From NCBI RefSeq assembly GCF_027889715.1, contig NZ_JAPJZH010000003.1:310001-374000 (forward strand): DNA of 64,000 nucleotides. Reading direction: 5' to 3'. Positions 1-64,000 of this stretch are shown one piece after another. The notes below the pieces were generated by a model, which searched no databases, was not told the DNA's origin, and saw only the letters and a program-made list of their open reading frames with translations. Made by a program: the position numbers and the translations under genes. Numbering within the stretch: the stretch's first letter is position 1; the number at the start of each line of letters is the position of its first letter. This DNA is from Allohoeflea poritis (lineage in GTDB: Bacteria > Pseudomonadota > Alphaproteobacteria > Rhizobiales > Rhizobiaceae).

Positions 1-807
1 GCGGCAATCATTGCACCCGGCGCCCGAATGCTGCTTGGAGACCGGGGTGTAACACTCGAAACCGGGTTGCCGGGCCTCAATCCCAGCCTTATCGCGGTTT
101 CACTTCCTGCCTTTTACCAGACCGGCTGGACAAATCTCGAAATGTGGGGCGTGCTGATCCTGTGCGTGATCTGGGCAGTCTTGCTGGTGAAACTGTTGCT
201 GGCAATCCTGCCCTTTCCAATTCTGGTTTTCCCGTTCCTGATCATATTCTGGGTTCTTGCTGCCATTGCGCCGTATACCGAAATTCTGGAACCGGTGAAG
301 TTTTCGGCAGAACCTACGGAACTTTTCAGACCTTGGGTGGCCGTGCTGTTCAGCCTCGGTCAAGCGCTGTTTTCACCGACGATACTGTCAGGGGTGCTGT
401 TTCTTGCCGGCATTCTCTTGAGCAATTGGCGACATGCGGTGATCGCCGTTATGGGCGCGGTCATCGGAACGGCCGTGTCCTACTATTACCGGGATGTTGA
501 TCCTGTGAGCGTCAATTTGGGTCTGTATGGTTTCAATGGTGTCTTGGCAGCCGTGGCTGCCTATGTGACATGCGGCGCCAAGCTGCGCCTGGCCGTCCTG
601 GGTGCAATTCTTGCAACAATCCTGATACCGGCCGTTGCCCATTTCGGTGTTCAGTCGCTGTCCGCCCCGTTTGTTTTCACCACTTGGCTGCTGCTCCTTC
701 TGGGTTGGATCGATGTCAATTGGTTCCAGGAAAACAAAGGCAGCAACAACAATGACGGCCCAACCACGGATTCGATTGCATCACCAAAAACGCAGGCAGG
801 GAACTGA
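1..807 (+). CDS. Urea transporter family protein, 5'-truncated by the window edge
   Basis: The reading frame is open from base 1, so the gene starts outside the window and only about the last 268 codons are seen. The visible part is very hydrophobic, with roughly six membrane segments. It contains GLYGFNGVLAAVA, which resembles the conserved second-repeat signature of bacterial urea channels (UT/Yut family). The C-terminal tail is hydrophilic (KGSNNNDG...). The product would be an inner-membrane channel for urea or a small amide. A cupin gene begins 4 bases after the stop, so the two are probably co-transcribed. No urease genes are visible; they could lie to the left. The family call rests on one recognisable motif and the membrane layout. 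Confidence 0.7.
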   Translation, partial: AAIIAPGARMLLGDRGVTLETGLPGLNPSLIAVSLPAFYQTGWTNLEMWGVLILCVIWAVLLVKLLLAILPFPILVFPFLIIFWVLAAIAPYTEILEPVKFSAEPTELFRPWVAVLFSLGQALFSPTILSGVLFLAGILLSNWRHAVIAVMGAVIGTAVSYYYRDVDPVSVNLGLYGFNGVLAAVAAYVTCGAKLRLAVLGAILATILIPAVAHFGVQSLSAPFVFTTWLLLLLGWIDVNWFQENKGSNNNDGPTTDSIASPKTQAGN

Positions 808-810
808 CAC

Positions 811-1179
811 ATGACTTCTCCCAAAACAGCAACAGTACTTCCCCAACTGATCAACTATGCAAAACAGTTACGAGACACGGAAGATTGGGCCCCTTTCCGA
901 CCGGGAGTGACCGCACATTGGCTCTACAAAGAGGAAAACAACGGGCCTGCTGCCGTATTGCTGCGCTATGAACCGGGAGCCAGGGTCGCCCTGCACGAAC
1001 ACGTGGGCTACGAGCACCTTTTTGTTCTCGAAGGCGATCAATTCGATGAATATGGCGACTATCCGGAAGGCTGCTTTGTCATCAACCCGCCCGGAACCGC
1101 ACATTCGCCGGGCAGCAGAGGCGGCTGCGTGGCATTGCTGATTTACGAAAAGCCGGTGCGGTTCGTTGAAACCGATTAG
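811..1179 (+). CDS. ChrR-like cupin-domain protein
   Basis: A 122-residue single-domain cupin. The metal-binding pattern is PGARVALHEHVGYEH with H62, H64 and E68, followed by the second cupin motif YPEGCFVINPPGTAH with H98. This matches the ChrR-type cupin (anti-sigma C-terminal domain family), which binds Zn or another metal. There is no anti-sigma N-terminal helical domain, so it is a stand-alone cupin. It follows the urea-transporter-like gene by 3 bases and may sense or modify something linked to that transporter. The actual role is unknown. Confidence 0.75.
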   Translation: MTSPKTATVLPQLINYAKQLRDTEDWAPFRPGVTAHWLYKEENNGPAAVLLRYEPGARVALHEHVGYEHLFVLEGDQFDEYGDYPEGCFVINPPGTAHSPGSRGGCVALLIYEKPVRFVETD

Positions 1180-1191
1180 CAGTCAAATCAA

Positions 1192-1228
1192 GCCGGTCCG
1201 GATATCTGACACGATCCGGCTCACCGGC
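1192..1228 (+). terminator. Imperfect hairpin downstream of the cupin gene
   Basis: GCCGGTCCGGAT pairs with ATCCGG-CTC-ACCGGC across a 10-base loop: a 12-bp stem with one 3-base bulge, starting 12 bases after the cupin stop. No U-tract follows, so it could be a Rho-assisted or 3'-protective hairpin rather than an intrinsic terminator. The rest of the 1180-1534 gap holds no convincing gene apart from the second hairpin at 1473-1507. Confidence 0.35.
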
Positions 1229-1472
1229 CAAGGCTCGGAGACGATCCCCGAAGCCAATTACCGGGCACAAGTCCTGCCCGCCGTCTTTGTTGAACCGACA
1301 TTCAATACGTTATCAATCCAGACGGACCTTTCGATGCGGACGACGCACTTGTCGTTGGCTTCACGATCGGCAGCAGGTTTTGATTTTCGGATCCATGCCG
1401 ATCGAAACCGCATGAATTTAGGGGCGTTTCGAACCTCATCGCGGATCTGACCCTATCCGCTGTGGGTTCTGA

Positions 1473-1507
1473 GCATGTCCCGGGCGTGCACGATGCCCGG
1501 GACATGC
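1473..1507 (-). terminator. Perfect 13-bp inverted repeat at the 3' end of the gntR gene
   Basis: GCATGTCCCGGGC (1473-1485) and its exact reverse complement (1495-1507) are separated by 9 bases. The hairpin lies 28 bases beyond the stop of the minus-strand GntR/UTRA gene and between two convergent genes. That is where a bidirectional terminator is expected. No T-run flanks it on either strand. Confidence 0.5.
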
Positions 1508-1534
1508 GTTGCGCGAAAGCTGATGCAATGCGCT

Positions 1535-2347
1535 TTAGAATTTGAGATTGCAGTCGCAGACAGCGACCAGGATACGCTGGTGGTAAACCGGTGCGCTGTC
1601 GCTGGACCAAGTCCTGGCGTGGATCTCGTAATAGGGCCCATCTGACGTCAGTTGGTAGGTTTTCAGCGTCTGTGCATCCGGCATCACCGTGGTCACCAGG
1701 TGCTCGCGCCCGGTGACCTTGAGATTCAGGCGTTCCTCGAGAAACGGCCGGATATTGGTCATCATCAGTTCATTGATGTCGACTGTGTCCAGTCCGCTCG
1801 CCAGAGAACATGGAAGGTACATATCGGCGCCCGCACGGGTTCCATCGAGCATCTGGAGCCGCCTCGTGATCCTGTAGCAGGCACGGTCAGCGCCCAGATG
1901 GTCCGACCAGAAGCCCGCATCGTCGACTGTTTCAAGCTGAATGCTCTCCTCCGCGATGCGCAAAGGCTTTCCGCTTTCCCTGGACTGAAAGCGAAAGTGC
2001 CAGACGGTTTCGGCCAAGGGCTCTTGCGCCGCAACACGCGTGCCGTCGCCGCGCCGGCGAATGATCAGGCCGACGTCACGAAGCTGCAGCAGGGCTGCCT
2101 GAACCGTGCCCAGACTTACGTCGAAAACTTTCGTGAGCGCCAGTTCGGACGGAAGGTAGTCGCCCGGTTTCAGTACCTTCGAACGGATCGCGTTTGAAAT
2201 AGCCAAACGTGCGGCCGTCCGTTTGGTGCAGCGTTGAGAAGCCAAAACGGCTTTCATCTCTGCCGCAAGCACGTGGCAGACCTTCAGCTCCTCGGCATTC
2301 GGAAGATCGCCCGCCTGTGCCTTGCCGATGTTTTCAGCTGTTCCCAC
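1535..2347 (-). CDS. GntR family transcriptional regulator, HutC/UTRA subfamily
   Basis: A 270-residue regulator. A winged helix-turn-helix lies at about residues 45-112 (AISNAIRSKVLKPGDYLPSE, then the recognition region SLGTVQAALLQL). A UTRA ligand-binding domain follows from about 120 to the end. The GTG start at 2347 overlaps the end of tctA by 14 bases, so it is translationally coupled as the last gene of the tct operon. Regulators of this type usually repress the transporter they travel with and respond to its substrate or a metabolite. The 16-bp palindrome at 5366-5381 is its best candidate operator. The N-terminal 40 residues are longer than usual, so a start further in is possible. 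Confidence 0.88.
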   Translation of the reverse strand: MGTAENIGKAQAGDLPNAEELKVCHVLAAEMKAVLASQRCTKRTAARLAISNAIRSKVLKPGDYLPSELALTKVFDVSLGTVQAALLQLRDVGLIIRRRGDGTRVAAQEPLAETVWHFRFQSRESGKPLRIAEESIQLETVDDAGFWSDHLGADRACYRITRRLQMLDGTRAGADMYLPCSLASGLDTVDINELMMTNIRPFLEERLNLKVTGREHLVTTVMPDAQTLKTYQLTSDGPYYEIHARTWSSDSAPVYHQRILVAVCDCNLKF

Positions 2348-3833
2348 TCTTGCTCTCTTGCCACGCGGACCGAAGCAGCAGAATTACCGTCAGCCCGAAA
2401 AACGCAATTGCGATGGGGCTTTCCACTATGACGCTGATATCTGACTTATAAAGTAAGAGTGACTGGCGCAAGGATGTTTCGAACATGCCGCCAAGTATAA
2501 ACCCAATGACCATGCAGACCACAGAGAAACCGGTGCGGCGCATCGCGAGCCCCACGGCGCCGAAGGCCAGCATCACCGCAACGTCGAACATCGACTGGCC
2601 GGGAAGATAAACGCCGACCATGCACAGAACGACGACCGCAGGCAAAATCAGTCCCCGCGGCGCTTTCGCGAAGGTGGCCCAGACGGGAATCCCGGCCTTG
2701 CCGATTATCAGGTGAATGCCGTTCGCCAACAACATGCTGGCAAACAGCGCATAGATCAGATCGCCATGCATGGTCATCATGAACGGGCCCGGCACAATGC
2801 CGTGAATGATGAATGCGCTTATCAGCAGTGCGGCGGCGATGTTGCCGGGTATGCCGAGTGCGATGGTGGGGACGAGGTTGGCGCCGACGACGGCGCTGTT
2901 TGCAGCCTCCGTAGCGACGATCCCGTCGGGGTTGCCGGTGCCGAAACTCTCCGGTTCACGCGAGGTACGTCGTGCTCCACCGTAGCTGAGAAACGCCGCC
3001 AGGGTCACGCCGAGACCCGGCAGCATACCGACACCGGAGCCGATCAGCGCGCCGCGTATGATGGTTCGCCAGTGGCTGAAGAATTCAGCCACTGGCAGCG
3101 CCGAACTGATCGTCACCGTCGGTCCGTCGTTCTCCTCCGACCGCTCGCCGCCAGACCGCCACAGGTCGAAAATCTGTTCAAGCACGGACGCAAGGGCCAG
3201 CGAACCGACCGCGACCGCCGTCAGCGGCAGCCCGTCGAACAGGTTGACATTGTCAAACGTCATGCGGGCCGAGCTGTCCATCGGATCAAGCCCGATGGTC
3301 GAAAGGAACACACCCAGCAATATGGCAAGGAGACCCTTGATCATCGATCCGCCGGAAATTCCAGCCAGCAGCGCGAAGGCAAAAACCAGCACGGCTGTAA
3401 ATTCGAGCGGACCGAACTGCAGCGCGATGGCTGCCACCGGAACCACCAGAACGATAAGGAGCATGTCGGAAATCATGTCGCCGGTGACCGACGAGTAGAG
3501 CGCAAATTTCATTGCCCGCCGGGCTTCGCCCCTTTTGGCCATGGGATGGCCATCGAGCGCGGTGGCCGCGGCTTCCGGGGTGCCGGGGCTGTTCAACAGG
3601 ATTGCCGGAATCGCGCCGCCGGACGTTCCTCCCTTGTTGACGCCGACCAGGAAGGCGATGGCCGTCAGTGGCGACATGTAGTAGCTGATCGGCACCAGGA
3701 CAGCCAGCGCGGTCACGCTGCCAAGCCCGGGGATCGCGCCGATAACGATGCCGAGCGCGATGCCCAGCGCAATGAACAACAGATTGGTCAGCGTGAAAGC
3801 GGCGCCGAAGCCGGCGATCAACTGCTCAAGCAT
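2334..3833 (-). CDS. tctA: Tripartite tricarboxylate transporter, large permease TctA
   Basis: A 499-residue polytopic membrane protein with about 12 hydrophobic segments. It has the TctA signature region GGTSGGAIPAILLNSPGTPE followed by AAATALDGHPMAKRGEARRAM, and a related repeat in the second half (TIALGIPGNIAAALL). It is the large permease of a binding-protein-dependent secondary carrier that uses an ion gradient to import carboxylates. The start is preceded by GGGAGGG. It sits 18 bases after tctB, and the operon order is tctC-tctB-tctA-gntR. Confidence 0.95.
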   Translation of the reverse strand: MLEQLIAGFGAAFTLTNLLFIALGIALGIVIGAIPGLGSVTALAVLVPISYYMSPLTAIAFLVGVNKGGTSGGAIPAILLNSPGTPEAAATALDGHPMAKRGEARRAMKFALYSSVTGDMISDMLLIVLVVPVAAIALQFGPLEFTAVLVFAFALLAGISGGSMIKGLLAILLGVFLSTIGLDPMDSSARMTFDNVNLFDGLPLTAVAVGSLALASVLEQIFDLWRSGGERSEENDGPTVTISSALPVAEFFSHWRTIIRGALIGSGVGMLPGLGVTLAAFLSYGGARRTSREPESFGTGNPDGIVATEAANSAVVGANLVPTIALGIPGNIAAALLISAFIIHGIVPGPFMMTMHGDLIYALFASMLLANGIHLIIGKAGIPVWATFAKAPRGLILPAVVVLCMVGVYLPGQSMFDVAVMLAFGAVGLAMRRTGFSVVCMVIGFILGGMFETSLRQSLLLYKSDISVIVESPIAIAFFGLTVILLLRSAWQESKSGNS

Positions 3834-3851
3834 CGTACCCTCCCGACAGCA

Positions 3852-4334
3852 TCATGGAAGGTCGACCTGGAAGATCAGCCATGCCATTTGATCGATGGCA
3901 GCCGGCAGGACGATGGCCAGTCCGGCAATGGCCAGCGCGTGGCGAAACCTGCAGACAATGGCGCCAAGAACCAGAAGAGCAGCCGCCGTCGGCATATAAC
4001 CGATTACCGACATTGCGAACCAGGCGAGGCTGGCAACCGCTGCCCAGGCGACGGTTTCAAAAAGGACTGACCGCCCTTTGGCCAGGCCCGTCCGCAGTGC
4101 CGACAAGCTGTTGATGCGGGCGGCCTGCACTGCAACCAGGCAAAGCGACAGCGCAAGACAAAGCCAGGCGGTCAGTCGGGGAAAGAACGCCGGCGACAAG
4201 TCGTTTTCGCTGGCGCCGGTTCCGACGTGATTGGGGATGATCCAGGTCAGGCAAATGGCCGACATCGCAGCAAGAACCAGTCCCGCCGCAATGTCGATGG
4301 CTGCCAGCCTGGTTTTTGGTTGGAGGTCAGCCAT
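3852..4334 (-). CDS. tctB: Tripartite tricarboxylate transporter, small permease TctB
   Basis: A 160-residue membrane protein with four hydrophobic segments, the size and layout of TctB. The N-terminal segment AAIDIAAGLVLAAMSAICL and the loop ASENDLSPAFFPRLTAW are typical of the family. It lies between tctC (11-base gap) and tctA. Its role is to complete the membrane part of the carrier. The ribosome-binding site is weak, so translation may depend on coupling to tctC. Confidence 0.88.
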   Translation of the reverse strand: MADLQPKTRLAAIDIAAGLVLAAMSAICLTWIIPNHVGTGASENDLSPAFFPRLTAWLCLALSLCLVAVQAARINSLSALRTGLAKGRSVLFETVAWAAVASLAWFAMSVIGYMPTAAALLVLGAIVCRFRHALAIAGLAIVLPAAIDQMAWLIFQVDLP

Positions 4335-4345
4335 TTTTATAAGTC

Positions 4346-5299
4346 TTAGTTGGTTGCGTCGATGACCTGTTTCAGCCCGGTGACCGTGTCGGCAATATCC
4401 TGCGTCAGTGCCTGCGAGCCCACGAACATCACCGGAAACTTCAGTTTGTTCGACACCAGTTCAACGAATTCGGTATCCCTGGTGGCGGCTTCCATGGCGC
4501 TTTCAAGCTTTGCGACAATGTCGGCGGGCGTGCCTTTGGGCGCGACGATGACCGCCTGACTGGGCATCGATACGTTGTATTTCTCCCGGATAGACATCAC
4601 GTCCGGCGCGGCCAGCAGGCGACCGGCATTCATTGACGCCAGCACCTTCATCTTGTCGCCATAGCGGTTGTGAATGCCGCCACTCCAGGCAAAATCGATC
4701 TTGCCGCCGAGCAGAAACGGCACCATTTCGCCACCGCCCTTGGTTGGTATGCCGGTCAGTTTCACGCCTTCGCTGTCGCCGATGTAGTTGATGTACTGCC
4801 GCGACATGGCGCTCTGGTCGGCGTAGTTGAGCGAATGCGTCCTTGCATGCTCGATCAGCTCGTCCAGCGTGTCGAACGGCGCATCGGCCCTGGCGACGAT
4901 GGCCTGCTGATATTCGGTGATCTGACCGATATAGGTGAAGCTGTCCAGATCGTATTCGACATTCTGCGTGAGAGGCGGCCAAAGCAATGATGTGGAGGCG
5001 GCGAAGAGCAAGGTATAACCATCGGGAGCGGCTTTCGCCACTTCCGTCGCACCGACCGCTCCGCCGCCTCCCGGCCGTGTCTTGACAATGACCTTCGCGC
5101 CCAATGCCTTGCCAAGAGCGACCGAATATACACGGGCCATGGTTTCCGTGCTTCCGCCGGCCTTGTAGGGCACAACCAGGGTCACCGGCTTGTCGGGAAA
5201 TTCAGCGCGCGCCTGAACACTCCACAGAGCGGTCGCCATCCCCAGCCCAAACGTTGCAAGTGTGGTCAAGCACTTCCGACGTGCAAAATTGATTCTCAT
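4346..5299 (-). CDS. tctC: Tripartite tricarboxylate transporter, periplasmic binding protein TctC
   Basis: A 317-residue binding protein from the ATG at 5299, which has a strong GGGAGGA ribosome-binding site. The frame stays open upstream to 5422, but those codons cross the promoter and are not expected to be translated. An N-terminal Sec-type signal (RRKCLTTLATFGLGMATALWS, cleavage near ARA-E) precedes the TctC/Bug core: FPDKPVTLVVPYKAGGSTE, then ARPGGGG-like KTRPGGGGAVG. It captures a carboxylate, or a related anion, in the periplasm and hands it to TctAB. The substrate cannot be read from the sequence. Confidence 0.93.
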   Translation of the reverse strand: MRINFARRKCLTTLATFGLGMATALWSVQARAEFPDKPVTLVVPYKAGGSTETMARVYSVALGKALGAKVIVKTRPGGGGAVGATEVAKAAPDGYTLLFAASTSLLWPPLTQNVEYDLDSFTYIGQITEYQQAIVARADAPFDTLDELIEHARTHSLNYADQSAMSRQYINYIGDSEGVKLTGIPTKGGGEMVPFLLGGKIDFAWSGGIHNRYGDKMKVLASMNAGRLLAAPDVMSIREKYNVSMPSQAVIVAPKGTPADIVAKLESAMEAATRDTEFVELVSNKLKFPVMFVGSQALTQDIADTVTGLKQVIDATN

Positions 5300-5365
5300 G
5301 TTTTCCTCCCGAGTAACGCTGCATTCCCGCCCGATTTGACGCCTGAGCAGCAAACCATGATTTAC

Positions 5366-5381
5366 AAAACTATATAGTTTT
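5366..5381. promoter_or_regulatory. Perfect 16-bp palindrome between tctC and the DUF3604 gene, candidate operator
   Basis: AAAACTATATAGTTTT reads identically on both strands. It sits 66 bases upstream of the tctC start and 43 bases upstream of the divergent DUF3604 start. This is the right place for an operator controlling both directions. The local GntR/UTRA regulator is the natural candidate to bind it. The palindrome could also simply be AT-rich promoter DNA. Confidence 0.55.
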
Positions 5382-5424
5382 AATAAGCTTGTCGAGTCGG
5401 CAACTTTCCCGGGAACGTTCACTT

Positions 5425-7740
5425 ATGAAAACATTGAGTCCGTATGGCCCCGTTCGACGCGACCTGGTTGGCGACAACCATCCGTCAGCAACGCCCGGCG
5501 AGGACCCGGCGATCTATGGAACCGCCACGTTGCAACCGGTCACCCCCGTCGAGGCGCGCAGCTTTCACACGCTCAAACTTGTCTATGTCGTCGGAAGTCT
5601 CGGCCTTGACGACACCGGTGCGATCCGCATCGCCTGGCGCCTGGTCAGCGATTCCGGACGGCCGCAAACGGTGGATCCGGCGGTCCCCAATTTTGTCTCG
5701 GCAACGAGCAGCGGAGACGGCCGTCTCCAACTCAAATACGATGTCAATGGCGGACAGCGACCATGGAACGAAACTCTGACTGTGTACCAGCGCGGCGGCT
5801 ATCTTCGGCAGGGCGACGAAATAACCGTCATCTTCGGCGATACCACAGGGGGCTCGCCCGGTATGCTCGCTCAGACCTTTGCCGAGGGCGGCCGCGAATT
5901 CCGCATCATGGCTGACGTCCAGGCAACCGGAAATTTCGTCGAACTGCCGGATACCCAACTGGCGGTTCCGATCGTCGCCGGCCCCCCGCAGAGCTGGCAC
6001 GGAGTCCTTCCGAGCCTGCGCCGGCCGGGCGAGACATTTCATTTCGGCATCAAGGCGGAAGACAAATGGGGCAATCCGACCGCACAGGCGAAGGCCAGGC
6101 TGACCCTTCACCCGTCCGTCCCCGTCGAGGGACTTCCTGAGGAATTGCACTATGAACCGGAGGACCGGGCCATGACCCTGGAAGGTCTTCGGGTGATGGA
6201 ACCGGGCTTGCTGAGGATCGGGATCGCCATCGATGGCCGGACAGTCGCCGAGGCTGGCCCCTTGGTCGTCAGGGAGGGCGAGGTCGCGGGCTACTGGGGC
6301 GATTTGCATGGGCAGACCGGTGAGACCGTCGGCACCAATACGGTTGAAAGCTACCTGGATTTCGCACGCAACAAGGCCTTTCTCGATGTGACCAGCCACC
6401 AGGCGAACGACTTTCAGATCACACCTGACTTCTGGGCGCACCTCAATCAGCTCACCGCCGAATATGATGAACCAGGCCGGTTCACCGTTTTTCCCGGTTA
6501 CGAATGGTCGGGCAACACGGCAGTGGGTGGGGACCACAACGTTTTCTTCCGCCACGAAGGGCGTCCCATTCGCCGCTGCTCACACGCACTGCTGGAAGAC
6601 CGGTCCGGGATCGAAACCGACGCCCATACGCTCAGCGACCTTTTTCATGCCTTCAGGCAGACGGATGAAGACGTGGTGGTGTACGCCCATGTCGGTGGCC
6701 GATATGCCAACATCCACTACGACCACGACCCGTTGTTCGAAACGGCGGTCGAGATCCATTCGGCCTGGGGCACTTTCGAATGGATTCTGACGGACGGCTT
6801 CGACCTGGGCCGCCGGGTCGGTATCGTCTGCAACAGCGACGGCCACAAGGGACGGCCGGGCGCGAGCTATCCGGGGGCGTCGGTCTTCGGTGCCTATGGC
6901 GGCCTGACATGCTTCTTGACCGAGGAGAACGACCGCGACTGGATCTTCAAGGCTCAAAGGCGTCGCCACCACTACGGCACTACCGGCTGTCGCATGCACA
7001 TGGATGTACGGGTCGCATTGCCGCAGTTAAGCACGCTTTATGAGCGCAACCCGGACGCGGAGCCCTATACCGCCACATACCGCACCGGCAGTGCGATGAT
7101 GGGCGACATCGTCAAAACGGATGCATCGGAAGTCGAACTGGCGGTCGAGATCTGTGCCCACGCAGGTATTGAACGTGTCGAAATCCGCAACGGTGTCCGG
7201 GTTCTGGAGACGATCAGGCCCTACACCGAAGCCGATCTGGGCGATCGCATCCGTGTTCTGTGGAGCGGTGCGGAGTATCGCGGCCGCGGCCGCAACACAA
7301 ACTGGGGTGGAAGGGCGCAGTTTTCCGGGACAACGATTTCGCGTTTCGAAACCATCAACAGATGGAATCCCGACATGCTGCTCGAGCAGCGCGGTTCGGA
7401 TACGGTGGTGTGGAAATCTGTGACCACCGGAAACTTCATGGGCTTCGATGCGTGGCTGAGCCGCCGCGGCGGCCACCTTATGGTCAACACCAACCACGGT
7501 AACCTCAGTCTCGATCTCGACGCTGTCGGGCTGCAGGACGTCGTGCGCGAAGCGGGCGGGCTGGATCGAAAAATACGGGTTTTCAGATTGCCTGATCAAG
7601 AATTGAAGCGCGAACTGACATTTCGCCGGACGGTCCCGCTCAAGCCCACGGGGGACAACCCGATCTGGATTTGCGTCACCACCGAAGATGGGTTCCAGGC
7701 CTGGTCAAGTCCGGTTTACCTCTTTCGACAGGCCGGGTGA
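5425..7740 (+). CDS. DUF3604 / PHP-like metal-dependent protein
   Basis: A 771-residue protein from the ATG at 5425. Upstream in-frame start codons exist (TTG at 5389), but they would run into the promoter region. The N-terminal third is beta-rich. The middle carries PHP/amidohydrolase-like metal motifs in order: YWGDLHGQTGE, DVTSHQAND, FPGYEWSG with GDHNVFF, VYAHVGGRYANIHYD, VEIHSAWGTFEW and CNSDGHKGRPG. These match the DUF3604 family, whose reactions are largely uncharacterised. No signal peptide is evident, so it is probably cytoplasmic. It is divergent from the tct operon and is probably part of the same regulon, acting on the imported compound or on a derived ester, lactone or phosphate. 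Confidence 0.8.
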   Translation: MKTLSPYGPVRRDLVGDNHPSATPGEDPAIYGTATLQPVTPVEARSFHTLKLVYVVGSLGLDDTGAIRIAWRLVSDSGRPQTVDPAVPNFVSATSSGDGRLQLKYDVNGGQRPWNETLTVYQRGGYLRQGDEITVIFGDTTGGSPGMLAQTFAEGGREFRIMADVQATGNFVELPDTQLAVPIVAGPPQSWHGVLPSLRRPGETFHFGIKAEDKWGNPTAQAKARLTLHPSVPVEGLPEELHYEPEDRAMTLEGLRVMEPGLLRIGIAIDGRTVAEAGPLVVREGEVAGYWGDLHGQTGETVGTNTVESYLDFARNKAFLDVTSHQANDFQITPDFWAHLNQLTAEYDEPGRFTVFPGYEWSGNTAVGGDHNVFFRHEGRPIRRCSHALLEDRSGIETDAHTLSDLFHAFRQTDEDVVVYAHVGGRYANIHYDHDPLFETAVEIHSAWGTFEWILTDGFDLGRRVGIVCNSDGHKGRPGASYPGASVFGAYGGLTCFLTEENDRDWIFKAQRRRHHYGTTGCRMHMDVRVALPQLSTLYERNPDAEPYTATYRTGSAMMGDIVKTDASEVELAVEICAHAGIERVEIRNGVRVLETIRPYTEADLGDRIRVLWSGAEYRGRGRNTNWGGRAQFSGTTISRFETINRWNPDMLLEQRGSDTVVWKSVTTGNFMGFDAWLSRRGGHLMVNTNHGNLSLDLDAVGLQDVVREAGGLDRKIRVFRLPDQELKRELTFRRTVPLKPTGDNPIWICVTTEDGFQAWSSPVYLFRQAG

Positions 7741-7831
7741 TCCACCCTGTGGTGGCAGGAAGGATCGGGCCATTTTGCTGCCGCTCCTGGTCGATTCGAT
7801 CAGCGGCGGCCGACAGGCGACACGCGGGTTC

Positions 7832-10159
7832 TCAAACAGCGGAAGGCGCTTCCGCTTGTCTCACAAGCGGAGTTTTGAGCATACTGCGTTGTGGCACCGG
7901 GCCGGTCCATCTGGCCACCTCCACAAGTGATGTGTGTGCGATATTGCCCTGGCTGAGTTCGGAACAACCTTTGTCTCCGGTCAGGACATTCGGATTACCG
8001 CTCACCTCAATGCGCGCTCCGTCGAAATATTGCGGATCGAACCAGGCGCCTGCCGCAAGCGCTACGGTATCCGGCCGTATGTCGTCTGTGAGTACAGCGC
8101 CGGCAAGGCATTTTCCCCGCGCATTGGAAACGCAGACGAGATCGTGGTCCGCGATGCCCCTTTCCCCAGCCGTTTCGGGATGAATGTAGAGCGCCTCGCA
8201 TCCGCCGATCTTTTGACTGCGTGAATGGGAACCATTGTCCAGTTGTCCGTGCAGGCGTGTTGCGGGCTGTCCGGATATGAGATGCAGCGCGCCTTCGGCA
8301 ACCCCGTCCTGGCCCAGCCATTCCACCGGCTCCACCCATAACGGATGCGCGGGACAGTCCTGTAGCCCGAAGCTGCCAATCCGCTCCGAGACGATCTCGA
8401 TCTTGCCGCTGGCGGTCTGAAGCGGCGCCCCGGCCGGGTCCTTCACAAAGGCTTCCAACTGGATCCGGTTCTCGTCGCAATCCGGGCATTCAAAAATCCC
8501 GTTCTCGCGAAATGCATCGAAATCCGGCAGTTCAAAGCCATTGTAGCGCGCCACCTCGCCGGCCTCCAGCCACAACCGACGGATCCAGTCGTCCTTGGAC
8601 TTGCCTTCAGTGAACTCGGCGTGCGTGCCGAGCCGTTCCGCCAGCGCCCGGAATATGTCGTGATCGTCGCGTGCTTCGCCCATCGGCTCGAGCAACCGGT
8701 CCATCCATACGAGGCAGGGGTCACGCCGGTTCATCATGATATCGGTGCGCTCGAGCGGCGAGGTTGCCGGCAGGACGATGTCGGCCCGGCGGGCGGTCGC
8801 CGTCCACCATTGCTCATTGACGATCACCGTCTCGGGGCGTGTCCACGCCTCCTCCAGCCGGTAAAGATCCTGGTGGTGATGGAACGGATTGCCGCCGGCC
8901 CAGTAAACGAGCTTGATATCAGGATAGGTCCGATGCCCGCCATCATAGCGATACCCGGCACCTGGATGAAGCAGCATGTCGGCGATACGGGCGACGGGAA
9001 TGGCCTGTGACACCGGGTTCTGTCCTTGCGGGAAAGACGGCCAGTTCATCAGTTTCCTGGGCCGGCCGACCGGGGTCGTGGATGCATAGCCGAACGCAAA
9101 GCCCGTTCCCGGGCGGCCGATCTGGCCGAGCATGGCCGCCAGCGTCAGTCCCATCCAGATCGGCTGTTCTCCGTGGTCGCTGCGCTGCAGGCTCCAGGCG
9201 ACCGAGATCATGGTCCGGCTGCGCGCCATCCGGGTAGCCAGATCGGTGATCGCGCCGGCTTCGATGCCGCATATCCTCGCCGCCCATTGTGCCGTTTTTT
9301 CAATACCGTCGACGGAACCGTTCAGATAAGACTCGAACACCTCCCAGCCATGGCAATAGCGGTTCAGAAAATTCCGGTCGTGCCAGTTGTTGCGGTAAAG
9401 CTCATGGGCAAGACCGAGCATCAGCGCGGTGTCGGTGTTGGGGCGGACCGGCAGCCATTCGGACCGGCCGGTACCGCAAAAGTCCGAACGCCGCGGAGAG
9501 ATACTGACAGCGACCATGCCGTTCCTGCCGGCCCTGTCCATCCAGTGTTCCACCTCATGCGTGGAGGTGCCGCTCGATGTTATCTGGGCCGTGTTTGCGG
9601 AAATACCGCCAAAGGCCACCAGCAACTCGCAATGTTCCGCGACCAGCGCCAGGCTGGTCATATTGTCCTGAAACGCGCGATGGGGCATGCCGACAATGTA
9701 AGGCAGCAGCACTTCGGCGGCGGCATGCGAATAGGTGTTGCGCGAGGCCGTGAACCCGCCGATCGTGTTGAGGAAGCGGCGCATTTGCGACTGTGCGTGA
9801 TGAAACCGGCCGGCGCTTGCCCAGCCATAGGAGCCGGCGAAGATGGCCTCATTGCCATGAGTCGTGCGAACCCTGTTCAGTTCGGCGGCAACAAGGTCGA
9901 GCGCCGTTTCCCAGTCGGTTTCCACAAAGCTGTCATCGCAGCGGTCGGCCGTGCTGCGGTTTTCCAACCAGCCCTTTCGGATGGCCGGCCTTTGCACACG
10001 CACACCGGTGTCGCGAACGGCATCGATCCAGCCATCAGCGATTTTCGACGGCGCCGGATCGTCTTCGATCCCTTCGAGACGCAGCGAAGCGCCCTCACCC
10101 GCCACCTGGTAGGTTCCCCAATGCGCTGCGGTGTAACGCTTCGCCACTATCGTCTCCAC
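7832..10159 (-). CDS. Molybdopterin oxidoreductase, BisC/DMSO-reductase type
   Basis: A 775-residue DMSO-reductase-family enzyme (bis-MGD). It has no N-terminal Cys motif for an Fe-S cluster and no Tat signal, which fits a cytoplasmic biotin- or methionine-sulfoxide reductase. Residues Y111 and W113 (in GSYGW) and S144 (in NTYSHAAAEV) are spaced exactly like Tyr114, Trp116 and Mo-ligand Ser147 of Rhodobacter DMSO reductase, so oxygen-atom transfer from an S- or N-oxide is likely. The GTG start is at 10159; a second GTG lies 15 bases in. It is the last gene of the 11-gene operon, 31 bases after the LsrF-like gene. In this sulfur-flavoured context a methylthio-sulfoxide substrate is attractive but unproven. 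Confidence 0.85.
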   Translation of the reverse strand: METIVAKRYTAAHWGTYQVAGEGASLRLEGIEDDPAPSKIADGWIDAVRDTGVRVQRPAIRKGWLENRSTADRCDDSFVETDWETALDLVAAELNRVRTTHGNEAIFAGSYGWASAGRFHHAQSQMRRFLNTIGGFTASRNTYSHAAAEVLLPYIVGMPHRAFQDNMTSLALVAEHCELLVAFGGISANTAQITSSGTSTHEVEHWMDRAGRNGMVAVSISPRRSDFCGTGRSEWLPVRPNTDTALMLGLAHELYRNNWHDRNFLNRYCHGWEVFESYLNGSVDGIEKTAQWAARICGIEAGAITDLATRMARSRTMISVAWSLQRSDHGEQPIWMGLTLAAMLGQIGRPGTGFAFGYASTTPVGRPRKLMNWPSFPQGQNPVSQAIPVARIADMLLHPGAGYRYDGGHRTYPDIKLVYWAGGNPFHHHQDLYRLEEAWTRPETVIVNEQWWTATARRADIVLPATSPLERTDIMMNRRDPCLVWMDRLLEPMGEARDDHDIFRALAERLGTHAEFTEGKSKDDWIRRLWLEAGEVARYNGFELPDFDAFRENGIFECPDCDENRIQLEAFVKDPAGAPLQTASGKIEIVSERIGSFGLQDCPAHPLWVEPVEWLGQDGVAEGALHLISGQPATRLHGQLDNGSHSRSQKIGGCEALYIHPETAGERGIADHDLVCVSNARGKCLAGAVLTDDIRPDTVALAAGAWFDPQYFDGARIEVSGNPNVLTGDKGCSELSQGNIAHTSLVEVARWTGPVPQRSMLKTPLVRQAEAPSAV

Positions 10160-10190
10160 TCGGCTGACGGTGCTGCCGTGGACCTGACGC

Positions 10191-11072
10191 CTAATTTCCG
10201 CCCTTCAGATCGTTGTACATCTGCAGTGCCTTTTCGGGCGCTTCCAGCGTGTGCACCACATGGGAAACCGCCTGGATCATGGCGACCGGATCATCGGCCT
10301 GGAAGATGTTGCGCCCCATATCCACGCCCGCCGCGCCCTGGTCGATGGCCTTGTAGGCCATTTCCAGCGCTTCAAGTTCCGGCAACTTCTTGCCGCCCGC
10401 AATGACGATCGGGACCGGACAGCCGGCGCAAATGCGCTCGAACCCTTCCTCGACGAAATAGCTCTTGACGTAGTGGGCACCGATTTCAGCGGCAATGCGG
10501 GTCGCCAGGGAGAAATAACGCTCGTCACGCGCCATTTCCTTGCCTACACCGGTAACGGCAAGCGTGGGAATGCCGTAGCGCTGGCCCTCGTTGATCAGCT
10601 TTGAGACGTTCATGATGGATTTGTGTTCGTATTCCGCGCCGATGTAAATCTGCGAGGCCATGGCGCAGGCACCAAGGCGGATCGCATCGTCGATATCAAC
10701 GGATACCGCCTCGTTGGACAGCTCCGTCAACACGGAACTGCCGGCCGTTGCACGCAATGCGATGGGAACGTTGATCGTCGGCGGAATGGTGGCGCGCAAA
10801 ATGCCACGGGTGCACATGAGCACATCGGCATGTTCGATCAGCGGAACGATCGACAGGTCGATGCGCTCCAGTCCGCTGGTCGGACCCTGTAGATAACCGT
10901 GGTCGAAGGCAAGCATGACCGTGCGGCCGGTTTTGGGATTGAACAGCCGGCTGAGGCGGTTTTTCAGCCCCCAATCGTAATGGGCGTTGCCCTTGATGAT
11001 GAAGCCTTCCTTGTCCTGCGGCCGGTCGAGCCCGAAATCCTTGCCGTCCTTAATGCCGTCCATGTCAGCCAT
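10191..11072 (-). CDS. lsrF: LsrF-like 3-hydroxy-5-phosphonooxypentane-2,4-dione thiolase
   Basis: A 293-residue class I aldolase-fold protein that closely follows E. coli LsrF along its whole length as I recall it. Examples are [12 protein letters not shown] at the start, [32 protein letters not shown] and [16 protein letters not shown]. The Schiff-base lysine K203 ([14 protein letters not shown]) has the same number as in LsrF. LsrF transfers an acetyl group from a phosphorylated C5 dione to CoA, giving DHAP and acetyl-CoA in autoinducer-2 breakdown. The start is firm (AGGAAGGA before the ATG). No LsrG partner is in the window, so the natural substrate may be a different phosphorylated 2,4-dione. 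Confidence 0.88.
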
Positions 11073-11147
11073 AATCTGTCCTTCCTAATTGTCTCGCAAT
11101 CTGCCGCGGCCGTTGTGCCCTGTGGCCGGCCGGGGGTAACTCAAAAA

Positions 11148-11840
11148 TCAAAGCGCCTCTTTCATGCCGCGGAACGCCGCCGCGGGATCGTCGGCACGCA
11201 TCACTGCACTGCCGCTGACGACCATGTCGGGGGCGGCATTGGCGATCTCGCCGATCGTCGCGGCGGTAACGCCGCCATCGAACTGAATGAGCGGGCCGCC
11301 CGGCCCGAAACGCTGCCGCAACTCCGCAACGCGCCCGCAAGCGCGAGTGACGTCCGGCGGCTGCTTGCCGCGCGGATCGAGCGCGGCAACAAGCAGGAGG
11401 TCGGGTTCCATCGCCAGCAGTTCGCCGGCATCGTCGATCGCCGTGTCGGGCAGCAGGCACAGGCCGGCAAGGACCGGCCGTCCCGCGCTTTCGGCCGCTT
11501 TACGGATCGCGCGCAGGGCTTCGGCAGGCGCTTCCGATTCTGCCTGGACGGTGACGATGTCGGCACCGGCCGCCACAAAGTCCGTGACGTGATCCGCCGG
11601 CCTTTGCACCATGAGGTGGACATCCCGGATCATGTTGCCCGCCAAGGCCTTGACGAAGCCCGGCCCGCCGCTGATCTGCGGTACGAAGACACCATCCATG
11701 ACGTCGAAATGCAGGATGCCGCATCCCCAGCCGGCCGACGCCTGCGCGTCGCCGCGCAAATTGCCGGGGTCCCCGGCAAAGATGCCAAGACTGATGCCGC
11801 GGCAACGCTCCTTCAAGGATTCTATCGTGTTTCCAGTCAC
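11148..11840 (-). CDS. Ribulose-phosphate 3-epimerase family protein
   Basis: A 230-residue TIM-barrel protein with the Rpe signatures: LHFDVMDGVFVP (usual HVDVMDGHFVP), VHLMVQRP, and the C-terminal QFDGGVT with the second catalytic Asp and a phosphate-binding VSGSAVM. It would epimerise a ketopentose or ketohexose phosphate at C3. Divergence from housekeeping Rpe, and its place between LsrF and a CoA-binding protein, suggest a specialised substrate (compare AlsE for allulose 6-phosphate). The GTG start at 11840 has GGAG upstream; an overlapping ATG is out of frame. Confidence 0.82.
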   Translation of the reverse strand: MTGNTIESLKERCRGISLGIFAGDPGNLRGDAQASAGWGCGILHFDVMDGVFVPQISGGPGFVKALAGNMIRDVHLMVQRPADHVTDFVAAGADIVTVQAESEAPAEALRAIRKAAESAGRPVLAGLCLLPDTAIDDAGELLAMEPDLLLVAALDPRGKQPPDVTRACGRVAELRQRFGPGGPLIQFDGGVTAATIGEIANAAPDMVVSGSAVMRADDPAAAFRGMKEAL

Positions 11841-11868
11841 ATAAGATCTCCGTTTGCCGCCTTGTCAG

Positions 11869-12333
11869 TCAAATTCCCAAGTCGAGTCTCGGTTTCCAGA
11901 ACGGTCTGAAAAGCTCGATCTTGGGGCACCGGTCCATGACGACCTTCAGGCCCGCGTCCTCGGCGAGCTTCGCCGCTTCATCGTCATAGACGCCGATCTG
12001 GCCCCACAGCACCTTGGCGCCGATCTCGATGGCCTCCTGCGCGATGCCGTAAAGCTCTTCCTTGCGCCGGAACACCTCCACCATGTCCACGGGACGGTCG
12101 ATCGCCTTCAGCGACGGATAGACCTTGATGCCGCGGATCTCTTTCAATTCCGGATTGGGGTTGACCGGCACCATGTCGTAGCCGGTCTCGTGCAGCACCC
12201 GCAGCACGCCGTAGCTGAACTTGGTCTTGTCGGCACTTGCCCCCACCATGGCGATGGTTTTGACGGATCTCAGAATGTCGGCCAGATATTCGGGATCATA
12301 GTCGTATCTGCGGTCAATATCGGCGTCCGGCAT
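11869..12333 (-). CDS. YccU-like CoA-binding domain protein
   Basis: A 154-residue Rossmann CoA-binding protein. It has TIAMVGASADKTKFSYGV near residue 30, VPVNPNP, and the C-terminal VMDRCPKIE motif typical of the YccU family. It begins 2 bases after the ferredoxin stop. The family is widespread and poorly characterised, and related folds form the CoA-binding half of acyl-CoA synthetases. In this operon it may deliver or hold CoA for the LsrF-type thiolase, but that is a guess from position. Confidence 0.82.
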   Translation of the reverse strand: MPDADIDRRYDYDPEYLADILRSVKTIAMVGASADKTKFSYGVLRVLHETGYDMVPVNPNPELKEIRGIKVYPSLKAIDRPVDMVEVFRRKEELYGIAQEAIEIGAKVLWGQIGVYDDEAAKLAEDAGLKVVMDRCPKIELFRPFWKPRLDLGI

Positions 12334-12335
12334 GT

Positions 12336-12701
12336 CTACTGGTCCTTCGTCGTGGCGATGTCGGCTTTGAGTTCGTGCGGCTCCAGCGGGTCGAGAAACG
12401 GATTGCGGTAGAGCCTGTCGTGGCTCTCGACCCCGATATCGAAGGTGCAGTCCGACAATGGACGCGCAACGCACAGGATCACATAGCCGTCGTTGATCTG
12501 CCTGTTGTTGAGAGCCACCTGCGCCTTCTGATTGACCTCGCCTTCGATCAGCTTCGCGGCGCAGGTGATACAGCCGCCATATTTACAGCCATAGGGCAGG
12601 TCGACACCCTGGTCGCGCAGGCTGTCGAGCAGCGGCTTCTTCGCGTCCACCGCGTAGGTCGCGTTGCCGCGGTTGGCAATGGTGATGGTGCGGGTCGTCA
12701 T
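12336..12701 (-). CDS. Plant-type [2Fe-2S] ferredoxin
   Basis: A 121-residue ferredoxin. Cluster ligands C39, C44, C47 and C77 follow the plant-type spacing C-x4-C-x2-C-x29-C (GCKYGGCITC ... ILC). The tail after residue 90 is longer than in simple ferredoxins. Its ATG overlaps the stop of the methanethiol oxidase gene (ATGA), so the two are translationally coupled. No reductase is encoded nearby, so the electron donor and acceptor are open. Candidates for a partner in the operon are the molybdoenzyme and an unlinked oxygenase. Confidence 0.88.
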   Translation of the reverse strand: MTTRTITIANRGNATYAVDAKKPLLDSLRDQGVDLPYGCKYGGCITCAAKLIEGEVNQKAQVALNNRQINDGYVILCVARPLSDCTFDIGVESHDRLYRNPFLDPLEPHELKADIATTKDQ

Positions 12702-14053
12702 ATCCAGATATCGCTCGTGCAGTCGCCGCCGGGATAACGCGTCTCGTGACAGCGCGACGGGCCGTTCGGCTCCCTGCCGAAATCGACGACGAAGTCCGGG
12801 TCGATCTCCATGCCGCCGTTGTCCGTGTCGCAATTGACCATCAGCATGCAGCCGCCATTGGTCCGGATTTCAGGGTAGAACTGATTGTCCCAGGTCGAAA
12901 ACAGCGACGTCGTCACGTAAAGCCGCTTGCCGTCGAGCGACAGCTGGATCATCTGCGGACCGCCGGTCACCTTCACGCCATTGACCTCGGGCGCCTTGCC
13001 CAGCAGGCCGCCCATCCACACCTGCCCTGTCAGTACGGGCCTGTGCGGATCGGAAATGTCATATTGGCGGATATCGCCGTGCAGCCAGTTGCACAGATAC
13101 AGGAACCGGTCATCCATCGACAGCAGGATCACCGAGATCACACCCGGCACCGGGATCGGCCATTCGGGATGCGGCTCGTTCTCGACGTCGATGATCTTCT
13201 CCCACTGCCATTCGCCCGCCGCGTCCTTCCACCAGTGGATGATGTTGGCCGAAAGGGCCGCGCCGACAAAGCCGTGCGAGGAATCCGGATCGTGATGAAA
13301 CCGCACTTCCAGCGGTATCAGGCCGTCTTCGCCGAGATAGAAGGTCTGTTTCGGTTCTTTCTTTTCGAAATCCCACAGATGGATTTCGCGGCCGTATTTC
13401 AGGTGACCCACTTCTTCCAGATCAAAACCCGGCATGAAGGTGTTGGGCGCGGCCCATTCGGAACTCACCATCACATTGTGGCGGGGCTGATACCAGAAAT
13501 CGTAGCCGAACTTGATGTCACCCATGGACTCTTCCCAGCGGCCGACGATCTCGAAATCCTTGTTGAGGTGCAGATAGCCGCCCGGCGCGTTTCCTTTCGC
13601 ATCGCCGAGCATGGAAATGATGATGTCCGACCCCAGGCAGTGGACGGTATGCGGCGCGCTGAGATTGGTCTTCGCCTTGATCTCGGCGCCGTCGATCACC
13701 TTGTGGAGCTTCGGATTGCGCGGGTCCGTGCCACAGTCGACGATGTGCAGATTGGTCGAGCGAACGCCCGGCACAATAAGGTATTTGCGCTCCATGCTGG
13801 CGTCGTCATGGCAGGAGGAACAGGCATTCCAGCCCATGTGGTGAAGTTCATCACCAATGCCCGGCATCTCAAGTCGGGAGATTACCTGAGAGTAGGTCGG
13901 GCTGTCCGGATCCGCATCGATCGTGCAGAGGTAATCCGGCTTTTGAATACCTGTTCCTGTGTAAATGGCGATTGTGTAAAGCACTTTTTCCCGCGGGGCC
14001 TTCATCGCCTCCGCCGGTGAAGCGTAGCCGGGACCGCAACATGTTTCCGACAT
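12698..14053 (-). CDS. mtoX: Methanethiol oxidase (selenium-binding protein 56 family)
   Basis: A 451-residue beta-propeller of the SBP56 family. The hallmark H72-MGWNACSSC-H82 is intact, and histidines at APHTVH, DFWYQPRH and RFHHDPDSSHG fit the family's metal-binding pattern. Characterised bacterial members (MtoX) convert methanethiol with O2 to formaldehyde, H2S and H2O2 and need copper. The start was chosen at 14053 because GGGAGGT precedes it; the frame is open 15 bases further up. No obvious signal peptide is present, unlike some periplasmic MtoX. The SCO/MauG-type maturation genes often found next to mtoX are absent. It lies 22 bases after the aldolase-SDR gene. Confidence 0.85.
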   Translation of the reverse strand: MSETCCGPGYASPAEAMKAPREKVLYTIAIYTGTGIQKPDYLCTIDADPDSPTYSQVISRLEMPGIGDELHHMGWNACSSCHDDASMERKYLIVPGVRSTNLHIVDCGTDPRNPKLHKVIDGAEIKAKTNLSAPHTVHCLGSDIIISMLGDAKGNAPGGYLHLNKDFEIVGRWEESMGDIKFGYDFWYQPRHNVMVSSEWAAPNTFMPGFDLEEVGHLKYGREIHLWDFEKKEPKQTFYLGEDGLIPLEVRFHHDPDSSHGFVGAALSANIIHWWKDAAGEWQWEKIIDVENEPHPEWPIPVPGVISVILLSMDDRFLYLCNWLHGDIRQYDISDPHRPVLTGQVWMGGLLGKAPEVNGVKVTGGPQMIQLSLDGKRLYVTTSLFSTWDNQFYPEIRTNGGCMLMVNCDTDNGGMEIDPDFVVDFGREPNGPSRCHETRYPGGDCTSDIWI

Positions 14054-14075
14054 CTTTACCTCCCTCAACCCTTGT

Positions 14076-16118
14076 CTATCTCAGTTCCGCCGCGGTGTTT
14101 CCGCCGTCGACGGTCAGCACATGACCTGTCGTGCGTTCCGACAGGGCGAGCGCCACAAAGGCCTCGCCGACATGGCGCGCCTCAACCTCTCTTCCCAGAA
14201 GATTGCCGCCCATGTAATCGGCTTCGCTGACACCGCGCGCGGCCGAGCGTTCCTTGATGAAATCATCCGTCAAAAGCCCCGAGCGTATGCGGTCGGCATT
14301 GATGCCGTTGACCCGGATGCCGTCGCCGCCGAGTTCCAGCGCCAACTGGCGCATGAGGAACATTGTCGCCGCCTTCGGCATGCCATAGGCGCCCATGTTC
14401 TTGCCCGGATTGATCGCCTGCTTGGAAATATTGAAGAGGATCTGCCCCGGACGCTGCTGGCGCAGCATCAGCGAGGCGGCGGCGGTCGAGAAATTCTTGT
14501 GCGCGAAGAAATTGAGCTCGAAGGCCTTGCGGAACGCCGCGTCGTCGAGATCGAGCATCGCCCCGCCGGTCGCCGAACCGGCGTTCGACACGAGGATATC
14601 CAACCCGCCGAAGGTCGCCACGGCGTGGTCCATGGCGGCCTGCGCCGCGTCGTCCCGGGTGATGTCGCAGGCGAATGTGCCGTGCCATTGCCCGAGTTCC
14701 GCGACGGCGCTCTCCAACCGCTCGGCATCGAGATCGACCAGAATGCAATTGGCGCCAAGGTTCGCGAAAGCCCTCGCCGTCGCCAGGCCGATGGCGCCCG
14801 CCCCGCCGGTGACCATGACCACCCTGCCCTGAAGCAACGGCTTTGAAAGCCGGTCCAGCTTGGCCCGCTCGACCGGCCAGTATTCGCACTCGAACCGGCG
14901 TTCCTCGGAAATCGGGTGGAACCCGCCGGCGTCCTCGCCGGCAATCCGCACCGCCATGTTCTGTTCGGCAAGATCGGCGGCAATGGCGGCGGAGCGCGCG
15001 TCGCTGCCGATCCCGACAATGCCGATGCCCTCGATCCAGGCGTGCCTGGGGTCCGGGGTCACCATGGTCCTTGACGCATCCGACCTTGCGGCATTGCGCT
15101 CGAAATAGGCGGCATAATCGGCTTCGAAAGCGTGAACGGCTTTTTCAATCGCATCGCGCCCCGCCGCGCAGGTCTGCCTGGAAAGCACCAGGGGCGAGCC
15201 CTTGATGTGCAGCACATGATCCGGCGAACAGACCCCTCGCCCGGACAGCGCCTCGACATCGGATCTGGCCCAGATTGCTTGCGCGGCCGCATTGCCGCGC
15301 ACGTCGAAAACGGGCATCGGCACATCCGGGTCATCGCGCTGCGCGGCAATGACACCGCGCAACACCGGCAGAACCGAAAGATCCGTTGCCGGCTCGTCGC
15401 CCCCGCGCTCCGTGGCTTCGGTCAAACCGAAATAGGCAGCCGCTTCATTGACCTGATCGACAGCCCGTGTGTAGCTCTCCTGCGCCGTGTCACCGAAAGC
15501 CACGTGGCCGTGATTGAGCAGCAACAGACCTTCCACGTCCGGATTTTCATCGAAGATCTCCGCCGCCAGTTTGTTCAGGCCAAATCCCGGCATCATGTAG
15601 GGAACGACGCCAACCCGGTCGCCGAAAATCTCACGACATACCTCTTTCGCGTTCGGCAGATTCGCGAGCACAAGAAAGGGCGTGGCGTGGGTATGGTCCA
15701 CATAGGTGTGCGGCAGAAAGGCATGCAGCAGCGTTTCGATCGACGGATTCGGCGAACTCGCGTCAAGCAGCGCGCCGCGCTGGGCGCTGATCATCTGAAC
15801 GTCGCTGAGACCGTCGAGCTGGCGCTGTTTCAGAAGCGGGTCGAGCCAGACACCCGGCATGCCTTCCGCCTCGACCGCGCCCAGGTCCCAGCCGGACCCC
15901 TTGATGTGGAGAACGGCTTGCTCCTCGCCGTAGAGGTCCCGGCGCCGGACCTTGACCGACGTGTTGCCGCCGCCATGCATGACCAGATCGGGGTCCTGGC
16001 CGATCAGCTGCGATGTGTAGACGCGCTCGGCCAGTTCCTGGTCCGCCGGATCATCGCCGGCCTGCCGGCGCCAGCGCATTGCCTCGTCGCGATTGTAACG
16101 GTTCTCAATCATCATCAT
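14076..16118 (-). CDS. Bifunctional class II aldolase / short-chain dehydrogenase (RhaD-ADH type)
   Basis: A 680-residue two-domain enzyme. Residues 1-420 are a class II (Zn) aldolase: VMHGGGNTSVK, LHIKGSGWDLG, E128 (SIETLLHAF), zinc histidines H142 and H144 (DHTHAT) and LLNHGH at 201-205. Residues 430-680 are an SDR with TGGAGAIG (437-444), SNAG, and the S565/Y578/K582 triad. This is the architecture of fused rhamnulose-1-phosphate aldolase/lactaldehyde dehydrogenases: it cleaves a 1-phosphoketose to DHAP and an aldehyde and then converts the aldehyde by NAD(P)-linked redox chemistry. Three consecutive ATG codons make the exact start ambiguous. With mtnK/mtnA nearby and methanethiol oxidase next, 5-methylthioribulose 1-phosphate is a plausible substrate. 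Confidence 0.88.
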   Translation of the reverse strand: MMMIENRYNRDEAMRWRRQAGDDPADQELAERVYTSQLIGQDPDLVMHGGGNTSVKVRRRDLYGEEQAVLHIKGSGWDLGAVEAEGMPGVWLDPLLKQRQLDGLSDVQMISAQRGALLDASSPNPSIETLLHAFLPHTYVDHTHATPFLVLANLPNAKEVCREIFGDRVGVVPYMMPGFGLNKLAAEIFDENPDVEGLLLLNHGHVAFGDTAQESYTRAVDQVNEAAAYFGLTEATERGGDEPATDLSVLPVLRGVIAAQRDDPDVPMPVFDVRGNAAAQAIWARSDVEALSGRGVCSPDHVLHIKGSPLVLSRQTCAAGRDAIEKAVHAFEADYAAYFERNAARSDASRTMVTPDPRHAWIEGIGIVGIGSDARSAAIAADLAEQNMAVRIAGEDAGGFHPISEERRFECEYWPVERAKLDRLSKPLLQGRVVMVTGGAGAIGLATARAFANLGANCILVDLDAERLESAVAELGQWHGTFACDITRDDAAQAAMDHAVATFGGLDILVSNAGSATGGAMLDLDDAAFRKAFELNFFAHKNFSTAAASLMLRQQRPGQILFNISKQAINPGKNMGAYGMPKAATMFLMRQLALELGGDGIRVNGINADRIRSGLLTDDFIKERSAARGVSEADYMGGNLLGREVEARHVGEAFVALALSERTTGHVLTVDGGNTAAELR

Positions 16119-16181
16119 TCTTTGCCGGTTCTGAAATCTCTATCAAGGCAGGGGGAGAAACGCGGTTGCGCCCATCCCTGC

Positions 16182-17219
16182 TCAGTTGGGGTTGATTGGC
16201 GGTTCGCCGGCAAGAAAACGGCGGACCTCTTCGGCCGCCTGTTCGGCGGCAAAGGTCACGGTCCGCACCGACGCGCCCGCGATATGCGGCGTCAATGTCA
16301 CGTTGGGAAGCTGCAACAGCGGCCAGTCCGGCGGGACCGGCTCGACCGCGAACGTCTCCAGCATCGCACCGCCCAGATGCCCGGAATGCAGGGCATCGTA
16401 AAGCGCATCGTAGTCGACCAACGGACCTCGTGCGGTGTTGATGAATATCGCGCCCTTCTTCATGGCGGCAAACGCGTCCTTGCCGATCATGCCCTGCGTT
16501 TCCGGCGTGACCCGCGGATGCATCGTCACCACGTCGCTGCCTGCGAGCAGTTCCTCGAGCGAGACATGCCGCACGCCGTCGCGGCGGTCCTGCTCCGACA
16601 ATTGCACATAGGGATCGCAGACAAGAACGTTGGTCCCGAATGCGCGCAGGAGGCGCACGACCCTGGTGCCGATATTGCCGTAGCCGATGACGCCAACGGT
16701 CATTTCATTGAGTTCCCTTCCGGTCCGGTCGGCCCGGTAGAGATCGCCGCGCCAGTCGCCGGCGCGCAAGGATTCGTGCCCTTCGCGAATGAGCCGGGTT
16801 TCGGCAAGGATCGCGCCGATGGTGAATTCGGCCACCGCGGTGGCATTTCTGCCGGGCGTGTTGACGACCAGGATATTGTTGTCGCGTGAGGCCTGCATGT
16901 CTATGGAAACCGGCCCGCCGCGCGATACCGCGACCAGTCTCAAATTGGGCAGTTGCTCCATCATGGCGCGTGACAGCGGCGCCAGATGGGTGACAAAGAT
17001 GTCGGCATCGCCGACGAAGTCCAGCACCTCCTCGGCGGTTCCGAAATATTCCTTCAGCCCGTCCATGCCGGCCACGGCGTAACCGTGTTCCATCGGCACA
17101 TCCGGCCAGGGCTGCTGCATCGTCCGGATTGTGTGGTCGTTGCCGCATACGGTTTCGATCTTCTGCGCGAAAACCTCCGGCAACATGAAAAGATCACCAA
17201 TGATTGCTATTTCGGCCAT
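16182..17219 (-). CDS. D-isomer-specific 2-hydroxyacid dehydrogenase (3-phosphoglycerate dehydrogenase-like)
   Basis: A 345-residue NAD-dependent dehydrogenase. The Rossmann motif GYGNIG is at 179-184, and the catalytic triad is complete: R264 (NTARG), E293 (VEP) and H312 (TPHIAG). There is no C-terminal ACT domain, so it is not a feedback-regulated biosynthetic SerA. It ends 64 bases before the aldolase-SDR gene and begins 12 bases after the SorC regulator. It may reduce or oxidise a 2-hydroxy acid arising from the sugar pathway; the substrate is not deducible. Confidence 0.85.
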   Translation of the reverse strand: MAEIAIIGDLFMLPEVFAQKIETVCGNDHTIRTMQQPWPDVPMEHGYAVAGMDGLKEYFGTAEEVLDFVGDADIFVTHLAPLSRAMMEQLPNLRLVAVSRGGPVSIDMQASRDNNILVVNTPGRNATAVAEFTIGAILAETRLIREGHESLRAGDWRGDLYRADRTGRELNEMTVGVIGYGNIGTRVVRLLRAFGTNVLVCDPYVQLSEQDRRDGVRHVSLEELLAGSDVVTMHPRVTPETQGMIGKDAFAAMKKGAIFINTARGPLVDYDALYDALHSGHLGGAMLETFAVEPVPPDWPLLQLPNVTLTPHIAGASVRTVTFAAEQAAEEVRRFLAGEPPINPN

Positions 17220-17230
17220 GGTTACGCGTC

Positions 17231-18223
17231 CTAGATTTCCAGCAGTGCCTGCGCAGTCCGCTCGTCGGTGACAAGGTGGGAGACATAACCACCATTGAGC
17301 GTTGCGCTTATCGCATCGAATTTTGCCGGCCCGCCGGCAACGAGTATCCCGTTCGCCCTTTCCTTCAGGCAGGAAAGATCAATGCCGATCATCCGGCCAT
17401 CCATCGGGCCCTTGATGTGGGTTCCCGAGGAATCGATGAAACGGCCGCACAGCACGCCGACGGCACCGCGTGCGCGATACCAGTCGAATTCCTCATCCGT
17501 CGTGATGGCGGACTGAACGATGGGCGTATCCGAATCGCAATTGCCGACCGAGAAAACAGAGCGGTCGATGGTCTTGAGCCGCTCAAGCTGCTCTCTGATA
17601 ACCGGCTCGTTGCGCAGCGCCTCCGCAAGGTCCACTGAGGTCAAAATGGCCGGCGCATGCAAGGTATGGCATTCGGCGCCGAGGCGCGATGCCAGGCTGA
17701 TGGCGCAGCCTTCGGCGGTCATTACCAAAGGCGTCGTCATGGAGCCGATGATCTGGCAGACCGTCAGGTCCTCGATAATGCGGTAGGGCGCCTCATTGGC
17801 AAGATGATAGATCGTTTCGCCCCAGGCGATGCCGACCAGTTCGCCGGGCTGCAAAATTTCGTGCAGCGCCATGGCGCCCACCTGCGCCACCTGGCGGTTG
17901 ATCTGCGCCTTGTAGGCGACATCGGCTGAATCTCCATCGGCGGTGAGCCCGGCAATATAGACATCCGCCAGCTTGTATTTGGCGCGCAGATCGCGGGATG
18001 TGTTGGACACCGTAAAAGACGCGCCGTTGATGCGGATGTCGACGATGTTCTGCTCGCGCGCGAGGCGCAGATAATTGATCACGGTCTGTCGCGACACGCC
18101 AAGGCGCAGCGCGATCTCGTTCTGGGTGAGCCCTTCCTTGTAATAAAGGATCGCCGTATTCGCCAGGACACTATCCTGATGCAACGCCCGGCGGATATCA
18201 CTTTTCTTGGCCTGTTCACCCAT
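17231..18223 (-). CDS. SorC/DeoR-type (LsrR-like) sugar-responsive regulator
   Basis: About 330 residues. An N-terminal HTH (GLTQNEIALRLGVSRQTVIN, 31-50) is followed by a SorC sugar-phosphate-binding domain with GIAWGETIYHL, CQIIGSM and GYVSHLVTDERTAQ. Two in-frame ATGs (18232 and 18223) overlap the end of the PfkB gene; the second has a GGATGG in a suitable position. SorC proteins such as LsrR are usually repressors released by a phosphorylated sugar. The neighbouring kinases would make such an inducer. Likely targets are the half-sites at 20751-20889 and perhaps 30372-30393. Confidence 0.9.
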   Translation of the reverse strand: MGEQAKKSDIRRALHQDSVLANTAILYYKEGLTQNEIALRLGVSRQTVINYLRLAREQNIVDIRINGASFTVSNTSRDLRAKYKLADVYIAGLTADGDSADVAYKAQINRQVAQVGAMALHEILQPGELVGIAWGETIYHLANEAPYRIIEDLTVCQIIGSMTTPLVMTAEGCAISLASRLGAECHTLHAPAILTSVDLAEALRNEPVIREQLERLKTIDRSVFSVGNCDSDTPIVQSAITTDEEFDWYRARGAVGVLCGRFIDSSGTHIKGPMDGRMIGIDLSCLKERANGILVAGGPAKFDAISATLNGGYVSHLVTDERTAQALLEI

Positions 18224-19184
18224 TGTCGCCATCCAGTATCGAAGCGGTTGCGATGAACTCGAGCGTGGTTTCGAGGTCAACCACGCCGGCATCGGAACCA
18301 AGCCCTGTCGCGACGAGGCCGGAAACCGCAGTTCCCAGCCGGCACGCTTCCTCAAGGTCGTAGCCCATGCTGAGACCGGCAATGAAGCCGCCGCAATAGC
18401 TGTCGCCGCAGCCGGTCGTGTCGGAAACGTCCACCTTGAATGCGGGCATGCGCCGATCGCCGTCAGCGGTGCTGATGAACGATCCCCTCGCCCCCCATTT
18501 GAAGATACAGGCACCGGCGCCGAGATCCCTGAAGAAGCGGGCTGCGTCTGCCGGATCGGACATGCCGGAGATGAACAGGGCCTCTTCCATGGACGGCATG
18601 AAATAATCGACATTGGGCATCAGAGCTTTCAACTGGCCCAGCGTCTGATCGGTCGGCGCGATCAGGTCAAGAGTGACCGTCAATCCTTTCTTCTTGGCGT
18701 GCGCGAGCAGTTTGGCGCTTTGTCCCTGATCCATCTTCGCCAGAAAACCGGTGCCGCCATGATGCAGAAAACGGGCATCGCAGACCGCATCGAACTTCGT
18801 TTCATCCAACCACCATTCATCCGAAGCGCCGCGGCAATGCAGGGCCGGACGCTCGCCATTGGGCCGGATCGGCAGGATGGTCGCCGATGTCGCCATGGTG
18901 TCGGTGCGCTGGAGCAATGAGCAGTCAATGCCCATGGCGCGATACCGGTTTTCGATGAAATCGCCCTTTTCGTCCTGTCCCAGACAGGCCGATGTTGAAC
19001 ATGATACGCCGAGCTTGGCGGCATTCATCACCGCCCCCGACGCCGTGCCGGCGGGGTTCATCCGGATTTCTTCCAGAAAGGCGATCCCGCCGCCATCGGG
19101 AATGGCCGTGACAGGCCGCCCGGCGATATCGAGGATCGTCAATCCGGCAAATACGGCATCGAAGCGCGGTTTGTTGTCAGTCAT
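18216..19184 (-). CDS. PfkB family carbohydrate kinase
   Basis: A 322-residue ribokinase-fold kinase. It has the N-terminal substrate glycine region (GTASGAV near 47-53) and the C-terminal PfkB signature DTTGCGDSYCGGF at 255-267 with catalytic D261. The start at 19184 has GGGGGAT upstream and overlaps the FGGY kinase stop as ATGA. Two kinases of different folds next to each other suggest either two sugars or stepwise phosphorylation. The substrate is unknown. Confidence 0.9.
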   Translation of the reverse strand: MTDNKPRFDAVFAGLTILDIAGRPVTAIPDGGGIAFLEEIRMNPAGTASGAVMNAAKLGVSCSTSACLGQDEKGDFIENRYRAMGIDCSLLQRTDTMATSATILPIRPNGERPALHCRGASDEWWLDETKFDAVCDARFLHHGGTGFLAKMDQGQSAKLLAHAKKKGLTVTLDLIAPTDQTLGQLKALMPNVDYFMPSMEEALFISGMSDPADAARFFRDLGAGACIFKWGARGSFISTADGDRRMPAFKVDVSDTTGCGDSYCGGFIAGLSMGYDLEEACRLGTAVSGLVATGLGSDAGVVDLETTLEFIATASILDGDNG

Positions 19185-20701
19185 GGCTGATCCCCCATAA
19201 TATCCCGTCGCGCATTCCACAATTCACCGGAGGATGCCACGTAGCGCTCATAGAGCCGAAAGAGCCGGTCGTAGGATGCGATCAGATCGGGGTCGGGCCC
19301 GTGATGCCGCAGCGCCTCGTCGCGCTTCGGCGGCCGCCCGACATCCATCGTCCCGGCAGCGCAAGCGCCGAGCATCGCCGCGCCCCAGGTTCCATGATCG
19401 CTGGAGTCGCTTGCCACGATCATGGTGTTCATGACGCTGGCGATGATGTCGCACCAAAGGGCATTGCGCGCGCCGCCGCCCGTCATGAAGATCTGACCAG
19501 GTTTTGCCGCGCCCGTCGCCTCAAAACATTGACGCAGGCTCATCGCGGTGCCTTCCATAACGGCGCGCGCCAGGTCCGCCTGGGTCGTTGCGCTTGTGAT
19601 GCCGAGAAACGATGCGGTTGCGTGCGGCGCCACGATCGGCGCCCTCTCGCCCGACAGGAACGGCAGGAAGACGACGCCATTGGCACCGGCAGGCGCCGAC
19701 GATGCCGCAGCATTGAGCCGCTGCGCGCTTTCGCCCGCATCCGCGCTGCCATAGGACATGGTGTCGAGGGAGGAGAACCAGTCGAGCGCTGACGCGCCGC
19801 TGAGCGGGGCCAGCACCTTGATCCATTTTTCCGCATAGGGATGCGCCAGCGTCGCTCCGGGCTGGGGGCCGCTGAACGGCTCGGCCTCAACGATAACCGC
19901 CACCACGGCGGTCGTGCCGAGGATCAGGCAGATATCGCCCGTCTCCGCAAGGCCCATTCCGCTGATCATCGCCGCGACATCGATACAGCCCGCCGCGACC
20001 GGGGTTCCGACAGCGAGGCCGGTCTTCTGCGATGCCGCTTCGCTGACCATGCCGTTCAGTTCGACCGCCCGCACGGCATCAAGCATTTTTTCCCGAAGCT
20101 CCTCGACCCCGAGCATGGAAAATGCTGCGGGGGCGTAGTCGCCCGTGTCCAGATCCATGAACGGAATGGTCGCGTCGGTGATGTCCGTCGTCAGTTCGCC
20201 GGTCAGGTTAAAATTGACCCAGTCCTTGCAGTTGATGGAATGGCTGGCGCGCGCCGCACTATCCGGCTCATGCTCCTTCAGCCAGCGGAAGGCCGCGCCG
20301 GAGGTACCCGGCCAGATGGCGGTGCGGCTGTAGCGGGCCAGCCGGTCCGCCGTTCCGTCCTCGATCCATCCGGTGACATAGTCGACAGCCCGTTGGTCAT
20401 TCCACAGAATGGCATCGCGAACGGGATTGCCATCTTCATCGAGCAGCCACAATCCGTCGCCCTGCCCGCACACGCCGACCGTTCCGATATTCTCGGCGCC
20501 AACCTGCGACACGACGGATGCGAGCGCCAAGGCGCATATCTGCCAGATCGCGTCCATCGACTGAGACGACCATCCGGGATGGTCTGCGATCAAGCCGCTA
20601 TCGCACACTTTCGATGCCTTCATCACGCCGCGCGAATCGTAAACCGCCGCCTTGATGGCGGTTGTTCCCACATCCAATCCGAGATGGAGATTACCAGTCA
20701 T
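19181..20701 (-). CDS. FGGY family carbohydrate kinase
   Basis: A 506-residue kinase with the FGGY fold: LGLDVGTTAIKAAVYD at the N terminus, GVCGQGDGLWLLDE (similar to erythritol/xylulose kinases), the catalytic-Asp region GCIDVAAM, and the second FGGY signature FMTGGGARNALWCDIIAS. It is the first gene of the 11-gene minus-strand operon and would phosphorylate the imported sugar or polyol. Functionally it occupies the place that lsrK holds in enteric lsr loci, but its motifs look closer to EryA/XylB kinases than to LsrK. Confidence 0.88.
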   Translation of the reverse strand: MTGNLHLGLDVGTTAIKAAVYDSRGVMKASKVCDSGLIADHPGWSSQSMDAIWQICALALASVVSQVGAENIGTVGVCGQGDGLWLLDEDGNPVRDAILWNDQRAVDYVTGWIEDGTADRLARYSRTAIWPGTSGAAFRWLKEHEPDSAARASHSINCKDWVNFNLTGELTTDITDATIPFMDLDTGDYAPAAFSMLGVEELREKMLDAVRAVELNGMVSEAASQKTGLAVGTPVAAGCIDVAAMISGMGLAETGDICLILGTTAVVAVIVEAEPFSGPQPGATLAHPYAEKWIKVLAPLSGASALDWFSSLDTMSYGSADAGESAQRLNAAASSAPAGANGVVFLPFLSGERAPIVAPHATASFLGITSATTQADLARAVMEGTAMSLRQCFEATGAAKPGQIFMTGGGARNALWCDIIASVMNTMIVASDSSDHGTWGAAMLGACAAGTMDVGRPPKRDEALRHHGPDPDLIASYDRLFRLYERYVASSGELWNARRDIMGDQP

Positions 20702-20750
20702 TCACACAGCCAACACATCGTTACCGTTGTTTTACATATGCCATATATTT

Positions 20751-20770
20751 TTACATTAGTTAAGTCAAAT
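20751..20770 (-). promoter_or_regulatory. Operator/promoter element A upstream of the FGGY-kinase operon
   Basis: Positions 20751-20766 read TTACATTAGTTAAGTC, and the run continues to AAGTCAAAT (20762-20770). On the minus strand this gives TTGACT, a plausible -35 box, with the AT-rich stretch at 20730-20750 as a possible -10 about 50 bases before the kinase start. The 16-mer recurs with one mismatch as element C at 20874-20889, which argues for a protein-binding site overlapping the promoter. Confidence 0.55.
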
Positions 20771-20851
20771 CGCCTGCGCCTCGGACACCAAATACCGCAG
20801 GATGGAAGCAACTCGGGACACGCAGAACCGCCATTGAAAGCCTCGCACTCT

Positions 20852-20889
20852 ATTTGACTTATGACATTTCATGTTACATAAGTTAAGTC
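20852..20889 (+). promoter_or_regulatory. Operator/promoter elements B and C upstream of the ABC importer
   Basis: B is ATTTGACTT (20852-20860), the exact inverse of the last nine bases of element A, 81 bases away. C is TTACATAAGTTAAGTC (20874-20889), a 15/16 direct repeat of element A. B contains TTGACT, a possible -35 for the importer operon, with TACATA (20875-20880) at a short 15-base spacing. The rest of the 320-base divergent region has no gene. A SorC-type regulator binding A, B and C could act by looping. Confidence 0.55.
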
Positions 20890-21022
20890 CGTTTTGAGAC
20901 GGCAGTCACGATTTTAGGTCCGATCCTGCACCAAGAGACTTGGTATCCGGACCCGTGCAGACCGGTTGAAAACGTTGTTTCGAATGCAGCCATCCTGCGG
21001 CTGCAAAAGGGAGGAACTAGCA

Positions 21023-22012
21023 ATGAGCAAAAGTTTGCGTTCAAGCGTTCGCGCGCTTGGCCTGGGCATCGTGGCCGCGACACTGTTCGCCACAGGCGCC
21101 TTGGCGGACGGACATTTGTCCCTGGACGGAAAGAAAATCGGCGTGGCGGTCGTCGGCACCCAGCACTTCTGGGACCGCGAGGCGTTCAACGGAGCGATTG
21201 ACCGGGTCAAGGAACTCGGCGGCGAAGTCGTGCCGGTCGATGGCGGGCGCGACAACCAGGTCCATGCGGACAATCACGACATCCTGCTGAACAGCGATGT
21301 GGATGCCGTCATTTCCATTCTCGGCGACGGTGCCGTGGAGCCGAAGTTCGAGGCGCTGAAAAACGCCGGTATACCGGTCTTTACCGTCGACCACCTTTCG
21401 CCGCATGGCATCAACAACACCACGTCCGACAACTACTATATGGGCACCACCATCGGCCGCTACATGGCGGATGCGATCGGCGGCGAAGGCAAGGTCGCGA
21501 TCTTTAACGCCTTCGAGGGCGCCTTGCGGATCTGTGGCATTCGTGCAGGCCTGTGGAAATATGTGATGCAGGACTATCCGGGCATTGAAATCATGCAGCC
21601 GGAACTCGCCGAAGCATTCGCAAACGCTCCCGAGGATGCGCGCAAGAAGACGCTGGACCTGCTTTCCGCCAATCCGAAAGGCACGATCGACGCCATTCAT
21701 GTCGGCTGCTGGGACCAGCCCGCCATCGGCATCGTCCAGGCGCTCGAGGAAGCCGGCCGCACGGAAATCAAGGTCACGGCCCTTGATGGCGGACCGGAAA
21801 CGCTCGAGATCATGGCCGAGGAAAACAGCCCCTTCGTGGCCAATGTCGCACAACAGCCGCGCAAGATCGGCTCGACTGCCGCCACCAATGTCGCCCGTCA
21901 CTTTGCCGGCGAAAAGCTGCTGCCGCAGACCTTTGTCGACGTCAAGCCGGTGAACGGCCCGGAAGAGGCCAAGGCCGTCTACAAGGAACTCGGCTACGGC
22001 GACCTGAACTAG
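21023..22012 (+). CDS. Sugar ABC transporter, periplasmic binding protein (RbsB/LsrB type)
   Basis: A 329-residue binding protein with an N-terminal Sec signal (SVRALGLGIVAATLFATGALA) and the two-lobed ribose-binding-protein pattern (KKIGVAVVGTQHFWDREAFNG, DNYYMGTTIGRYMAD, ALDGGPETLEIM). The start at 21023 has GGGAGGA upstream; the frame is open further 5'. It is the first gene of the plus-strand importer operon, divergent from the kinase/aldolase operon, and so probably captures the sugar those enzymes break down. Confidence 0.92.
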   Translation: MSKSLRSSVRALGLGIVAATLFATGALADGHLSLDGKKIGVAVVGTQHFWDREAFNGAIDRVKELGGEVVPVDGGRDNQVHADNHDILLNSDVDAVISILGDGAVEPKFEALKNAGIPVFTVDHLSPHGINNTTSDNYYMGTTIGRYMADAIGGEGKVAIFNAFEGALRICGIRAGLWKYVMQDYPGIEIMQPELAEAFANAPEDARKKTLDLLSANPKGTIDAIHVGCWDQPAIGIVQALEEAGRTEIKVTALDGGPETLEIMAEENSPFVANVAQQPRKIGSTAATNVARHFAGEKLLPQTFVDVKPVNGPEEAKAVYKELGYGDLN

Positions 22013-22042
22013 GACCGCCCCGCCATTTCAGCGGAAAGACAG

Positions 22043-22076
22043 CCGGAAGGCCCGTGGCTCGCCCCGGGCCTTCCGG
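22043..22076 (+). terminator. Strong intercistronic hairpin after the binding-protein gene
   Basis: CCGGAAGGCCCG (22043-22054) pairs perfectly with CGGGCCTTCCGG (22065-22076) over a 10-base loop, 30 bases after the binding-protein stop and 38 bases before the ATPase start. Only a weak T-containing run (TTATAGTCTC) follows. Such hairpins in ABC operons typically let the binding protein be made in excess, by partial termination or by protecting the upstream mRNA. Confidence 0.6.
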
Positions 22077-22114
22077 TTATAGTCTCCTGATGTCCCTTTG
22101 AGCAGCATCGGCCC

Positions 22115-23647
22115 ATGAACATGCCAAAGAACGATGACGCGCACGTTCTTTCCATGGCTGGAATATCGAAATCCTTTCCCGGCGTTCAGGCGCTGGACGG
22201 GGCCAGCCTTTTTGTCGCCCCGGGTGAAATCCACGGGCTGGTGGGAGAAAACGGCGCCGGAAAATCGACGATCATCAAGGTTCTCGCAGGCGTTTATGAG
22301 CGCGACAGCGGAACGGTCACCATAAACAGCACGGTCTATGAAACGCTCACTCCCGCATCGGTGCATGCGGCGGGCGTAAGGTTCATCCACCAGGAACTTC
22401 ATCTCGTCCCCCATTTCACGGTGGCCGAATCCGTGTTCATGGGCCAGGAAATCACCGGCATATTCGGCATTGACCGCAAAACGATGAACGACCGGGCCGC
22501 GGCGTTCCTGTCCGAAACGCTGCATATCGACATCGCGCCGAACACGCTCATTCGCGATCTTGGAATTGCCGAGCGAAAGCTGGTCCAGATTGCCCGCGCG
22601 CTGATCGACAACAAGGCCAGCATCGTGGTTTTCGACGAGCCCACCGCGCCGCTCGCCATGGCGGAGATCGAGCAGCTTTTTACGGCGATCCGACACCTGA
22701 AGGAACGCGGAATCGCCATTATCTATGTCTCGCACTATCTCGGGGAAATCACCCAGCTTTGCGACCGGGTGACCATTTTCCGCAACGGCAAGGACGTTGC
22801 CGTCGAGAGCAATATCGATGAAGGCTCCTCCGACAGCATCATCCGGCACATGGTCGGGCGCGAGCTTGCCGCACTTTATCCGAACAAGCATCATGCGGTC
22901 GAAACTCCTCTGCTGAAACTGACCGGCCTTTCCGGCGACGGGCAGTTCAGCGACATCGACCTGACGGTCGGCAAAGGCGAAATCGTCGGGCTGGGCGGCC
23001 TTATCGGATCCGGCAGGGAGGAACTGACCGATACGATCTACGGCCTCAGGCAACCGACATCCGGCAGCATTGAGCTTGACGGCCGGGCGCTGAGCATAAC
23101 CGCGCCGTCGACCGCCGTTGAAGCCGGGATCGTGCTGGTCCCGCGCGACCGGCGCCACGACGGGCTGGTGCTGGATTTGAGCGTTGGCGACAACATCAAT
23201 CTCGCCTCCCTGGAAGAGATCGCGAATCTGTGGCTGGAAGACCGCAAATCGGCCGCACGGCGGTCGGATGAGCTGTCCGAGAAGCTTGATATCAGACCAC
23301 GCAATTCGAGCGCCCTCACGCGTTTTCTGAGCGGCGGCAACCAGCAGAAAGTGGTGCTGGCACGGTGGCTGGCGACGGGCTCGAAACTCTTCATTCTCGA
23401 TGAACCGACCGTGGGCGTCGATATCGGCGCCAAGGTGGAGATCTACCAGTTGATCGAGGATCTCGCCGCCCAGGGCGCCGGCATTATCGTTTCATCATCC
23501 GACCCCGCCGAACTGCTTGGCCTTTGCGACCGGGTCGCCGTGCTGATGCGCGGCAAGCTGATCGCCGACCGGCCCACGGGATCGCTCGACATTGACAGCC
23601 TGATCGCCTTGACCACCGGTTTCGAAACGACGGGAGATGCGGCTTGA
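22115..23647 (+). CDS. Sugar ABC transporter ATP-binding protein, two-domain RbsA/LsrA type
   Basis: A 510-residue tandem ATPase. The N-terminal domain has Walker A GENGAGKST, a degenerate signature (LGIAERKLVQIARAL) and Walker B VVFDEP. The C-terminal domain has a degenerate Walker A (GGLIGSGREEL) but an intact LSGGNQQKV signature and LFILDEPTVGVD. One domain with a complete P-loop and one with a degenerate one is usual for this subfamily. The gene follows the hairpin and overlaps the first permease. Confidence 0.93.
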   Translation: MNMPKNDDAHVLSMAGISKSFPGVQALDGASLFVAPGEIHGLVGENGAGKSTIIKVLAGVYERDSGTVTINSTVYETLTPASVHAAGVRFIHQELHLVPHFTVAESVFMGQEITGIFGIDRKTMNDRAAAFLSETLHIDIAPNTLIRDLGIAERKLVQIARALIDNKASIVVFDEPTAPLAMAEIEQLFTAIRHLKERGIAIIYVSHYLGEITQLCDRVTIFRNGKDVAVESNIDEGSSDSIIRHMVGRELAALYPNKHHAVETPLLKLTGLSGDGQFSDIDLTVGKGEIVGLGGLIGSGREELTDTIYGLRQPTSGSIELDGRALSITAPSTAVEAGIVLVPRDRRHDGLVLDLSVGDNINLASLEEIANLWLEDRKSAARRSDELSEKLDIRPRNSSALTRFLSGGNQQKVVLARWLATGSKLFILDEPTVGVDIGAKVEIYQLIEDLAAQGAGIIVSSSDPAELLGLCDRVAVLMRGKLIADRPTGSLDIDSLIALTTGFETTGDAA

Positions 23648-24657
23648 GCGTGAACAGCACAATCGCGGCGGGACATTCCGCGACCCTGAGACGGGCGGCG
23701 CTGGTCGGCTATCTGCCGCTGGCGATTTTCGTCGTGCTCCTGGTTTATCTGAGCTTTACGGCGCCGAATTACTTCAGTTTCCAAAGCCTCGACCTGATCC
23801 TGAGACAGGCCATCCCGACCGTTGTCGTGTGCCTCGGCCTTTCCGCGGTGGTGATGGCCGGTGGAAACGACGTCGTTTCCGGAGGGATCGATCTTTCGAT
23901 ACCGGCGACCGCGGTCCTGTCGGCTGCGATTATCGCCGACCAGGTGACCAACCACGGCACGCCGATCGCGCTCGCCCTCGCCATGGCATTGATTGCGGCG
24001 CTGCTGGTCGGTGCGGCCAACGCGGTGCTTGTCGTGCGGATCGGCATGACGCCGCTGCTGGCGACATTGTCGAGTTCCGTCGCCGTTGTCGGAATCGTCA
24101 AGGTGATCACATCCAGCCGGCGCATCAATGTCGACCATCCGGCCGTCGTGTGGCTGCGTGACGGGTCTATCGCCGGCGTCTCCGTCGGCGTCATCCTGAC
24201 GACACTCATTTTCCTCATCTTCTTCTTTGCGGTTCACCGGACCCGCTGGGGCATGAATCTGCAGGCCGTCGGCGGCAGCCGCGATGCCGCCGAAATTTCC
24301 GGCATTCCGACGGGACGCTTTCTGTCGCAGTCTTTCGTCGTGGCGGCCTTCGCCGGCGGATTGGCTTCGATGTTCGTGCTGGCGCGCGGCTCCGGCTCAA
24401 CGCCAGGGACGGAAGAGAACCTGCTGCTTGAGATGGTGCTGGCGACCTTTCTGGGCGCTGCCTTCTCGCCGCGCCGCGTCGTCACCCTGTGGGGCGCTGT
24501 CCTGGGCGCCGTGCTGGTCACGGCGCTTTCCATCGGTTTCAAGTCCATCGGGGTCAATGTCTTCTGGACCGGGTGCATCAAGGGCGCGCTGATCCTTGTC
24601 GTCGTCGCCTCCGCCTCGCTGTCGCTGAAGGCATCGGCAAGGGGGAGCGCGGGATGA
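23644..24657 (+). CDS. Sugar ABC transporter permease 1 (RbsC/LsrC type)
   Basis: A 337-residue membrane protein with about nine hydrophobic segments and the RbsC-family region GGIDLSIPATAVLSAAI followed by GAANAVLVVRIGMTPLLATL. The TTG start overlaps the ATPase stop and has GGGAG at good spacing; a GTG at 23650 is the alternative. It forms the membrane channel together with the next permease. Confidence 0.9.
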   Translation: MSVNSTIAAGHSATLRRAALVGYLPLAIFVVLLVYLSFTAPNYFSFQSLDLILRQAIPTVVVCLGLSAVVMAGGNDVVSGGIDLSIPATAVLSAAIIADQVTNHGTPIALALAMALIAALLVGAANAVLVVRIGMTPLLATLSSSVAVVGIVKVITSSRRINVDHPAVVWLRDGSIAGVSVGVILTTLIFLIFFFAVHRTRWGMNLQAVGGSRDAAEISGIPTGRFLSQSFVVAAFAGGLASMFVLARGSGSTPGTEENLLLEMVLATFLGAAFSPRRVVTLWGAVLGAVLVTALSIGFKSIGVNVFWTGCIKGALILVVVASASLSLKASARGSAG

Positions 24658-25625
24658 GTCTCGTGAGCGACAGCGATACATTCTCTTTGCGCAGCTTCCT
24701 GGTGCGCTATGGCTTCCTGGTGATCATCGCCGCGTTCTTCGCGTTCTTCTCGCTCTATACGGGCAGTTTCCTCAGCGGGACCAATTTGCTGAACATCATC
24801 GAGGGATCGTCCATCCTGCTGATCCTTGCGCTCGGCATGACGCTGGTCGTCGCGCTCGGGGGTATCGACCTGTCGGTGGGCATCGCCTTCGACATGGGCG
24901 CCGCTTTCGCGATCGTCGCCATGAAGGAATATGACGCGGCCTGGTATGTCGCCATCCTGATCGGCATCGGCGGCGGCGTGCTGGTCGGGCTGCTCAATGC
25001 CTTTCTGGTGGTCAAGCTCTCGGTCAGCCCGTTTCTGGCGACGCTCGGCACATTCTTCATCGGCAGTTCCGTGCAGCGGATCTTCACCGGCGGCGGCGGG
25101 CCGATCTCCCATCGCCAGGCGCCGATGGAGTACCGCAACCTTGCCATCGGAGACGTGTTCGGCATTCCTTCCGAGGTGATCATTGCCGCCGTCGTGCTGT
25201 TGATCTATTTCATCTTTCTCGAGCGGTCGATTTTCGGCAAGCGCATCCATGCCATCGGACTGCAGAAAACCGCCGCGCTGGTCGCCGGCATCAAGGTCAA
25301 CAAATATATTGCCCTCGGTTTCATCATCGCCGCGGCCACCTGCGCCATCGGTGGCATGATCGGCTCGGCCAATTTGCGCATGTTCACACCGCTCGCCGGT
25401 TTTTCCTACCTGCTCGACGCAATCGCGGCCGTCTTCATCGGCGCCTCGATCCATCCGCATGGGCGGCCCAATGTGCCCGGCACTTTGATCGGCGTGCTGT
25501 TTCTGGGCATGGTGGCCAACGGGCTTAATCTGATGGGGCTGGATTTCAACACCAAGGACGCCCTGTCCGGGCTCATACTGGTCGGCGCGCTGGCCATTGC
25601 GGTTGCGCAGAAGCGCCTGCGTTAG
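24654..25625 (+). CDS. Sugar ABC transporter permease 2 (RbsC/LsrD type)
   Basis: A 323-residue polytopic protein. ALGGIDLSVGIAFDMGAAFAI is the family's signature region, and KLSVSPFLATLGTFFIGSS follows the expected loop. The ATG overlaps the previous stop (ATGA). Having two different permeases, as in LsrCD, separates this importer from the second one at 30-34 kb, which has only one. Confidence 0.9.
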   Translation: MSLVSDSDTFSLRSFLVRYGFLVIIAAFFAFFSLYTGSFLSGTNLLNIIEGSSILLILALGMTLVVALGGIDLSVGIAFDMGAAFAIVAMKEYDAAWYVAILIGIGGGVLVGLLNAFLVVKLSVSPFLATLGTFFIGSSVQRIFTGGGGPISHRQAPMEYRNLAIGDVFGIPSEVIIAAVVLLIYFIFLERSIFGKRIHAIGLQKTAALVAGIKVNKYIALGFIIAAATCAIGGMIGSANLRMFTPLAGFSYLLDAIAAVFIGASIHPHGRPNVPGTLIGVLFLGMVANGLNLMGLDFNTKDALSGLILVGALAIAVAQKRLR

Positions 25626-25700
25626 GGCGCTCACTCTAGACGAAGCGGCGCTATCGATTGCAAGGTTTCGCTTCGGCAATTGGTCCTGTACTGTTTCGAA

Positions 25701-26942
25701 GTGACATCGAACAGCATCTCTTCAAACGATACCGAACCACTTGAGGCAAAACGGCGATGGCGTGTCCTGGCTATCACCGCGGTCGCGGTCGTCCTGTCGC
25801 TGATGAGCTGGTTTTCAGCAACCGCCGTCATCAACGATCTCGCGCGCGCCTGGAACCTGGATACGGCGACGGCCGGCTGGCTGACGAATGCAGTGCAGTT
25901 GGGATTCGTGACCGGCGCCATCCTGTCCAGCCTGCTGGCGATTTCCGACATCGTTCCCCTGCCCCGGCTGATGGCGGGATCGGCGCTTCTTGCGGCGATC
26001 TCAAGCGCCGTTCTGCTGATCGAACCGGGCTTTGCCGGCGCCGTTGCGGCGCGCTTTGTCACCGGGGCGGCCCTTGCCGGGGTCTATCCGCCGGCGATGA
26101 AATTCATCGCCACATGGTTCAGGACCGGCCGCGGTGTCGCCATGGGCGCCATGGTCGGTGCATTGACGCTGGGCTCGGCCGGGCCGCATCTGGTGCGGGC
26201 GGTCGGGCAGGTTCTGCCCTGGGAAACCGTAATTGCCGTCACGGCCATTTGCTGTTTTTTGTCGGCGGCGATTTTCCTGGTTCTGCGCGAAGGTCCGCAC
26301 GGTTTCGCGCGGGCCCGGGTCGATCCGAGACAGGTTGCCGCGATCATCCGCAACCGCCCGGTCATGCTGGCCAATTTCGGCTATTTCGGCCATATGTGGG
26401 AGCTCTACGCCATGTGGGGATGGATCCTGGCCTATGTGGCCGCCGCATCGGAGTCAGGCGCCTTTTTCGGCAACGCATCTTTGCTTGCTTTCGCCGTGGT
26501 CGCCATGGGGGCACCCGGATGCCTGCTGGGCGGTTTCCTGTCGGACAGGATCGGTCGGTGCCATACGACGGCGTTGATGATGGCCGTGTCGGGCCTGTGC
26601 GCGCTGGCGATCGGCTTCCTGTTCGACGGCCCGGCAATCCTGTTTCTGGCCGTCGCGCTGATTTGGGGGCTTACCGTCGTTGCCGATTCCGCCCAGTTTT
26701 CGGCGGCCGTCAGCGAGCTCTCCGATGCCAGCTATGTCGGATCGTCCCTCGCCTTCCAGATGGGTGTGGGCTTCGCCATCACCACCGTTACCATATGGCT
26801 GGTTCCGGTCCTGGCGGAGATGACCGGAAGCTGGCGGTGGACCTTTCTCGTCCTGGTTCCGGGTCCGTTTCTGGGTGTTGTCAGCATGCTTGCCCTGCGG
26901 CGCTTGCCGGAGGCCGCAAAGATCGCCAACGGGCTGCGATAG
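25701..26942 (+). CDS. Major facilitator superfamily transporter
   Basis: About 413 residues with 12 predicted membrane segments. The MFS loop motif between segments 2 and 3 is weak, but GGFLSDRIGR in the middle of the protein is the equivalent half-motif of the second bundle. The GTG at 25701 was preferred; a TTG at 25680 is also in frame, and neither has a strong ribosome-binding site. It follows the ABC operon by 75 bases and converges on the second SorC gene. It may export or import a pathway intermediate. Confidence 0.8.
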   Translation: MTSNSISSNDTEPLEAKRRWRVLAITAVAVVLSLMSWFSATAVINDLARAWNLDTATAGWLTNAVQLGFVTGAILSSLLAISDIVPLPRLMAGSALLAAISSAVLLIEPGFAGAVAARFVTGAALAGVYPPAMKFIATWFRTGRGVAMGAMVGALTLGSAGPHLVRAVGQVLPWETVIAVTAICCFLSAAIFLVLREGPHGFARARVDPRQVAAIIRNRPVMLANFGYFGHMWELYAMWGWILAYVAAASESGAFFGNASLLAFAVVAMGAPGCLLGGFLSDRIGRCHTTALMMAVSGLCALAIGFLFDGPAILFLAVALIWGLTVVADSAQFSAAVSELSDASYVGSSLAFQMGVGFAITTVTIWLVPVLAEMTGSWRWTFLVLVPGPFLGVVSMLALRRLPEAAKIANGLR

Positions 26943-26952
26943 GGTAATCCGG

Positions 26953-27951
26953 TCAGGGAGCCACTTCTAGCAACTGCCGGGCGATGCGTGAACTCGTGGT
27001 CAGGTGGGTCACATAGCCACCGCGTATCGCGGCGCGGGCTGACACGGCGCGGCCCTTTCCCGCCGCCACCAGAAGCGCCATTTCCTTGTTTCGCATCTTT
27101 TCGAGGGAAACGCCGATCATACGCTCTTCTGTCGCCGTTTTGACCGGCTGACCTTCGGCATCGATCAGGCGCCCGCAGATCACGCCGACAGCGCCCTGCT
27201 GCGCGTGATGCTCAAGTTCCTGCGGTCCGACAAGACCGGTCTGCACGATATGGGCCTCGGCATCGCAGGTGCCGCAGGCCAGAACGGTCTTGTTGCAATT
27301 CGCCAGCGCGGCCAGTTGTGCGGCAACCACGGGTTCCTCGCAAAGCGTTTCGCGGAGCGCTTTGCTGGTCAGCAAAAGAGGAACGTGCAGGTTGATGCAA
27401 AGCCCGCCGAGTTTTTGTGCCAGCACGGATGTACAGGCTTCCGCGGCAAAGCCCAGCGATGCGGGACGCGACCCAAGCAGTTGGACCACCGTGAGGTCCT
27501 CGATCGGGGTCGCGGTCATCTGGTGCGCCATCTGGTAGACCGTCTCGCCCCAGGAGACGCCGAGCCGGTCGCCCGGCACGAGCAGCCGCGGCAGCCAATC
27601 GGCGGCGGCGCGGGTGACTCTTGCGACCTCGGCTTCCGCATCGGCCGGATCATCCGGCACGACAAGCGCTTCCGACAAGCCGTAAGCGGCGCACAGGTCT
27701 TCCGACAGGCGGTGGCCAAGGAAAACGCTGCTGTCCAGATAGACGCGGACCCAGCCGCGCGTCCTTGCCTCGCTCAGATAATTCACCACCGAGGCACGGC
27801 TGATTTTCATTCGGTCGGCGATCTCGTTCTGGTTCAGGCCGTTGTGGTAGTACAGCCAGGCCGCCTCGATGAACGGCGCGTCATCGCGATAGGTCATGCG
27901 GGCCGGCTCGGCACCGCTCTTTCGCGGCTTGCTGGGCGCGCTTCCTGACAC
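26953..27951 (-). CDS. Second SorC/DeoR-type regulator, linked to mtnK-mtnA
   Basis: A 332-residue paralogue of the regulator at 17.2 kb. HTH GLNQNEIADRMKISRASVVN (39-58), sugar-binding domain with GVSWGETVYQMAHQM, and the C-terminal GGYVTHLTTSSRIARQLL. The GTG at 27951 lies 5 bases after the mtnA stop with GGAG upstream; an ATG at 27897 is the alternative. As third gene of the mtnK-mtnA-sorC operon it probably senses a phosphorylated methylthiopentose and controls the divergent promoter at 30350-30443. Confidence 0.88.
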   Translation of the reverse strand: MSGSAPSKPRKSGAEPARMTYRDDAPFIEAAWLYYHNGLNQNEIADRMKISRASVVNYLSEARTRGWVRVYLDSSVFLGHRLSEDLCAAYGLSEALVVPDDPADAEAEVARVTRAAADWLPRLLVPGDRLGVSWGETVYQMAHQMTATPIEDLTVVQLLGSRPASLGFAAEACTSVLAQKLGGLCINLHVPLLLTSKALRETLCEEPVVAAQLAALANCNKTVLACGTCDAEAHIVQTGLVGPQELEHHAQQGAVGVICGRLIDAEGQPVKTATEERMIGVSLEKMRNKEMALLVAAGKGRAVSARAAIRGGYVTHLTTSSRIARQLLEVAP

Positions 27952-27956
27952 GCTGT

Positions 27957-29060
27957 CTACTCCACGCCGCGCGCCAGTTCGGGGAACATGTCCGACAACC
28001 CTTCGGGCGTGGCGGGGCATATGCCCCGTTCCGTGATCAGTCCGGTGACAAGCCGGTTGGGCGTGACATCGAAGGCCGGGTTGCCGCCCGGCGTGTCATC
28101 GGGAGTCAGTTGCACGGACTCGATCGCGCCGGCCTCCGTCTTGCCCTGGACATGCGTCGTCTCGCGCACGTCGCGTTCTTCGATCGGGATTTCGGCCACA
28201 CCGTTGCTGACGGTCCAGTCGATCGTCGACGACGGCAGGGCGACATAGAACGGAATGTCATTGTCCCTGGCGGCCAGCGCCTTGAGGTAGCTGCCGATCT
28301 TGTTGCAGACATCGCCCTGCCGTGTCGTCCGGTCTGTTCCGATGAGCACCATATCGACAAGGCCATGCTGCATCATGTGTCCGCCCGCATTGTCGGTGAT
28401 GTAGGTATGCGGAACACCATGGCTGCCAAGTTCCCAGGCCGTCAGCGCACCCTGGTTGCGCGGCCGTGTCTCGTCCACCCACACATGCAGCGCAATGCCT
28501 TCGTCGTGGGCCTGATACATCGGACTGGTCGCTGTGCCCCAGTCGACCGTCGCGATCCACCCCGCATTGCAATGGGTCAACAGGCGCGTCGGTTCGCCCG
28601 CCGGTTTTCTCGCCGCGATCTCGCGGATCAGCGCCAGTCCGTTCTCGCCGATGCGGCGGTTGACCTCGACATCCTCATCGGCAATCTCATGCGCGAGGGT
28701 CAGTGCGGCTTCGGCGCGATCCGTTTCGGCCAGCGGCTGCAGGGCCCGGCGGCACCGGTCGAGCGCCCAGCGCAGATTGATTGCCGTGGGGCGGGTCTTT
28801 TCCAGATACGCCCAGGCGGCATCCAGATTGGCGTCGGACGGATCCTCGGCCATGGCAAGGGCCATGCCGTAGGCGGCCGTGGCGCCGATAAGCGGCGCGC
28901 CGCGGACCCGCATCTCGACGATGGCGGTAGCAAGGTCCTGCAACCTGGCGATCTGCTGGATACGCAGCTCGTGCGGCAGCCAGCGCTGGTCGATGATCTC
29001 CAACACGTTGTTTTCGTGGTTCCACCAAAGGGAGCGGTAGTGCGTGCCGTTGATTTTCAC
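27957..29060 (-). CDS. mtnA: S-methyl-5-thioribose-1-phosphate isomerase family protein (MtnA)
   Basis: A 367-residue eIF2B-like isomerase. Catalytic C164 (LLTHCNAGWIATVDWGTAT) and D243 (GTDRTTRQGDVCNKIGSY) are both present, and MRVRGAPLIGATAAYG is the conserved N-terminal motif. It converts 5-methylthioribose 1-phosphate, or the 5-deoxyribose analogue, to the ribulose 1-phosphate. The GTG start overlaps the mtnK stop (GTGA) and has a GGGAGGGA ribosome-binding site. The usual later Met-salvage genes mtnB/C/D are not in the window. Confidence 0.93.
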   Translation of the reverse strand: MKINGTHYRSLWWNHENNVLEIIDQRWLPHELRIQQIARLQDLATAIVEMRVRGAPLIGATAAYGMALAMAEDPSDANLDAAWAYLEKTRPTAINLRWALDRCRRALQPLAETDRAEAALTLAHEIADEDVEVNRRIGENGLALIREIAARKPAGEPTRLLTHCNAGWIATVDWGTATSPMYQAHDEGIALHVWVDETRPRNQGALTAWELGSHGVPHTYITDNAGGHMMQHGLVDMVLIGTDRTTRQGDVCNKIGSYLKALAARDNDIPFYVALPSSTIDWTVSNGVAEIPIEERDVRETTHVQGKTEAGAIESVQLTPDDTPGGNPAFDVTPNRLVTGLITERGICPATPEGLSDMFPELARGVE

Positions 29061-30316
29061 AGGAAATCCCTCCCATTGAAGTCCCGGGCCATATCGCAAA
29101 CAGCCCCGGCGCCCGACAGATTATCGCACATTCGGATCAGATCGGCCCCCAACATGAGGTTCCGGGCCTCAAGACGGGCCCGCACAGTCATGTCCCCGAT
29201 CTCCTCGAAATCGGCGTTGTGGGCGAGCGACAGGCAGCGGCGATGCATCTCGATGCCGCAAACGCACCAGGCATCGCGCCAGATTCCGGCCAACACGGCA
29301 TCGCAGGCGGGCACGCTGTCCTGCCCCTGATCCTCGAACAGCGCGGCGGGGTAGAGCATGCCGGTGCGCTCGCTCGCCCACAGCCGCCTGAATTCGGCCT
29401 CGAAGACCGCACAGGTTTCCTCAATGACACTCAGGATCCAGCCCTGATAGGTCTCGGCGTCGGCACCGCGATGAGCCGGCTGGCTGAAATAAGCCATCAG
29501 GAAGTTCGCGCACAGCATGCCGATGTCGAAACCCATCGGCCCGTACTGCACGAATTCCGGGTCGATAATCCGCGAGCTTGACGGCGTGGACATGATCGAA
29601 CCCGAATGCAGATCGCCATGCACCATCGTTTCGGTGTTCGACGCGAAACTTTGCAGCATCTGCTGCACCTTCACCTTCAGCGGCACATCCCCGCGCAGTG
29701 CGGACACGACCGGTTCGAGACCCTTGGTGTGGTTGTTCATCTCCGCGTCATAGTAAGGGTCGGTAAAGACCAGCGCTTCTGTAATCGCCGGAATTTCCAC
29801 ATTGCCGGCGAACAAGGACACATCCGACTTCTTGTCCGCGCTTGCCATGGAAAGCTCCGAGCCACGGAATGCCGTGCGTGCGCAAAATTCGCCCAGGAAT
29901 GCCGCCAGCCCCTCCACACGCTCGCCATTGATGAGCTTTCGGCGAAGGATCACGTGCGGCTGGAGAAATTCCATCACAATCAGGGCCTGATCTTCGTCGA
30001 AATGAAGTACCGATGGCACCGAGCCAGGCGCGCGCGCCGCCTGACGCGTCAATGCGTGGTATTCATAGTAAGCCCGGTACAGCGGCAGCGGCCAGCTGTC
30101 CCCCACCAGCCGCACATAGGGAAGCGCCTGCTTGACGATGACGCTGCCGATCGGGCCGCTGACGATGAAAACAAGGTTGAGATTGCCGTCACCGACCTCC
30201 TGAACCGACCATTGGGATGGATCGGCGCCCACCCCCGAAGTGATGGCATCGATCCCGCCGAGCCGCGCGGGCAGCGTCTCGACACTCAAGGCTTTGTATT
30301 CTGCGCTGGGGCTCAT
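29057..30316 (-). CDS. mtnK: S-methyl-5-thioribose kinase (MtnK)
   Basis: A 419-residue kinase of the aminoglycoside-phosphotransferase-like fold. VHGDLHSGSIM (about 231-241) is the MtnK catalytic loop and DPEFVQYGPMGFDIGML (about 251-267) the metal-binding segment with the family's YGPMGFD signature. It phosphorylates 5-methylthioribose at C1. An upstream ATG at 30349 is in frame, but it would lie on top of the probable -10 region, so 30316 is preferred. It is the first gene of the operon, followed by overlapping mtnA. Confidence 0.93.
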   Translation of the reverse strand: MSPSAEYKALSVETLPARLGGIDAITSGVGADPSQWSVQEVGDGNLNLVFIVSGPIGSVIVKQALPYVRLVGDSWPLPLYRAYYEYHALTRQAARAPGSVPSVLHFDEDQALIVMEFLQPHVILRRKLINGERVEGLAAFLGEFCARTAFRGSELSMASADKKSDVSLFAGNVEIPAITEALVFTDPYYDAEMNNHTKGLEPVVSALRGDVPLKVKVQQMLQSFASNTETMVHGDLHSGSIMSTPSSSRIIDPEFVQYGPMGFDIGMLCANFLMAYFSQPAHRGADAETYQGWILSVIEETCAVFEAEFRRLWASERTGMLYPAALFEDQGQDSVPACDAVLAGIWRDAWCVCGIEMHRRCLSLAHNADFEEIGDMTVRARLEARNLMLGADLIRMCDNLSGAGAVCDMARDFNGRDFL

Positions 30317-30371
30317 CGACCATTTTCCATATGTGACTGTTCCCGCCATGCATTAGCAGTCGAATTGTCAA

Positions 30372-30393
30372 AAGTCAATTGACTTGACTTATG
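30372..30393. promoter_or_regulatory. Palindromic operator between mtnK and the second importer
   Basis: AAGTCAATTGACTT (30372-30385) is a perfect 14-bp palindrome, immediately overlapped by a third half-site TTGACTTATG (30384-30393). The half-site AAGTCAA/TTGACTT is the same as in elements A and B at 20.75-20.86 kb. On the minus strand TTGACT with TAATGC 17 bases on would serve mtnK. The site is therefore probably both promoter and SorC operator. Confidence 0.6.
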
Positions 30394-30443
30394 CGTAAAA
30401 TGGTGAGAAACGTAACACTGCACACCGCCTGGGGAGGAGAAAT

Positions 30444-31961
30444 GTGCCCGAAAAAGCGCTCGAAATAAGGGGTTTGCTCAAGGCATTCGGCAGGAACCAG
30501 GTCCTGAAGGGCATCGACCTGTCGCTGGAATCGGGCACCGTAACGGTGCTCATGGGCGCAAACGGCGCGGGCAAATCCACACTTGTCAAAGTGATTTGCG
30601 GCCATCACCGTGCCGATGGCGGCGACCTCATGCTGGCGGGACGGCCCTTCTCGCCGGCGGACGCTTCCGACGCAATCTCGAAGGGCGTGGTGACGGTGCA
30701 CCAGTCGATTGACGACGGCGTGATCCCCGAGCTGGACGTCGCCAACAATCTGATGCTGGACCGGCTGGTCGAAACCGGATCGGGCTTCTTCGTGCATGAA
30801 GGCAAATTGCGCAAGGAAGCGCAAAAGGTGGCCGCGTCCATGGGCATTGATGTCGATCTGAAGGCGCGCGTCGCCGATCTTTCGGTCGCGGACCGGCAGA
30901 TGATCGCCATCGCGCGGGCCATGGCGCGCGCTCCCAAGGTTCTGATCCTCGACGAGCCGACCTCGTCGCTTTCGGCGGCTGAGGCAAACCGGCTCTTCGC
31001 GCTGATCGACCGGTTGCGGGACCAGGGCGTCGCGATCCTTTACATCTCGCACCGCCTGTCGGACATCCGCCGCGTGGCCGATCGCATCTTGTGCATGCGG
31101 GACGGCTCCATCTCGGGCGTTTTCGAAACACAGCCGCTCGACTACGAAGCCGCCGTGACGGCAATGCTCGGCCACCGCATGACCGAAGTGGATATCAGTG
31201 TTGAAAAAGGCGGCGCACCGGTTCTGGAACTGGACGGGATACGGCTTTCGACAGATGGAAACCGCTTCGACCTTTCCGCGCGCGACGGCGAAGTCATCGC
31301 GCTGGTCGGCCTTCTGGGAAGCGGCAAGAGCCGCCTCGCCGAAACCATCTACGGCATGGCCCGGCTGGAAGGCGGAGAAATGCGGATAGACGGAAAGCCA
31401 TTCCGTCCGGCCTCGGTACACGACGCGATTGCGCATGGTGTTTTCATGTCGCCCAAGGACCGGGGGTCCAACGCGGTCATCCCGGCCTTCGACATCGCGA
31501 ACAACATGACTTTGCCGTTTCTGTCCCGGTTCAGCGCCGGCTCGTTTCTTCAGTCACGCCGCCTGCGATCGCGTTCCCGCGAGATGAACGAGCGGCTCGG
31601 CGTCGTCTGCCAGAGCGAAACGGATGGCATCGGAACGCTTTCCGGCGGCAATCAGCAAAAGGTCATGATCGCGCGATGGCTGATGGAGCCGTGCCGGGTC
31701 CTCTTGCTCGACGAGCCCTTTCAGGGTGTCGATATCGGCGCCCGGCGCGATATCGGCAGGCAGATCCGCGCCTCGGCCCGGGGGCGGGCAACACTGGTCT
31801 TCATGACCGAGATCGACGAGGCACTGGAGATCGCGGACCGCATCGTCGTCATGACCGAAGGCACCATTGCCGGCGAACACATCAACGAAAACATCGACCT
31901 TGCCGCACTGGTTTCGGACATCTCCGGCACCGAAGCGGGCCTTGCAGGACACAGCGCATGA
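30444..31961 (+). CDS. Sugar ABC transporter ATP-binding protein (second importer)
   Basis: A 505-residue tandem ATPase of the RbsA family. Domain 1 has GANGAGKSTLVK, LSVADRQMIAIARAM and LILDEPTSS. Domain 2 has GLLGSGKSRLAE, which is a complete P-loop here, LSGGNQQKVMIARW and LLLDEPFQGVD. The GTG start has GGGGAGGAG just upstream. It is divergent from mtnK, so methylthioribose or a close analogue is the likely cargo. Confidence 0.92.
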   Translation: MPEKALEIRGLLKAFGRNQVLKGIDLSLESGTVTVLMGANGAGKSTLVKVICGHHRADGGDLMLAGRPFSPADASDAISKGVVTVHQSIDDGVIPELDVANNLMLDRLVETGSGFFVHEGKLRKEAQKVAASMGIDVDLKARVADLSVADRQMIAIARAMARAPKVLILDEPTSSLSAAEANRLFALIDRLRDQGVAILYISHRLSDIRRVADRILCMRDGSISGVFETQPLDYEAAVTAMLGHRMTEVDISVEKGGAPVLELDGIRLSTDGNRFDLSARDGEVIALVGLLGSGKSRLAETIYGMARLEGGEMRIDGKPFRPASVHDAIAHGVFMSPKDRGSNAVIPAFDIANNMTLPFLSRFSAGSFLQSRRLRSRSREMNERLGVVCQSETDGIGTLSGGNQQKVMIARWLMEPCRVLLLDEPFQGVDIGARRDIGRQIRASARGRATLVFMTEIDEALEIADRIVVMTEGTIAGEHINENIDLAALVSDISGTEAGLAGHSA

Positions 31962-32968
31962 ACGACCGTATTCTGGATTTCGCAATCAAATACGGATTCC
32001 TGATCCTGCTGGTGGGGCTGGTGATCTATTTCAGCCTTTCCGCGCCCGGGTTTTCCAGTCCGCGCTCGGCCGTGTTCGTGCTGCAGTCGGTCGCCATTAC
32101 CGGGATCCTCGCGCTCGGCGTAACCTGCACGCTGGTGGTGGACGGCTTCGACCTTTCGATCGGAGCGGTGGCGACCTCGGCGCTGATGCTGTCGGCCTAT
32201 TCCATGGTCATTCTGGAGCAACCGGCCTTCGTGGCGGTGCTTCTGTGCCTCCTCATAGGCGCGTTTGTGGGGCTGATCAACGGTCTGCTCATCGTGAAAT
32301 TCCGGGTGCCGGACCTGTTGGCGACGCTTGGCATGATGTTCCTGCTGATCGGATTGCAGCGCATCCCGACGCAGGGCAACTCGATCGCAACCGGCATGTC
32401 CCTCGGCAATGGCGTGGTGGCGGAGGGGACATTCAGCCAGGCCTTCCTGTGGATCGGCCGTCACCGGTTCGATTTCTTCGTCGAGCGGCTGGTGCCGATG
32501 CCGGTGGTGATCTTTCTGGTCATTGCGGTGCTGATCTGGCTGTTCCTCGGCTTCACCCGCCATGGCCGCCTGATGTATGCGATCGGATCGAATGAGCGCG
32601 CGGCCGGCCTGGTCGGCGCACCGGTGAACACCTACAAGGTCGTTGCCTACATGATCTCCGGCGTGACCGCCTCGATCGGCGGCATATTGCTGGCGGCGCG
32701 GCTGGGCCGTGGGGATATCGCCAGCGGCAACAACCTGCTCCTGGACAGTGTCGCTGCCGCGCTCATCGGTTTCGCCGTCCTCGGCGCCGCACGGCCCAAT
32801 GCGTTCGGAACGGCCATCGGCGCCCTCTTCGTCGGCATCCTGCTGCAGGGCATGACGATGATGAACGCGCCCTACTACACCCAGGATTTCGTCAAGGGCG
32901 CCGTGCTCGTCGCGGCGCTTGTATTCACTTTCTACCTGTCCTCGCGCCGCACCGGGGCCGGACACTGA
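31958..32968 (+). CDS. Sugar ABC transporter permease (second importer)
   Basis: A 336-residue RbsC-type permease with about nine membrane segments and VDGFDLSIGAVATSALML as the signature region. The ATG overlaps the ATPase stop. Only one permease gene is present, so the channel is presumably a homodimer. Confidence 0.9.
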   Translation: MNDRILDFAIKYGFLILLVGLVIYFSLSAPGFSSPRSAVFVLQSVAITGILALGVTCTLVVDGFDLSIGAVATSALMLSAYSMVILEQPAFVAVLLCLLIGAFVGLINGLLIVKFRVPDLLATLGMMFLLIGLQRIPTQGNSIATGMSLGNGVVAEGTFSQAFLWIGRHRFDFFVERLVPMPVVIFLVIAVLIWLFLGFTRHGRLMYAIGSNERAAGLVGAPVNTYKVVAYMISGVTASIGGILLAARLGRGDIASGNNLLLDSVAAALIGFAVLGAARPNAFGTAIGALFVGILLQGMTMMNAPYYTQDFVKGAVLVAALVFTFYLSSRRTGAGH

Positions 32969-32997
32969 TCGATCAACAGCAAGGGAGGAATTCAATC

Positions 32998-34038
32998 ATG
33001 CTGAGACGTAACTTTATCGCGCTGGCGGGCGCCGCCACAATGGCGCTCGGAGGCCTTCCGGCCATGGCATCGGACATGCCGGCGCCCTTCGACAAACCCG
33101 AGGATGTGACCATCGCGCTGGTGCGTTACCTTTCCACCGGCGATTTCTTCCAGGCCTATCTGTCGGGCGTCGAGAGCCAGGCCGCAGCGCTGGGCGTGGA
33201 ATTGCGCGTCTTCGACAGCCGTCAGGACGCGGCACTTCAGGCCGATATGGTCGACCAGGCCATCGCGCTCGGCGTGGACGGCATCGTCATCCAGCACGGC
33301 CTGACCGAATCCATGAAGGAAGCGGCACAGCGGGCCGTGGACGCCGGCATCAAGGTCGTGGCCTTCGACGTGAACGTTGAAAACGAGGCGATCCCGCAGA
33401 TCGAACAGTCGGACTATCTGCTGGGCAAAATGGCTCTGGATCAGGCGCTCGAGGACAATGGCAACGCATTTACCGCCGGCTATGTCTATGTGCCCGGCAT
33501 CGCACCGCTTGACCGCCGCCATGTCGCCTGGGAGGAGGTCAAGGCCGCGAATCCCAGCATCACCGAGGCTGCGCAGTTCGGCACGCTGGACAATCCGATC
33601 GCCAACTCGATCGCAAACCAGGCGCGGGCCGTGCTTCAGGCCAACCCGACCATCAATGTGGTCTTCGCCCCGTATGACGAGTTTGCCAAGGGTGTGAAAA
33701 TTGCCGTGGATGAGGCCGGGCTGACCGATGACATAGACATCTATTCGGCGGACGTTTCCACCGCCGACATTTCGGCCATGCGCGAGCCTGGTTCGGCCTG
33801 GGTTGCGACCGTGGCGACCAACCCGGCGGTCGTCGGTGAGGCTTCGGTACGGGCCCTTGCCCTGATGCTGGCGGGCGAAGACCCGGGTGCTTCGGTTATC
33901 GTTCCGCCCACGCTGATCACCCAGTCGTTCCTGAACGAACAGGATATCAAGAACATGGATGATCTGGGCGAAAAGATGCCCCAGTTCCGGCATGCCGATG
34001 TGGCCATGTCCGACTGGATGCCACTGCCCCCGCGCTGA
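32998..34038 (+). CDS. Sugar ABC transporter, periplasmic binding protein (second importer)
   Basis: A 346-residue binding protein with a signal peptide (RRNFIALAGAATMALGGLPAMA) and a ribose-binding-protein fold (VTIALVRYLSTGDFFQAYLSG, QAIALGVDGIVIQHG, VVFAPYDEFAKGVKIAVDEAG). GGGAGGA lies 9 bases before the ATG. It is the third gene of this importer, whereas in the first importer the binding protein comes first. A terminator hairpin follows 17 bases after the stop. Confidence 0.9.
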   Translation: MLRRNFIALAGAATMALGGLPAMASDMPAPFDKPEDVTIALVRYLSTGDFFQAYLSGVESQAAALGVELRVFDSRQDAALQADMVDQAIALGVDGIVIQHGLTESMKEAAQRAVDAGIKVVAFDVNVENEAIPQIEQSDYLLGKMALDQALEDNGNAFTAGYVYVPGIAPLDRRHVAWEEVKAANPSITEAAQFGTLDNPIANSIANQARAVLQANPTINVVFAPYDEFAKGVKIAVDEAGLTDDIDIYSADVSTADISAMREPGSAWVATVATNPAVVGEASVRALALMLAGEDPGASVIVPPTLITQSFLNEQDIKNMDDLGEKMPQFRHADVAMSDWMPLPPR

Positions 34039-34055
34039 GAAAGCCCAAACTCTCC

Positions 34056-34081
34056 GTCCCGGCCCCCGGGTGGGCCGGGAC
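34056..34081 (+). terminator. Terminator-like hairpin closing the second importer operon
   Basis: GTCCCGGCCC (34056-34065) and GGGCCGGGAC (34072-34081) form a perfect 10-bp GC-rich stem with a 6-base loop, 17 bases after the binding-protein stop. The following bases (CCGTTCC) are only slightly T-rich, so it may be Rho-assisted. Confidence 0.6.
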
Positions 34082-34395
34082 CCGTTCCAAATACGGAAAA
34101 CCGCCACGGATTCCGCCCGTTGTCATGATTTTTCCGGAGACTAGCGCCACGCATATTTGGCGGATGTGATCACTGGAACGCGTATCAAGGCACGAGGCGT
34201 TTGCCGCAGTTCCCCCTTTCTACATAAATCACTACGCTTTCGCTGGTTCAAAAAGTGCACCGAGCGTGTGGTCTGCCGCGCAGACCATCAGAAATACCGT
34301 AGAAGCCGCAATAGCGAGGGCGTTTCTGGAAGGACGCGTCTTGCGTCGGGCTAAGCCGCGCGGTCAGGTTTTTTGTATTTTTTCAGGATTTTTTC
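34082..34395. other. Gene-free boundary between the sugar loci and the CoA-catabolic island
   Basis: About 310 bases without a credible gene. It holds one short perfect hairpin, TGGTCTGC-CGC-GCAGACCA (34269-34287). T-rich DNA (34370-34395) leads into the first GTATAC motif and the promoter of the hotdog-protein operon. No tRNA, integrase remnant or target-site duplication is visible. Confidence 0.5.
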
Positions 34396-34401
34396 GTATA
34401 C
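34396..34401. promoter_or_regulatory. GTATAC motif upstream of the hotdog/ligase operon
   Basis: The core GTATAC lies in TTTTTTCGTATACATTTAT, 10 bases before the start of the gene at 34411. It matches the intergenic motif seen repeatedly through the 34-62 kb island and fits the GT..AC core of GntR-family operators. Confidence 0.5.
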
Positions 34402-34410
34402 ATTTATGCG

Positions 34411-34818
34411 ATGAACGCGTTTCGGATTCCGCAAGGCCGCTATGAAATCACCGCCCGGTTGGATGACAGGGTGCGGGCGCTTTCGCGGGCAAAGCCCCGC
34501 GTCAATCAGACTGCTTTTCCAATCTTCGCTTTTGTCGGCGCGCTGGGCGGGATGGGGCTCAAAATCAAGGATCTGTCCGAAGCGCTCGGCCTGGCGTTTG
34601 ACCTGGGTCCGGTACTGGCGCGCAGCCGGTTGAGCTTTGCGGCCCCGCTGCTGGTGGACCGGGTCTATGCCGTTGATGCCGACATCGACATGCTCGTCAA
34701 CAAGCCGAGCCGGACCTACGGAACCGCGGATCACCTCCATCTGGCCATCCGTTTAAGCACCGAAAAACTGCACAGCACCGCGCGGCTGCATATAATTTTT
34801 CCCGGGAGACAGGAATGA
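34411..34818 (+). CDS. MaoC-like hotdog protein, N-terminal-half type
   Basis: A 135-residue protein resembling the non-catalytic N-terminal hotdog of MaoC/FAS1-type dehydratases: PIFAFVGALGGMGLKIKDLSE, then the strand-rich RSRLSFAAPLLVDRVYAVDADI and LHLAIRL. It lacks the hydratase D-x4-H motif. The next gene, overlapping by 4 bases, supplies that half. The two probably form a heterodimeric (R)-specific enoyl-CoA hydratase. Confidence 0.6.
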   Translation: MNAFRIPQGRYEITARLDDRVRALSRAKPRVNQTAFPIFAFVGALGGMGLKIKDLSEALGLAFDLGPVLARSRLSFAAPLLVDRVYAVDADIDMLVNKPSRTYGTADHLHLAIRLSTEKLHSTARLHIIFPGRQE

Positions 34819-35144
34819 AAAGACCATTCGACAACATATCCGGACCGGAGATGGCGCAATGGTGTGAACTTCTGGCGGATGACAATGCCATACACCTTTC
34901 AAGGGAAGCCGCAAGCGCGGCCGGCTACGGGCCGCACCGAGTTAACCCCGGCCCTGCAAATCTCTCCTATCTGCTTTCGTGCCTGCCCCCGGAGGCCGAG
35001 GAAACACTGACCGATGTCGACGCCCATTACGCCGGTGTCGTCCTTGAGGGCGATGATCTGAGCGCCACCCTCGAAGGCGAAAGGGCGGTGCTGGCGCGCG
35101 ACGGTTCGGCGCTGGTGACCGCGACGTTCGGCACAAAAAGATGA
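34815..35144 (+). CDS. MaoC-like hotdog protein, catalytic half
   Basis: A 109-residue hotdog with the hydratase-2-like motif DDNAIHLSREAASAAGYG (catalytic D and H near residues 22-27) followed by NPGPANLSYLLS. It partners the preceding half-protein; together they equal one double-hotdog MaoC. GGGAGACAGGA precedes the ATG, and its stop overlaps the ligase start. Confidence 0.65.
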   Translation: MKRPFDNISGPEMAQWCELLADDNAIHLSREAASAAGYGPHRVNPGPANLSYLLSCLPPEAEETLTDVDAHYAGVVLEGDDLSATLEGERAVLARDGSALVTATFGTKR

Positions 35145-36628
35145 ACCCGTTCGAAGCCTCGCAAAGCACCGTTTATCCGCTCGTGGCCATGCGCGCGAAG
35201 GTATCGCCCGACGCCTCTGCCCTGATGGACGGCCACCGGAAATTGACCTACGGGCAATTGGTCGAAAAGGTCGACCGGGTCGCTGCCGACCTTGCGGGGC
35301 GTAAAGTCGCGCGCGGCGACCGAATCGCAGTCATTTCCGAGAACTGTATTGAATACACAATCTTGCAGCTCGCCGCCGCCAAGCTCGGAGTGATAACCGC
35401 CTGCCAGAACTGGCGTCTGGCCGCCGGGGAACTGTCCTACTGCATAGAGCTGGTGGAGCCGCGCCTTGTCGCGGCCTCGGACCGATATCTCGATCTTGCA
35501 GCCGAAACGGCCGGAGATGTTCCGGTCTGCCGCATGGACGGTTTCGACGCGGATGGACAAACGGAGTGTGCCGCCCAACCGGAAGACGGGCTGTTCATCA
35601 TCTTCACCTCCGGAACCACCGGCCGACCAAAAGCGGCGGTTATCTCGCATCGTGCCCAGCTTACGCGCATGGCCGGGTCCAGGCTCGACCTCGGCATGCG
35701 CCAGTCTGACGGATATATCTCATGGGCACCCATGTTCCACATGGGTGGAACGGAGCATCTCGTGTCGACCCTCATGTGCGGCGGCCCCGGTTACGTTTTT
35801 GACGGCTTTGATGCCGATCAGATTATCGACGCTCTGGAAGCCTGCCACATCGGCTGGCTGTTGCTGGTTCCGGCCACCATCGAACCGCTGATCGCGCGCC
35901 TGCGGGAACGCCAGCCGCGTATCAGGACAGTGCGCGCCGTCGGTTGCATGGCGGATCTCGTGCCGCGTTCGGTGATGGATGAGATTTCCACCTTACTCGA
36001 TGCCCCCTTCCTGAATTCCTTCGGTTCGACCGAAACCGGTCTGCCGCCCCTTTCGGGCGACCTGATAGCACCGGGGAGCGAGCGCGAATCGCTGGCCAAG
36101 CGATTGTCGGTTCTGACCGAACTGCGCCTTGTCGGCGCTGACGGCCGGGACGTTGCCGACGGTGAGGCCGGGGAAGCGTGGGTTCGGGGACCGACATTGT
36201 TCTCCGGCTACTGGAACAATCCCGAGGCGAATGCCAGGGATTTCGACCAAGGCTGGTTCCACATGGGCGACATGTTTCGCGTGACCGCGCACGGTTACGA
36301 ATTCACCGGACGGTCGAAATACCTCATCAAGTCGGGAGGCGAAAACATCTACCCGGCCGAGATAGAACGCATCCTCCTGGCCGATGCGCGCGTGGCGGAC
36401 GCCATCGTCGTCAAGAAACCCGATACGCGCTGGGGCGAGGTTCCCGTTGCTGTCGTCGCACGGAACTCGGACGCGCTGACGGAGGAACTGGTGATGGAGA
36501 TGTGCCGGACCGAGCTGGCCGGATATAAATGCCCGAAGAAGGTCGTCTTCGTCGCGCTTGAGGACCTGCCGCGCTCGGTTTCGGGAAAGATTGTGCGTGA
36601 AGCGGTCGAGGAGATGGTCGCGGCCTGA
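35141..36628 (+). CDS. Acyl-CoA ligase (ANL superfamily) no. 1
   Basis: A 495-residue AMP-forming ligase. The P-loop FTSGTTGRPKAAVISH is near residues 158-173, the adenylate motif is NSFGSTETG, then GWFHMGDMF, the hinge KSGGENIYPAEIE and the C-terminal catalytic Lys in PRSVSGKIVREA. It activates a carboxylic acid to its CoA thioester. It is translationally coupled to the hotdog pair. It is shorter than the other two ligases of the island and not closely related to them. Confidence 0.92.
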   Translation: MNPFEASQSTVYPLVAMRAKVSPDASALMDGHRKLTYGQLVEKVDRVAADLAGRKVARGDRIAVISENCIEYTILQLAAAKLGVITACQNWRLAAGELSYCIELVEPRLVAASDRYLDLAAETAGDVPVCRMDGFDADGQTECAAQPEDGLFIIFTSGTTGRPKAAVISHRAQLTRMAGSRLDLGMRQSDGYISWAPMFHMGGTEHLVSTLMCGGPGYVFDGFDADQIIDALEACHIGWLLLVPATIEPLIARLRERQPRIRTVRAVGCMADLVPRSVMDEISTLLDAPFLNSFGSTETGLPPLSGDLIAPGSERESLAKRLSVLTELRLVGADGRDVADGEAGEAWVRGPTLFSGYWNNPEANARDFDQGWFHMGDMFRVTAHGYEFTGRSKYLIKSGGENIYPAEIERILLADARVADAIVVKKPDTRWGEVPVAVVARNSDALTEELVMEMCRTELAGYKCPKKVVFVALEDLPRSVSGKIVREAVEEMVAA

Positions 36629-36640
36629 ACGGAGCCACGC

Positions 36641-37456
36641 CTATCCGCCGTCAAAGCCTTCGGCGAGCAAAACGTTGGTGGCGCGAACAAGACGCTGCGC
36701 CCGCTCGAGCGGTGAAACGCCCTTGTCGGCTAGGCGTTTGAGCGGCGCCTCGATGTCGACCGGACAATCGGCCGGGAGCGCCGCCAGAAAGGCCGGCAAC
36801 GGAAACTCCCCCTCGCCGGGAATACCGCGATTGTGCAGAGCTTCCCCGAAACCGCCCTCGGGTACGTCAAGCGGACCGTCGCATATCTGTGCCGCGCCGA
36901 TCAGCCGCGAATCCGTCGCCTTGAGATCCGCGATATTGCCGCCCGTGCGAATGAGGTGGAGCACATCAACGAGCAGGCTGAGGTTGTTGTGACCGCTTTT
37001 GGTCACCAACAACGCGCCAGCCTCGATGGACTGTAACTTCGAGAACTTCATGAACTCGATGGACACGGCAATGCCGTGCGCCTGCGCGAGCTCCGCGAAT
37101 TGCGCCATCCGCGCCGCGGCGCGCCCGGGGTCCGGGTCCTGCACCAGCGCCGTCAGGCGCCGGGCGCCGATTTCCGCTCCGACGTCGAGCGCCTGCTCGA
37201 AATCGGCGAAATCGGTCTCTGGACCTATGGAGAAACAGTCGATGTTGTGAACCTGGACATCATGGGTTCGGCAGGCCGCGACGAATTCCTTGCTTTCCCG
37301 CCCGGCTTTGACCAGCGGGAAGACGTCAAGATCGGCCGATGGCGGAGTAACGAATACCGATACACGCGAAAGACCGGCTTCCCGCGCGATCCCGGGCAGC
37401 TCCACGGGCGCGACATCCATAAGGCAAAGTTGGTGCAGGGCCAGCGGATGCGTCAC
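36641..37456 (-). CDS. Sugar-phosphate isomerase/epimerase-like TIM barrel (AP endonuclease 2 fold)
   Basis: About 271 residues with the xylose-isomerase-like TIM-barrel pattern: THPLALHQLCLMDVAPVELP, GARRLTALVQDPDPGRAAARM, IAVSIEFMKFSKLQS, LLVDVLHLIRTGG and IGAAQICDGP, with Glu, Asp and His positions that bind a metal in this fold. The GTG at 37456 gives the usual N terminus; the frame is open to 37537. It converges on the ligase gene. Its role in a CoA pathway is unclear; ring-cleavage hydrolases and isomerases with this fold exist. Confidence 0.75.
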   Translation of the reverse strand: MTHPLALHQLCLMDVAPVELPGIAREAGLSRVSVFVTPPSADLDVFPLVKAGRESKEFVAACRTHDVQVHNIDCFSIGPETDFADFEQALDVGAEIGARRLTALVQDPDPGRAAARMAQFAELAQAHGIAVSIEFMKFSKLQSIEAGALLVTKSGHNNLSLLVDVLHLIRTGGNIADLKATDSRLIGAAQICDGPLDVPEGGFGEALHNRGIPGEGEFPLPAFLAALPADCPVDIEAPLKRLADKGVSPLERAQRLVRATNVLLAEGFDGG

Positions 37457-37770
37457 GTCAGGTGTCCCGGCAATGGCATAAGGACTGTGCAAACTCTCTG
37501 ACCGGTGCTGCCGGCAAATGGCGCGCACGGGGCACAAACCGGAGATTCAAGTCGCGCGTGGCGGTACGGCCTGGTGACATGCGAAATCTCTCCTCCCTCG
37601 CAAGCCGCGCTGCCACAGACCACCGCGGCTCGCAGCCTATTTGGTTTTGTATTATAATTTCGTTTTCTAAATATGCAAAATTTCCTCAAACGATGTCAGT
37701 CGGCGTCAATCCCGCACTTTTTTCTCAGCAAAGCTGTTCAATTTCCTCTGCAATAAGCAAATTTTTTCTT

Positions 37771-37776
37771 GTATAC
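37771..37776. promoter_or_regulatory. GTATAC motif in the 37457-37842 divergent region
   Basis: TTCTTGTATACAGATACC is centred about 70 bases before the ligase start at 37843. The surrounding 386-base gap has no gene. It is AT-rich from 37640 to 37810 (TTTTGTATTATAATTT near 37646 could be a promoter). A 6-bp hairpin (CAGAGG/CCTCTG, 37812-37829) lies just before the ligase ribosome-binding site. Confidence 0.55.
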
Positions 37777-37842
37777 AGATACCACGTTTTTCATATTCAT
37801 ATGAAACGCTGCAGAGGCCCGGACCTCTGATGGAGGACAGCG

Positions 37843-39483
37843 ATGCTGGAATTTCAGAACTATACGGCGGTCACGACCGTAGGCGATCTGCTAATGCACG
37901 CCGCGCGGACGCACGGGAAAAAACAGGCGCTGGTTTTTCCGGACCGTCAGCGCAGTTTCAAGGAGTTGCAGGCTGGCGCCACAAGGATGGCACGCGGGCT
38001 GAGAGCGATGGGCGTGAGACCCGGCGATCATGTGGGTATACTTCTGCCCTCATCCATCGAAACGGCCGAGGCTTTTTTCGGCATTGCGCTCCTCGGTGCG
38101 GTTTCGGTTCCCATCAATGCCCGCTTCAGATCGCGGGAACTCACCTATATCGCCGACAATGCCGACCTCGTCGCCATTGTTACAAGCGGCAAGGTGGCTG
38201 ACAGCGTCAACTTCGTCGAGCGGTTGAACGAGAGCTTTCCGGAACTCGCGCATCAACCCATGGACGCTGAACTCGATATGGATGGCGCGCGCCGGCTGAA
38301 GCGGATCGTCCTGATAAACGAGGACCATGCGCCGGGTTTTACTTCGGCGGACACTTTCGCCAGGGGCGCTGACGCGGTCCGGGAAGACGAGATTTCACAT
38401 TTGAGGGCCCGTGTGCGCGTTTCAGACACGGCGCTCATTCTCTACACATCCGGAACCACCTCGAACCCGAAAGGATGCCTCATCGCCCACGAGGCCATTG
38501 TCAGAACCGGCCAGGCCATGGCGCGGCGCTACGAGATGACCGAAAAGGACGTCTTCTGGTCGCCCCTGCCCATGTACCATATCGGAGCGATGTTCCCGCT
38601 GTGCGCCGCCTACTCCGTGGGAGCGACCTATCTGTCGATGCAGCACTTCGAGGCCGGCGCCGCCATGGAGATGATCGAACGCGACCGGGCCACCATCGCC
38701 TACCCGACGTTCAGCACATTCATCGCCGACATGATCTACCACGAGGATTTCGCACGGCGCGACCTCGGTTCCATCCGGATCATGAATTCGAACATGGCCA
38801 TGCAGCCCGCCAGCTTCGCAAAGTCGATCCAGGACAAGATTCCGGGCATTATCCAGGTGGGAACCTACGGAATGACCGAAACCTCTGGCGCGGTGTCCAC
38901 GAGTTTTCCCAGCGACAGCTACGAATCGCGGACCCGCAGGCTCGGCAAACCGTTTGACGGTCTCGAAGTTGAAATCCGCCGCCCCGACGGGTCGACATGC
39001 GCCCGGGACGAAGTCGGCGAAATCTGCGTGCGCGGCTTTTCCGTCTTTATCGCATATTACAAGGACGCCGAGAAGACCCGCGAGGCAAAGCGGGACGGCT
39101 GGTTCCACACCGGGGACCTCGGCTCGATGGATGCGGAGGGAACGATGATGTTTCACGGGCGTCTGAAGGACATGCTGAAGGTCGGCGGCGAAAATGTCGC
39201 CGCGCAGGAAATCGAATCCCTCATCGGCGGACACGAAGCCGTAAAGCTTTGCCAGGTGGTCGGCCGCCCTGACCCGAGATTGCAGGAAGTGCCGGTCGCT
39301 TTCGTCGAACTGAAGCCGGGGAAGAGCACGACCAGGGACGACATCATCGACTTCTGCAAGGGCAAGGTCGCGAGTTTCAAGGTTCCGCGCGATGTACGCT
39401 TTATAGAGGAATGGCCGATGTCGGCATCAAAAATTCAAAAATTCAGGCTGCAGGAAATGCTGGAGGGTGAACCAGCGCAATAA
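37843..39483 (+). CDS. Acyl-CoA ligase (ANL superfamily) no. 2
   Basis: A 546-residue ligase with the P-loop YTSGTTSNPKGCLIAH, adenylate motif TYGMTETSGA, GWFHTGDLG, hinge KVGGENVAAQEIE and catalytic Lys in MSASKIQKFRL. TGGAGGACA precedes the ATG. It is a clear paralogue of ligase no. 3 at 48.7 kb: the C-terminal thirds share GRLKDMLK-GGENVAA-EIE and WPMS-KIQKF. It is a single-gene transcript with its own GTATAC site. Confidence 0.92.
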   Translation: MLEFQNYTAVTTVGDLLMHAARTHGKKQALVFPDRQRSFKELQAGATRMARGLRAMGVRPGDHVGILLPSSIETAEAFFGIALLGAVSVPINARFRSRELTYIADNADLVAIVTSGKVADSVNFVERLNESFPELAHQPMDAELDMDGARRLKRIVLINEDHAPGFTSADTFARGADAVREDEISHLRARVRVSDTALILYTSGTTSNPKGCLIAHEAIVRTGQAMARRYEMTEKDVFWSPLPMYHIGAMFPLCAAYSVGATYLSMQHFEAGAAMEMIERDRATIAYPTFSTFIADMIYHEDFARRDLGSIRIMNSNMAMQPASFAKSIQDKIPGIIQVGTYGMTETSGAVSTSFPSDSYESRTRRLGKPFDGLEVEIRRPDGSTCARDEVGEICVRGFSVFIAYYKDAEKTREAKRDGWFHTGDLGSMDAEGTMMFHGRLKDMLKVGGENVAAQEIESLIGGHEAVKLCQVVGRPDPRLQEVPVAFVELKPGKSTTRDDIIDFCKGKVASFKVPRDVRFIEEWPMSASKIQKFRLQEMLEGEPAQ

Positions 39484-39515
39484 TCAGGCTGGGACCATTC
39501 CAAGGTTCGGTACGC

Positions 39516-39833
39516 CTAGTCTTCCGGGGCCAGCGTGACCCGGATTCCGTCCAGCCCATCCGTCATTTCGATTTGGCAGGACAGGCGCGAATTCTCCTTG
39601 TAGTGTTCCGAAAATTCCACCAGTTCGAACTCGTCCGCGGACTGTTCTTCCAGCTTTTCCATCCAGGCCGGATCCACATAGACATGGCACGTCGCGCAAG
39701 AGCACATTCCGCCGCAGATCGCCGCGATATCGAGTCCGCCGACATTGCGCAGGTTCAGCATCAGTGACATGCCGGATTCGCCTTCGATCACCGTTTCCGT
39801 CCCGTTGCGGTCGACTGCATGGATTTTCGGCAT
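39516..39833 (-). CDS. Adrenodoxin-type [2Fe-2S] ferredoxin
   Basis: A 105-residue ferredoxin with ligands C40, C46, C49 and C86 (C-x5-C-x2-C-x36-C) and an additional C44 between them. This class feeds cytochromes P450 and Rieske oxygenases. GGAGGGAG precedes the ATG. It lies just before the VOC and Rieske genes, so it probably serves one of the Rieske oxygenases. No reductase is present in the window. Confidence 0.92.
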   Translation of the reverse strand: MPKIHAVDRNGTETVIEGESGMSLMLNLRNVGGLDIAAICGGMCSCATCHVYVDPAWMEKLEEQSADEFELVEFSEHYKENSRLSCQIEMTDGLDGIRVTLAPED

Positions 39834-39884
39834 GCGGGCTCCCTCCGTTTCCCGATAATTGCATTATTATAATTTGATATCAGT

Positions 39885-39890
39885 ATACAA
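39885..39890. promoter_or_regulatory. GTATAC motif upstream of the ferredoxin gene
   Basis: TATCAGTATACAATTTC sits 52 bases upstream of the ferredoxin start, between it and the end of the VOC gene. A TATAAT-like stretch (TTATTATAATTTG) lies nearby at 39867-39879. Confidence 0.5.
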
Positions 39891-39904
39891 TTTCACGAGA
39901 AAAT

Positions 39905-40432
39905 TCAATCCAACGCGATCCGGGCCGTTGCGCCGTCCCAGTTTTCCGCAGCCGATTCGATTTTCTTGAAGAACTGCAGCAGCCCCGGTGAGGGCTGGAC
40001 CAGCTCGAGAACACGGCCATGGTTGCCGGGATCCGTATCCAGATAGGCAAACGGAATCCCGGCAGCCGTGGACCCGCCCATCAACACGGATACATCGCGT
40101 TCCTGCCAGCTTGCGAGATCGGCGGCGAGATCGTCGCTCAGAGCGCAGACATGGTGCAGACCGCCACCTTTTTCCGAGATAAAGTCGGAATATGCGGACA
40201 CCCCGCCCCCTGTTTGCTGAATAATCTCGATCTGGATGCCGCGGTGGCTGGCGAGCGCCGCGCAGATTTGCGCATCACACGGCTCGCCCCGATAATGGAC
40301 CTCGGCAAACGGCACATTCCTTGTAACAAAGAAGGGGCCGACCCCGAGAACGCGCACCCAATGCTCGATAGCGGCGTCCATGTCTTTCACGACGTAACCC
40401 AGTTGAACGATGTCGCCAAAACCTGTTGCCAT
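39905..40432 (-). CDS. VOC (glyoxalase/bleomycin-resistance fold) protein A
   Basis: A 175-residue VOC protein from the ATG at 40432: DIVQLGYVVKDMDAAIEHWVRVLGVGPF, IQIEIIQQ, KGGGLHHVCALSDDL and GRVLELVQP. H94/H95 and E143 are candidate metal ligands. It is related to VOC protein B (51.2 kb), with the same IQIEII and a shared C-terminal NWDG. These small VOC proteins often act as epimerases, isomerases or lyases on CoA or ring-fission intermediates. The specific role is unknown. Confidence 0.82.
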   Translation of the reverse strand: MATGFGDIVQLGYVVKDMDAAIEHWVRVLGVGPFFVTRNVPFAEVHYRGEPCDAQICAALASHRGIQIEIIQQTGGGVSAYSDFISEKGGGLHHVCALSDDLAADLASWQERDVSVLMGGSTAAGIPFAYLDTDPGNHGRVLELVQPSPGLLQFFKKIESAAENWDGATARIALD

Positions 40433-40469
40433 TGGCCGGCCCTTAAAAAATACGAAACTTGCACTTTCC

Positions 40470-40480
40470 ATATACGAGAA
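40470..40480. promoter_or_regulatory. ATATACGAGAA element upstream of the Rieske operon
   Basis: ATATACGAGAA occurs here, 70 bases before the Rieske start. The same 11-mer occurs at 51926-51936, 41 bases before the GntR regulator start. It looks like a variant of the GTATAC site shared by the regulator and this operon. Confidence 0.5.
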
Positions 40481-40549
40481 GGCTATATAAAATACAATGC
40501 ACATGGAAAAATTACGCTTCTCGATGTCCACCGGGAGAAGGAGGTTGCA

Positions 40550-41809
40550 ATGAATTCCGAAGAGATTCAGGGGATCCTTGATCAACAGGCATATGAATCC
40601 AAACGGAGCGGACCGCCCGAAGGTTTTCCCACATTGCCCGATATTCCCGGTGACCGCTATGTGGACCCGGAGTTCAATCGACTTGAAATCGAACGGATGT
40701 GGCACAGGTCCTGGGTCTATGCCATTCATTCCGACGAAGTGCCGGATGTCGGCTCCTACGTGCAATGGACACGGCTCGGCGAACCGCTCTTCTTCATTCG
40801 CGGAGAAGATGAAACCATCCGTTGCTTTTACAACACCTGCCGCCACCGTGGCGCGCCGGTCGTAACCGAAGCGTCCGGAAAATCCCGTGGCGTGTCATGC
40901 AAATATCACGGCTGGACCTACAATACGCGGGGCGAACTCATCAACCTGAGGGACCGGCGCGATTTCGTCGACCTTGACCTGACCTGCCGGTCGCTCATCG
41001 AGGTGCGCTGCGAAAACATCGGCAACCTTTATTTCGTCAACCTCGACGACGATGCCGAACCCTTGCGCGACTATCTCGGACCGATCGCCGCCAATTTCGA
41101 CGAATTCCGGCCGGACACCTTGATGCTGATCGACAAGACCGCGATCAAGGTCGACTGTAACGTGAAAGTGCTGCTCGATGCCTTTCTTGAAGTCTATCAC
41201 CTGAAGTCCATTCACCAGAACACCGTCGACCGCTTTCTCGATCACCGGGGCAGCGCCATCACGCTCTGGCCGGACGGCCACAGCCGTATGGTTACGCCCT
41301 ACAAGCGCGCGGGCTGGACCGACCCCGGAGTGAAGGGGCTTCCCGAAGTCGAAGGAATGGACCCATGGTTCAAGGAAACGAATTACTCGGTTCTGGCCTA
41401 TCCGAACCTTGTTTCGCCGGTCGCGAATGCCGGAATACCTGTCCTGTGCTTCTGGCCTGACACTATCGATACGATGACCATTGAGGTGCATTGGTTCGCA
41501 CCGTCCTGGGGCGACGGGCCGCGCCCGGAGGTGTGGGACACGCGGCTTGAGAATTTCCTCGCCATTCTCGACGAAGACCTGCAATTCGCCGACAAGATCC
41601 AAAAGTCCGTTGAGAGCAAAGGGCTGCGCGGATTTCCTTTGAACTATCAGGAACGGCGCATTTACCATTGGCACGAGGAACTCGACCGCCGCATCGGGAC
41701 AGCAGACATTCCGGATCGGCTGCGCGTGCGTGAACGGCTTGGTAGCTGGGTGACCACTCCCGAAGCGGCCCAAGCGCCTCAATCCGCCGCTGAAATGGCC
41801 GAAACCTGA
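40550..41809 (+). CDS. Rieske non-heme iron oxygenase, alpha subunit A
   Basis: A 419-residue oxygenase from the ATG at 40550 (GAAGGAGG upstream; the frame is open far upstream but that part is antisense to the VOC gene). Rieske ligands are C97, H99, C117 and H120 (CRHRG ... CKYHGW). The mononuclear iron site is H217 and H222 (LEVYHLKSIH), with D210/E214 nearby and a candidate Asp in LDEDLQFADK. It hydroxylates a ring or side chain using electrons from a ferredoxin. It heads an operon with an enoyl-CoA hydratase and an SDR. No beta subunit gene follows, so it is probably an alpha-only enzyme. Confidence 0.93.
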   Translation: MNSEEIQGILDQQAYESKRSGPPEGFPTLPDIPGDRYVDPEFNRLEIERMWHRSWVYAIHSDEVPDVGSYVQWTRLGEPLFFIRGEDETIRCFYNTCRHRGAPVVTEASGKSRGVSCKYHGWTYNTRGELINLRDRRDFVDLDLTCRSLIEVRCENIGNLYFVNLDDDAEPLRDYLGPIAANFDEFRPDTLMLIDKTAIKVDCNVKVLLDAFLEVYHLKSIHQNTVDRFLDHRGSAITLWPDGHSRMVTPYKRAGWTDPGVKGLPEVEGMDPWFKETNYSVLAYPNLVSPVANAGIPVLCFWPDTIDTMTIEVHWFAPSWGDGPRPEVWDTRLENFLAILDEDLQFADKIQKSVESKGLRGFPLNYQERRIYHWHEELDRRIGTADIPDRLRVRERLGSWVTTPEAAQAPQSAAEMAET

Positions 41810-41819
41810 TTGCTGCAAT

Positions 41820-42614
41820 ATGTCGAACAACACGGATAGGCCCGTCCTGACCGAGCGCCGCGGTGCGGTCCAGGTCATCACCTTGAACAGACCCGGCGTT
41901 TCAAATGCCGTGGACGCGGAAGGGTCCTATCTTGTCGACCGTTTCATAAGAGAGGCCGAGGCAGCGCCCGAAGTCGGCGCCATCGTTCTGACGGGAACGG
42001 GCGAACGCGCCTTCTGCGCGGGCATGGATCTGAAGGAGGCCGCGAGACGCGGTGCCGGCGGTGGGCTGGTGCCGGGCGCAGGGTTCTGTGGCCTGACCGA
42101 ACGGGTGGTTGCGAAACCGGTCCTTGGCGCGATCAACGGAGCGGCGGTGGCCGGTGGTTTTGAAATCGCGCTGGCTTGCGACATGCTGGTCGCGGCGGAG
42201 CATGCCGTGTTCGGACTTTCCGAAGTCAAGCGCGGCATGGTCGCCTTCAGCGGCGGTGTCCAGCGTCTCGCCCAGCAACTGCCCCGTCAGATCGCGATGG
42301 AGATGGTGACCGTCGGCACACTGTTGCCCGCCCGGCGCCTGGAAGCCCTCGGCATCGTGAACCGGGTGGTCCCGGGTGAGCGTGTGCTTGACGAAACCGT
42401 GGCGCTTGCCGACGCCATGCTTGAGAATTCCTGGAATGCCGTCTGCTTCGGGAAGGAACTGTTCAATCACGCGATGAACGAGCCGCTCCCCGACGCGATT
42501 GCGCGGGGGCACGCCAATGCCGACCGGCTCATGCGATCCGAGGACAGCCGCGAGGGCATTGCCGCCTATGCGGAACACCGCGACGCCGATTTCAAGAAGG
42601 ACAACCGGTCATGA
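41820..42614 (+). CDS. Enoyl-CoA hydratase/isomerase (crotonase)
   Basis: A 264-residue crotonase. Both catalytic glutamates of classical hydratases are present: E115 (AGGFEIALACD) and E135 (FGLSEVKRG). The oxyanion-hole segment is AFCAGMDLKEA. It would hydrate a 2-enoyl-CoA in the breakdown pathway. It starts 10 bases after the Rieske stop and overlaps the next SDR by 4 bases. Confidence 0.92.
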   Translation: MSNNTDRPVLTERRGAVQVITLNRPGVSNAVDAEGSYLVDRFIREAEAAPEVGAIVLTGTGERAFCAGMDLKEAARRGAGGGLVPGAGFCGLTERVVAKPVLGAINGAAVAGGFEIALACDMLVAAEHAVFGLSEVKRGMVAFSGGVQRLAQQLPRQIAMEMVTVGTLLPARRLEALGIVNRVVPGERVLDETVALADAMLENSWNAVCFGKELFNHAMNEPLPDAIARGHANADRLMRSEDSREGIAAYAEHRDADFKKDNRS

Positions 42615-43474
42615 GCGACAAGCATCCCGCGAAATGGGGTTTGACACCGCAGGAAATGGCCACGCTCCCCACCGTATTTTCGCCAGACCTTCTTTCCGGG
42701 CAGCGGTTTCTCGTGACCGGAGGATCGCAGGGAATGGGAAAGGCGATGGTTTTCCTGCTGGCCCGGCTCGGTGCGAAAGTGATGATCTGCGGGCGGACCG
42801 AGGAAAAACTGGCGCGAACCAAAAGCGAGGTCAAGGAGCTTCTGGGCGCCGATATCTCCTATCGGGCAATGTCGATCCGCGACACCGACCAGGTTGACGC
42901 GCTGCTGGACGCCACATTCGAGGAATTCGGCGGTCTCGACACGCTGGTCAACAATGCGGGCGGCCAGTTTCCGCAGGATGCGATCGACTTCACGCGCAAG
43001 GGCTGGGCCGCCGTTATCGATCTCAATCTCAATGGAACCTGGTGGATGATGCAGGGCGCCGCCCAGCGCTGGCGCGACCGAGGCGAAGGCGGCCATATCG
43101 TTTCGAACGTGGCCCATGTCGAGCGCGGAATGCCGCAAGCCGCCCATACCTGCGCCGCCCGGGCCGGCGTCATTTACCTCACACGCACCGTTGCGACGGA
43201 GTGGGCTCCGCTCGGCATCCGGGTGAACTGCGTTGCGCCGGGCGCCATTGCCACGGAAGGGCTGTCACAGTATCCGCCGGAAGCGACCAGGAGATTGGGC
43301 AATGTCAACCCGATGCGCCGGATGGGCAGCGGCTGGGACGTGGCCGAAGGCGTCGTCTATCTTTCGGCTCCGTCCGGGAACTTCATCACAGGCGAAATCC
43401 TGACAATCGATGGCGGTATGCGCATGTGGGGCACGGTATGGCCTGCCGGCGTACCGGAGCATTTCCAGGTTTAG
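42611..43474 (+). CDS. SDR of the 2,4-dienoyl-CoA reductase type
   Basis: A 287-residue SDR. The cofactor motif is TGGSQGMGK, then NNAGG. The classical YxxxK is replaced by TCAAR (AHTCAARAGV). The pattern ATEWAPLGIRVNCVAPGAIATEG is typical of dienoyl-CoA reductases, which lack the standard Tyr and use another one. It probably reduces a conjugated dienoyl-CoA with NADPH. The N-terminal 30 residues are an extension. Confidence 0.8.
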   Translation: MSDKHPAKWGLTPQEMATLPTVFSPDLLSGQRFLVTGGSQGMGKAMVFLLARLGAKVMICGRTEEKLARTKSEVKELLGADISYRAMSIRDTDQVDALLDATFEEFGGLDTLVNNAGGQFPQDAIDFTRKGWAAVIDLNLNGTWWMMQGAAQRWRDRGEGGHIVSNVAHVERGMPQAAHTCAARAGVIYLTRTVATEWAPLGIRVNCVAPGAIATEGLSQYPPEATRRLGNVNPMRRMGSGWDVAEGVVYLSAPSGNFITGEILTIDGGMRMWGTVWPAGVPEHFQV

Positions 43475-43506
43475 AGCCCATTCGGAAGTGAGCGATCGGG
43501 CTCTTG

Positions 43507-44244
43507 CTAACGCGGGATCATTGCCATTGCGGCCTTGGTCATGCCGCCGTCCACAACCAGTTCGTGACCGTTGACATAGGAAGCTTCGTCGGACGCCAGC
43601 CACATCACCGCGTGAGCGATATCGCGTTCCGTTCCCAGACGCCTCAGCGGCACGCCCTTGCTCCGGCGTTCCGCTACCGACGGATCATCATAAATGCCCG
43701 AGGACATGCCGCCGTGGATCATGCCGGGAGCAACGGAATTGATTCGCAGGCCGAGCGGGCCCCATTCCAGTGCCATGATTTCCGTCATCGCAGCCAGTCC
43801 CCGCTTGGCCGACGCATAGGCGTTCGTTCCCGGTGAGGTCGCGATACCGCCGGTTGACGTTATGTTGATGATCGACCCCGAACCGCGTTTGATCATGCGT
43901 TCCGCGAAAAGCCGCGCCATCGTGAAGGCGCCGGTCAGGTTGATCGAAATCATCCGCGCGAAATCCTCGGTTGACGTGTCCAGAAGCGGCTGGAATTTCA
44001 CGATGCCGGCATTGTTGACCAGCAGGTCGGGCACACGGTCAAGCGCATCAAGCGCCGCCACGGCGCTGGCTTCGTCCGTGACGTCCCCTTCAAAAAAGTG
44101 AGCATCCGGCAATTTTTCGAGGACTTGCGCGGCCCGGTCCCGCGACAGGTCGAAGATGGCAACGTCCCAGCCCAGTTCGTGCGCGCGCAGTGCTGTTTCG
44201 GAGCCGAGCCCGCCTCCGCCTCCCGTAATGAATGCCAGTGGCAT
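43507..44244 (-). CDS. Classical SDR oxidoreductase
   Basis: A 245-residue SDR with GGGGGLG (cofactor), NNAG, and catalytic Ser and YASAK all intact. It has the C-terminal WLASDEASYVNGHELVVDGG. It would act as a 3-hydroxyacyl-CoA or cyclic-alcohol dehydrogenase. It converges on the dienoyl reductase and diverges from the degenerate ligase at 44313. Confidence 0.9.
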   Translation of the reverse strand: MPLAFITGGGGGLGSETALRAHELGWDVAIFDLSRDRAAQVLEKLPDAHFFEGDVTDEASAVAALDALDRVPDLLVNNAGIVKFQPLLDTSTEDFARMISINLTGAFTMARLFAERMIKRGSGSIINITSTGGIATSPGTNAYASAKRGLAAMTEIMALEWGPLGLRINSVAPGMIHGGMSSGIYDDPSVAERRSKGVPLRRLGTERDIAHAVMWLASDEASYVNGHELVVDGGMTKAAMAMIPR

Positions 44245-44258
44245 TGCCTTCCTCCATT

Positions 44259-44264
44259 GTATAC
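44259..44264. promoter_or_regulatory. GTATAC motif in the 44.25 kb divergent region
   Basis: CCATTGTATACTTTAG lies 15 bases before the SDR start and 49 bases before the divergent ligase-like gene, so it could act on both. Confidence 0.55.
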
Positions 44265-44312
44265 TTTAGTTAGGTTATATAAACACAATTATCGGTCACT
44301 GGAAAGAGTACG

Positions 44313-45296
44313 ATGGGTGAAACGGCAGCGCTGGCGCACAGATTGCCCGCTCGAACAGATACGCTGCTGAGCCTGATCGATCACTGGGCAAAGGCTTTCC
44401 CGGGCGCGCCTGCGTTGGGTGCGCTCGATTATGCTGCCCTGCGTAACGAGAGCACGCATGACGGTGATACGGCTGCGCTGACGACCGTTGAATCGCACGA
44501 TCCGCTGGTGGCGGTGCCGAGCACCTTGATCGGCCTTGCAGACGGCGCCGTGGCTTTCTCGGCGCAAACCCCTGCCGGGAATCCGTCGCCAGGCGAACTG
44601 CTGTTCCCGGTTCGGCGCGATCTGAAAGAAACGGACTTTGTCCGGATGCCGCAGAACCGGCTGATCGCCATGGCGATGGCGCTGGCGAAGCGGTACGAAT
44701 TCAGCCGTGATGACCGCATCTATCTCTCCGGTCCATTTGACGATCCCGGAACGTGGCTTGCCCTGGTCGCGGCGATCTACGCCGGAACCCCCATATCGCT
44801 TGATCCGGAAGGCGCGACCTTGTTGTGGATTCTCGACGGCTCGGACGCTGTCGTTGATTCGCGCACGCGCGTTCTTCACCTTCGGACAACCTCCGAAACC
44901 TTCGCGGATATGCACCGGCGGCATCCGGAACTGACGCTGGTCAACGGTCTCGCGTTGCCGGAGGGTTGCGGCCTGCCGATCTGTTCGGACCCGAGGGACC
45001 CGCCGCACACCGTCAGCACGACCCTTGGCCGCCCTCTCGGTGGTACGGAAGTGATGATCGTCGATCCCCGGACCGGAATGGACAGATTGCTCTATGAGGC
45101 CGGCGAAGTCTGGCTGAGGGGAAAAGGCCTCATGACGGGCTACGCCAGCGGTTCAAGAGCCTTCGAGGCCGCCAGGTTCCTGCCGACCGGAATTCTCGGT
45201 TATCTCGACAGCGAGGGTCGCCTGGTTCTGTCGGATGGGAAATCCGACCTTGATGCGATCCATGATGATGATGATGATGATGCCGATACCGGGTGA
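44313..45296 (+). CDS. Degenerate, truncated acyl-CoA-ligase-like protein with a poly-Asp tail
   Basis: A 327-residue protein that keeps the second half of an ANL ligase core: TLGRPLGGTEVMIVDP, EAGEVWLRGKGLMTGY and a GWFHTGD-like FLPTGILGYLDSEGRLVLSDGKSD. The P-loop TSGTTGxPK is absent; the expected region reads FPVRRDLKETDF. The C-terminal catalytic-Lys domain is missing, and the protein ends in HDDDDDDADTG. It cannot be a normal ligase. It may be a decayed gene that still reads through, or a repurposed acyl-binding protein. Confidence 0.65.
   Translation: MGETAALAHRLPARTDTLLSLIDHWAKAFPGAPALGALDYAALRNESTHDGDTAALTTVESHDPLVAVPSTLIGLADGAVAFSAQTPAGNPSPGELLFPVRRDLKETDFVRMPQNRLIAMAMALAKRYEFSRDDRIYLSGPFDDPGTWLALVAAIYAGTPISLDPEGATLLWILDGSDAVVDSRTRVLHLRTTSETFADMHRRHPELTLVNGLALPEGCGLPICSDPRDPPHTVSTTLGRPLGGTEVMIVDPRTGMDRLLYEAGEVWLRGKGLMTGYASGSRAFEAARFLPTGILGYLDSEGRLVLSDGKSDLDAIHDDDDDDADTG
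45264..45281 (+). repeat. (GAT)6 trinucleotide repeat
   Basis: Six uninterrupted GAT units encode six aspartates near the end of the ligase-like gene, 15 bases before its stop. Being a trinucleotide repeat, length changes would stay in frame. Confidence 0.9.
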
Positions 45297-45422
45297 CGCG
45301 CTCATATACCAAGTGCCAGGTTTATGCATACGGACGCCGGCGGATTTGGAGAAATCATAACGCACCGGCCTGGAGCGGCGCGCCGGAGACTCGTACGCCC
45401 GCTGTTGCCGGAGCGAATTCCG

Positions 45423-46850
45423 TCAGATATTGACGGCCCTGCCGAATGCCGCAAGCGCCGCCTCCTTGAGCACCTCGGAGATTGTCGGATGCGGATAGAC
45501 CACGTCGAAAAGTTCGGCCTCCGTCGCCTCCATCTGCATCGCCGTCACGAAACCCTGGATGATCTCCGTTACTTCCGGTCCGGCAAGATGCGCACCCAGC
45601 AGTTCCCCGCTGCCCGCATCGAAAACGACCTTGGCCAAGCCCTGGTCCGCGCCCATTGCGATCGCTTTTCCGTTTGCAAGGAAGGGGAACGTTCCGACGC
45701 GGATATCACGGCCGGCATCGACGGCTTGCGCCTCCGTCAGTCCGACACTCGCGACCTGCGGATCGCAATAGGTGCAGCGCGGTATCCGGCCGCGTTCGAG
45801 CCCGTGCGCCGCCTGTCCGGCAATGGCCTCGGCGCATGACCTCGCCTGGTGTTCGGCCTTGTGGGCAAGCATCGGTGCGCCGGTGACGTCACCAATGGCC
45901 CAGATACCGGGAGCGGTCGTACGGCCGAACTCATCGATCGCCACAACACCATCGCTCAGATCGACGCCAGCCCCTTCAAGTTCGAGCCCTTCGGTGTTGG
46001 CGACCACACCGACCGCGCTGATCACCCGCTCAGCCGTGATGGTATCGCCAGCTGCAAGCGTGATGGAAACACCTGATTTGCCGTTTTTGACCGCCTCCGC
46101 GGCAACGCCTGTCCGCACGGCGATCCCCCGCTTTTCAAGAGCCTTTCGCATGAATAGCGAAATCTCCGCGTCCTCGGCAGGCAAGATCCGCTCTTCCAGC
46201 TCGACAATGGTGACTTCGGCGCCGACCGACGCATAGAAGCTGGCGAATTCGATACCGATTGCGCCCGAACCGACAATGATCAGGCTGTCGGGAATGGCGG
46301 CCGGCTTCAGGGCCTCGAAATACGTCCAGATACGCTCGCCGTCCGGCTCCAGTCCGGGCAGCGATCGAGGCCGCGCGCCGGTTGCCAGGACGATGTGATC
46401 GGCCGTGTACCGCCCCGCGGGCTTCACCCCTTTCGGCTTTGGCGCCTGCGGTTTCACCGCTGGCTTCTGCATCGCTAAAACCTCTACCTCGCCGGCTCCG
46501 ACGAGCCTTGCCTCTCCCCAGATGACATCGACCTTGTTCTTGCGCAGCAGCACCGCGACACCGCCCGCCATGCGCTCCGCGACCCCGCGCGACCTTTCGA
46601 TCATCGCATCGATGTTGGGCGATACCGGCCCCTCAAGGTCGAGCCCGTAGTCGCCGAACCGGCGGCTTTGATCCAGCATGCTGGCTGAATGGAGAAGTGT
46701 TTTCGTCGGAATGCAGCCCCAGTTCGAACAGATGCCTCCAAGGTGCTCGCGCTCGACAAGCCCGGTTTTCAGTCCGAGTTGCGCAGCCCTGATCGCCGCG
46801 GTGTAGCCGCCCGGCCCGCCGCCAATGACAAGCACGTCGTAATCAGCCAT
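45423..46850 (-). CDS. lpdA: Dihydrolipoyl dehydrogenase (E3)
   Basis: A 475-residue flavoprotein. FAD motif GGGPGGYTAAIRAAQLG, redox disulfide C41/C46 (GGICSNWGCIPTK), the NAD-binding IVGSGAIGIEFASFYASVG, and the C-terminal HPTISE with the active-site His-Glu pair. A Lys/Pro-rich insertion at about 128-147 is common in one alphaproteobacterial Lpd subgroup. It reoxidises the lipoyl arms of the E2 encoded at 52.7 kb, although the gene stands alone 6 kb away. Gap 46851-47145 upstream holds promoter-like DNA but no gene. Confidence 0.95.
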   Translation of the reverse strand: MADYDVLVIGGGPGGYTAAIRAAQLGLKTGLVEREHLGGICSNWGCIPTKTLLHSASMLDQSRRFGDYGLDLEGPVSPNIDAMIERSRGVAERMAGGVAVLLRKNKVDVIWGEARLVGAGEVEVLAMQKPAVKPQAPKPKGVKPAGRYTADHIVLATGARPRSLPGLEPDGERIWTYFEALKPAAIPDSLIIVGSGAIGIEFASFYASVGAEVTIVELEERILPAEDAEISLFMRKALEKRGIAVRTGVAAEAVKNGKSGVSITLAAGDTITAERVISAVGVVANTEGLELEGAGVDLSDGVVAIDEFGRTTAPGIWAIGDVTGAPMLAHKAEHQARSCAEAIAGQAAHGLERGRIPRCTYCDPQVASVGLTEAQAVDAGRDIRVGTFPFLANGKAIAMGADQGLAKVVFDAGSGELLGAHLAGPEVTEIIQGFVTAMQMEATEAELFDVVYPHPTISEVLKEAALAAFGRAVNI

Positions 46851-47080
46851 TCTGTTGTCCTCCGGGTTTCGGATTTTGGCTCGAAAACATGTTTATCCGC
46901 ACGTTTTTCGCGAGTTTGGAAGATTGAGCGGTTTCTGTGTGTGTAAACAAGCACACTTTTTCATACAACAGATAATCGAGAAGGGCGTACCGAATTTCTT
47001 TGAAACAAGGGGTTTCCGTTTCCTCATCGAATTGGCGGCTGGCTTCTCTTCTCAACAATGGACAGCATATCGATTATCCT

Positions 47081-47086
47081 GTATAC
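47081..47086. promoter_or_regulatory. GTATAC motif upstream of the SDR/ThuA/ligase operon
   Basis: ATCCTGTATACAATTTAGC lies 60 bases before the SDR start. It is bracketed by two direct copies of ATATCGAT (47067-47074 and 47099-47106). Confidence 0.55.
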
Positions 47087-47145
47087 AATTTAGCTGCAAT
47101 ATCGATACCGAATGATGAACCAGCCAAAGACATTGGGAGAAGACC

Positions 47146-47907
47146 ATGGACCTGGGCCTTAAGGGCAAGAAAGCCATTGTGACGGGCGCCACGAAGGGCA
47201 TCTGCCGCGCGCTTGTGGAGATATTGGCGGCAGAGGGCTGCGACATCGCCTTCTGCGCACGCAGCCAGGACGATGTGGAGGCGACGGCGGAAGCACTGAA
47301 ATCCCATGGCACCAGGATCATCGGCGGTACGGCCAATGTGAAAGAGGTTGAGGGCTACCAGAAATGGTTGACCGATGCCGCGGAGGAACTCGGCGGCTGC
47401 GACATTTTCGTGCCCGGCGTATCGGCCGGCGGCGGCATGGAGGGTGAAAAATCCTGGTACAAGGCCTTTGAGATCGACCTCATGGGGTGCGTGCGCGGCA
47501 CCGACGCTCTTTTTCCGGTGCTAAAGGAATCGGGCAACGCCAGCATCGTGTATATCTCGACAACAGCGGCAGTGGAAACGTTCATCGCGCCGATGCCCTA
47601 CAATGCGATCAAGGCATCGCTCATTACCTATGCGAAGCAGATGTCGCAGGCCCACGCCAAGCGCGGTATGCGGTTCAATGTGGTCTCGCCAGGTCCGATC
47701 CTCATAGAAGGCGGAAGCTGGGACCAGATCCGGCAGAGCGACGAGGCATTCTTCAATTCGATCCTCGCCCAACAGCCCGACGGACGCATGGGCGAAGCCG
47801 ACGAAGTCGCGCGCTGTATCGCCTTCCTCGCATCCGACGCTGCAAGCTGGGTCACCGGAACCAATATGATCGTGGATGGCGGCTTTACGAAGCGCGTGCA
47901 GTTCTGA
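47146..47907 (+). CDS. SDR oxidoreductase, paralogue 1 of a duplicated pair
   Basis: A 253-residue SDR beginning MDLGLKGKKAIVTG. It has YNAIK as the YxxxK motif and Ser in YISTTAA, but the usual NNAG is VSAGGG. The C terminus DGGFTKRVQF is nearly identical to the SDR at 61.1 kb (DGGFTKGVQF), and the two proteins align end to end. It starts a plus-strand operon with a ThuA-like protein and ligase no. 3. Confidence 0.9.
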   Translation: MDLGLKGKKAIVTGATKGICRALVEILAAEGCDIAFCARSQDDVEATAEALKSHGTRIIGGTANVKEVEGYQKWLTDAAEELGGCDIFVPGVSAGGGMEGEKSWYKAFEIDLMGCVRGTDALFPVLKESGNASIVYISTTAAVETFIAPMPYNAIKASLITYAKQMSQAHAKRGMRFNVVSPGPILIEGGSWDQIRQSDEAFFNSILAQQPDGRMGEADEVARCIAFLASDAASWVTGTNMIVDGGFTKRVQF

Positions 47908-47914
47908 GGCACGG

Positions 47915-48742
47915 GTGGTTATCCGCTACGACTCACCTTTGAACCTGCTCGTTTCGACCAAGGGGCACCCCTTTGACCGAAACGCCTTCAGCGACATGTT
48001 CGATGCGATGCGGGGCATGACCTGGACGCATATCGAACAGCCTGCGACAGCGGCCCTGCTCTCGCCCGAGGGCTGCGCCGACTTCGATGCCATTCTTTTC
48101 TATGACGTGCCGGGCCTGCAATTCCGGACGCCGGAGCCCCCGGCATTGTTCGACCCGCCGGAGACGATGAAGGCAGGGTTCACGGCGCTGCTCGATGCCG
48201 GCAAACCCATGATCTTCCTCCACCACGCTATGGCGGGCTGGCCGACCTGGGATCCCTATGCCGAGGCGATCGGCGCCCGCTTCTTTTATCAACCCGGAAC
48301 CTACAAGGATCGCCCCTACCCCGACAGCGGCTACCTGTTCCCGGCGACGTATCGCGCCAAGGTGCTGGCCAAGCACCCCGTCACCTCGGGGCTCGGCGAT
48401 GGATTTGAGGTCACCGACGAGCTCTATCTTTTCGAGATGCTCGAGACGGGCGACGATCTGATCCCGCTTCTTGCGGCGGAACACCGCTTCACGATGGATG
48501 AGTTCTATTCCGCAAAAAACGCGCTTGAGGCCCGCATGTGGACCCGCGATGGCTGGACACACGGTCCCGGCACCAATCTCGTGGCCTGGGCCAAACGTTC
48601 CGGAAACGCTCCGACCGTGACCGTCCAGATGGGCAATGACGGCAAGACGTTCGGCAATGAAAATTTCCGGACCCTTGTGAGGAATGCCGTCGACTGGGTT
48701 ACCAGCGACGAGGCTGCCCGCTGGGCCAGAAACGCCGCATGA
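47915..48742 (+). CDS. ThuA-like protein A
   Basis: About 275 residues from the GTG at 47915 (GAGG upstream). It has the class-I-glutamine-amidotransferase-like ThuA fold: FDAILFYDVPG, AGKPMIFLHHAMAGW, GFEVTDELYLFEM, and the C-terminal NENFRTLVRNAVDWV. ThuA proteins take part in disaccharide and keto-sugar metabolism, but their chemistry is not settled. It lies 7 bases after the SDR and overlaps ligase no. 3 (ATGA). A second ThuA is at 58.6 kb, also near an SDR of the same type. Confidence 0.8.
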   Translation: MVIRYDSPLNLLVSTKGHPFDRNAFSDMFDAMRGMTWTHIEQPATAALLSPEGCADFDAILFYDVPGLQFRTPEPPALFDPPETMKAGFTALLDAGKPMIFLHHAMAGWPTWDPYAEAIGARFFYQPGTYKDRPYPDSGYLFPATYRAKVLAKHPVTSGLGDGFEVTDELYLFEMLETGDDLIPLLAAEHRFTMDEFYSAKNALEARMWTRDGWTHGPGTNLVAWAKRSGNAPTVTVQMGNDGKTFGNENFRTLVRNAVDWVTSDEAARWARNAA

Positions 48743-50406
48743 CCGGCCCGTCTGCGAGGGTTGTTGCGGCCGGCCGGAAAACGTCGGCGCAAACGCTTGC
48801 CGATGCCGCACACAAATGGCCCGACGCAACTGCCCTGCTGATCGACGGCACACGGCTCTCCTGGCGCTCGCTTCTTGACGACGCCCGGCTATGGGCGCGC
48901 GGACTGATCGCCGCCGGGGTTAAATCCGGTGACCATGTCGGCATTCTCATGCCCAATTGCGTCGACTATGCGCGGCTGTTTTATGCCTGCGGTTTCATCG
49001 GCGCGACGGCCCTGACGGTGAATGCGCGGTTCAGGGACGATGAACTCGCCTATGCGATCCGGCACTCCGACATGGACGTGCTTTTCATCGGCGGTCATGC
49101 GCTGCCGCATCTTGATTTCCACGCCATGCTCACCCGCATCTATCCCGATCTTGGAGACTGGCGGGCGGGCCGCCTCCACCTGACCGACGCGCCTCGCCTG
49201 CGGGCGATCTACGCGCTTGCGTATCCGCACGAGACCGGATGGCACACCGAAGCGGCTTTCCTGGAGGCAGCCGACACCATCGATCCGGCGCTCGTCGAAA
49301 GGCTTGGCGATGAAGCATCACCGGACGCGCCAGCCTTGATGATGTATTCATCCGGAACCACGTCGCGGCCCAAGGCATGTCTTATCAGCCATCGCTCACT
49401 CGGCATGATTGGCGCGGCCTTTGCCGAGCGTTTTGACCTGTCCTGCGGCGACCGCGTCATGAATCCGCTGCCGTTCTTCCATATGTCCGCAATGCTGCCG
49501 ATGTCGGCCAGCCGCGCCTCGGGTGCGGCCCTGTTTTCGACAGCGCATTTCGAGCCCGGCGAGGTGCTGCGGCTTATGGACGAGGAACGCGTCACCTTCG
49601 GCTATCTCAGCTTCCCCACGCTGGTCAATCAGTTGATCGGCCACACGGACTTCGCCGGGCGCGATTGTTCCGCGCTTCGTTTCCTGCACTGCGTGGGCCC
49701 GGCAAAGACCATGGAGAAATACACGCGCGCCTTTCCATCGGCGCAATACATCAATGCCTACGGATTGACCGAAGCGACCGGCGTGCCCTGCTTCACCGAT
49801 CCGGCAGACCCGCCCGAAGAGGCGTTGAACGTATCGGGCCGGCCCTTTGCCGGCGTCGCCGCGAAGGCGGTCGACCCTGAAACCCTATGCGACCTTGCAC
49901 CCGGTGAGCGCGGTGAAATCTGGCTATCGGGCTGGCCCGTTTTCGAGGGATATTTCAAGGATGCCGAGGCAACGGATCGTGCCCTGGTCGACGGCTGGCT
50001 GCGAACCGGCGATATGGGGCATGTCCGGGCGGACGGATGCATCGTCTACGAGGGGCGCCTGAAGGACATGCTGAAAATCGGCGGCGAGAATGTCGCCGCG
50101 CTGGAGATCGAGACCTGGCTTTGCTCCCATCCGTATGTCCGGATCGCCCAGGTCATCGGTGTTCCTGACGACCATCTGGTTGAAGTCGCGGCCGCCTATG
50201 TGCAACTGGCCGAAAACGCGCGCATGACACCGCGGGAGTTGGTCGACCACTGCGTCGGCAGGATCGCGCGTTACAAGATCCCGCGCTATGTGCGCTTCGT
50301 GGATAGCTGGCCGATGTCGACGACCAAGATACAGAAATTCAAACTCCCGCGAGACTTCTCCCAAAGCGAGAAGATCGAACCCGGAAAACCGGCCGATCAG
50401 GCCTGA
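48739..50406 (+). CDS. Acyl-CoA ligase (ANL superfamily) no. 3
   Basis: A 555-residue ligase with P-loop YSSGTTSRPKACLISH, adenylate motif NAYGLTEATG, GWLRTGDMG, hinge KIGGENVAALEIE and catalytic Lys in MSTTKIQKFKL. It is paralogous to ligase no. 2. Its 3' end overlaps the convergent SDR at 50397 by 10 bases. Having three ligases implies either several entry substrates or re-activation of acids after ring or side-chain cleavage. Confidence 0.92.
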   Translation: MTGPSARVVAAGRKTSAQTLADAAHKWPDATALLIDGTRLSWRSLLDDARLWARGLIAAGVKSGDHVGILMPNCVDYARLFYACGFIGATALTVNARFRDDELAYAIRHSDMDVLFIGGHALPHLDFHAMLTRIYPDLGDWRAGRLHLTDAPRLRAIYALAYPHETGWHTEAAFLEAADTIDPALVERLGDEASPDAPALMMYSSGTTSRPKACLISHRSLGMIGAAFAERFDLSCGDRVMNPLPFFHMSAMLPMSASRASGAALFSTAHFEPGEVLRLMDEERVTFGYLSFPTLVNQLIGHTDFAGRDCSALRFLHCVGPAKTMEKYTRAFPSAQYINAYGLTEATGVPCFTDPADPPEEALNVSGRPFAGVAAKAVDPETLCDLAPGERGEIWLSGWPVFEGYFKDAEATDRALVDGWLRTGDMGHVRADGCIVYEGRLKDMLKIGGENVAALEIETWLCSHPYVRIAQVIGVPDDHLVEVAAAYVQLAENARMTPRELVDHCVGRIARYKIPRYVRFVDSWPMSTTKIQKFKLPRDFSQSEKIEPGKPADQA

Positions 50407-51194
50407 CCCGGCTGCTCCTTCGCTGCCTTTGCGGCGGCGACGATCTCTGCATTTGTCGGGTTGCGGCGCAGCGTAAGCCCGCCATTGACCTGCAGAACCT
50501 CGCCGGTCACGAAGCACCCGTCCGTACAAAGCCAGGTAATCCCCTCGGCCGTATCCTCAAGCGTGCCGACCCGGCCCAGAGGATATTCACGCGCAAACGC
50601 GCCAACCACCGCAGCATTGCGCGCCGCCCTTGCCGTCATGGGTGAAGCCGTGAAGCCCGGCGCAACGCAGTTGGCGCGGATGCCGCGGGTGCCGAACTCG
50701 TTGGCGATGCACCGGATCACATGGTCCATCCCCGCCTTGGTGCCCATATAGGCGGCGTGGTCTTCCATCATGATCGTCGCTGTCGCGCTGGAGACCTGCA
50801 CGACGCAACCGTCATCGTTCATCACGCGAAGCATCGCCTGAAAGAACTGGTATGGCCCGATGAACTGCAACGCCGTCATGCGCTCAAGCTCCGCCCGCGT
50901 GGTGTCGAGAAACGGCGTCAGCAGTCCCCAGCCGGTGGTGTTGACGGCAATGTCGACGCCGCCCATCCACTCAACCGCCTTAGCGGAAAGTGCCGCCAGG
51001 TCTTTCTCCCGTGTGATATCGCAAAGCGCTGCGTGCCCACCGATCTCTTCCGACAGCGCTGCAAGCGGCGCTTCATTGCGCCCGGCGACCAGAACCGTGG
51101 CGCCCTCCTTTGCGAACCGGCGTGCTGTGACCTGCCCGAGATTACCCTCGCCCGCAGCCCCGAGAATGACGGCGCGTTTTCCTTTCAGTTGCAT
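50397..51194 (-). CDS. SDR oxidoreductase with a variant cofactor loop
   Basis: A 265-residue SDR. The glycine motif is GAAGEGNLG, NNAG is replaced by NTTG, and Ser (VSSATA) and YMGTK are intact. The C-terminal TGEVLQVNGGLTLRR is followed by a 25-residue Ala-rich tail. It probably oxidises a hydroxyacyl-CoA or alicyclic alcohol. It follows VOC protein B by 9 bases on the minus strand. Confidence 0.85.
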   Translation of the reverse strand: MQLKGKRAVILGAAGEGNLGQVTARRFAKEGATVLVAGRNEAPLAALSEEIGGHAALCDITREKDLAALSAKAVEWMGGVDIAVNTTGWGLLTPFLDTTRAELERMTALQFIGPYQFFQAMLRVMNDDGCVVQVSSATATIMMEDHAAYMGTKAGMDHVIRCIANEFGTRGIRANCVAPGFTASPMTARAARNAAVVGAFAREYPLGRVGTLEDTAEGITWLCTDGCFVTGEVLQVNGGLTLRRNPTNAEIVAAAKAAKEQPGQA

Positions 51195-51203
51195 CGCGGC
51201 CTC

Positions 51204-51746
51204 CTAGAGTTGCGGTTCCGGCCAGCCGTCGCGTATCGGTTTTTGCCCGTCCCAGTTGATCGCCGCCTGCCTGATCTGATCGAATATCGATGCCCGCTCG
51301 GCAGTCAGTTCGGTCACTTCGAATATGAAGTCCGTCTGGTCCGGATGCTGGTAATAGACGAAATTTCCGTAGCGCGAACGACCCTCCTGTGCCTTGGTGA
51401 ATCCATTGGCAAGCGCCTTGCGCATGACCGTGTCATAATTCGCGCTCCACGAAGAATAGTGATGCGGCACAAGGCCAAATCCGTGCCGGTCCGAAAGCTC
51501 CGTAAACAACGATGGAGCGGGGCTGTTCTGCCGGATAATCTCGATCTGCATGTCGCCTGAATTCGCCAATGCCGCGTCGATTTTCAACGCGATCGGTGCG
51601 CCGTGATAGCTGCATTCCAGAACCGGAATGTCCCAGGCCACGAACCATGGCCCGATCCCGGCCGTCTTGTGCAAAAAATCGAGAGTACGGTCCATGTCGT
51701 CGGTCACATATGCGATCTGGCGCACATCGTCGAAAATCCGGCTCAT
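51204..51746 (-). CDS. VOC-fold protein B
   Basis: A 180-residue VOC protein: DVRQIAYVTDDMDRTLDFLHK, MQIEIIRQNSPAPSLFTE, GLVPHHYSSW and DFIFEVTEL. The C-terminal AAINWDGQKP matches AAENWDGATA of VOC protein A, so they are paralogues about 11 kb apart. It is the first gene of a minus-strand pair with the SDR, behind its own GTATAC site. Confidence 0.82.
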   Translation of the reverse strand: MSRIFDDVRQIAYVTDDMDRTLDFLHKTAGIGPWFVAWDIPVLECSYHGAPIALKIDAALANSGDMQIEIIRQNSPAPSLFTELSDRHGFGLVPHHYSSWSANYDTVMRKALANGFTKAQEGRSRYGNFVYYQHPDQTDFIFEVTELTAERASIFDQIRQAAINWDGQKPIRDGWPEPQL

Positions 51747-51758
51747 AGGAAACCTCCC

Positions 51759-51764
51759 GTATAC
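51759..51764. promoter_or_regulatory. GTATAC motif upstream of VOC protein B
   Basis: CTCCCGTATACATTAATAG, with the core 13 bases upstream of the minus-strand start. It lies in the 230-base divergent region shared with the GntR regulator. Confidence 0.5.
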
Positions 51765-51925
51765 ATTAATAGCTTATTAATAATACAATTGGTGGGTTTT
51801 CGATAGTCCGTATGTGCGCCTTTTAACGATGGGAGAGTCTGCAAATGGGGATCGAACTGCTGATCCTGTGGACATAACTGGAATATTTCGGGCTGGAAAT
51901 TGCATTATCCATAATGCTATTGACT

Positions 51926-51936
51926 ATATACGAGAA
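51926..51936. promoter_or_regulatory. ATATACGAGAA element upstream of the GntR/FCD regulator
   Basis: It is identical over 11 bases to 40470-40480. It is placed 41 bases before the regulator start, as expected for autoregulation. Confidence 0.5.
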
Positions 51937-51976
51937 TACGCACCGCATTCAGGTGCAATTGAGGGAAGACTGCCGC

Positions 51977-52663
51977 ATGGTAAAGACAGCTGGAAAAACA
52001 CATGCTGAATCCGTACGGGTTTCGCTTGAGGGCGACATTTTTTCCGGGCGGCTTCCACCCGGCACATCTCTAGATGAGGAAGCCCTGGCGCGACGCTTTT
52101 CGGTTTCCCGGACACCGGTGCGCGAAGCAATGCTGCAGCTGATCCAGTCGGGTCTGGTCGAAAAGAAACCGCGCCACGGTGCAATCGTCACACAAATCGA
52201 CCTGCCGGACATGATACGTCTCTTCGAAGTCATGTCCGAGCTCGAAGGTATCTGCGCGAAGTTCGCTGCCCGGCGGATGACAACGCAAGAACGTTCGGCG
52301 CTGCGCAAATTGCACGAGCAATCGGTCGTTGCCTACGAGGCCGGGGACCATGACAAATACTACACCCTCAGCCGCAAGTTCCACCTCATGGTGATCGAAG
52401 GCACGTACAACCAGGAATTGATCGATACGACCAACAGGCTCGGCATCAAACTTGTGCCTTATCGGCGCTTCCAGTTGAACTATCCCGGGCGCAGCGAAAA
52501 CAATCTGCGTGATCACGAGGCGATCATGGAAGCAATCGTCGCCGGCGATTTCGAATTGGCCGCCGATCTGTTCCGCAAGCATACCAATGTACAAGGTGAC
52601 GTTCTTGCCGAGTATATCGCCATCGGCGATCACAAGGCGAAACAGCTGAACGCGGCGGGTTGA
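51977..52663 (+). CDS. GntR family regulator, FCD subfamily; likely island regulator
   Basis: A 228-residue regulator from the ATG at 51977, which has GAGGGAAG upstream. Winged HTH at about 10-75 (SGRLPPGTSLDEEALARRF, VSRTPVREAMLQLIQSG) and an all-helical FCD domain with metal-ligand candidates in SRKFHLMVIEG, LRDHEAIMEAI and FRKHTNVQG. FCD regulators bind carboxylates or acyl-CoAs and recognise GT..AC operators such as TTGTATACAA. It is the only regulator in the 34-64 kb island, so it is the prime candidate for the repeated GTATAC motifs. Confidence 0.92.
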   Translation: MVKTAGKTHAESVRVSLEGDIFSGRLPPGTSLDEEALARRFSVSRTPVREAMLQLIQSGLVEKKPRHGAIVTQIDLPDMIRLFEVMSELEGICAKFAARRMTTQERSALRKLHEQSVVAYEAGDHDKYYTLSRKFHLMVIEGTYNQELIDTTNRLGIKLVPYRRFQLNYPGRSENNLRDHEAIMEAIVAGDFELAADLFRKHTNVQGDVLAEYIAIGDHKAKQLNAAG

Positions 52664-52728
52664 ATCTGCGCATCATCAATGTCGAAGGACAGCAAGGCAC
52701 CTTGATATCTCGTTGAGCCGATCCGCGG

Positions 52729-54141
52729 TCAGTCTTCCAGTTGACCGGGATTTTCCAGCAGCCGCTTGAGCGTTGCCAGGAATTGCGCCGCCAGCACCCC
52801 ATCGATCGCACGATGATCCGCCGATAGCGTCACCGAAATAACAGTGGCAAATCCGATACCTCCGTTTGGATCCTCGATCGCCTCGCGCCGCGGGCCGCCA
52901 ACAGCCAGAATGGCGCCTTGCGGTGCATTGATGATCGCATCGAATTCGCGCACACCGTACATGCCCAGATTGGACACCGTGAAAGTGCCACCCTTCAGTT
53001 CGGGCGCCTCAAGCTGGCGCGAGCGTGCGCGGGCCGCGAGATCGGCCGACATGACGGCGATGTCCTGAAGCGTCCGGTTTCCGGCATCGCGCAGGACCGG
53101 CGTGATCAGCCCGCCTTGCACAGCAACCGCGATGCAAATGTCCGCGGCTTCGAATACGGTCACACCGTTGTCGGAGACGTGGACGTTCACCTCGGGATGC
53201 TCCTTGAGCGCCAGTGCCGTTGCCCGAATCAGCAGATCGTTGACCGAGACTTTCGATGCATCGCCGGAGGCGTTGATGCGCTGACGGAGATCCTTGAGAG
53301 CGTCGATCCGGATGTCGACGATCGTGTAGAAATGCGGCACCGTCTGTTTCGAGGCGACGAGTGCGGTCGCAATCGATTTTCGCATGCCGGTAAAAGGCTG
53401 CTCCACGCCGGCCCGCAGCCGGGATGCCCTGCGTGCGGATCGACGTTCTGTTTTCACCGGACGGGACCAAAGGCCCGCCGCAATGGCCGCCTCTTCAGCA
53501 TCGCCCAGGGAAATCCGGCCCCTTCGCCCGGTGCCGGAAAGTCCGGCCAGGGACAATCGCACTTCATTGGCAAATTTTCGCGCGTTGGGGCTTGCATTGA
53601 CGGTCTCGTTTTCCGCCCGGATTTCCTCCGCCGATTTCGACGGACCCGTGCCGCGGGCAACATCGTCGTGCAACACCTTGCCGCCGTGTCCGGTGCCCTT
53701 GATCGTCGTAATGTCGATCCCGGCCTGTTCGGCGGCTCTGCGGGCCAGCGGCGACGCCTTCACGTCCGGCGCGACGGGCGTCGCCGCTGCGGTGCCTTGG
53801 GAGGCGTTTTCTTGCGGTGCCTCATCGGAGGGTTCGAAACCCGCATCGACCGGTTCAAACGCGGAAATGAAGCCGTCAATCTCTGCGTCGTCGACGGATG
53901 GATCGGCGAGCACCGCGATAAGGGTGCCGACCGGAGCGACCTCGCCCTCCGGCACGATAATCCGGCGCAACGTCCCCGGAACCTCGACCTCCATGCTGTT
54001 GACGATCTTGTCCGTTTCGATGTCGACGAGTTCCGCACCTTTCTCGGCATTGTCGCCCTCGGCAAGATGCCATGCCGTTACCGTGCCTTCGTACATTTCA
54101 AGCCCCCACTTGGGGAGCGTGACCGGGGTAATCTTTGTCAT
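52729..54141 (-). CDS. 2-oxoacid dehydrogenase E2, lipoyl acyltransferase with two E3-binding domains
   Basis: A 470-residue E2. The lipoyl domain is at 1-80 with K45 (IETDKIVNSME). Two tandem peripheral-subunit-binding domains follow at about 128-163 (ASPLARRAAEQAGID) and 182-217 (ASPNARKFANEVRL). The catalytic domain ends with ADHRAIDG. The start at 54141 comes directly after the E1beta stop. The complex resembles acetoin dehydrogenase and other small 2-oxoacid dehydrogenases. The acyl group handled is unknown. Confidence 0.92.
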   Translation of the reverse strand: MTKITPVTLPKWGLEMYEGTVTAWHLAEGDNAEKGAELVDIETDKIVNSMEVEVPGTLRRIIVPEGEVAPVGTLIAVLADPSVDDAEIDGFISAFEPVDAGFEPSDEAPQENASQGTAAATPVAPDVKASPLARRAAEQAGIDITTIKGTGHGGKVLHDDVARGTGPSKSAEEIRAENETVNASPNARKFANEVRLSLAGLSGTGRRGRISLGDAEEAAIAAGLWSRPVKTERRSARRASRLRAGVEQPFTGMRKSIATALVASKQTVPHFYTIVDIRIDALKDLRQRINASGDASKVSVNDLLIRATALALKEHPEVNVHVSDNGVTVFEAADICIAVAVQGGLITPVLRDAGNRTLQDIAVMSADLAARARSRQLEAPELKGGTFTVSNLGMYGVREFDAIINAPQGAILAVGGPRREAIEDPNGGIGFATVISVTLSADHRAIDGVLAAQFLATLKRLLENPGQLED

Positions 54142-54142
54142 G

Positions 54143-55156
54143 CTACTCGTTTTCCAGGACGGATCGGATGGCAGCTTCGATGTTTGCCGGGCCCGGCACA
54201 TACATGCGCTCCAGTTCGCGGGCGAAAGGAACCGGCGTGTGCGGCGCCGTGACTTTTTGAACCGGCGCCATCAGATCGTGGTAGCCCTCGGACGCCGCCA
54301 GCCCGGCAATTTCGGAGGCGATCGAACAGATCGGGTTCGATTCGTCGACCACGACCAGACGCCCGGTCTGGGACAGGCTCTCAAGGATCGTCTCCTCGTC
54401 GATGGGCGATGTCGTGCGCATATCAATGAGATCGCAGGTAATGCCTTCCTCGGCGAGCTTGTCGACGGCCTTGGCCGCGAATTGCACCATGCGCGCAATG
54501 GCGACCACAGTCACATCCCGCCCCTCGCGCAGCAGCGCGGCCTCGCCGAACGGTACAACGATATCGCCGTCCGGCACGGGACCTTTGCGGGCGTAGAGTG
54601 CCTTGTGTTCGAAAAAGACGACCGGATCGTCGTCCCGGATCGCCTGCTTCAACATACCCTTCGCATCTGCCGGCGACGAGGGCACACACACTTTGAGGCC
54701 CGGCACCGACGACAGGATCGGGTAGATGGTCTGGCTGTGCTGCGCGGCGGCGTTCATGCCGGCTCCCATGGCCATGCGAAGCACCACCGGTGTCTTGGCC
54801 TTGCCGCCGAACATGTACCGAAACTTGGCCATCTGGTTAAAGATCTGGTCGAACGATACGCCAACGAAGTCGGCGAACATCAGCTCGGCCACCGGGCGCA
54901 TGCCGGCCAGGGCGGCTCCGTTCGCAAGCCCGACGATGGCGCTTTCAGAGATCGGCGTGTCGATCACGCGGTCTTCGCCAAATTGCGGCAACAGGCCCTT
55001 GGTCACACCGAAAATCCCGCCTGCCGCATCGCGCTTGCCGGACGTGCCGCCGGCACCGCCCGATACGTCCTCACCCATGACGATAACACTGTCGTCCCGC
55101 TCCATCTCCTCCTTGAGAGCCGCGTTCAGCGCATCGCGCATTGTCATTTCACCCAT
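54143..55156 (-). CDS. 2-oxoacid dehydrogenase E1 beta subunit
   Basis: A 337-residue transketolase-like beta subunit: MTMRDALNAALKEEMERDDSVIVMGEDV, FGEDRVIDTPISE, PVAELMFADFVGVSFDQI and the C-terminal VTAPHTPVPFA. It pairs with E1alpha and binds thiamine diphosphate at the interface. It lies 11 bases after E1alpha. It is typical of acetoin or pyruvate dehydrogenase E1beta. Confidence 0.95.
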   Translation of the reverse strand: MGEMTMRDALNAALKEEMERDDSVIVMGEDVSGGAGGTSGKRDAAGGIFGVTKGLLPQFGEDRVIDTPISESAIVGLANGAALAGMRPVAELMFADFVGVSFDQIFNQMAKFRYMFGGKAKTPVVLRMAMGAGMNAAAQHSQTIYPILSSVPGLKVCVPSSPADAKGMLKQAIRDDDPVVFFEHKALYARKGPVPDGDIVVPFGEAALLREGRDVTVVAIARMVQFAAKAVDKLAEEGITCDLIDMRTTSPIDEETILESLSQTGRLVVVDESNPICSIASEIAGLAASEGYHDLMAPVQKVTAPHTPVPFARELERMYVPGPANIEAAIRSVLENE

Positions 55157-55167
55157 GTCGAAATTCC

Positions 55168-56133
55168 TCAGTATTCGATATAGACATCAGACATCATGAT
55201 GTCCGCGCCCGGCGCCGGCCCGGTGCGCGCACTTTCGACACAGTCATCGATGAGCGAAAGCACCTCGGCATCGATTTCATCCAGTTCGCCGGAACTGAGT
55301 ATCCCCGCTTCGGTCACCTTCTCGCGGACTTGCTTCAACGCATCGACGGTTTCGCGAAAATTCGCCACTTCATCCTTGTGGCGATAGTGCTGCGGATCGC
55401 CCTCGAAATGGCCGAAATAGCGGGTCGCGGTCGCAAGGACCGCGCTCGGTCCCTCGCCAGCCCGGCAATGGGCGACAGCTTTTTCCGCCGCTTCGTATAC
55501 GGAAAAATAGTCAAATCCGTCCGCTTCCCAGACGGGAATGCCAAAGCCCTCGGTTCTGGTTTTGAGATCTCCGCCGATGCCGTAGGAAGATCCCGTGTGC
55601 TCGGAATAGCCATTGTCCTCGAGCACGAAAAGCTTTGGCAGCTTCAGCACCACCGCCATGTTCATCGCCTCGAATACCGTGCCCTGATTGGACGCGCCAT
55701 CGCCGGTGAAGCTCACCGAGATCGAACCGTCGCCCCGCGCCTTGCAGGCGACCGCGGCGCCGACGGCAATCGGCTGGCCCGCACCCACAATCCCGTTTGC
55801 GCCGAGCATGCCCTTGGTGAGATCAGCGATATGCATGGAGCCGCCGCGCCCCTTGCACAGCCCGTCGGCACGCCCGTAAATCTCGTGCATCATGCCTTTA
55901 GGGTCGCATCCGCGCGCCAGGCAATGACCGTGTCCGCGGTGGGTCGATATGATGTAGTCGTGCTCTCGGAGGTTTTCGCAAACCCCCACCGCGATTGCTT
56001 CCTGACCTGAATAAAGATGGGTGAACCCGGCGATCTCTCCCTTGGGGTTTTCGATATGCAGCCGCTCTTCAAATTCCCTGATCAACCGCATCTGCCGGTA
56101 GGAACGGCGTATCTGGTCAGGATTCTGTTGCAT
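55168..56133 (-). CDS. 2-oxoacid dehydrogenase E1 alpha subunit (AcoA-like)
   Basis: A 321-residue ThDP-dependent subunit. The ThDP motif runs from GDGASNQGTVFEAMN to EDNGYSEHT, and GRADGLCKGRGGSMH and HRGHGHCLARG are E1alpha signatures. It is the first gene of the E1alpha-E1beta-E2 operon. Decarboxylation of a 2-oxoacid, or C-C cleavage of acetoin, is the family chemistry. In this island it may process a C3-C4 keto product released from the side chain or ring. Confidence 0.93.
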   Translation of the reverse strand: MQQNPDQIRRSYRQMRLIREFEERLHIENPKGEIAGFTHLYSGQEAIAVGVCENLREHDYIISTHRGHGHCLARGCDPKGMMHEIYGRADGLCKGRGGSMHIADLTKGMLGANGIVGAGQPIAVGAAVACKARGDGSISVSFTGDGASNQGTVFEAMNMAVVLKLPKLFVLEDNGYSEHTGSSYGIGGDLKTRTEGFGIPVWEADGFDYFSVYEAAEKAVAHCRAGEGPSAVLATATRYFGHFEGDPQHYRHKDEVANFRETVDALKQVREKVTEAGILSSGELDEIDAEVLSLIDDCVESARTGPAPGADIMMSDVYIEY

Positions 56134-56213
56134 GGGCTTTCCCTTTGTGCCCGCGCCGGGCCAAACTTTTTTCGCTCATCGCGTGATTTTCAATACTAAT
56201 CTCAGGTTTTATT

Positions 56214-56219
56214 GTATAT
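56214..56219. promoter_or_regulatory. TTGTATAT motif in the 56.2 kb divergent region
   Basis: TTATTGTATATGTAAAG has a single change from GTATAC. It lies between the E1alpha and acyl-CoA dehydrogenase starts (80 and 47 bases away) and could serve both. Confidence 0.45.
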
Positions 56220-56265
56220 GTAAAGACATGTTTTTGTATTCACAGACCGGTAGGAGAGTGGCCAG

Positions 56266-57429
56266 ATGGATTTCCAACTGACCGATGACCAGAAGAGCCT
56301 GCAGGCTGCCGCAAGCCGTTTCGCAAAGGAACAATTGGGCGACCTTGCCCGGGAACTGGAGGAAAAATCCACGCCGGTTCCGCACGATTGGCTCAAACGG
56401 TTTGCAGAAATGGGTTTCCTGGGCATCAACGTTTCACGGGAGTATGGCGGGCTCGGTCTCGGCAACCTGGAAGCGCTGCTGGTCGTCGAGGAATTCGCCA
56501 AGATCAGCTCGGCGGTCGCGTTCCCGATATTCGAATCCTGCGTCGGACCGGTCCGCGCCATCGAGCATTTTGCCCCCGAAAGCCTTCGCAGGCGGGTCAT
56601 TCCACGCATGTGCTCCGGAGATATCGTTGTGGCCGTGTCCATGTCCGAGCCCGATGCGGGTTCGGCGCTGACCGACCTTCGCACCAATGCCCGCATTGAC
56701 GGCGACAAGGTCATTTTGAACGGAACCAAGCGTTGGTGCTCGGGCGGCGGCCACGCGGATGGCTATGTTGTCTATTGCCGCTTTGACGCGGTACCGGGCG
56801 CCAAGGGAATCGGAGCGGTTTACGTCGAAAAGGACAATCCCGGCCTCAGTTTCGGCCCGCAGGAAGAGCTTATGGGCTTTCGGGGCGTGCCGTCATCCGA
56901 CCTGTATTTTGACAATGTCGAACTTCCCCTGGACGCGGTCATTGTGCCGGGCGGCGGGTTCAAGAAACTCATGGAAGCGTTCGACCTGGAACGGTGCGGC
57001 AATGCGACCATGTCGCTCGGCCAGGCCTCCGGCGCGCTGGAGGACGTGCTGGGCTACGTCCAGGAGCGCAAGCAGTTCGGTCGACCCATCGTCGAGTTCC
57101 AGGCCGTTCAAATCAAGCTCGCGGAGATGAAGCTGCGGGTCGAGGCGGCCCGCTTGCTCATTCACCGTGCGGCAAAGAACGCCGAGGACGGCATGCCATC
57201 AATCCTCGACAGTTCGCTCGCCAAGTGCTTTGCAAACGAGATCAGCCGCGAGGTGACGGGCGCGGCTGTCCAGCTCATGGGCGGCTATGGTTATTCGAAG
57301 GAATATCCGATGGAACGCCGGCTGCGCGACAGCTGGGGCTGGGGAATTGCGGGCGGTGCGATCGATATCCAGAAAATCAACATCGCTTCGGCCATGGTCG
57401 GGCGGCGGTTCAACCAGCGGGCGGGATAG
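56266..57429 (+). CDS. Acyl-CoA dehydrogenase with isovaleryl-CoA-dehydrogenase-type base
   Basis: A 387-residue flavoprotein with MSEPDAGSALTDL (FAD), RKQFGRPIVEFQAVQ and MGGYGYSKEYPMERRLRD. The usual catalytic Glu of the C-terminal EGT motif is replaced: the region reads IAGGAIDI, with G363 in the Glu position. A Glu is present at E242 in FDLERCGNA, the position used by isovaleryl-CoA and long-chain dehydrogenases. It should therefore be active, probably on a branched or bulky acyl-CoA. It is followed by a Rieske ferredoxin 5 bases later. Confidence 0.9.
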   Translation: MDFQLTDDQKSLQAAASRFAKEQLGDLARELEEKSTPVPHDWLKRFAEMGFLGINVSREYGGLGLGNLEALLVVEEFAKISSAVAFPIFESCVGPVRAIEHFAPESLRRRVIPRMCSGDIVVAVSMSEPDAGSALTDLRTNARIDGDKVILNGTKRWCSGGGHADGYVVYCRFDAVPGAKGIGAVYVEKDNPGLSFGPQEELMGFRGVPSSDLYFDNVELPLDAVIVPGGGFKKLMEAFDLERCGNATMSLGQASGALEDVLGYVQERKQFGRPIVEFQAVQIKLAEMKLRVEAARLLIHRAAKNAEDGMPSILDSSLAKCFANEISREVTGAAVQLMGGYGYSKEYPMERRLRDSWGWGIAGGAIDIQKINIASAMVGRRFNQRAG

Positions 57430-57434
57430 CGGCA

Positions 57435-57758
57435 TTGGCGGCGGCACGTCAGAAGAACTTCGAGGACGCCTGTTCGACCATGCAGGTGCCCTTGAAGGGT
57501 GTTTTTTTCACATCCATCGGGTCGCAGGAGATCATGCTTGCCCGTGACAGCGCCGGCGATATTGTCGCATTTTCCGGCTTTTGCACCCACAGCATGGGCA
57601 AGCTCGAGGGCGGTCGTGTGGAGGGGAATGAAATCACCTGCCCGCACCACGGCGCCCGGTTCGACATTCGGACCGGAAAGGCGAAGAACGCTTGTCCCAA
57701 CCTGCCCAGGTTCGAGGTGAAGATCGACGGACGGCGGGTTCTCGTGCGGCCCAGCTAA
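57435..57758 (+). CDS. Rieske-type ferredoxin
   Basis: About 107 residues from a TTG at 57435; an ATG at 57480 would give 92. Rieske ligands are C50, H52, C69 and H72 (CTHSMG ... CPHHGARFD). Proteins like this shuttle electrons to Rieske oxygenases. It follows the acyl-CoA dehydrogenase by 5 bases and overlaps the convergent hydrolase by 4 bases. The probable partner is the oxygenase at 59.8 kb. Confidence 0.85.
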   Translation: MAAARQKNFEDACSTMQVPLKGVFFTSIGSQEIMLARDSAGDIVAFSGFCTHSMGKLEGGRVEGNEITCPHHGARFDIRTGKAKNACPNLPRFEVKIDGRRVLVRPS

Positions 57759-58627
57759 AGCGAGCCGAGGAAGTCATCCAGCATCTCGGCGAAGACATCA
57801 TTGCGGTCGCCGACAATCATGTGGCCCGCGCCGGTCACGTCGCGGAACGCGGCATGCGGTGCAAGCTCGAGAAAATGAGAGACGCTTTCGTCGTTGACGA
57901 GTTCGCTGTTCGAGCCGCGTACCAGGAGGATCGGCACCTGAATGGCCGCCAGCGCGGACTCAAGTGACTTGACGGTGTCTTCCTGCAGGCGAGAAGAGCG
58001 CCGTCCGATGATGAAAGCCGGATCCCAGTGCCAGGCAAGACGCCCGTCCGGCCGGGGGCGCAGGTACCGGGCAAGGCTTTCGGCATTCGATTGCCGCCCC
58101 TTTCGTTCCGGAAGATAGTCGGAGATCGCCTTTGCCGCCTCTTCGTAACTTTCGAACCCGTCCTCCAGATGACGACCCATGAAACCAAGGACTTTGTCGA
58201 CACCGTCCTGATCGAGCTTCGGCGTTATGTCGACCAGCACGAGGGCCCTGATTGCGCCGGCCGCAAACCGTCCTGCGGTCAACAGGCCGGCATTGCCGCC
58301 CAGCGAAGCCCCGACGAGCACAGGTGGCGTGGAAAAGCTCGCGGCAACCGCCGCAAGGTCCAGCCCGTAGCGCTCCAAAGTGTAGTTCCGTGCCTTGTCC
58401 CAGTCGCTTTCTCCATGACCGCGCAAGTCAAGCGCCAGCGCATGCCATCCCGCCTTACCGAGGCGCTGCGCCACGCGGCTCCAGGCATACCGTGTCTGAC
58501 CGCCGCCATGGGCAAGCAGAACACCCGCCTTTTCAGCATCGCCATAGGCCTCGCCAAGCAGACGCACCCCGTCATCCATGGAAAACGCCATCCGCCGTGG
58601 CGTGGCATCGGACTGGCTGTGCTTCAT
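57755..58627 (-). CDS. Alpha/beta hydrolase
   Basis: A 290-residue hydrolase from the ATG at 58627, overlapping the upstream ThuA stop (ATGA). The nucleophile is S108 in GASLGG, the acid lies in the LLVRGSNSELVNDE strand, and the His is in GAGHMI. LAHGGGQTRYAW supplies the oxyanion hole. It may hydrolyse an ester, lactone or C-C bond in the pathway. It is the last gene of a five-gene minus-strand operon. Confidence 0.88.
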   Translation of the reverse strand: MKHSQSDATPRRMAFSMDDGVRLLGEAYGDAEKAGVLLAHGGGQTRYAWSRVAQRLGKAGWHALALDLRGHGESDWDKARNYTLERYGLDLAAVAASFSTPPVLVGASLGGNAGLLTAGRFAAGAIRALVLVDITPKLDQDGVDKVLGFMGRHLEDGFESYEEAAKAISDYLPERKGRQSNAESLARYLRPRPDGRLAWHWDPAFIIGRRSSRLQEDTVKSLESALAAIQVPILLVRGSNSELVNDESVSHFLELAPHAAFRDVTGAGHMIVGDRNDVFAEMLDDFLGSL

Positions 58628-59370
58628 GCGTATCGCGGATCCTTCATCGCCCAGCAAATGCCCCGCCGCAGCAGTTCGCGAAAGTCGGGATGCGGCCAAG
58701 ACCCGCGTTCGACAAACGGATAATCTTCCGTGATCGGACGCATATCGTAGCGCCCGCGCGTGTGCCCAAGCGTCAAGTAAAGAACCATTCCCTTGCCCAC
58801 CTTGCGCAGATACATGACCTGATGGTCCGTTTCCGGCCAGTCCGATACCTCGAACAACGGGGTCGGACCTTCAAATCGCGTCGTCAAGAGGACCTCGTTG
58901 CCGGGCAGATGGTGTTGCAGATATTGCTCGTCCGAGACCCGAAACGGCCCGATCCCGTCGATGAGCGGGTGGCCACTGCCCGTCGGCTCGACCTTGAAGG
59001 TTCCCGGCGCGGGATGGGCAGCAAACTGGCTCCCCAGCATGTCGAGCATCGCCTGGGGCAAAGGCGGACAGACAACGGCCTTGTCCGCCTCGACGATCAT
59101 TCGGCTGTTGGTGCCGTGCAGGGCGAACCAGCGCCCACCTTTGTCGAAAAAGTCCCCGAGCGCCGCCAGCGCGGTGTCGTCCGGGACAACGTCGCATGTA
59201 TAGGACAGGATCATCGCCGCATTGCGAATGTCGTCGGCCTCATAGGTTTCGCGAACGGTCACGCGCAGCCGGTCATGTTCGGCAAGGAACGTCAGAAGCT
59301 CCAGGCGTGCATGGTCCATGTCGTGCCATCGCCCGCCGACTATGAGCAGAACCGCGATGCGCTTGCTCAT
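58624..59370 (-). CDS. ThuA-like protein B
   Basis: A 248-residue ThuA-fold protein from the ATG at 59370, which overlaps the MaoC stop. It has IAVLLIVGGRWHDMDHARLEL, GGRWFALHGTNSRM, GPFRVSDEQYLQHH, DHQVMYLRKVGKGMVLYLTLGH and a C-terminal RRGICWAMKD. It is a counterpart of ThuA-like protein A at 47.9 kb in a second, similar gene neighbourhood. Confidence 0.82.
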   Translation of the reverse strand: MSKRIAVLLIVGGRWHDMDHARLELLTFLAEHDRLRVTVRETYEADDIRNAAMILSYTCDVVPDDTALAALGDFFDKGGRWFALHGTNSRMIVEADKAVVCPPLPQAMLDMLGSQFAAHPAPGTFKVEPTGSGHPLIDGIGPFRVSDEQYLQHHLPGNEVLLTTRFEGPTPLFEVSDWPETDHQVMYLRKVGKGMVLYLTLGHTRGRYDMRPITEDYPFVERGSWPHPDFRELLRRGICWAMKDPRYA

Positions 59371-59828
59371 GCCGTCCGCCTGTAGACGAGATCGGTGGAA
59401 GTAAACGAAAAGACGACCTCTCCGTCCTGGTTTTCCACCCAGTGGTCCAGAACGGCAAGTCCGACGCCGGGCCGGCTTTCGGACGGCCGCTTGGACGTCA
59501 GCTTCGAACGGGCGACAAGCGTGTCCCTGGCGCGCACCGCGCGCCGCCAGCGCACATGGTCCCATTGGACGCCGCAGACCCAGTCGATGTCGCCATTGAC
59601 CTCGTGATCCATGATCCGCCAGAGCGCGGCCGTGTAGATACCGCTGGCGACCAGTTCACCGAAGAGCGAGTCCCTTGCCGCCACCGGGTCGTTGTGGAAG
59701 AACTGCGGATCATAGCGATCCGCGAAGGCGATCATGTCGGCTTGCGTCACCGTGCGTGGCGAGGAACACGTTTCCTCGCCGATTTCCAGTTCTTCCCATT
59801 TTTTCAGGCGGCGGGAATCAGTCGTCAC
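59367..59828 (-). CDS. MaoC-like (R)-enoyl-CoA hydratase
   Basis: A 153-residue single hotdog with the hydratase motif DRYDPQFFHNDP (D40 and H45), FGELVASGIYTAAL and RRAVRARDTL. The GTG start at 59828 overlaps the Rieske oxygenase stop. It would add water to an enoyl-CoA, possibly the product of the neighbouring acyl-CoA dehydrogenase. Confidence 0.88.
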   Translation of the reverse strand: MTTDSRRLKKWEELEIGEETCSSPRTVTQADMIAFADRYDPQFFHNDPVAARDSLFGELVASGIYTAALWRIMDHEVNGDIDWVCGVQWDHVRWRRAVRARDTLVARSKLTSKRPSESRPGVGLAVLDHWVENQDGEVVFSFTSTDLVYRRTA

Positions 59829-61101
59829 CGATGTAATCCATCAAAACCTTGTGGAAGTGCCGGATGCGAAGTTCCTGGTCGCCCAGCCACAGGCCGTCGA
59901 AGGCTTCCGAATGCATCCCTCTTTGAACGCCCGGCAGATTTGCCGCGTCCTGGTCGATAACAAGGCCCATACTGCGCTCGCCATGTTTGAACCGTTCGTT
60001 GCGGGGCTTGCGGGGCCGCTCTTCATCCTTCTTCAGGAGTTTGAACATCTGGACGTCGAAATACATCTTGTCCGGATCGGTTTCGTGCGGCCGCTGGCGG
60101 AACAGCATCAGATCATCGGCATGGATGTTCATCGTGATGTTCGGAAAGATCATGTAGTGATAATCGTCCGTTAGCTGCTCGTCATTCAGGTCCGAATAGT
60201 CGAGCCCCATTTCCGGCCCATGGTTCCGCTTGAACTTCTGGAGCGCCTCCCGCACCTCGCTGACCCGTCCGTCGAAATCCGCAGGATCCATACCCGCGTC
60301 CTTCATTGCATTCTTGATCAGATGCGGGATTTCCGTGGTCTCGTTGACCCGGTGCGAGATCGTCGAGAACGGAATGAGATAGCGGTTGTGCCGCTCGTAA
60401 GTATCGATCTGGATATGCTTGTCCTCGATGAAATAGAGGAGCTCGGGGTGAATGCCCTGTACGTGATAGCTTTCGTTGAACGCGTCCACACTGGTTTTCC
60501 AGTTGCAGTCCCATTCGGCGGTCCAGTCGGTCACTTTCACCATGCGATCGAAATGATAGGGGCCGAGATGTTCATCCAGCGGGTCCAGAAATGCCAGGAG
60601 CGGCTCCGCCTCGGGGTCGAGGTTAAAAAAGACGAACCCGTTCCATTCTTCGACACGAACCTCGGTCAGCCCGCCGCAGGGCGGTGCGCCCTGGGGAAAC
60701 GTCTCAAGGTCGGGAATGTTCTCGAATTCGCCCGAAATCCTGTATTCCCAATGATGGTAGTTGCACCGGAAGCTGGTGGCGTTGCCCTGCCCCATCATGA
60801 TCCGGTTTCCGCGGTGCTGGCAAACATTGTAGAACCCGCGGGCCCTGCCGTCCGCCTGCCGGGTGAGAATGATCTCTTCCCTGCCGATCGACGTGACGAT
60901 GTAATCTCCCGTTTCCTCGATATCCTCCGAGGCGCACCCCCAAAGCCAGACCTTCGACCACAAACGCTCCCATTCCCGCGCCATGAACGACGGCGACGTA
61001 TACCGCTCCTTGGGGATCATCATTGTCCCGAAATCGGGATCGTCGGTCTTGTCGATCGGTGTCTTGGTAAAATCACCCGGCTTGATGCGGCTCACTGCCA
61101 T
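59818..61101 (-). CDS. Rieske non-heme iron oxygenase, alpha subunit B
   Basis: A 427-residue oxygenase. The ATG at 61101 is preferred over 61110 because GAGG then sits at normal spacing. Rieske ligands are C94, H96, C113 and H116 (CQHRG ... CNYHHW). The mononuclear iron site has H213 and H218 (FNESYHVQGIH), with an Asp in VIDQDAANL as probable third ligand. It is only distantly related to oxygenase A. No beta subunit is seen. It is embedded between an SDR and a MaoC gene, so the hydroxylated product is probably an acid or CoA ester. Confidence 0.92.
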   Translation of the reverse strand: MAVSRIKPGDFTKTPIDKTDDPDFGTMMIPKERYTSPSFMAREWERLWSKVWLWGCASEDIEETGDYIVTSIGREEIILTRQADGRARGFYNVCQHRGNRIMMGQGNATSFRCNYHHWEYRISGEFENIPDLETFPQGAPPCGGLTEVRVEEWNGFVFFNLDPEAEPLLAFLDPLDEHLGPYHFDRMVKVTDWTAEWDCNWKTSVDAFNESYHVQGIHPELLYFIEDKHIQIDTYERHNRYLIPFSTISHRVNETTEIPHLIKNAMKDAGMDPADFDGRVSEVREALQKFKRNHGPEMGLDYSDLNDEQLTDDYHYMIFPNITMNIHADDLMLFRQRPHETDPDKMYFDVQMFKLLKKDEERPRKPRNERFKHGERSMGLVIDQDAANLPGVQRGMHSEAFDGLWLGDQELRIRHFHKVLMDYIGDD

Positions 61102-61112
61102 ATCGATCATCC

Positions 61113-61874
61113 TCAGAATTGGACACCCTTGGTAAATCCGCCATCAACCAGAAGGTGGGTTCCGACGCACCAGCTTGCCGCCGGGCTTGCCAGGAAGACC
61201 GCGGAGCGCGCAATTTCCTCGGCCTCGGCCATGCGTCTGGTCGGTTGCTTGCGGATCGCCGCGCTATATGTGCGTGAACGCGCCACCTGGATCATTTCCC
61301 AGTTCGATCCCGGGAACATGGTCGGGCCGGGCGAAAGACAGTTCACCCTGATACCCTTGGGCAGATAGAACTCGGCCAGTTGCTTGGACCAGGTAACCAG
61401 CGCGGCCTTGATCGCATTGTAGGCCATCGGGGCGACAAAAGTCTCGCTGGCGGCCATTGTGGCGATGATCAGTATGGAGGCGTTCTCGCTTTCCTTGAGC
61501 GCCGGATACGCTTCTTCGACGGCGCGCGTCGCGCTCATCAGGTCGATCTCGAAATTGCGGTACCAGTATCGCTCCTCGTTGGTGCCTCCACCTGCGGAAA
61601 GATTGGCAATCAGAATGTCCAGCCCTGCAAATTCTTCAACCGTGTCGCGCACCCATCCGCGTACGGCATCGCCTTCACGCCCCTGCAGCGCCCGTCCCAT
61701 GGCGCGTACGCCCTTGCTTTCGAATTCCGCGATGGCGGTGTCGATGTTCTCCTGGCCCCTTGCGCAGATCGACACGTGGCAGCCCTCCTCGGCCAGCAGC
61801 GATGCAATCGAACGGCCAATCCCGCGTGAGCCGCCCGAAACAGCCGCTTTGAGACCCTTCAGGCCCAGCTCCAT
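61113..61874 (-). CDS. SDR oxidoreductase, paralogue 2 of a duplicated pair
   Basis: A 253-residue SDR beginning MELGLKGLKAAVSGG, with YNAIK intact, Ser in IIATMAAS replaced or shifted, and LSAGGG where NNAG is expected. GAGGAG precedes the ATG at 61874; the frame is open 15 bases further. It pairs with the SDR at 47.1 kb, with the same ends, same length and same NAG change. It is the first gene of the minus-strand operon SDR, Rieske B, MaoC, ThuA B, hydrolase. Confidence 0.9.
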   Translation of the reverse strand: MELGLKGLKAAVSGGSRGIGRSIASLLAEEGCHVSICARGQENIDTAIAEFESKGVRAMGRALQGREGDAVRGWVRDTVEEFAGLDILIANLSAGGGTNEERYWYRNFEIDLMSATRAVEEAYPALKESENASILIIATMAASETFVAPMAYNAIKAALVTWSKQLAEFYLPKGIRVNCLSPGPTMFPGSNWEMIQVARSRTYSAAIRKQPTRRMAEAEEIARSAVFLASPAASWCVGTHLLVDGGFTKGVQF

Positions 61875-61952
61875 CGATTTGCTCCTCACAAATTGTGCGC
61901 ACAGGGTTCACACATTCCGGTGAATTGTCCACGCCTCACGACCATCTTTACT

Positions 61953-61996
61953 TGTATATCGTGGATATTGTATTGTATATAAAAAAAGACGTATAC
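61953..61996. promoter_or_regulatory. Cluster of three GTATA(C/T) motifs in the 61.9 kb divergent region
   Basis: TTGTATATC (61953), ATTGTATATAAA (61973) and GACGTATACGCAT (core 61991-61996) lie between the divergent SDR and CoA-transferase genes. This is the densest group of the motif in the window. Confidence 0.5.
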
Positions 61997-62047
61997 GCAT
62001 AAATAAGCACCGCTCCGGGTGCGTTGCGGATCATTGGGAGTATCGAG

Positions 62048-63322
62048 GTGGACGACAGGTCTTATCAGTCTGCGGCTTCGGCCGACGAGGCGGACGGGAG
62101 CGCCGAAGGTGTGCTTTCGGGGATCAAGGTTCTGGACCTCTCACGGGTTGTCGCCGGGCCGCTCGCCGGCCAGACCTTGGCAGATCTGGGCGCCGATGTG
62201 ATCAAGATCGAACGGGTCGGAGATGGCGACGATCTCAGAACACTGGGGCCGCCCTGGGTCACGTCTCCAACGACCGACCTGGAACAGTCGACCTATTTCC
62301 AGACAGTCAATCGCGGCAAGCATTCTCTGACCCTGGACTTTTCCCAGCCGGAAGGCGCGGAAATCCTCAGGGAACTGGCCAAGGAAGCGGATGTCCTCAT
62401 CGAGAATTTCCGAACCGGGACCCTGGATCGTTACGGGTTGGGCTACGGTGACCTGAAGGCCATCAACCCCGGGCTCATTTTTTGCTCGATCACCGGCTTC
62501 GGACAAAGCGGACCCTATGCGGACCGGTCCGGCTATGACTATCTGGTGCAGGCGATGGGAGGTCAAATGGCGGTGACCGGACTGCCCGAGGGGATGACCG
62601 GCGCCGGCCCGATGCGGGTCGGCGTTCCGATCGCCGATATCACGGCCGGCAACAATGCGGTCATCGGCATTCTGTCCGCCCTGCTGCATCGTGAAAAATC
62701 CGGAACCGGCCAGCACATCGATATCGCTCTGCTGGATTCGCAGGTCGCCCTCCTTCTGAATTCCCTTTCCGCCTGGTTGAACGCTCGCGCTCCCCTGCCG
62801 CGCACCGGCAATGATCATCCGACGGCGGTTCCCAACGGCGTCTTCGCGGTAAAGGACGGCCATATCCTGATCGCCACCTTCAATGACCGGGAATTTGCGA
62901 GACTGGCCGAGGTGCTGGAGCACCCGGAATGGGCGACGGATCCGAAATATGCGCGTTCCCGGGATCGGCTCGCGAACCGGAGGGAGTTGACCCGCGACAT
63001 GACGGAGGCATTGTCGCACCACGACAAGCAGCATTGGATGAACGCGATCAACAACGCCAAGGTCTCGTGCGGACCGATAAACGACATGGGCGACATCGAG
63101 CGTGATGAACAGCTGTTCGAGCGGGGCATGTTCGTGACCCTTGAGCACCCGGTCATGGGTGAGGTGCGCGTGGTGGGAAGCCCGCTCAAGTTTTCCGACA
63201 CACCGGTGATCTATCCCAAGGCTCCACCGCTTGCCGGCGAAGATACAGAAACCATTCTCAAGGAACGCCTGACCCTGACCGATCAGGACATCCAGGGCCT
63301 GCGTGCAAAGAAAGTCGTCTGA
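62048..63322 (+). CDS. CaiB/BaiF family CoA-transferase
   Basis: A 424-residue class III CoA-transferase from the GTG at 62048 (GGGAG upstream; a TTG at 62024 is also in frame). VLDLSRVVAGPLAGQTLADLGADVIKIE is the N-terminal signature, read here as overlapping short motifs. The catalytic Asp is D164 in DRSGYDYLVQAMGG. It moves CoA between acids without ATP, for example from a thioester product back to the substrate. It heads a plus-strand operon with the OB-fold and thiolase genes. Confidence 0.93.
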   Translation: MDDRSYQSAASADEADGSAEGVLSGIKVLDLSRVVAGPLAGQTLADLGADVIKIERVGDGDDLRTLGPPWVTSPTTDLEQSTYFQTVNRGKHSLTLDFSQPEGAEILRELAKEADVLIENFRTGTLDRYGLGYGDLKAINPGLIFCSITGFGQSGPYADRSGYDYLVQAMGGQMAVTGLPEGMTGAGPMRVGVPIADITAGNNAVIGILSALLHREKSGTGQHIDIALLDSQVALLLNSLSAWLNARAPLPRTGNDHPTAVPNGVFAVKDGHILIATFNDREFARLAEVLEHPEWATDPKYARSRDRLANRRELTRDMTEALSHHDKQHWMNAINNAKVSCGPINDMGDIERDEQLFERGMFVTLEHPVMGEVRVVGSPLKFSDTPVIYPKAPPLAGEDTETILKERLTLTDQDIQGLRAKKVV

Positions 63323-63331
63323 GGCGGCGCT

Positions 63332-63706
63332 GTGGCAGAAGCGATAAACGATCCGCAGGCCAGGTTCCTGGCGCAGCTCTCACAGGGCCGCTTCATGCTG
63401 CAACGCGACCCGCTATCGGATCGCGCGGTGTTTCCGCCGCGGCTGCGCGCACCCGGTCACGGCGGAACGCTGACCGACTTTTTCCCGGTATCCGGGCGCG
63501 GCATTGTGTATTCGGTGACCGTTCAACCGAAGAGGCCTCCGGATCCGGACAGGGTCATTGTTCTTGTCGACCTTGAAGAAGGTGCGCGGATGCTGTCGCA
63601 CATGCCCAATGCCGATCCGGAGAATGTCGCGATCGGCGACAAGGTCATCGCCCGCATCGTGACGGAAGGCGAGACGCCGATGGTCGTCTTCGATCCCGCA
63701 CCGTGA
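63332..63706 (+). CDS. OB-fold (DUF35-like) protein lacking the zinc ribbon
   Basis: A 124-residue protein with the order typical of DUF35 thiolase partners: helix FLAQLSQGRFML, VFPPRLRAP, then the OB strands GRGIVYSVTVQPKRPP, VIVLVDLEEGARMLSHM and IGDKVIARIV. The four cysteines that normally bind zinc around FPPR are all absent. Its stop overlaps the thiolase start, so the two are probably one complex. Confidence 0.8.
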   Translation: MAEAINDPQARFLAQLSQGRFMLQRDPLSDRAVFPPRLRAPGHGGTLTDFFPVSGRGIVYSVTVQPKRPPDPDRVIVLVDLEEGARMLSHMPNADPENVAIGDKVIARIVTEGETPMVVFDPAP

Positions 63707-64000
63707 GTTGGCAGGACGCCTTTCCGCGCGGCCGCACGGCGGTCGTGGGCGCCGCCACCTATGGATTGGGCGAATGCCCCGGAGTCTCGTCGCTCGAGAT
63801 GGCAGCCGAGGCGGGCTACCGCGCCCTTGACGATGCGGGGCTCTCCATCGCGGATGTCGACGGGCTGTTCGTGGCGCTGCCGGACGACTATCTCGGCGGG
63901 CTCGCCATGGCGGAATATTTCGGCATCCAGCCGGCCATTGTCGACAACAACCGCCCCGGCGGCTCGGCCTTCCTTTGCCACGCCATCCATGCGGCCCTGG
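63703..64000 (+). CDS. Thiolase / SCP-x-type acetyltransferase, 3'-truncated by the window edge
   Basis: The first 99 codons only. From the GTG at 63703 the protein reads a thiolase N terminus: TAVVGAATYGLGECPG, SLEMAAEAGYRALDDAGLSIADVDGLFV and GIQPAIVDNNRPGGSAF. The latter corresponds to the region before the nucleophilic Cys loop in lipid-transfer-protein-like thiolases. Coupled to a DUF35-like protein, it would catalyse thiolytic or retro-aldol cleavage of a beta-keto or beta-hydroxy acyl-CoA. Confidence 0.85.
   Translation, partial: MSWQDAFPRGRTAVVGAATYGLGECPGVSSLEMAAEAGYRALDDAGLSIADVDGLFVALPDDYLGGLAMAEYFGIQPAIVDNNRPGGSAFLCHAIHAAL

Follow-up and report, generated by a model that had tools for sequence, protein, structure and literature searches.

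An island in the Allohoeflea poritis genome probably encodes SorC-controlled catabolism of 5-methylthio-pentoses by a variant of the DHAP shunt, extended by a second entry, a class II aldolase-SDR fusion and methanethiol oxidation. The sulfur-bearing sugars in question are leftovers of methionine metabolism. The route probably ends with oxidation of released methanethiol, and 5-deoxy-pentoses are probably substrates as well. The island lies in a stretch of 64,000 nucleotides (the window). Genes were called as open reading frames with matches to Pfam and NCBIfam family models with curated cut-offs. Operon A comprises 11 co-directional genes on the minus strand, running from 20701 to 7832 with gaps of -40 to 75 bp: FGGY kinase, PfkB kinase, SorC regulator, D-2-hydroxyacid dehydrogenase, aldolase-SDR, SBP56, 2Fe-2S ferredoxin, CoA_binding_2 protein, ribulose-phosphate-epimerase-like protein, LsrF and a BisC-type molybdoenzyme. 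Importer a and an MFS protein lie beside it on the plus strand. Locus B consists of a second SorC gene, mtnA and mtnK on the minus strand and importer b on the plus strand. The gene set claimed in the first-pass annotation (two SorC loci, MtnK, MtnA, aldolase-SDR, ferredoxin, LsrF and two importers) is present when reading frames and families are checked; that list is mostly as described but omitted the two kinases, the hydroxyacid dehydrogenase and the CoA-binding, epimerase-like and MFS proteins.

Features of the island, by position in the window, with the match or observation behind each assignment
Feature	Position	Strand	Basis
BisC/TorA/DMSO-reductase-type molybdoenzyme	7832..10159	-	TIGR00509 864 bits, below cut-off 1017.55
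LsrF-type thiolase	10191..11072	-	NF006081 482 bits, cut-off 297
Ribulose-phosphate 3-epimerase-like protein	11148..11840	-	PF00834; TIGR01163 109 bits, below cut-off 212.6
CoA_binding_2 protein of oxidase cassette	11869..12333	-	PF13380
2Fe-2S ferredoxin of oxidase cassette	12336..12701	-	PF00111
SBP56 methanethiol oxidase, cluster 1 by motif	12698..14053	-	PF05694 694.6 bits; GWNACS, HTVHC, GGDCT motifs
Class II aldolase-SDR fusion, proposed to act as a 5-methylthioribulose-1-phosphate aldolase and as an aldehyde dehydrogenase or reductase	14076..16118	-	domains, HxH and YxxxK motifs
D-2-hydroxyacid dehydrogenase family protein	16182..17219	-	PF02826/PF00389
SorC-family regulator 1 (start codon uncertain; ORF as called longer)	17231..18193	-	PF04198
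PfkB-family sugar kinase (start codon uncertain; 40-bp overlap with the FGGY kinase)	18216..19220	-	PF00294
FGGY kinase (xylulokinase-like)	19181..20701	-	PF00370/PF02782; TIGR01312 280 bits, below cut-off 380
Putative SorC operator A1, FGGY kinase / importer a intergenic region	20726..20770	.	aligns with stretches of L055, L107 and L108 picked by eye
Putative SorC operator A2, contains TTGACTTATG	20849..20895	.	alignment and repeat search
Importer a (binding protein, ATPase, two permeases)	21026..25625	+	ORFs and family matches
MFS transporter	25680..26942	+	PF07690
SorC-family regulator 2 (start codon uncertain)	26953..27897	-	family match
MtnA, 5-methylthioribose-1-phosphate isomerase	27957..29060	-	TIGR00512 421.8 bits, cut-off 279
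MtnK, 5-methylthioribose kinase	29057..30349	-	TIGR01767 440.5 bits, cut-off 275
Putative SorC operator B, mtnK / importer b intergenic region, contains TTGACTTATG	30363..30400	.	repeat search
Importer b (ATPase, permease, binding protein): probable 5-methylthioribose importer	30444..34038	+	beside mtnK/mtnA

Comparison with other genomes gives good support to the predicted start of the route; import followed by MtnK and MtnA is strongly backed by family matches and importer relatives. Importer b is probably a 5-methylthioribose importer: the solved structure nearest to its binding protein is 4ry8, titled 5-methylthioribose transporter solute binding protein. Several features mark a DHAP shunt. 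MtnK and MtnA both score above their NCBIfam cut-offs, and a class II aldolase is linked to mtnA, the aldolase-SDR sitting in the operon that neighbours it. The universal salvage route is lacking: the earlier claim that mtnB, mtnC and mtnD are absent holds genome-wide for mtnB (no match over cut-off, three weak ones) and for mtnD/ARD (no match), with control genomes matched in both searches. For an MTA nucleosidase or phosphorylase, the genome gave six PNP_UDP_1 matches, none assigned. A query for the RuBisCO-like protein of the MTA-isoprenoid shunt (DeepYkr-type) found none in the window and, in a search run without a positive control, no match in the genome.

The aldolase-SDR was proposed at first as the DHAP-forming cleaver of 5-methylthioribulose 1-phosphate, and comparison with its homologues strongly supports this. 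Fifteen of the 20 homologue loci fetched have mtnA on the same stretch, at a distance of 6-6673 bp; mtnK is also present in eight and the binding protein of importer b in seven. In a tree of the family the window copy is nested in a well-supported clade of six, the five others all lying 6-82 bp from mtnA. Ruegeria has an mtnA-aldolase-SDR pair (67% identical), and Shinella carries SorC-aldolase-SDR, importer b and mtnK-mtnA-split transketolase-RuBisCO-like. Since the aldolase-SDR is often linked elsewhere to mtnA, mtnK and a methylthioribose-type importer, the best reading is that it would cleave 5-methylthioribulose 1-phosphate to DHAP, an activity suggested by gene linkage. The five fetched loci with no mtnA on the stretch count against a cleavage role, and the mtnA-linkage label shows no significant clustering on the tree (129 of 500 shuffles were as low). 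Among the best 25 models only one was passed, the generic bifunctional aldolase/SDR model NF006192 (782.5 against a cut-off of 639); RhaD-type rhamnulose-1-phosphate aldolase/dehydrogenase (TIGR02632) was rejected at 431.6 bits, below 567.75.

The second module comprises importer a, the two kinases, the hydroxyacid dehydrogenase and the molybdoenzyme. The binding protein of importer a is 71-88% identical across ten aligned relatives, one Klebsiella row among them. In Klebsiella a cluster holds mtnC, mtnD, the molybdoenzyme, importer a (71-75%), PfkB (62%), the hydroxyacid dehydrogenase, the FGGY kinase and mtnB, with mtnA and mtnK farther along; mtnB, the FGGY kinase and the dehydrogenase are co-directional with gaps of at most 12 bp. 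This cluster has been described in a paper as about 15 inserted genes, and in a second Klebsiella record several of its genes are in pieces or unannotated. With the FGGY kinase and dehydrogenase of the window, those of Klebsiella share just 30% and 37% identity, and so may be analogues. Elsewhere the second module lies alongside a RuBisCO-like protein and a split transketolase, relatives of which occur in mtnKA/aldolase-SDR loci, and in two further loci (L110 and L114) a binding protein of the importer b type (51-55%) stands beside an FGGY kinase. The first-pass annotation had allowed that each half might occur only with unrelated sugar pathways; instead, the second half keeps company with mtnB, mtnC and mtnD in Klebsiella and with RuBisCO-like and transketolase genes elsewhere. 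We read the second module as a second entry for another methylthio-pentose: its linkage to methylthio-sugar genes is observed, and its sugar and the order of its steps are what we infer. The substrate is perhaps a sulfoxide.

The nearest solved relatives of the molybdoenzyme are TMAO and DMSO reductases. At 864 bits against the TIGR00509 cut-off of 1017.55, it is related to BisC proper but was not filed as BisC. In Rhizobiaceae-group bacteria and in Klebsiella, the accessory module brings methylthio-sugar genes together with a sulfoxide-reductase-type enzyme.

The methanethiol oxidase named at the outset keeps its identity by motif. SBP56 bears all three cysteine motifs of cluster 1 (GWNACS, HTV(I)HC and GGDCS(T)), and two cluster-1 oxidases, RdMTO and RlMTO of Rhodobacteraceae, have been experimentally tested in print; the available part of that paper has Rhodobacteraceae oxidases, two of them of cluster 1, converting methanethiol to formaldehyde and sulfane sulfur (PMC10936201). 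SBP56 reaches 155 bits with the MtoX equivalog model NF052453, far below the cut-off of 650, and therefore was not filed as MtoX equivalog. The operon is not of the Hyphomicrobium type either: SCO1/SenC and MauG genes adjoin the oxidase there, in the part of PMC5739008 available, and the genes flanking SBP56 belong to other Pfam families. The arrangement of SBP56, ferredoxin and CoA-binding protein is nearly invariant among the best 80 oxidase loci, the ferredoxin following SBP56 in 79 and the CoA_binding_2 gene in 77. Sugar genes of the second-module kind adjoin the cassette in two of these 80 (L055 and L020), in differing gene orders; the cassette occurs in none of the 20 fetched aldolase-SDR loci. 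Both counts speak against the joint reading, as does the fact that the modules can come apart: MtnK has no match at E 1e-30 in the genome of either L055 or L020, and a search for the BisC-type enzyme at 1e-150 gave none in that of L055. In Phaeobacter the cassette is followed by rhodanese, enoyl-CoA hydratase, acyl-CoA synthetase and GcvT-like genes. At L055 the cassette has as its neighbour a gene resembling methionine gamma-lyase (367 bits against a cut-off of 549.7), another possible source of methanethiol.

The two SorC regulators are 39% identical over 314 aligned columns. The element TTGACTTATG has two exact copies, one in each divergent promoter (operon A/importer a and mtnK/importer b). 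Allowing up to one mismatch, six were found, four in the two promoters and two elsewhere, against 1.08 expected; none of 100 shuffles reached six.

In the route that we propose, importer b would take up 5-methylthioribose, which MtnK and MtnA would convert to 5-methylthioribulose 1-phosphate. From this the aldolase-SDR would release DHAP together with 2-(methylthio)acetaldehyde, which the SDR domain would then oxidise or reduce. Importer a, the FGGY and PfkB kinases, the hydroxyacid dehydrogenase and the BisC-type enzyme would form the second entry, for another methylthio-pentose derivative: the BisC-type enzyme would reduce a sulfoxide, and the resulting ketose 1-phosphate would be cleaved by the same aldolase. 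The C-S bond would then presumably be broken to give methanethiol; none of the island's enzymes is a recognised C-S lyase, which counts against this supply. Finally, the SBP56-ferredoxin-CoA-binding cassette would turn methanethiol into formaldehyde and sulfane sulfur. For LsrF and the epimerase-like protein a role in a side branch is possible. More tentatively, the island may hold an entry into methylthio-sugar metabolism not described before. Importer a and the BisC-type molybdoenzyme would recover a methylthio-pentose that is S-oxidised or changed in some other way, and the kinases would turn it into a 5-methylthioribulose-1-phosphate-like compound with three pluggable, lineage-dependent fates: salvage by mtnBCD, an aldolase or aldolase-SDR, or a RuBisCO-like protein and a split transketolase. 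In this genome the oxidase cassette would then fully oxidise the methylthio group.

We consider it unlikely that two unrelated pathways are simply neighbours: a DHAP shunt made up of locus B and the aldolase-SDR, and a set for some ordinary pentose, polyol or sugar acid made up of importer a, the kinases, the dehydrogenase, LsrF and the epimerase-like protein, in whose operon the oxidase cassette would merely have landed. The best models for the PfkB kinase do include 5-dehydro-2-deoxygluconokinase and keto-deoxygluconate kinases, and those for the dehydrogenase include glyoxylate/hydroxypyruvate reductase GhrB, all below cut-off; the binding protein of importer a has 4wt7 and 3l49 as its nearest structures rather than methylthioribose-binding 4ry8, and 78 of the best 80 cassette loci are without such sugar genes. 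However, the aldolase-SDR, frequently linked to mtnA elsewhere, sits within operon A; the second module has its mtn linkage in Klebsiella and its RuBisCO-like/transketolase linkage elsewhere; both loci have TTGACTTATG in common; and two further loci combine the cassette with related sugar genes, each in its own order.

That locus B and the aldolase-SDR really serve to break down 5-deoxyribose (or 5'-deoxyadenosine), yielding DHAP and acetaldehyde, with sulfur incidental and the cassette serving some other source of methanethiol, strikes us as improbable. Known DHAP-shunt enzymes use both sulfur-free 5-deoxyribose and 5-methylthioribose, and the want of a recognised C-S lyase fits this idea, but the binding protein of importer b has a methylthioribose-binding protein as its closest relative, and the operon includes an enzyme of the sulfoxide-reductase type as well as a methanethiol oxidase. 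A catabolic system like that for autoinducer-2 (lsr), enlarged by further genes, would bring together a SorC/LsrR-like regulator, an FGGY kinase, a ribose-type importer and LsrF, which is indeed above its cut-off (482 against 297) and occurs with an FGGY kinase and an aldolase-SDR-related aldolase in one Shinella and one Sagittula record. It is nevertheless very improbable: the FGGY kinase scores 104 against a cut-off of 528 for the AI-2 kinase LsrK and the regulator 119 against 486 for LsrR, an LsrF match is absent from the module A stretches examined, and in Klebsiella record CP125156 LsrF lies at a distant place.

Should the tentative reading with three fates prove true, the island would provide the first aerobic route to lead all the way from methylthio-sugars to sulfane sulfur and formaldehyde. 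The 5-methylthio-pentose reading suggests a job for the generically annotated 'bifunctional aldolase/short-chain dehydrogenase', and that the sulfur waste of SAM metabolism may in some bacteria be burnt instead of salvaged. Among the open-licence PMC papers listed, in one search 10 of 34, and in the passages cited here, we found no description of this role of the aldolase-SDR, of the second module or of the cassette of oxidase, ferredoxin and CoA-binding protein.

The aerobic DHAP route ending in methanethiol oxidation that was put forward initially is partly supported, as to DHAP cleavage and the oxidase motifs; its outline is not new, because an aerobic DHAP-methanethiol shunt is known in Rhodopseudomonas palustris (PMC5893883, in the part available). 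That shunt likewise is aerobic, runs through an aldolase and yields methanethiol, as we propose here; it differs in its MtnP entry and methionine salvage, whereas MtnK entry and methanethiol oxidation are proposed for the island. Its authors, in the same part of the paper, did not identify the enzymes that convert 2-(methylthio)ethanol to methanethiol and asked that this be done; the island offers a short list of candidates, in the same operon as a methanethiol oxidase. In E. coli ATCC 25922, MtnK, MtnA and the class II aldolase Ald2 form DHAP from 5-methylthioribulose 1-phosphate (PMC10986504, available part). The island likewise combines MtnK and MtnA with a class II aldolase, but ald2 is separate there, whereas the island has an SDR fusion, ABC importers, SorC regulators, a methanethiol oxidase and a second sugar module. 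With RdMTO and RlMTO the oxidase shares the three conserved cysteine motifs; here, however, it sits in a sugar operon, and its ferredoxin and CoA-binding partners go unmentioned in the main text of PMC10936201. The Klebsiella methionine salvage cluster resembles the island in that importer a, PfkB, the FGGY kinase, the hydroxyacid dehydrogenase and the molybdoenzyme adjoin mtn genes, but it has mtnB, mtnC, mtnD and an aminotransferase where the island has the aldolase-SDR and the methanethiol oxidase.

Open reading frames and family assignments bear out the gene content claimed by the first-pass annotation. In the best reading, the two importers would feed one shared aldolase, and the methanethiol would be oxidised afterwards. 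Homology and linkage support methylthioribose import and the MtnK, MtnA and aldolase steps; we infer the SDR step, sulfoxide reduction and a second sugar for the second module (the CUT2-type importer a, FGGY and PfkB kinases, hydroxyacid dehydrogenase and BisC-type molybdoenzyme). GC is even (0.60 to 0.63) across 8-36 kb of the window, which holds no Rfam match at the gathering score. The flanks carry other genes, the last row of the table (its SDR-like ORFs assigned by eye) being probably an unrelated acid-degradation region.

Layout of the window, in window positions
Feature	Position	Strand or direction	Remarks
Operon A	20701 to 7832	minus	intergenic gaps -40 to 75 bp
Oxidase cassette (SBP56, ferredoxin, CoA_binding_2)	11869-14053		
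Importer a and MFS gene	21026 to 26942	opposite to operon A	
Locus B: SorC 2, MtnA, MtnK		minus	
Locus B: importer b		plus	
Tripartite tricarboxylate-type transporter receptor	4346-5422		
DUF3604 protein	5389-7740		function unknown; adjoins the receptor
Acid-degradation region (probable)	34411-64000		two acyl-CoA-ligase-type proteins, enoyl-CoA hydratase, acyl-CoA dehydrogenase, Rieske oxygenase, amid SDR-like ORFs

The fused aldolase-SDR occurs in 30 of 297 Rhizobiales genomes (E 1e-180, own genome counted), and its surroundings were taken from 20 of the other 29 (the ten top-scoring ones and ten others). mtnA lies within the stretch in 15 of these 20 loci, at 6 to 6673 bp; mtnK is also present in eight and the importer b binding protein in seven, five have none of the three, and SBP56 is found in 0 of the 20. 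The window protein falls inside a starred clade of six in a 25-row tree, the other five rows all being mtnA-linked at 6 to 82 bp; across the tree as a whole, mtnA linkage clusters no more than in shuffles (129/500 as low), because linked and unlinked copies are intermixed. Ruegeria has mtnA followed by an aldolase-SDR 67% identical to the window's, and a Shinella plasmid carries SorC and aldolase-SDR next to importer b and mtnK-mtnA-split transketolase-RuBisCO-like protein. We take the aldolase-SDR to belong with mtnA, as the putative counterpart of Ald2 (the class II aldolase of the E. coli ATCC 25922 DHAP shunt), whereby its SDR domain would either oxidise or reduce the aldehyde. The product observed in R. 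palustris is 2-(methylthio)ethanol (PMC5893883).

SBP56 scores 155, far below the NCBIfam MtoX cut-off of 650, and has all three cysteine motifs of the cluster-1 methanethiol oxidases defined in PMC10936201, where conversion of methanethiol to sulfane sulfur is shown for two cluster-1 enzymes. Among the best 80 of at least 590 named genome loci with SBP56 relatives (83 to 94% identity), a 2Fe-2S ferredoxin gene lies 3' of SBP56 in 79, and 77 have a CoA_binding_2 gene there; at the three loci without both partners the contig ends within 26, 122 and 498 bp. Downstream of the Phaeobacter cassette come rhodanese, metallo-hydrolase, enoyl-CoA hydratase, acyl-CoA synthetase and GcvT-like genes, presumably a DMSP demethylation set, a setting that supports methanethiol as substrate of the window SBP56 clade. 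At a Roseovarius locus the cassette is followed, after about 4.5 kb, by a second SBP56 gene (L060:15901) with 40% identity to that of the window. Neither the ferredoxin nor the CoA-binding partner is mentioned in the main text of the oxidase papers PMC10936201 and PMC5739008.

Window-like sugar genes stand at two of these 80 loci. L055 has, in order, importer a, FGGY kinase (60%), PfkB (80%), SorC (70%), hydroxyacid dehydrogenase (79%), a fuculose-phosphate-aldolase-like gene and the cassette; L020 has molybdoenzyme (49%), hydroxyacid dehydrogenase (61%), cassette and FGGY kinase (58%). A BisC-type gene (49-50%) lies within the stretch at four of the 80, L020 among them. The differing gene orders argue for function over one inherited accident, though two of 80 are few. 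Methanethiol could have an alternative source at L055, where a methionine-gamma-lyase-like gene, below the cut-off, lies beyond the cassette on the other strand. MtnK has no match at 1e-30 in either genome (completeness not stated for either), so the second module may act without locus B. Three operon A products are candidates for C-S cleavage: the hydroxyacid dehydrogenase, LsrF and the epimerase-like protein. LsrF recurs at L219 and L220 (one Sagittula record, one Shinella record) beside an FGGY kinase and a class II aldolase akin to the aldolase-SDR (33% and 41%), a grouping suggestive of a thiolytic side route. These two loci also hold a glycerol-3-phosphate-dehydrogenase-like protein and an importer of the ribose type.

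Of 397 genomes of the order, 11 encode the importer a binding protein (E 1e-100, own counted); of 385 genomes of the class, only its own does. In a plasmid search, two Klebsiella pneumoniae records matched at 75% local identity and a Sulfitobacter record at 45%, other rows among the matches listed reaching at most 43%. A distant version on a Sulfitobacter dubius plasmid (L139) combines binding protein (45%) and PfkB (43%) genes with those for an SDR, a class II aldolase and an aldehyde dehydrogenase. Companions of importer a in the order, in varying sets, are FGGY kinase, zinc dehydrogenase, AraD-like protein, SorC, molybdoenzyme, split transketolase and RuBisCO-like protein. Seven of the ten other genomes (G071, G282, G310, G346, G370, G330, G273) have the molybdoenzyme gene no more than about 15 kb from importer a; in G367 and G394 its best matches lie away from importer a, which in G393 sits on a 4.8-kb contig.

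The Klebsiella locus L138 runs aminotransferase, mtnC, mtnD, molybdoenzyme, importer a and PfkB, then, in the opposite direction, mtnB, FGGY kinase and hydroxyacid dehydrogenase. In the other Klebsiella record, where several cluster genes match in pieces or without annotation, mtnA and mtnK stand farther along. Importer a, PfkB (62%) and the molybdoenzyme (46%) are clear relatives of the window genes; the FGGY kinase (30%) and dehydrogenase (37%) may be analogues. PMC3228920 reports an insertion of about 15 genes that separates mtnA from mtnD and has an inverted mtnB within it; its consulted portions assign these genes no function. Next to Klebsiella mtnK (L150:40137-40897) the annotation shows an LVIVD-repeat protein, and LVIVD-repeat-like ORFs were seen by eye near PfkB or importer-b-type genes (L110:16436-17575, L113:13950-15203).

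Relatives of the second-module RuBisCO-like and transketolase genes adjoin mtnKA and aldolase-SDR at L192 and L221, and a relative of the RuBisCO-like gene alone adjoins aldolase-SDR at L196. An importer-b-type binding protein (51-55%) adjoins the FGGY kinase at L110 and L114, and at L113 relatives of PfkB and MtnK are encoded about 2.8 kb apart. With the Klebsiella cluster, these linkages indicate that the second module accompanies each known 5-methylthioribulose 1-phosphate branch. The nearest solved chain to the L111 RuBisCO-like protein is 3qfw, which we take to be R. palustris RLP1. RLP1 isomerises 5-methylthioribulose 1-phosphate (PMC5893883). RuBisCO-like proteins adjoin mtnK/mtnA or importer a at L106, L107/L147, L108/L148, L110, L111, L192 and L221, with a split DXS/transketolase-like pair at all except L106; together these genes may form a so far undescribed pathway that starts from 1-methylthioxylulose 5-phosphate or DXP.

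Two exact copies of TTGACTTATG occur in the window, one per divergent promoter region. Allowing one mismatch gives six matches, four in these regions and two elsewhere, against 1.08 expected (0 of 100 shuffles reached six); the exact word has five copies in 2.82 million bases of compared loci, own-genome loci counted. A longer element, present twice in the window, aligns with stretches picked by eye from the promoters at L055, L107 and L108; among the importer a promoters, the alignment covered these three. We infer shared SorC control of operon A and locus B; SorC 1 and SorC 2 are 39% identical, so the common half-sites could also reflect family likeness.

The DHAP shunt (PMC10986504, PMC12632272, PMC6079011, PMC6302742) and the aerobic DHAP-methanethiol shunt (PMC5893883) already cover the plan of the island in outline. 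As far as the literature was searched, what is new is the fusion of aldolase and SDR, the presence of the methanethiol-oxidase cassette inside the operon, and the second module. With a known outline and new parts, the island is thus probably a variant of the DHAP shunt.
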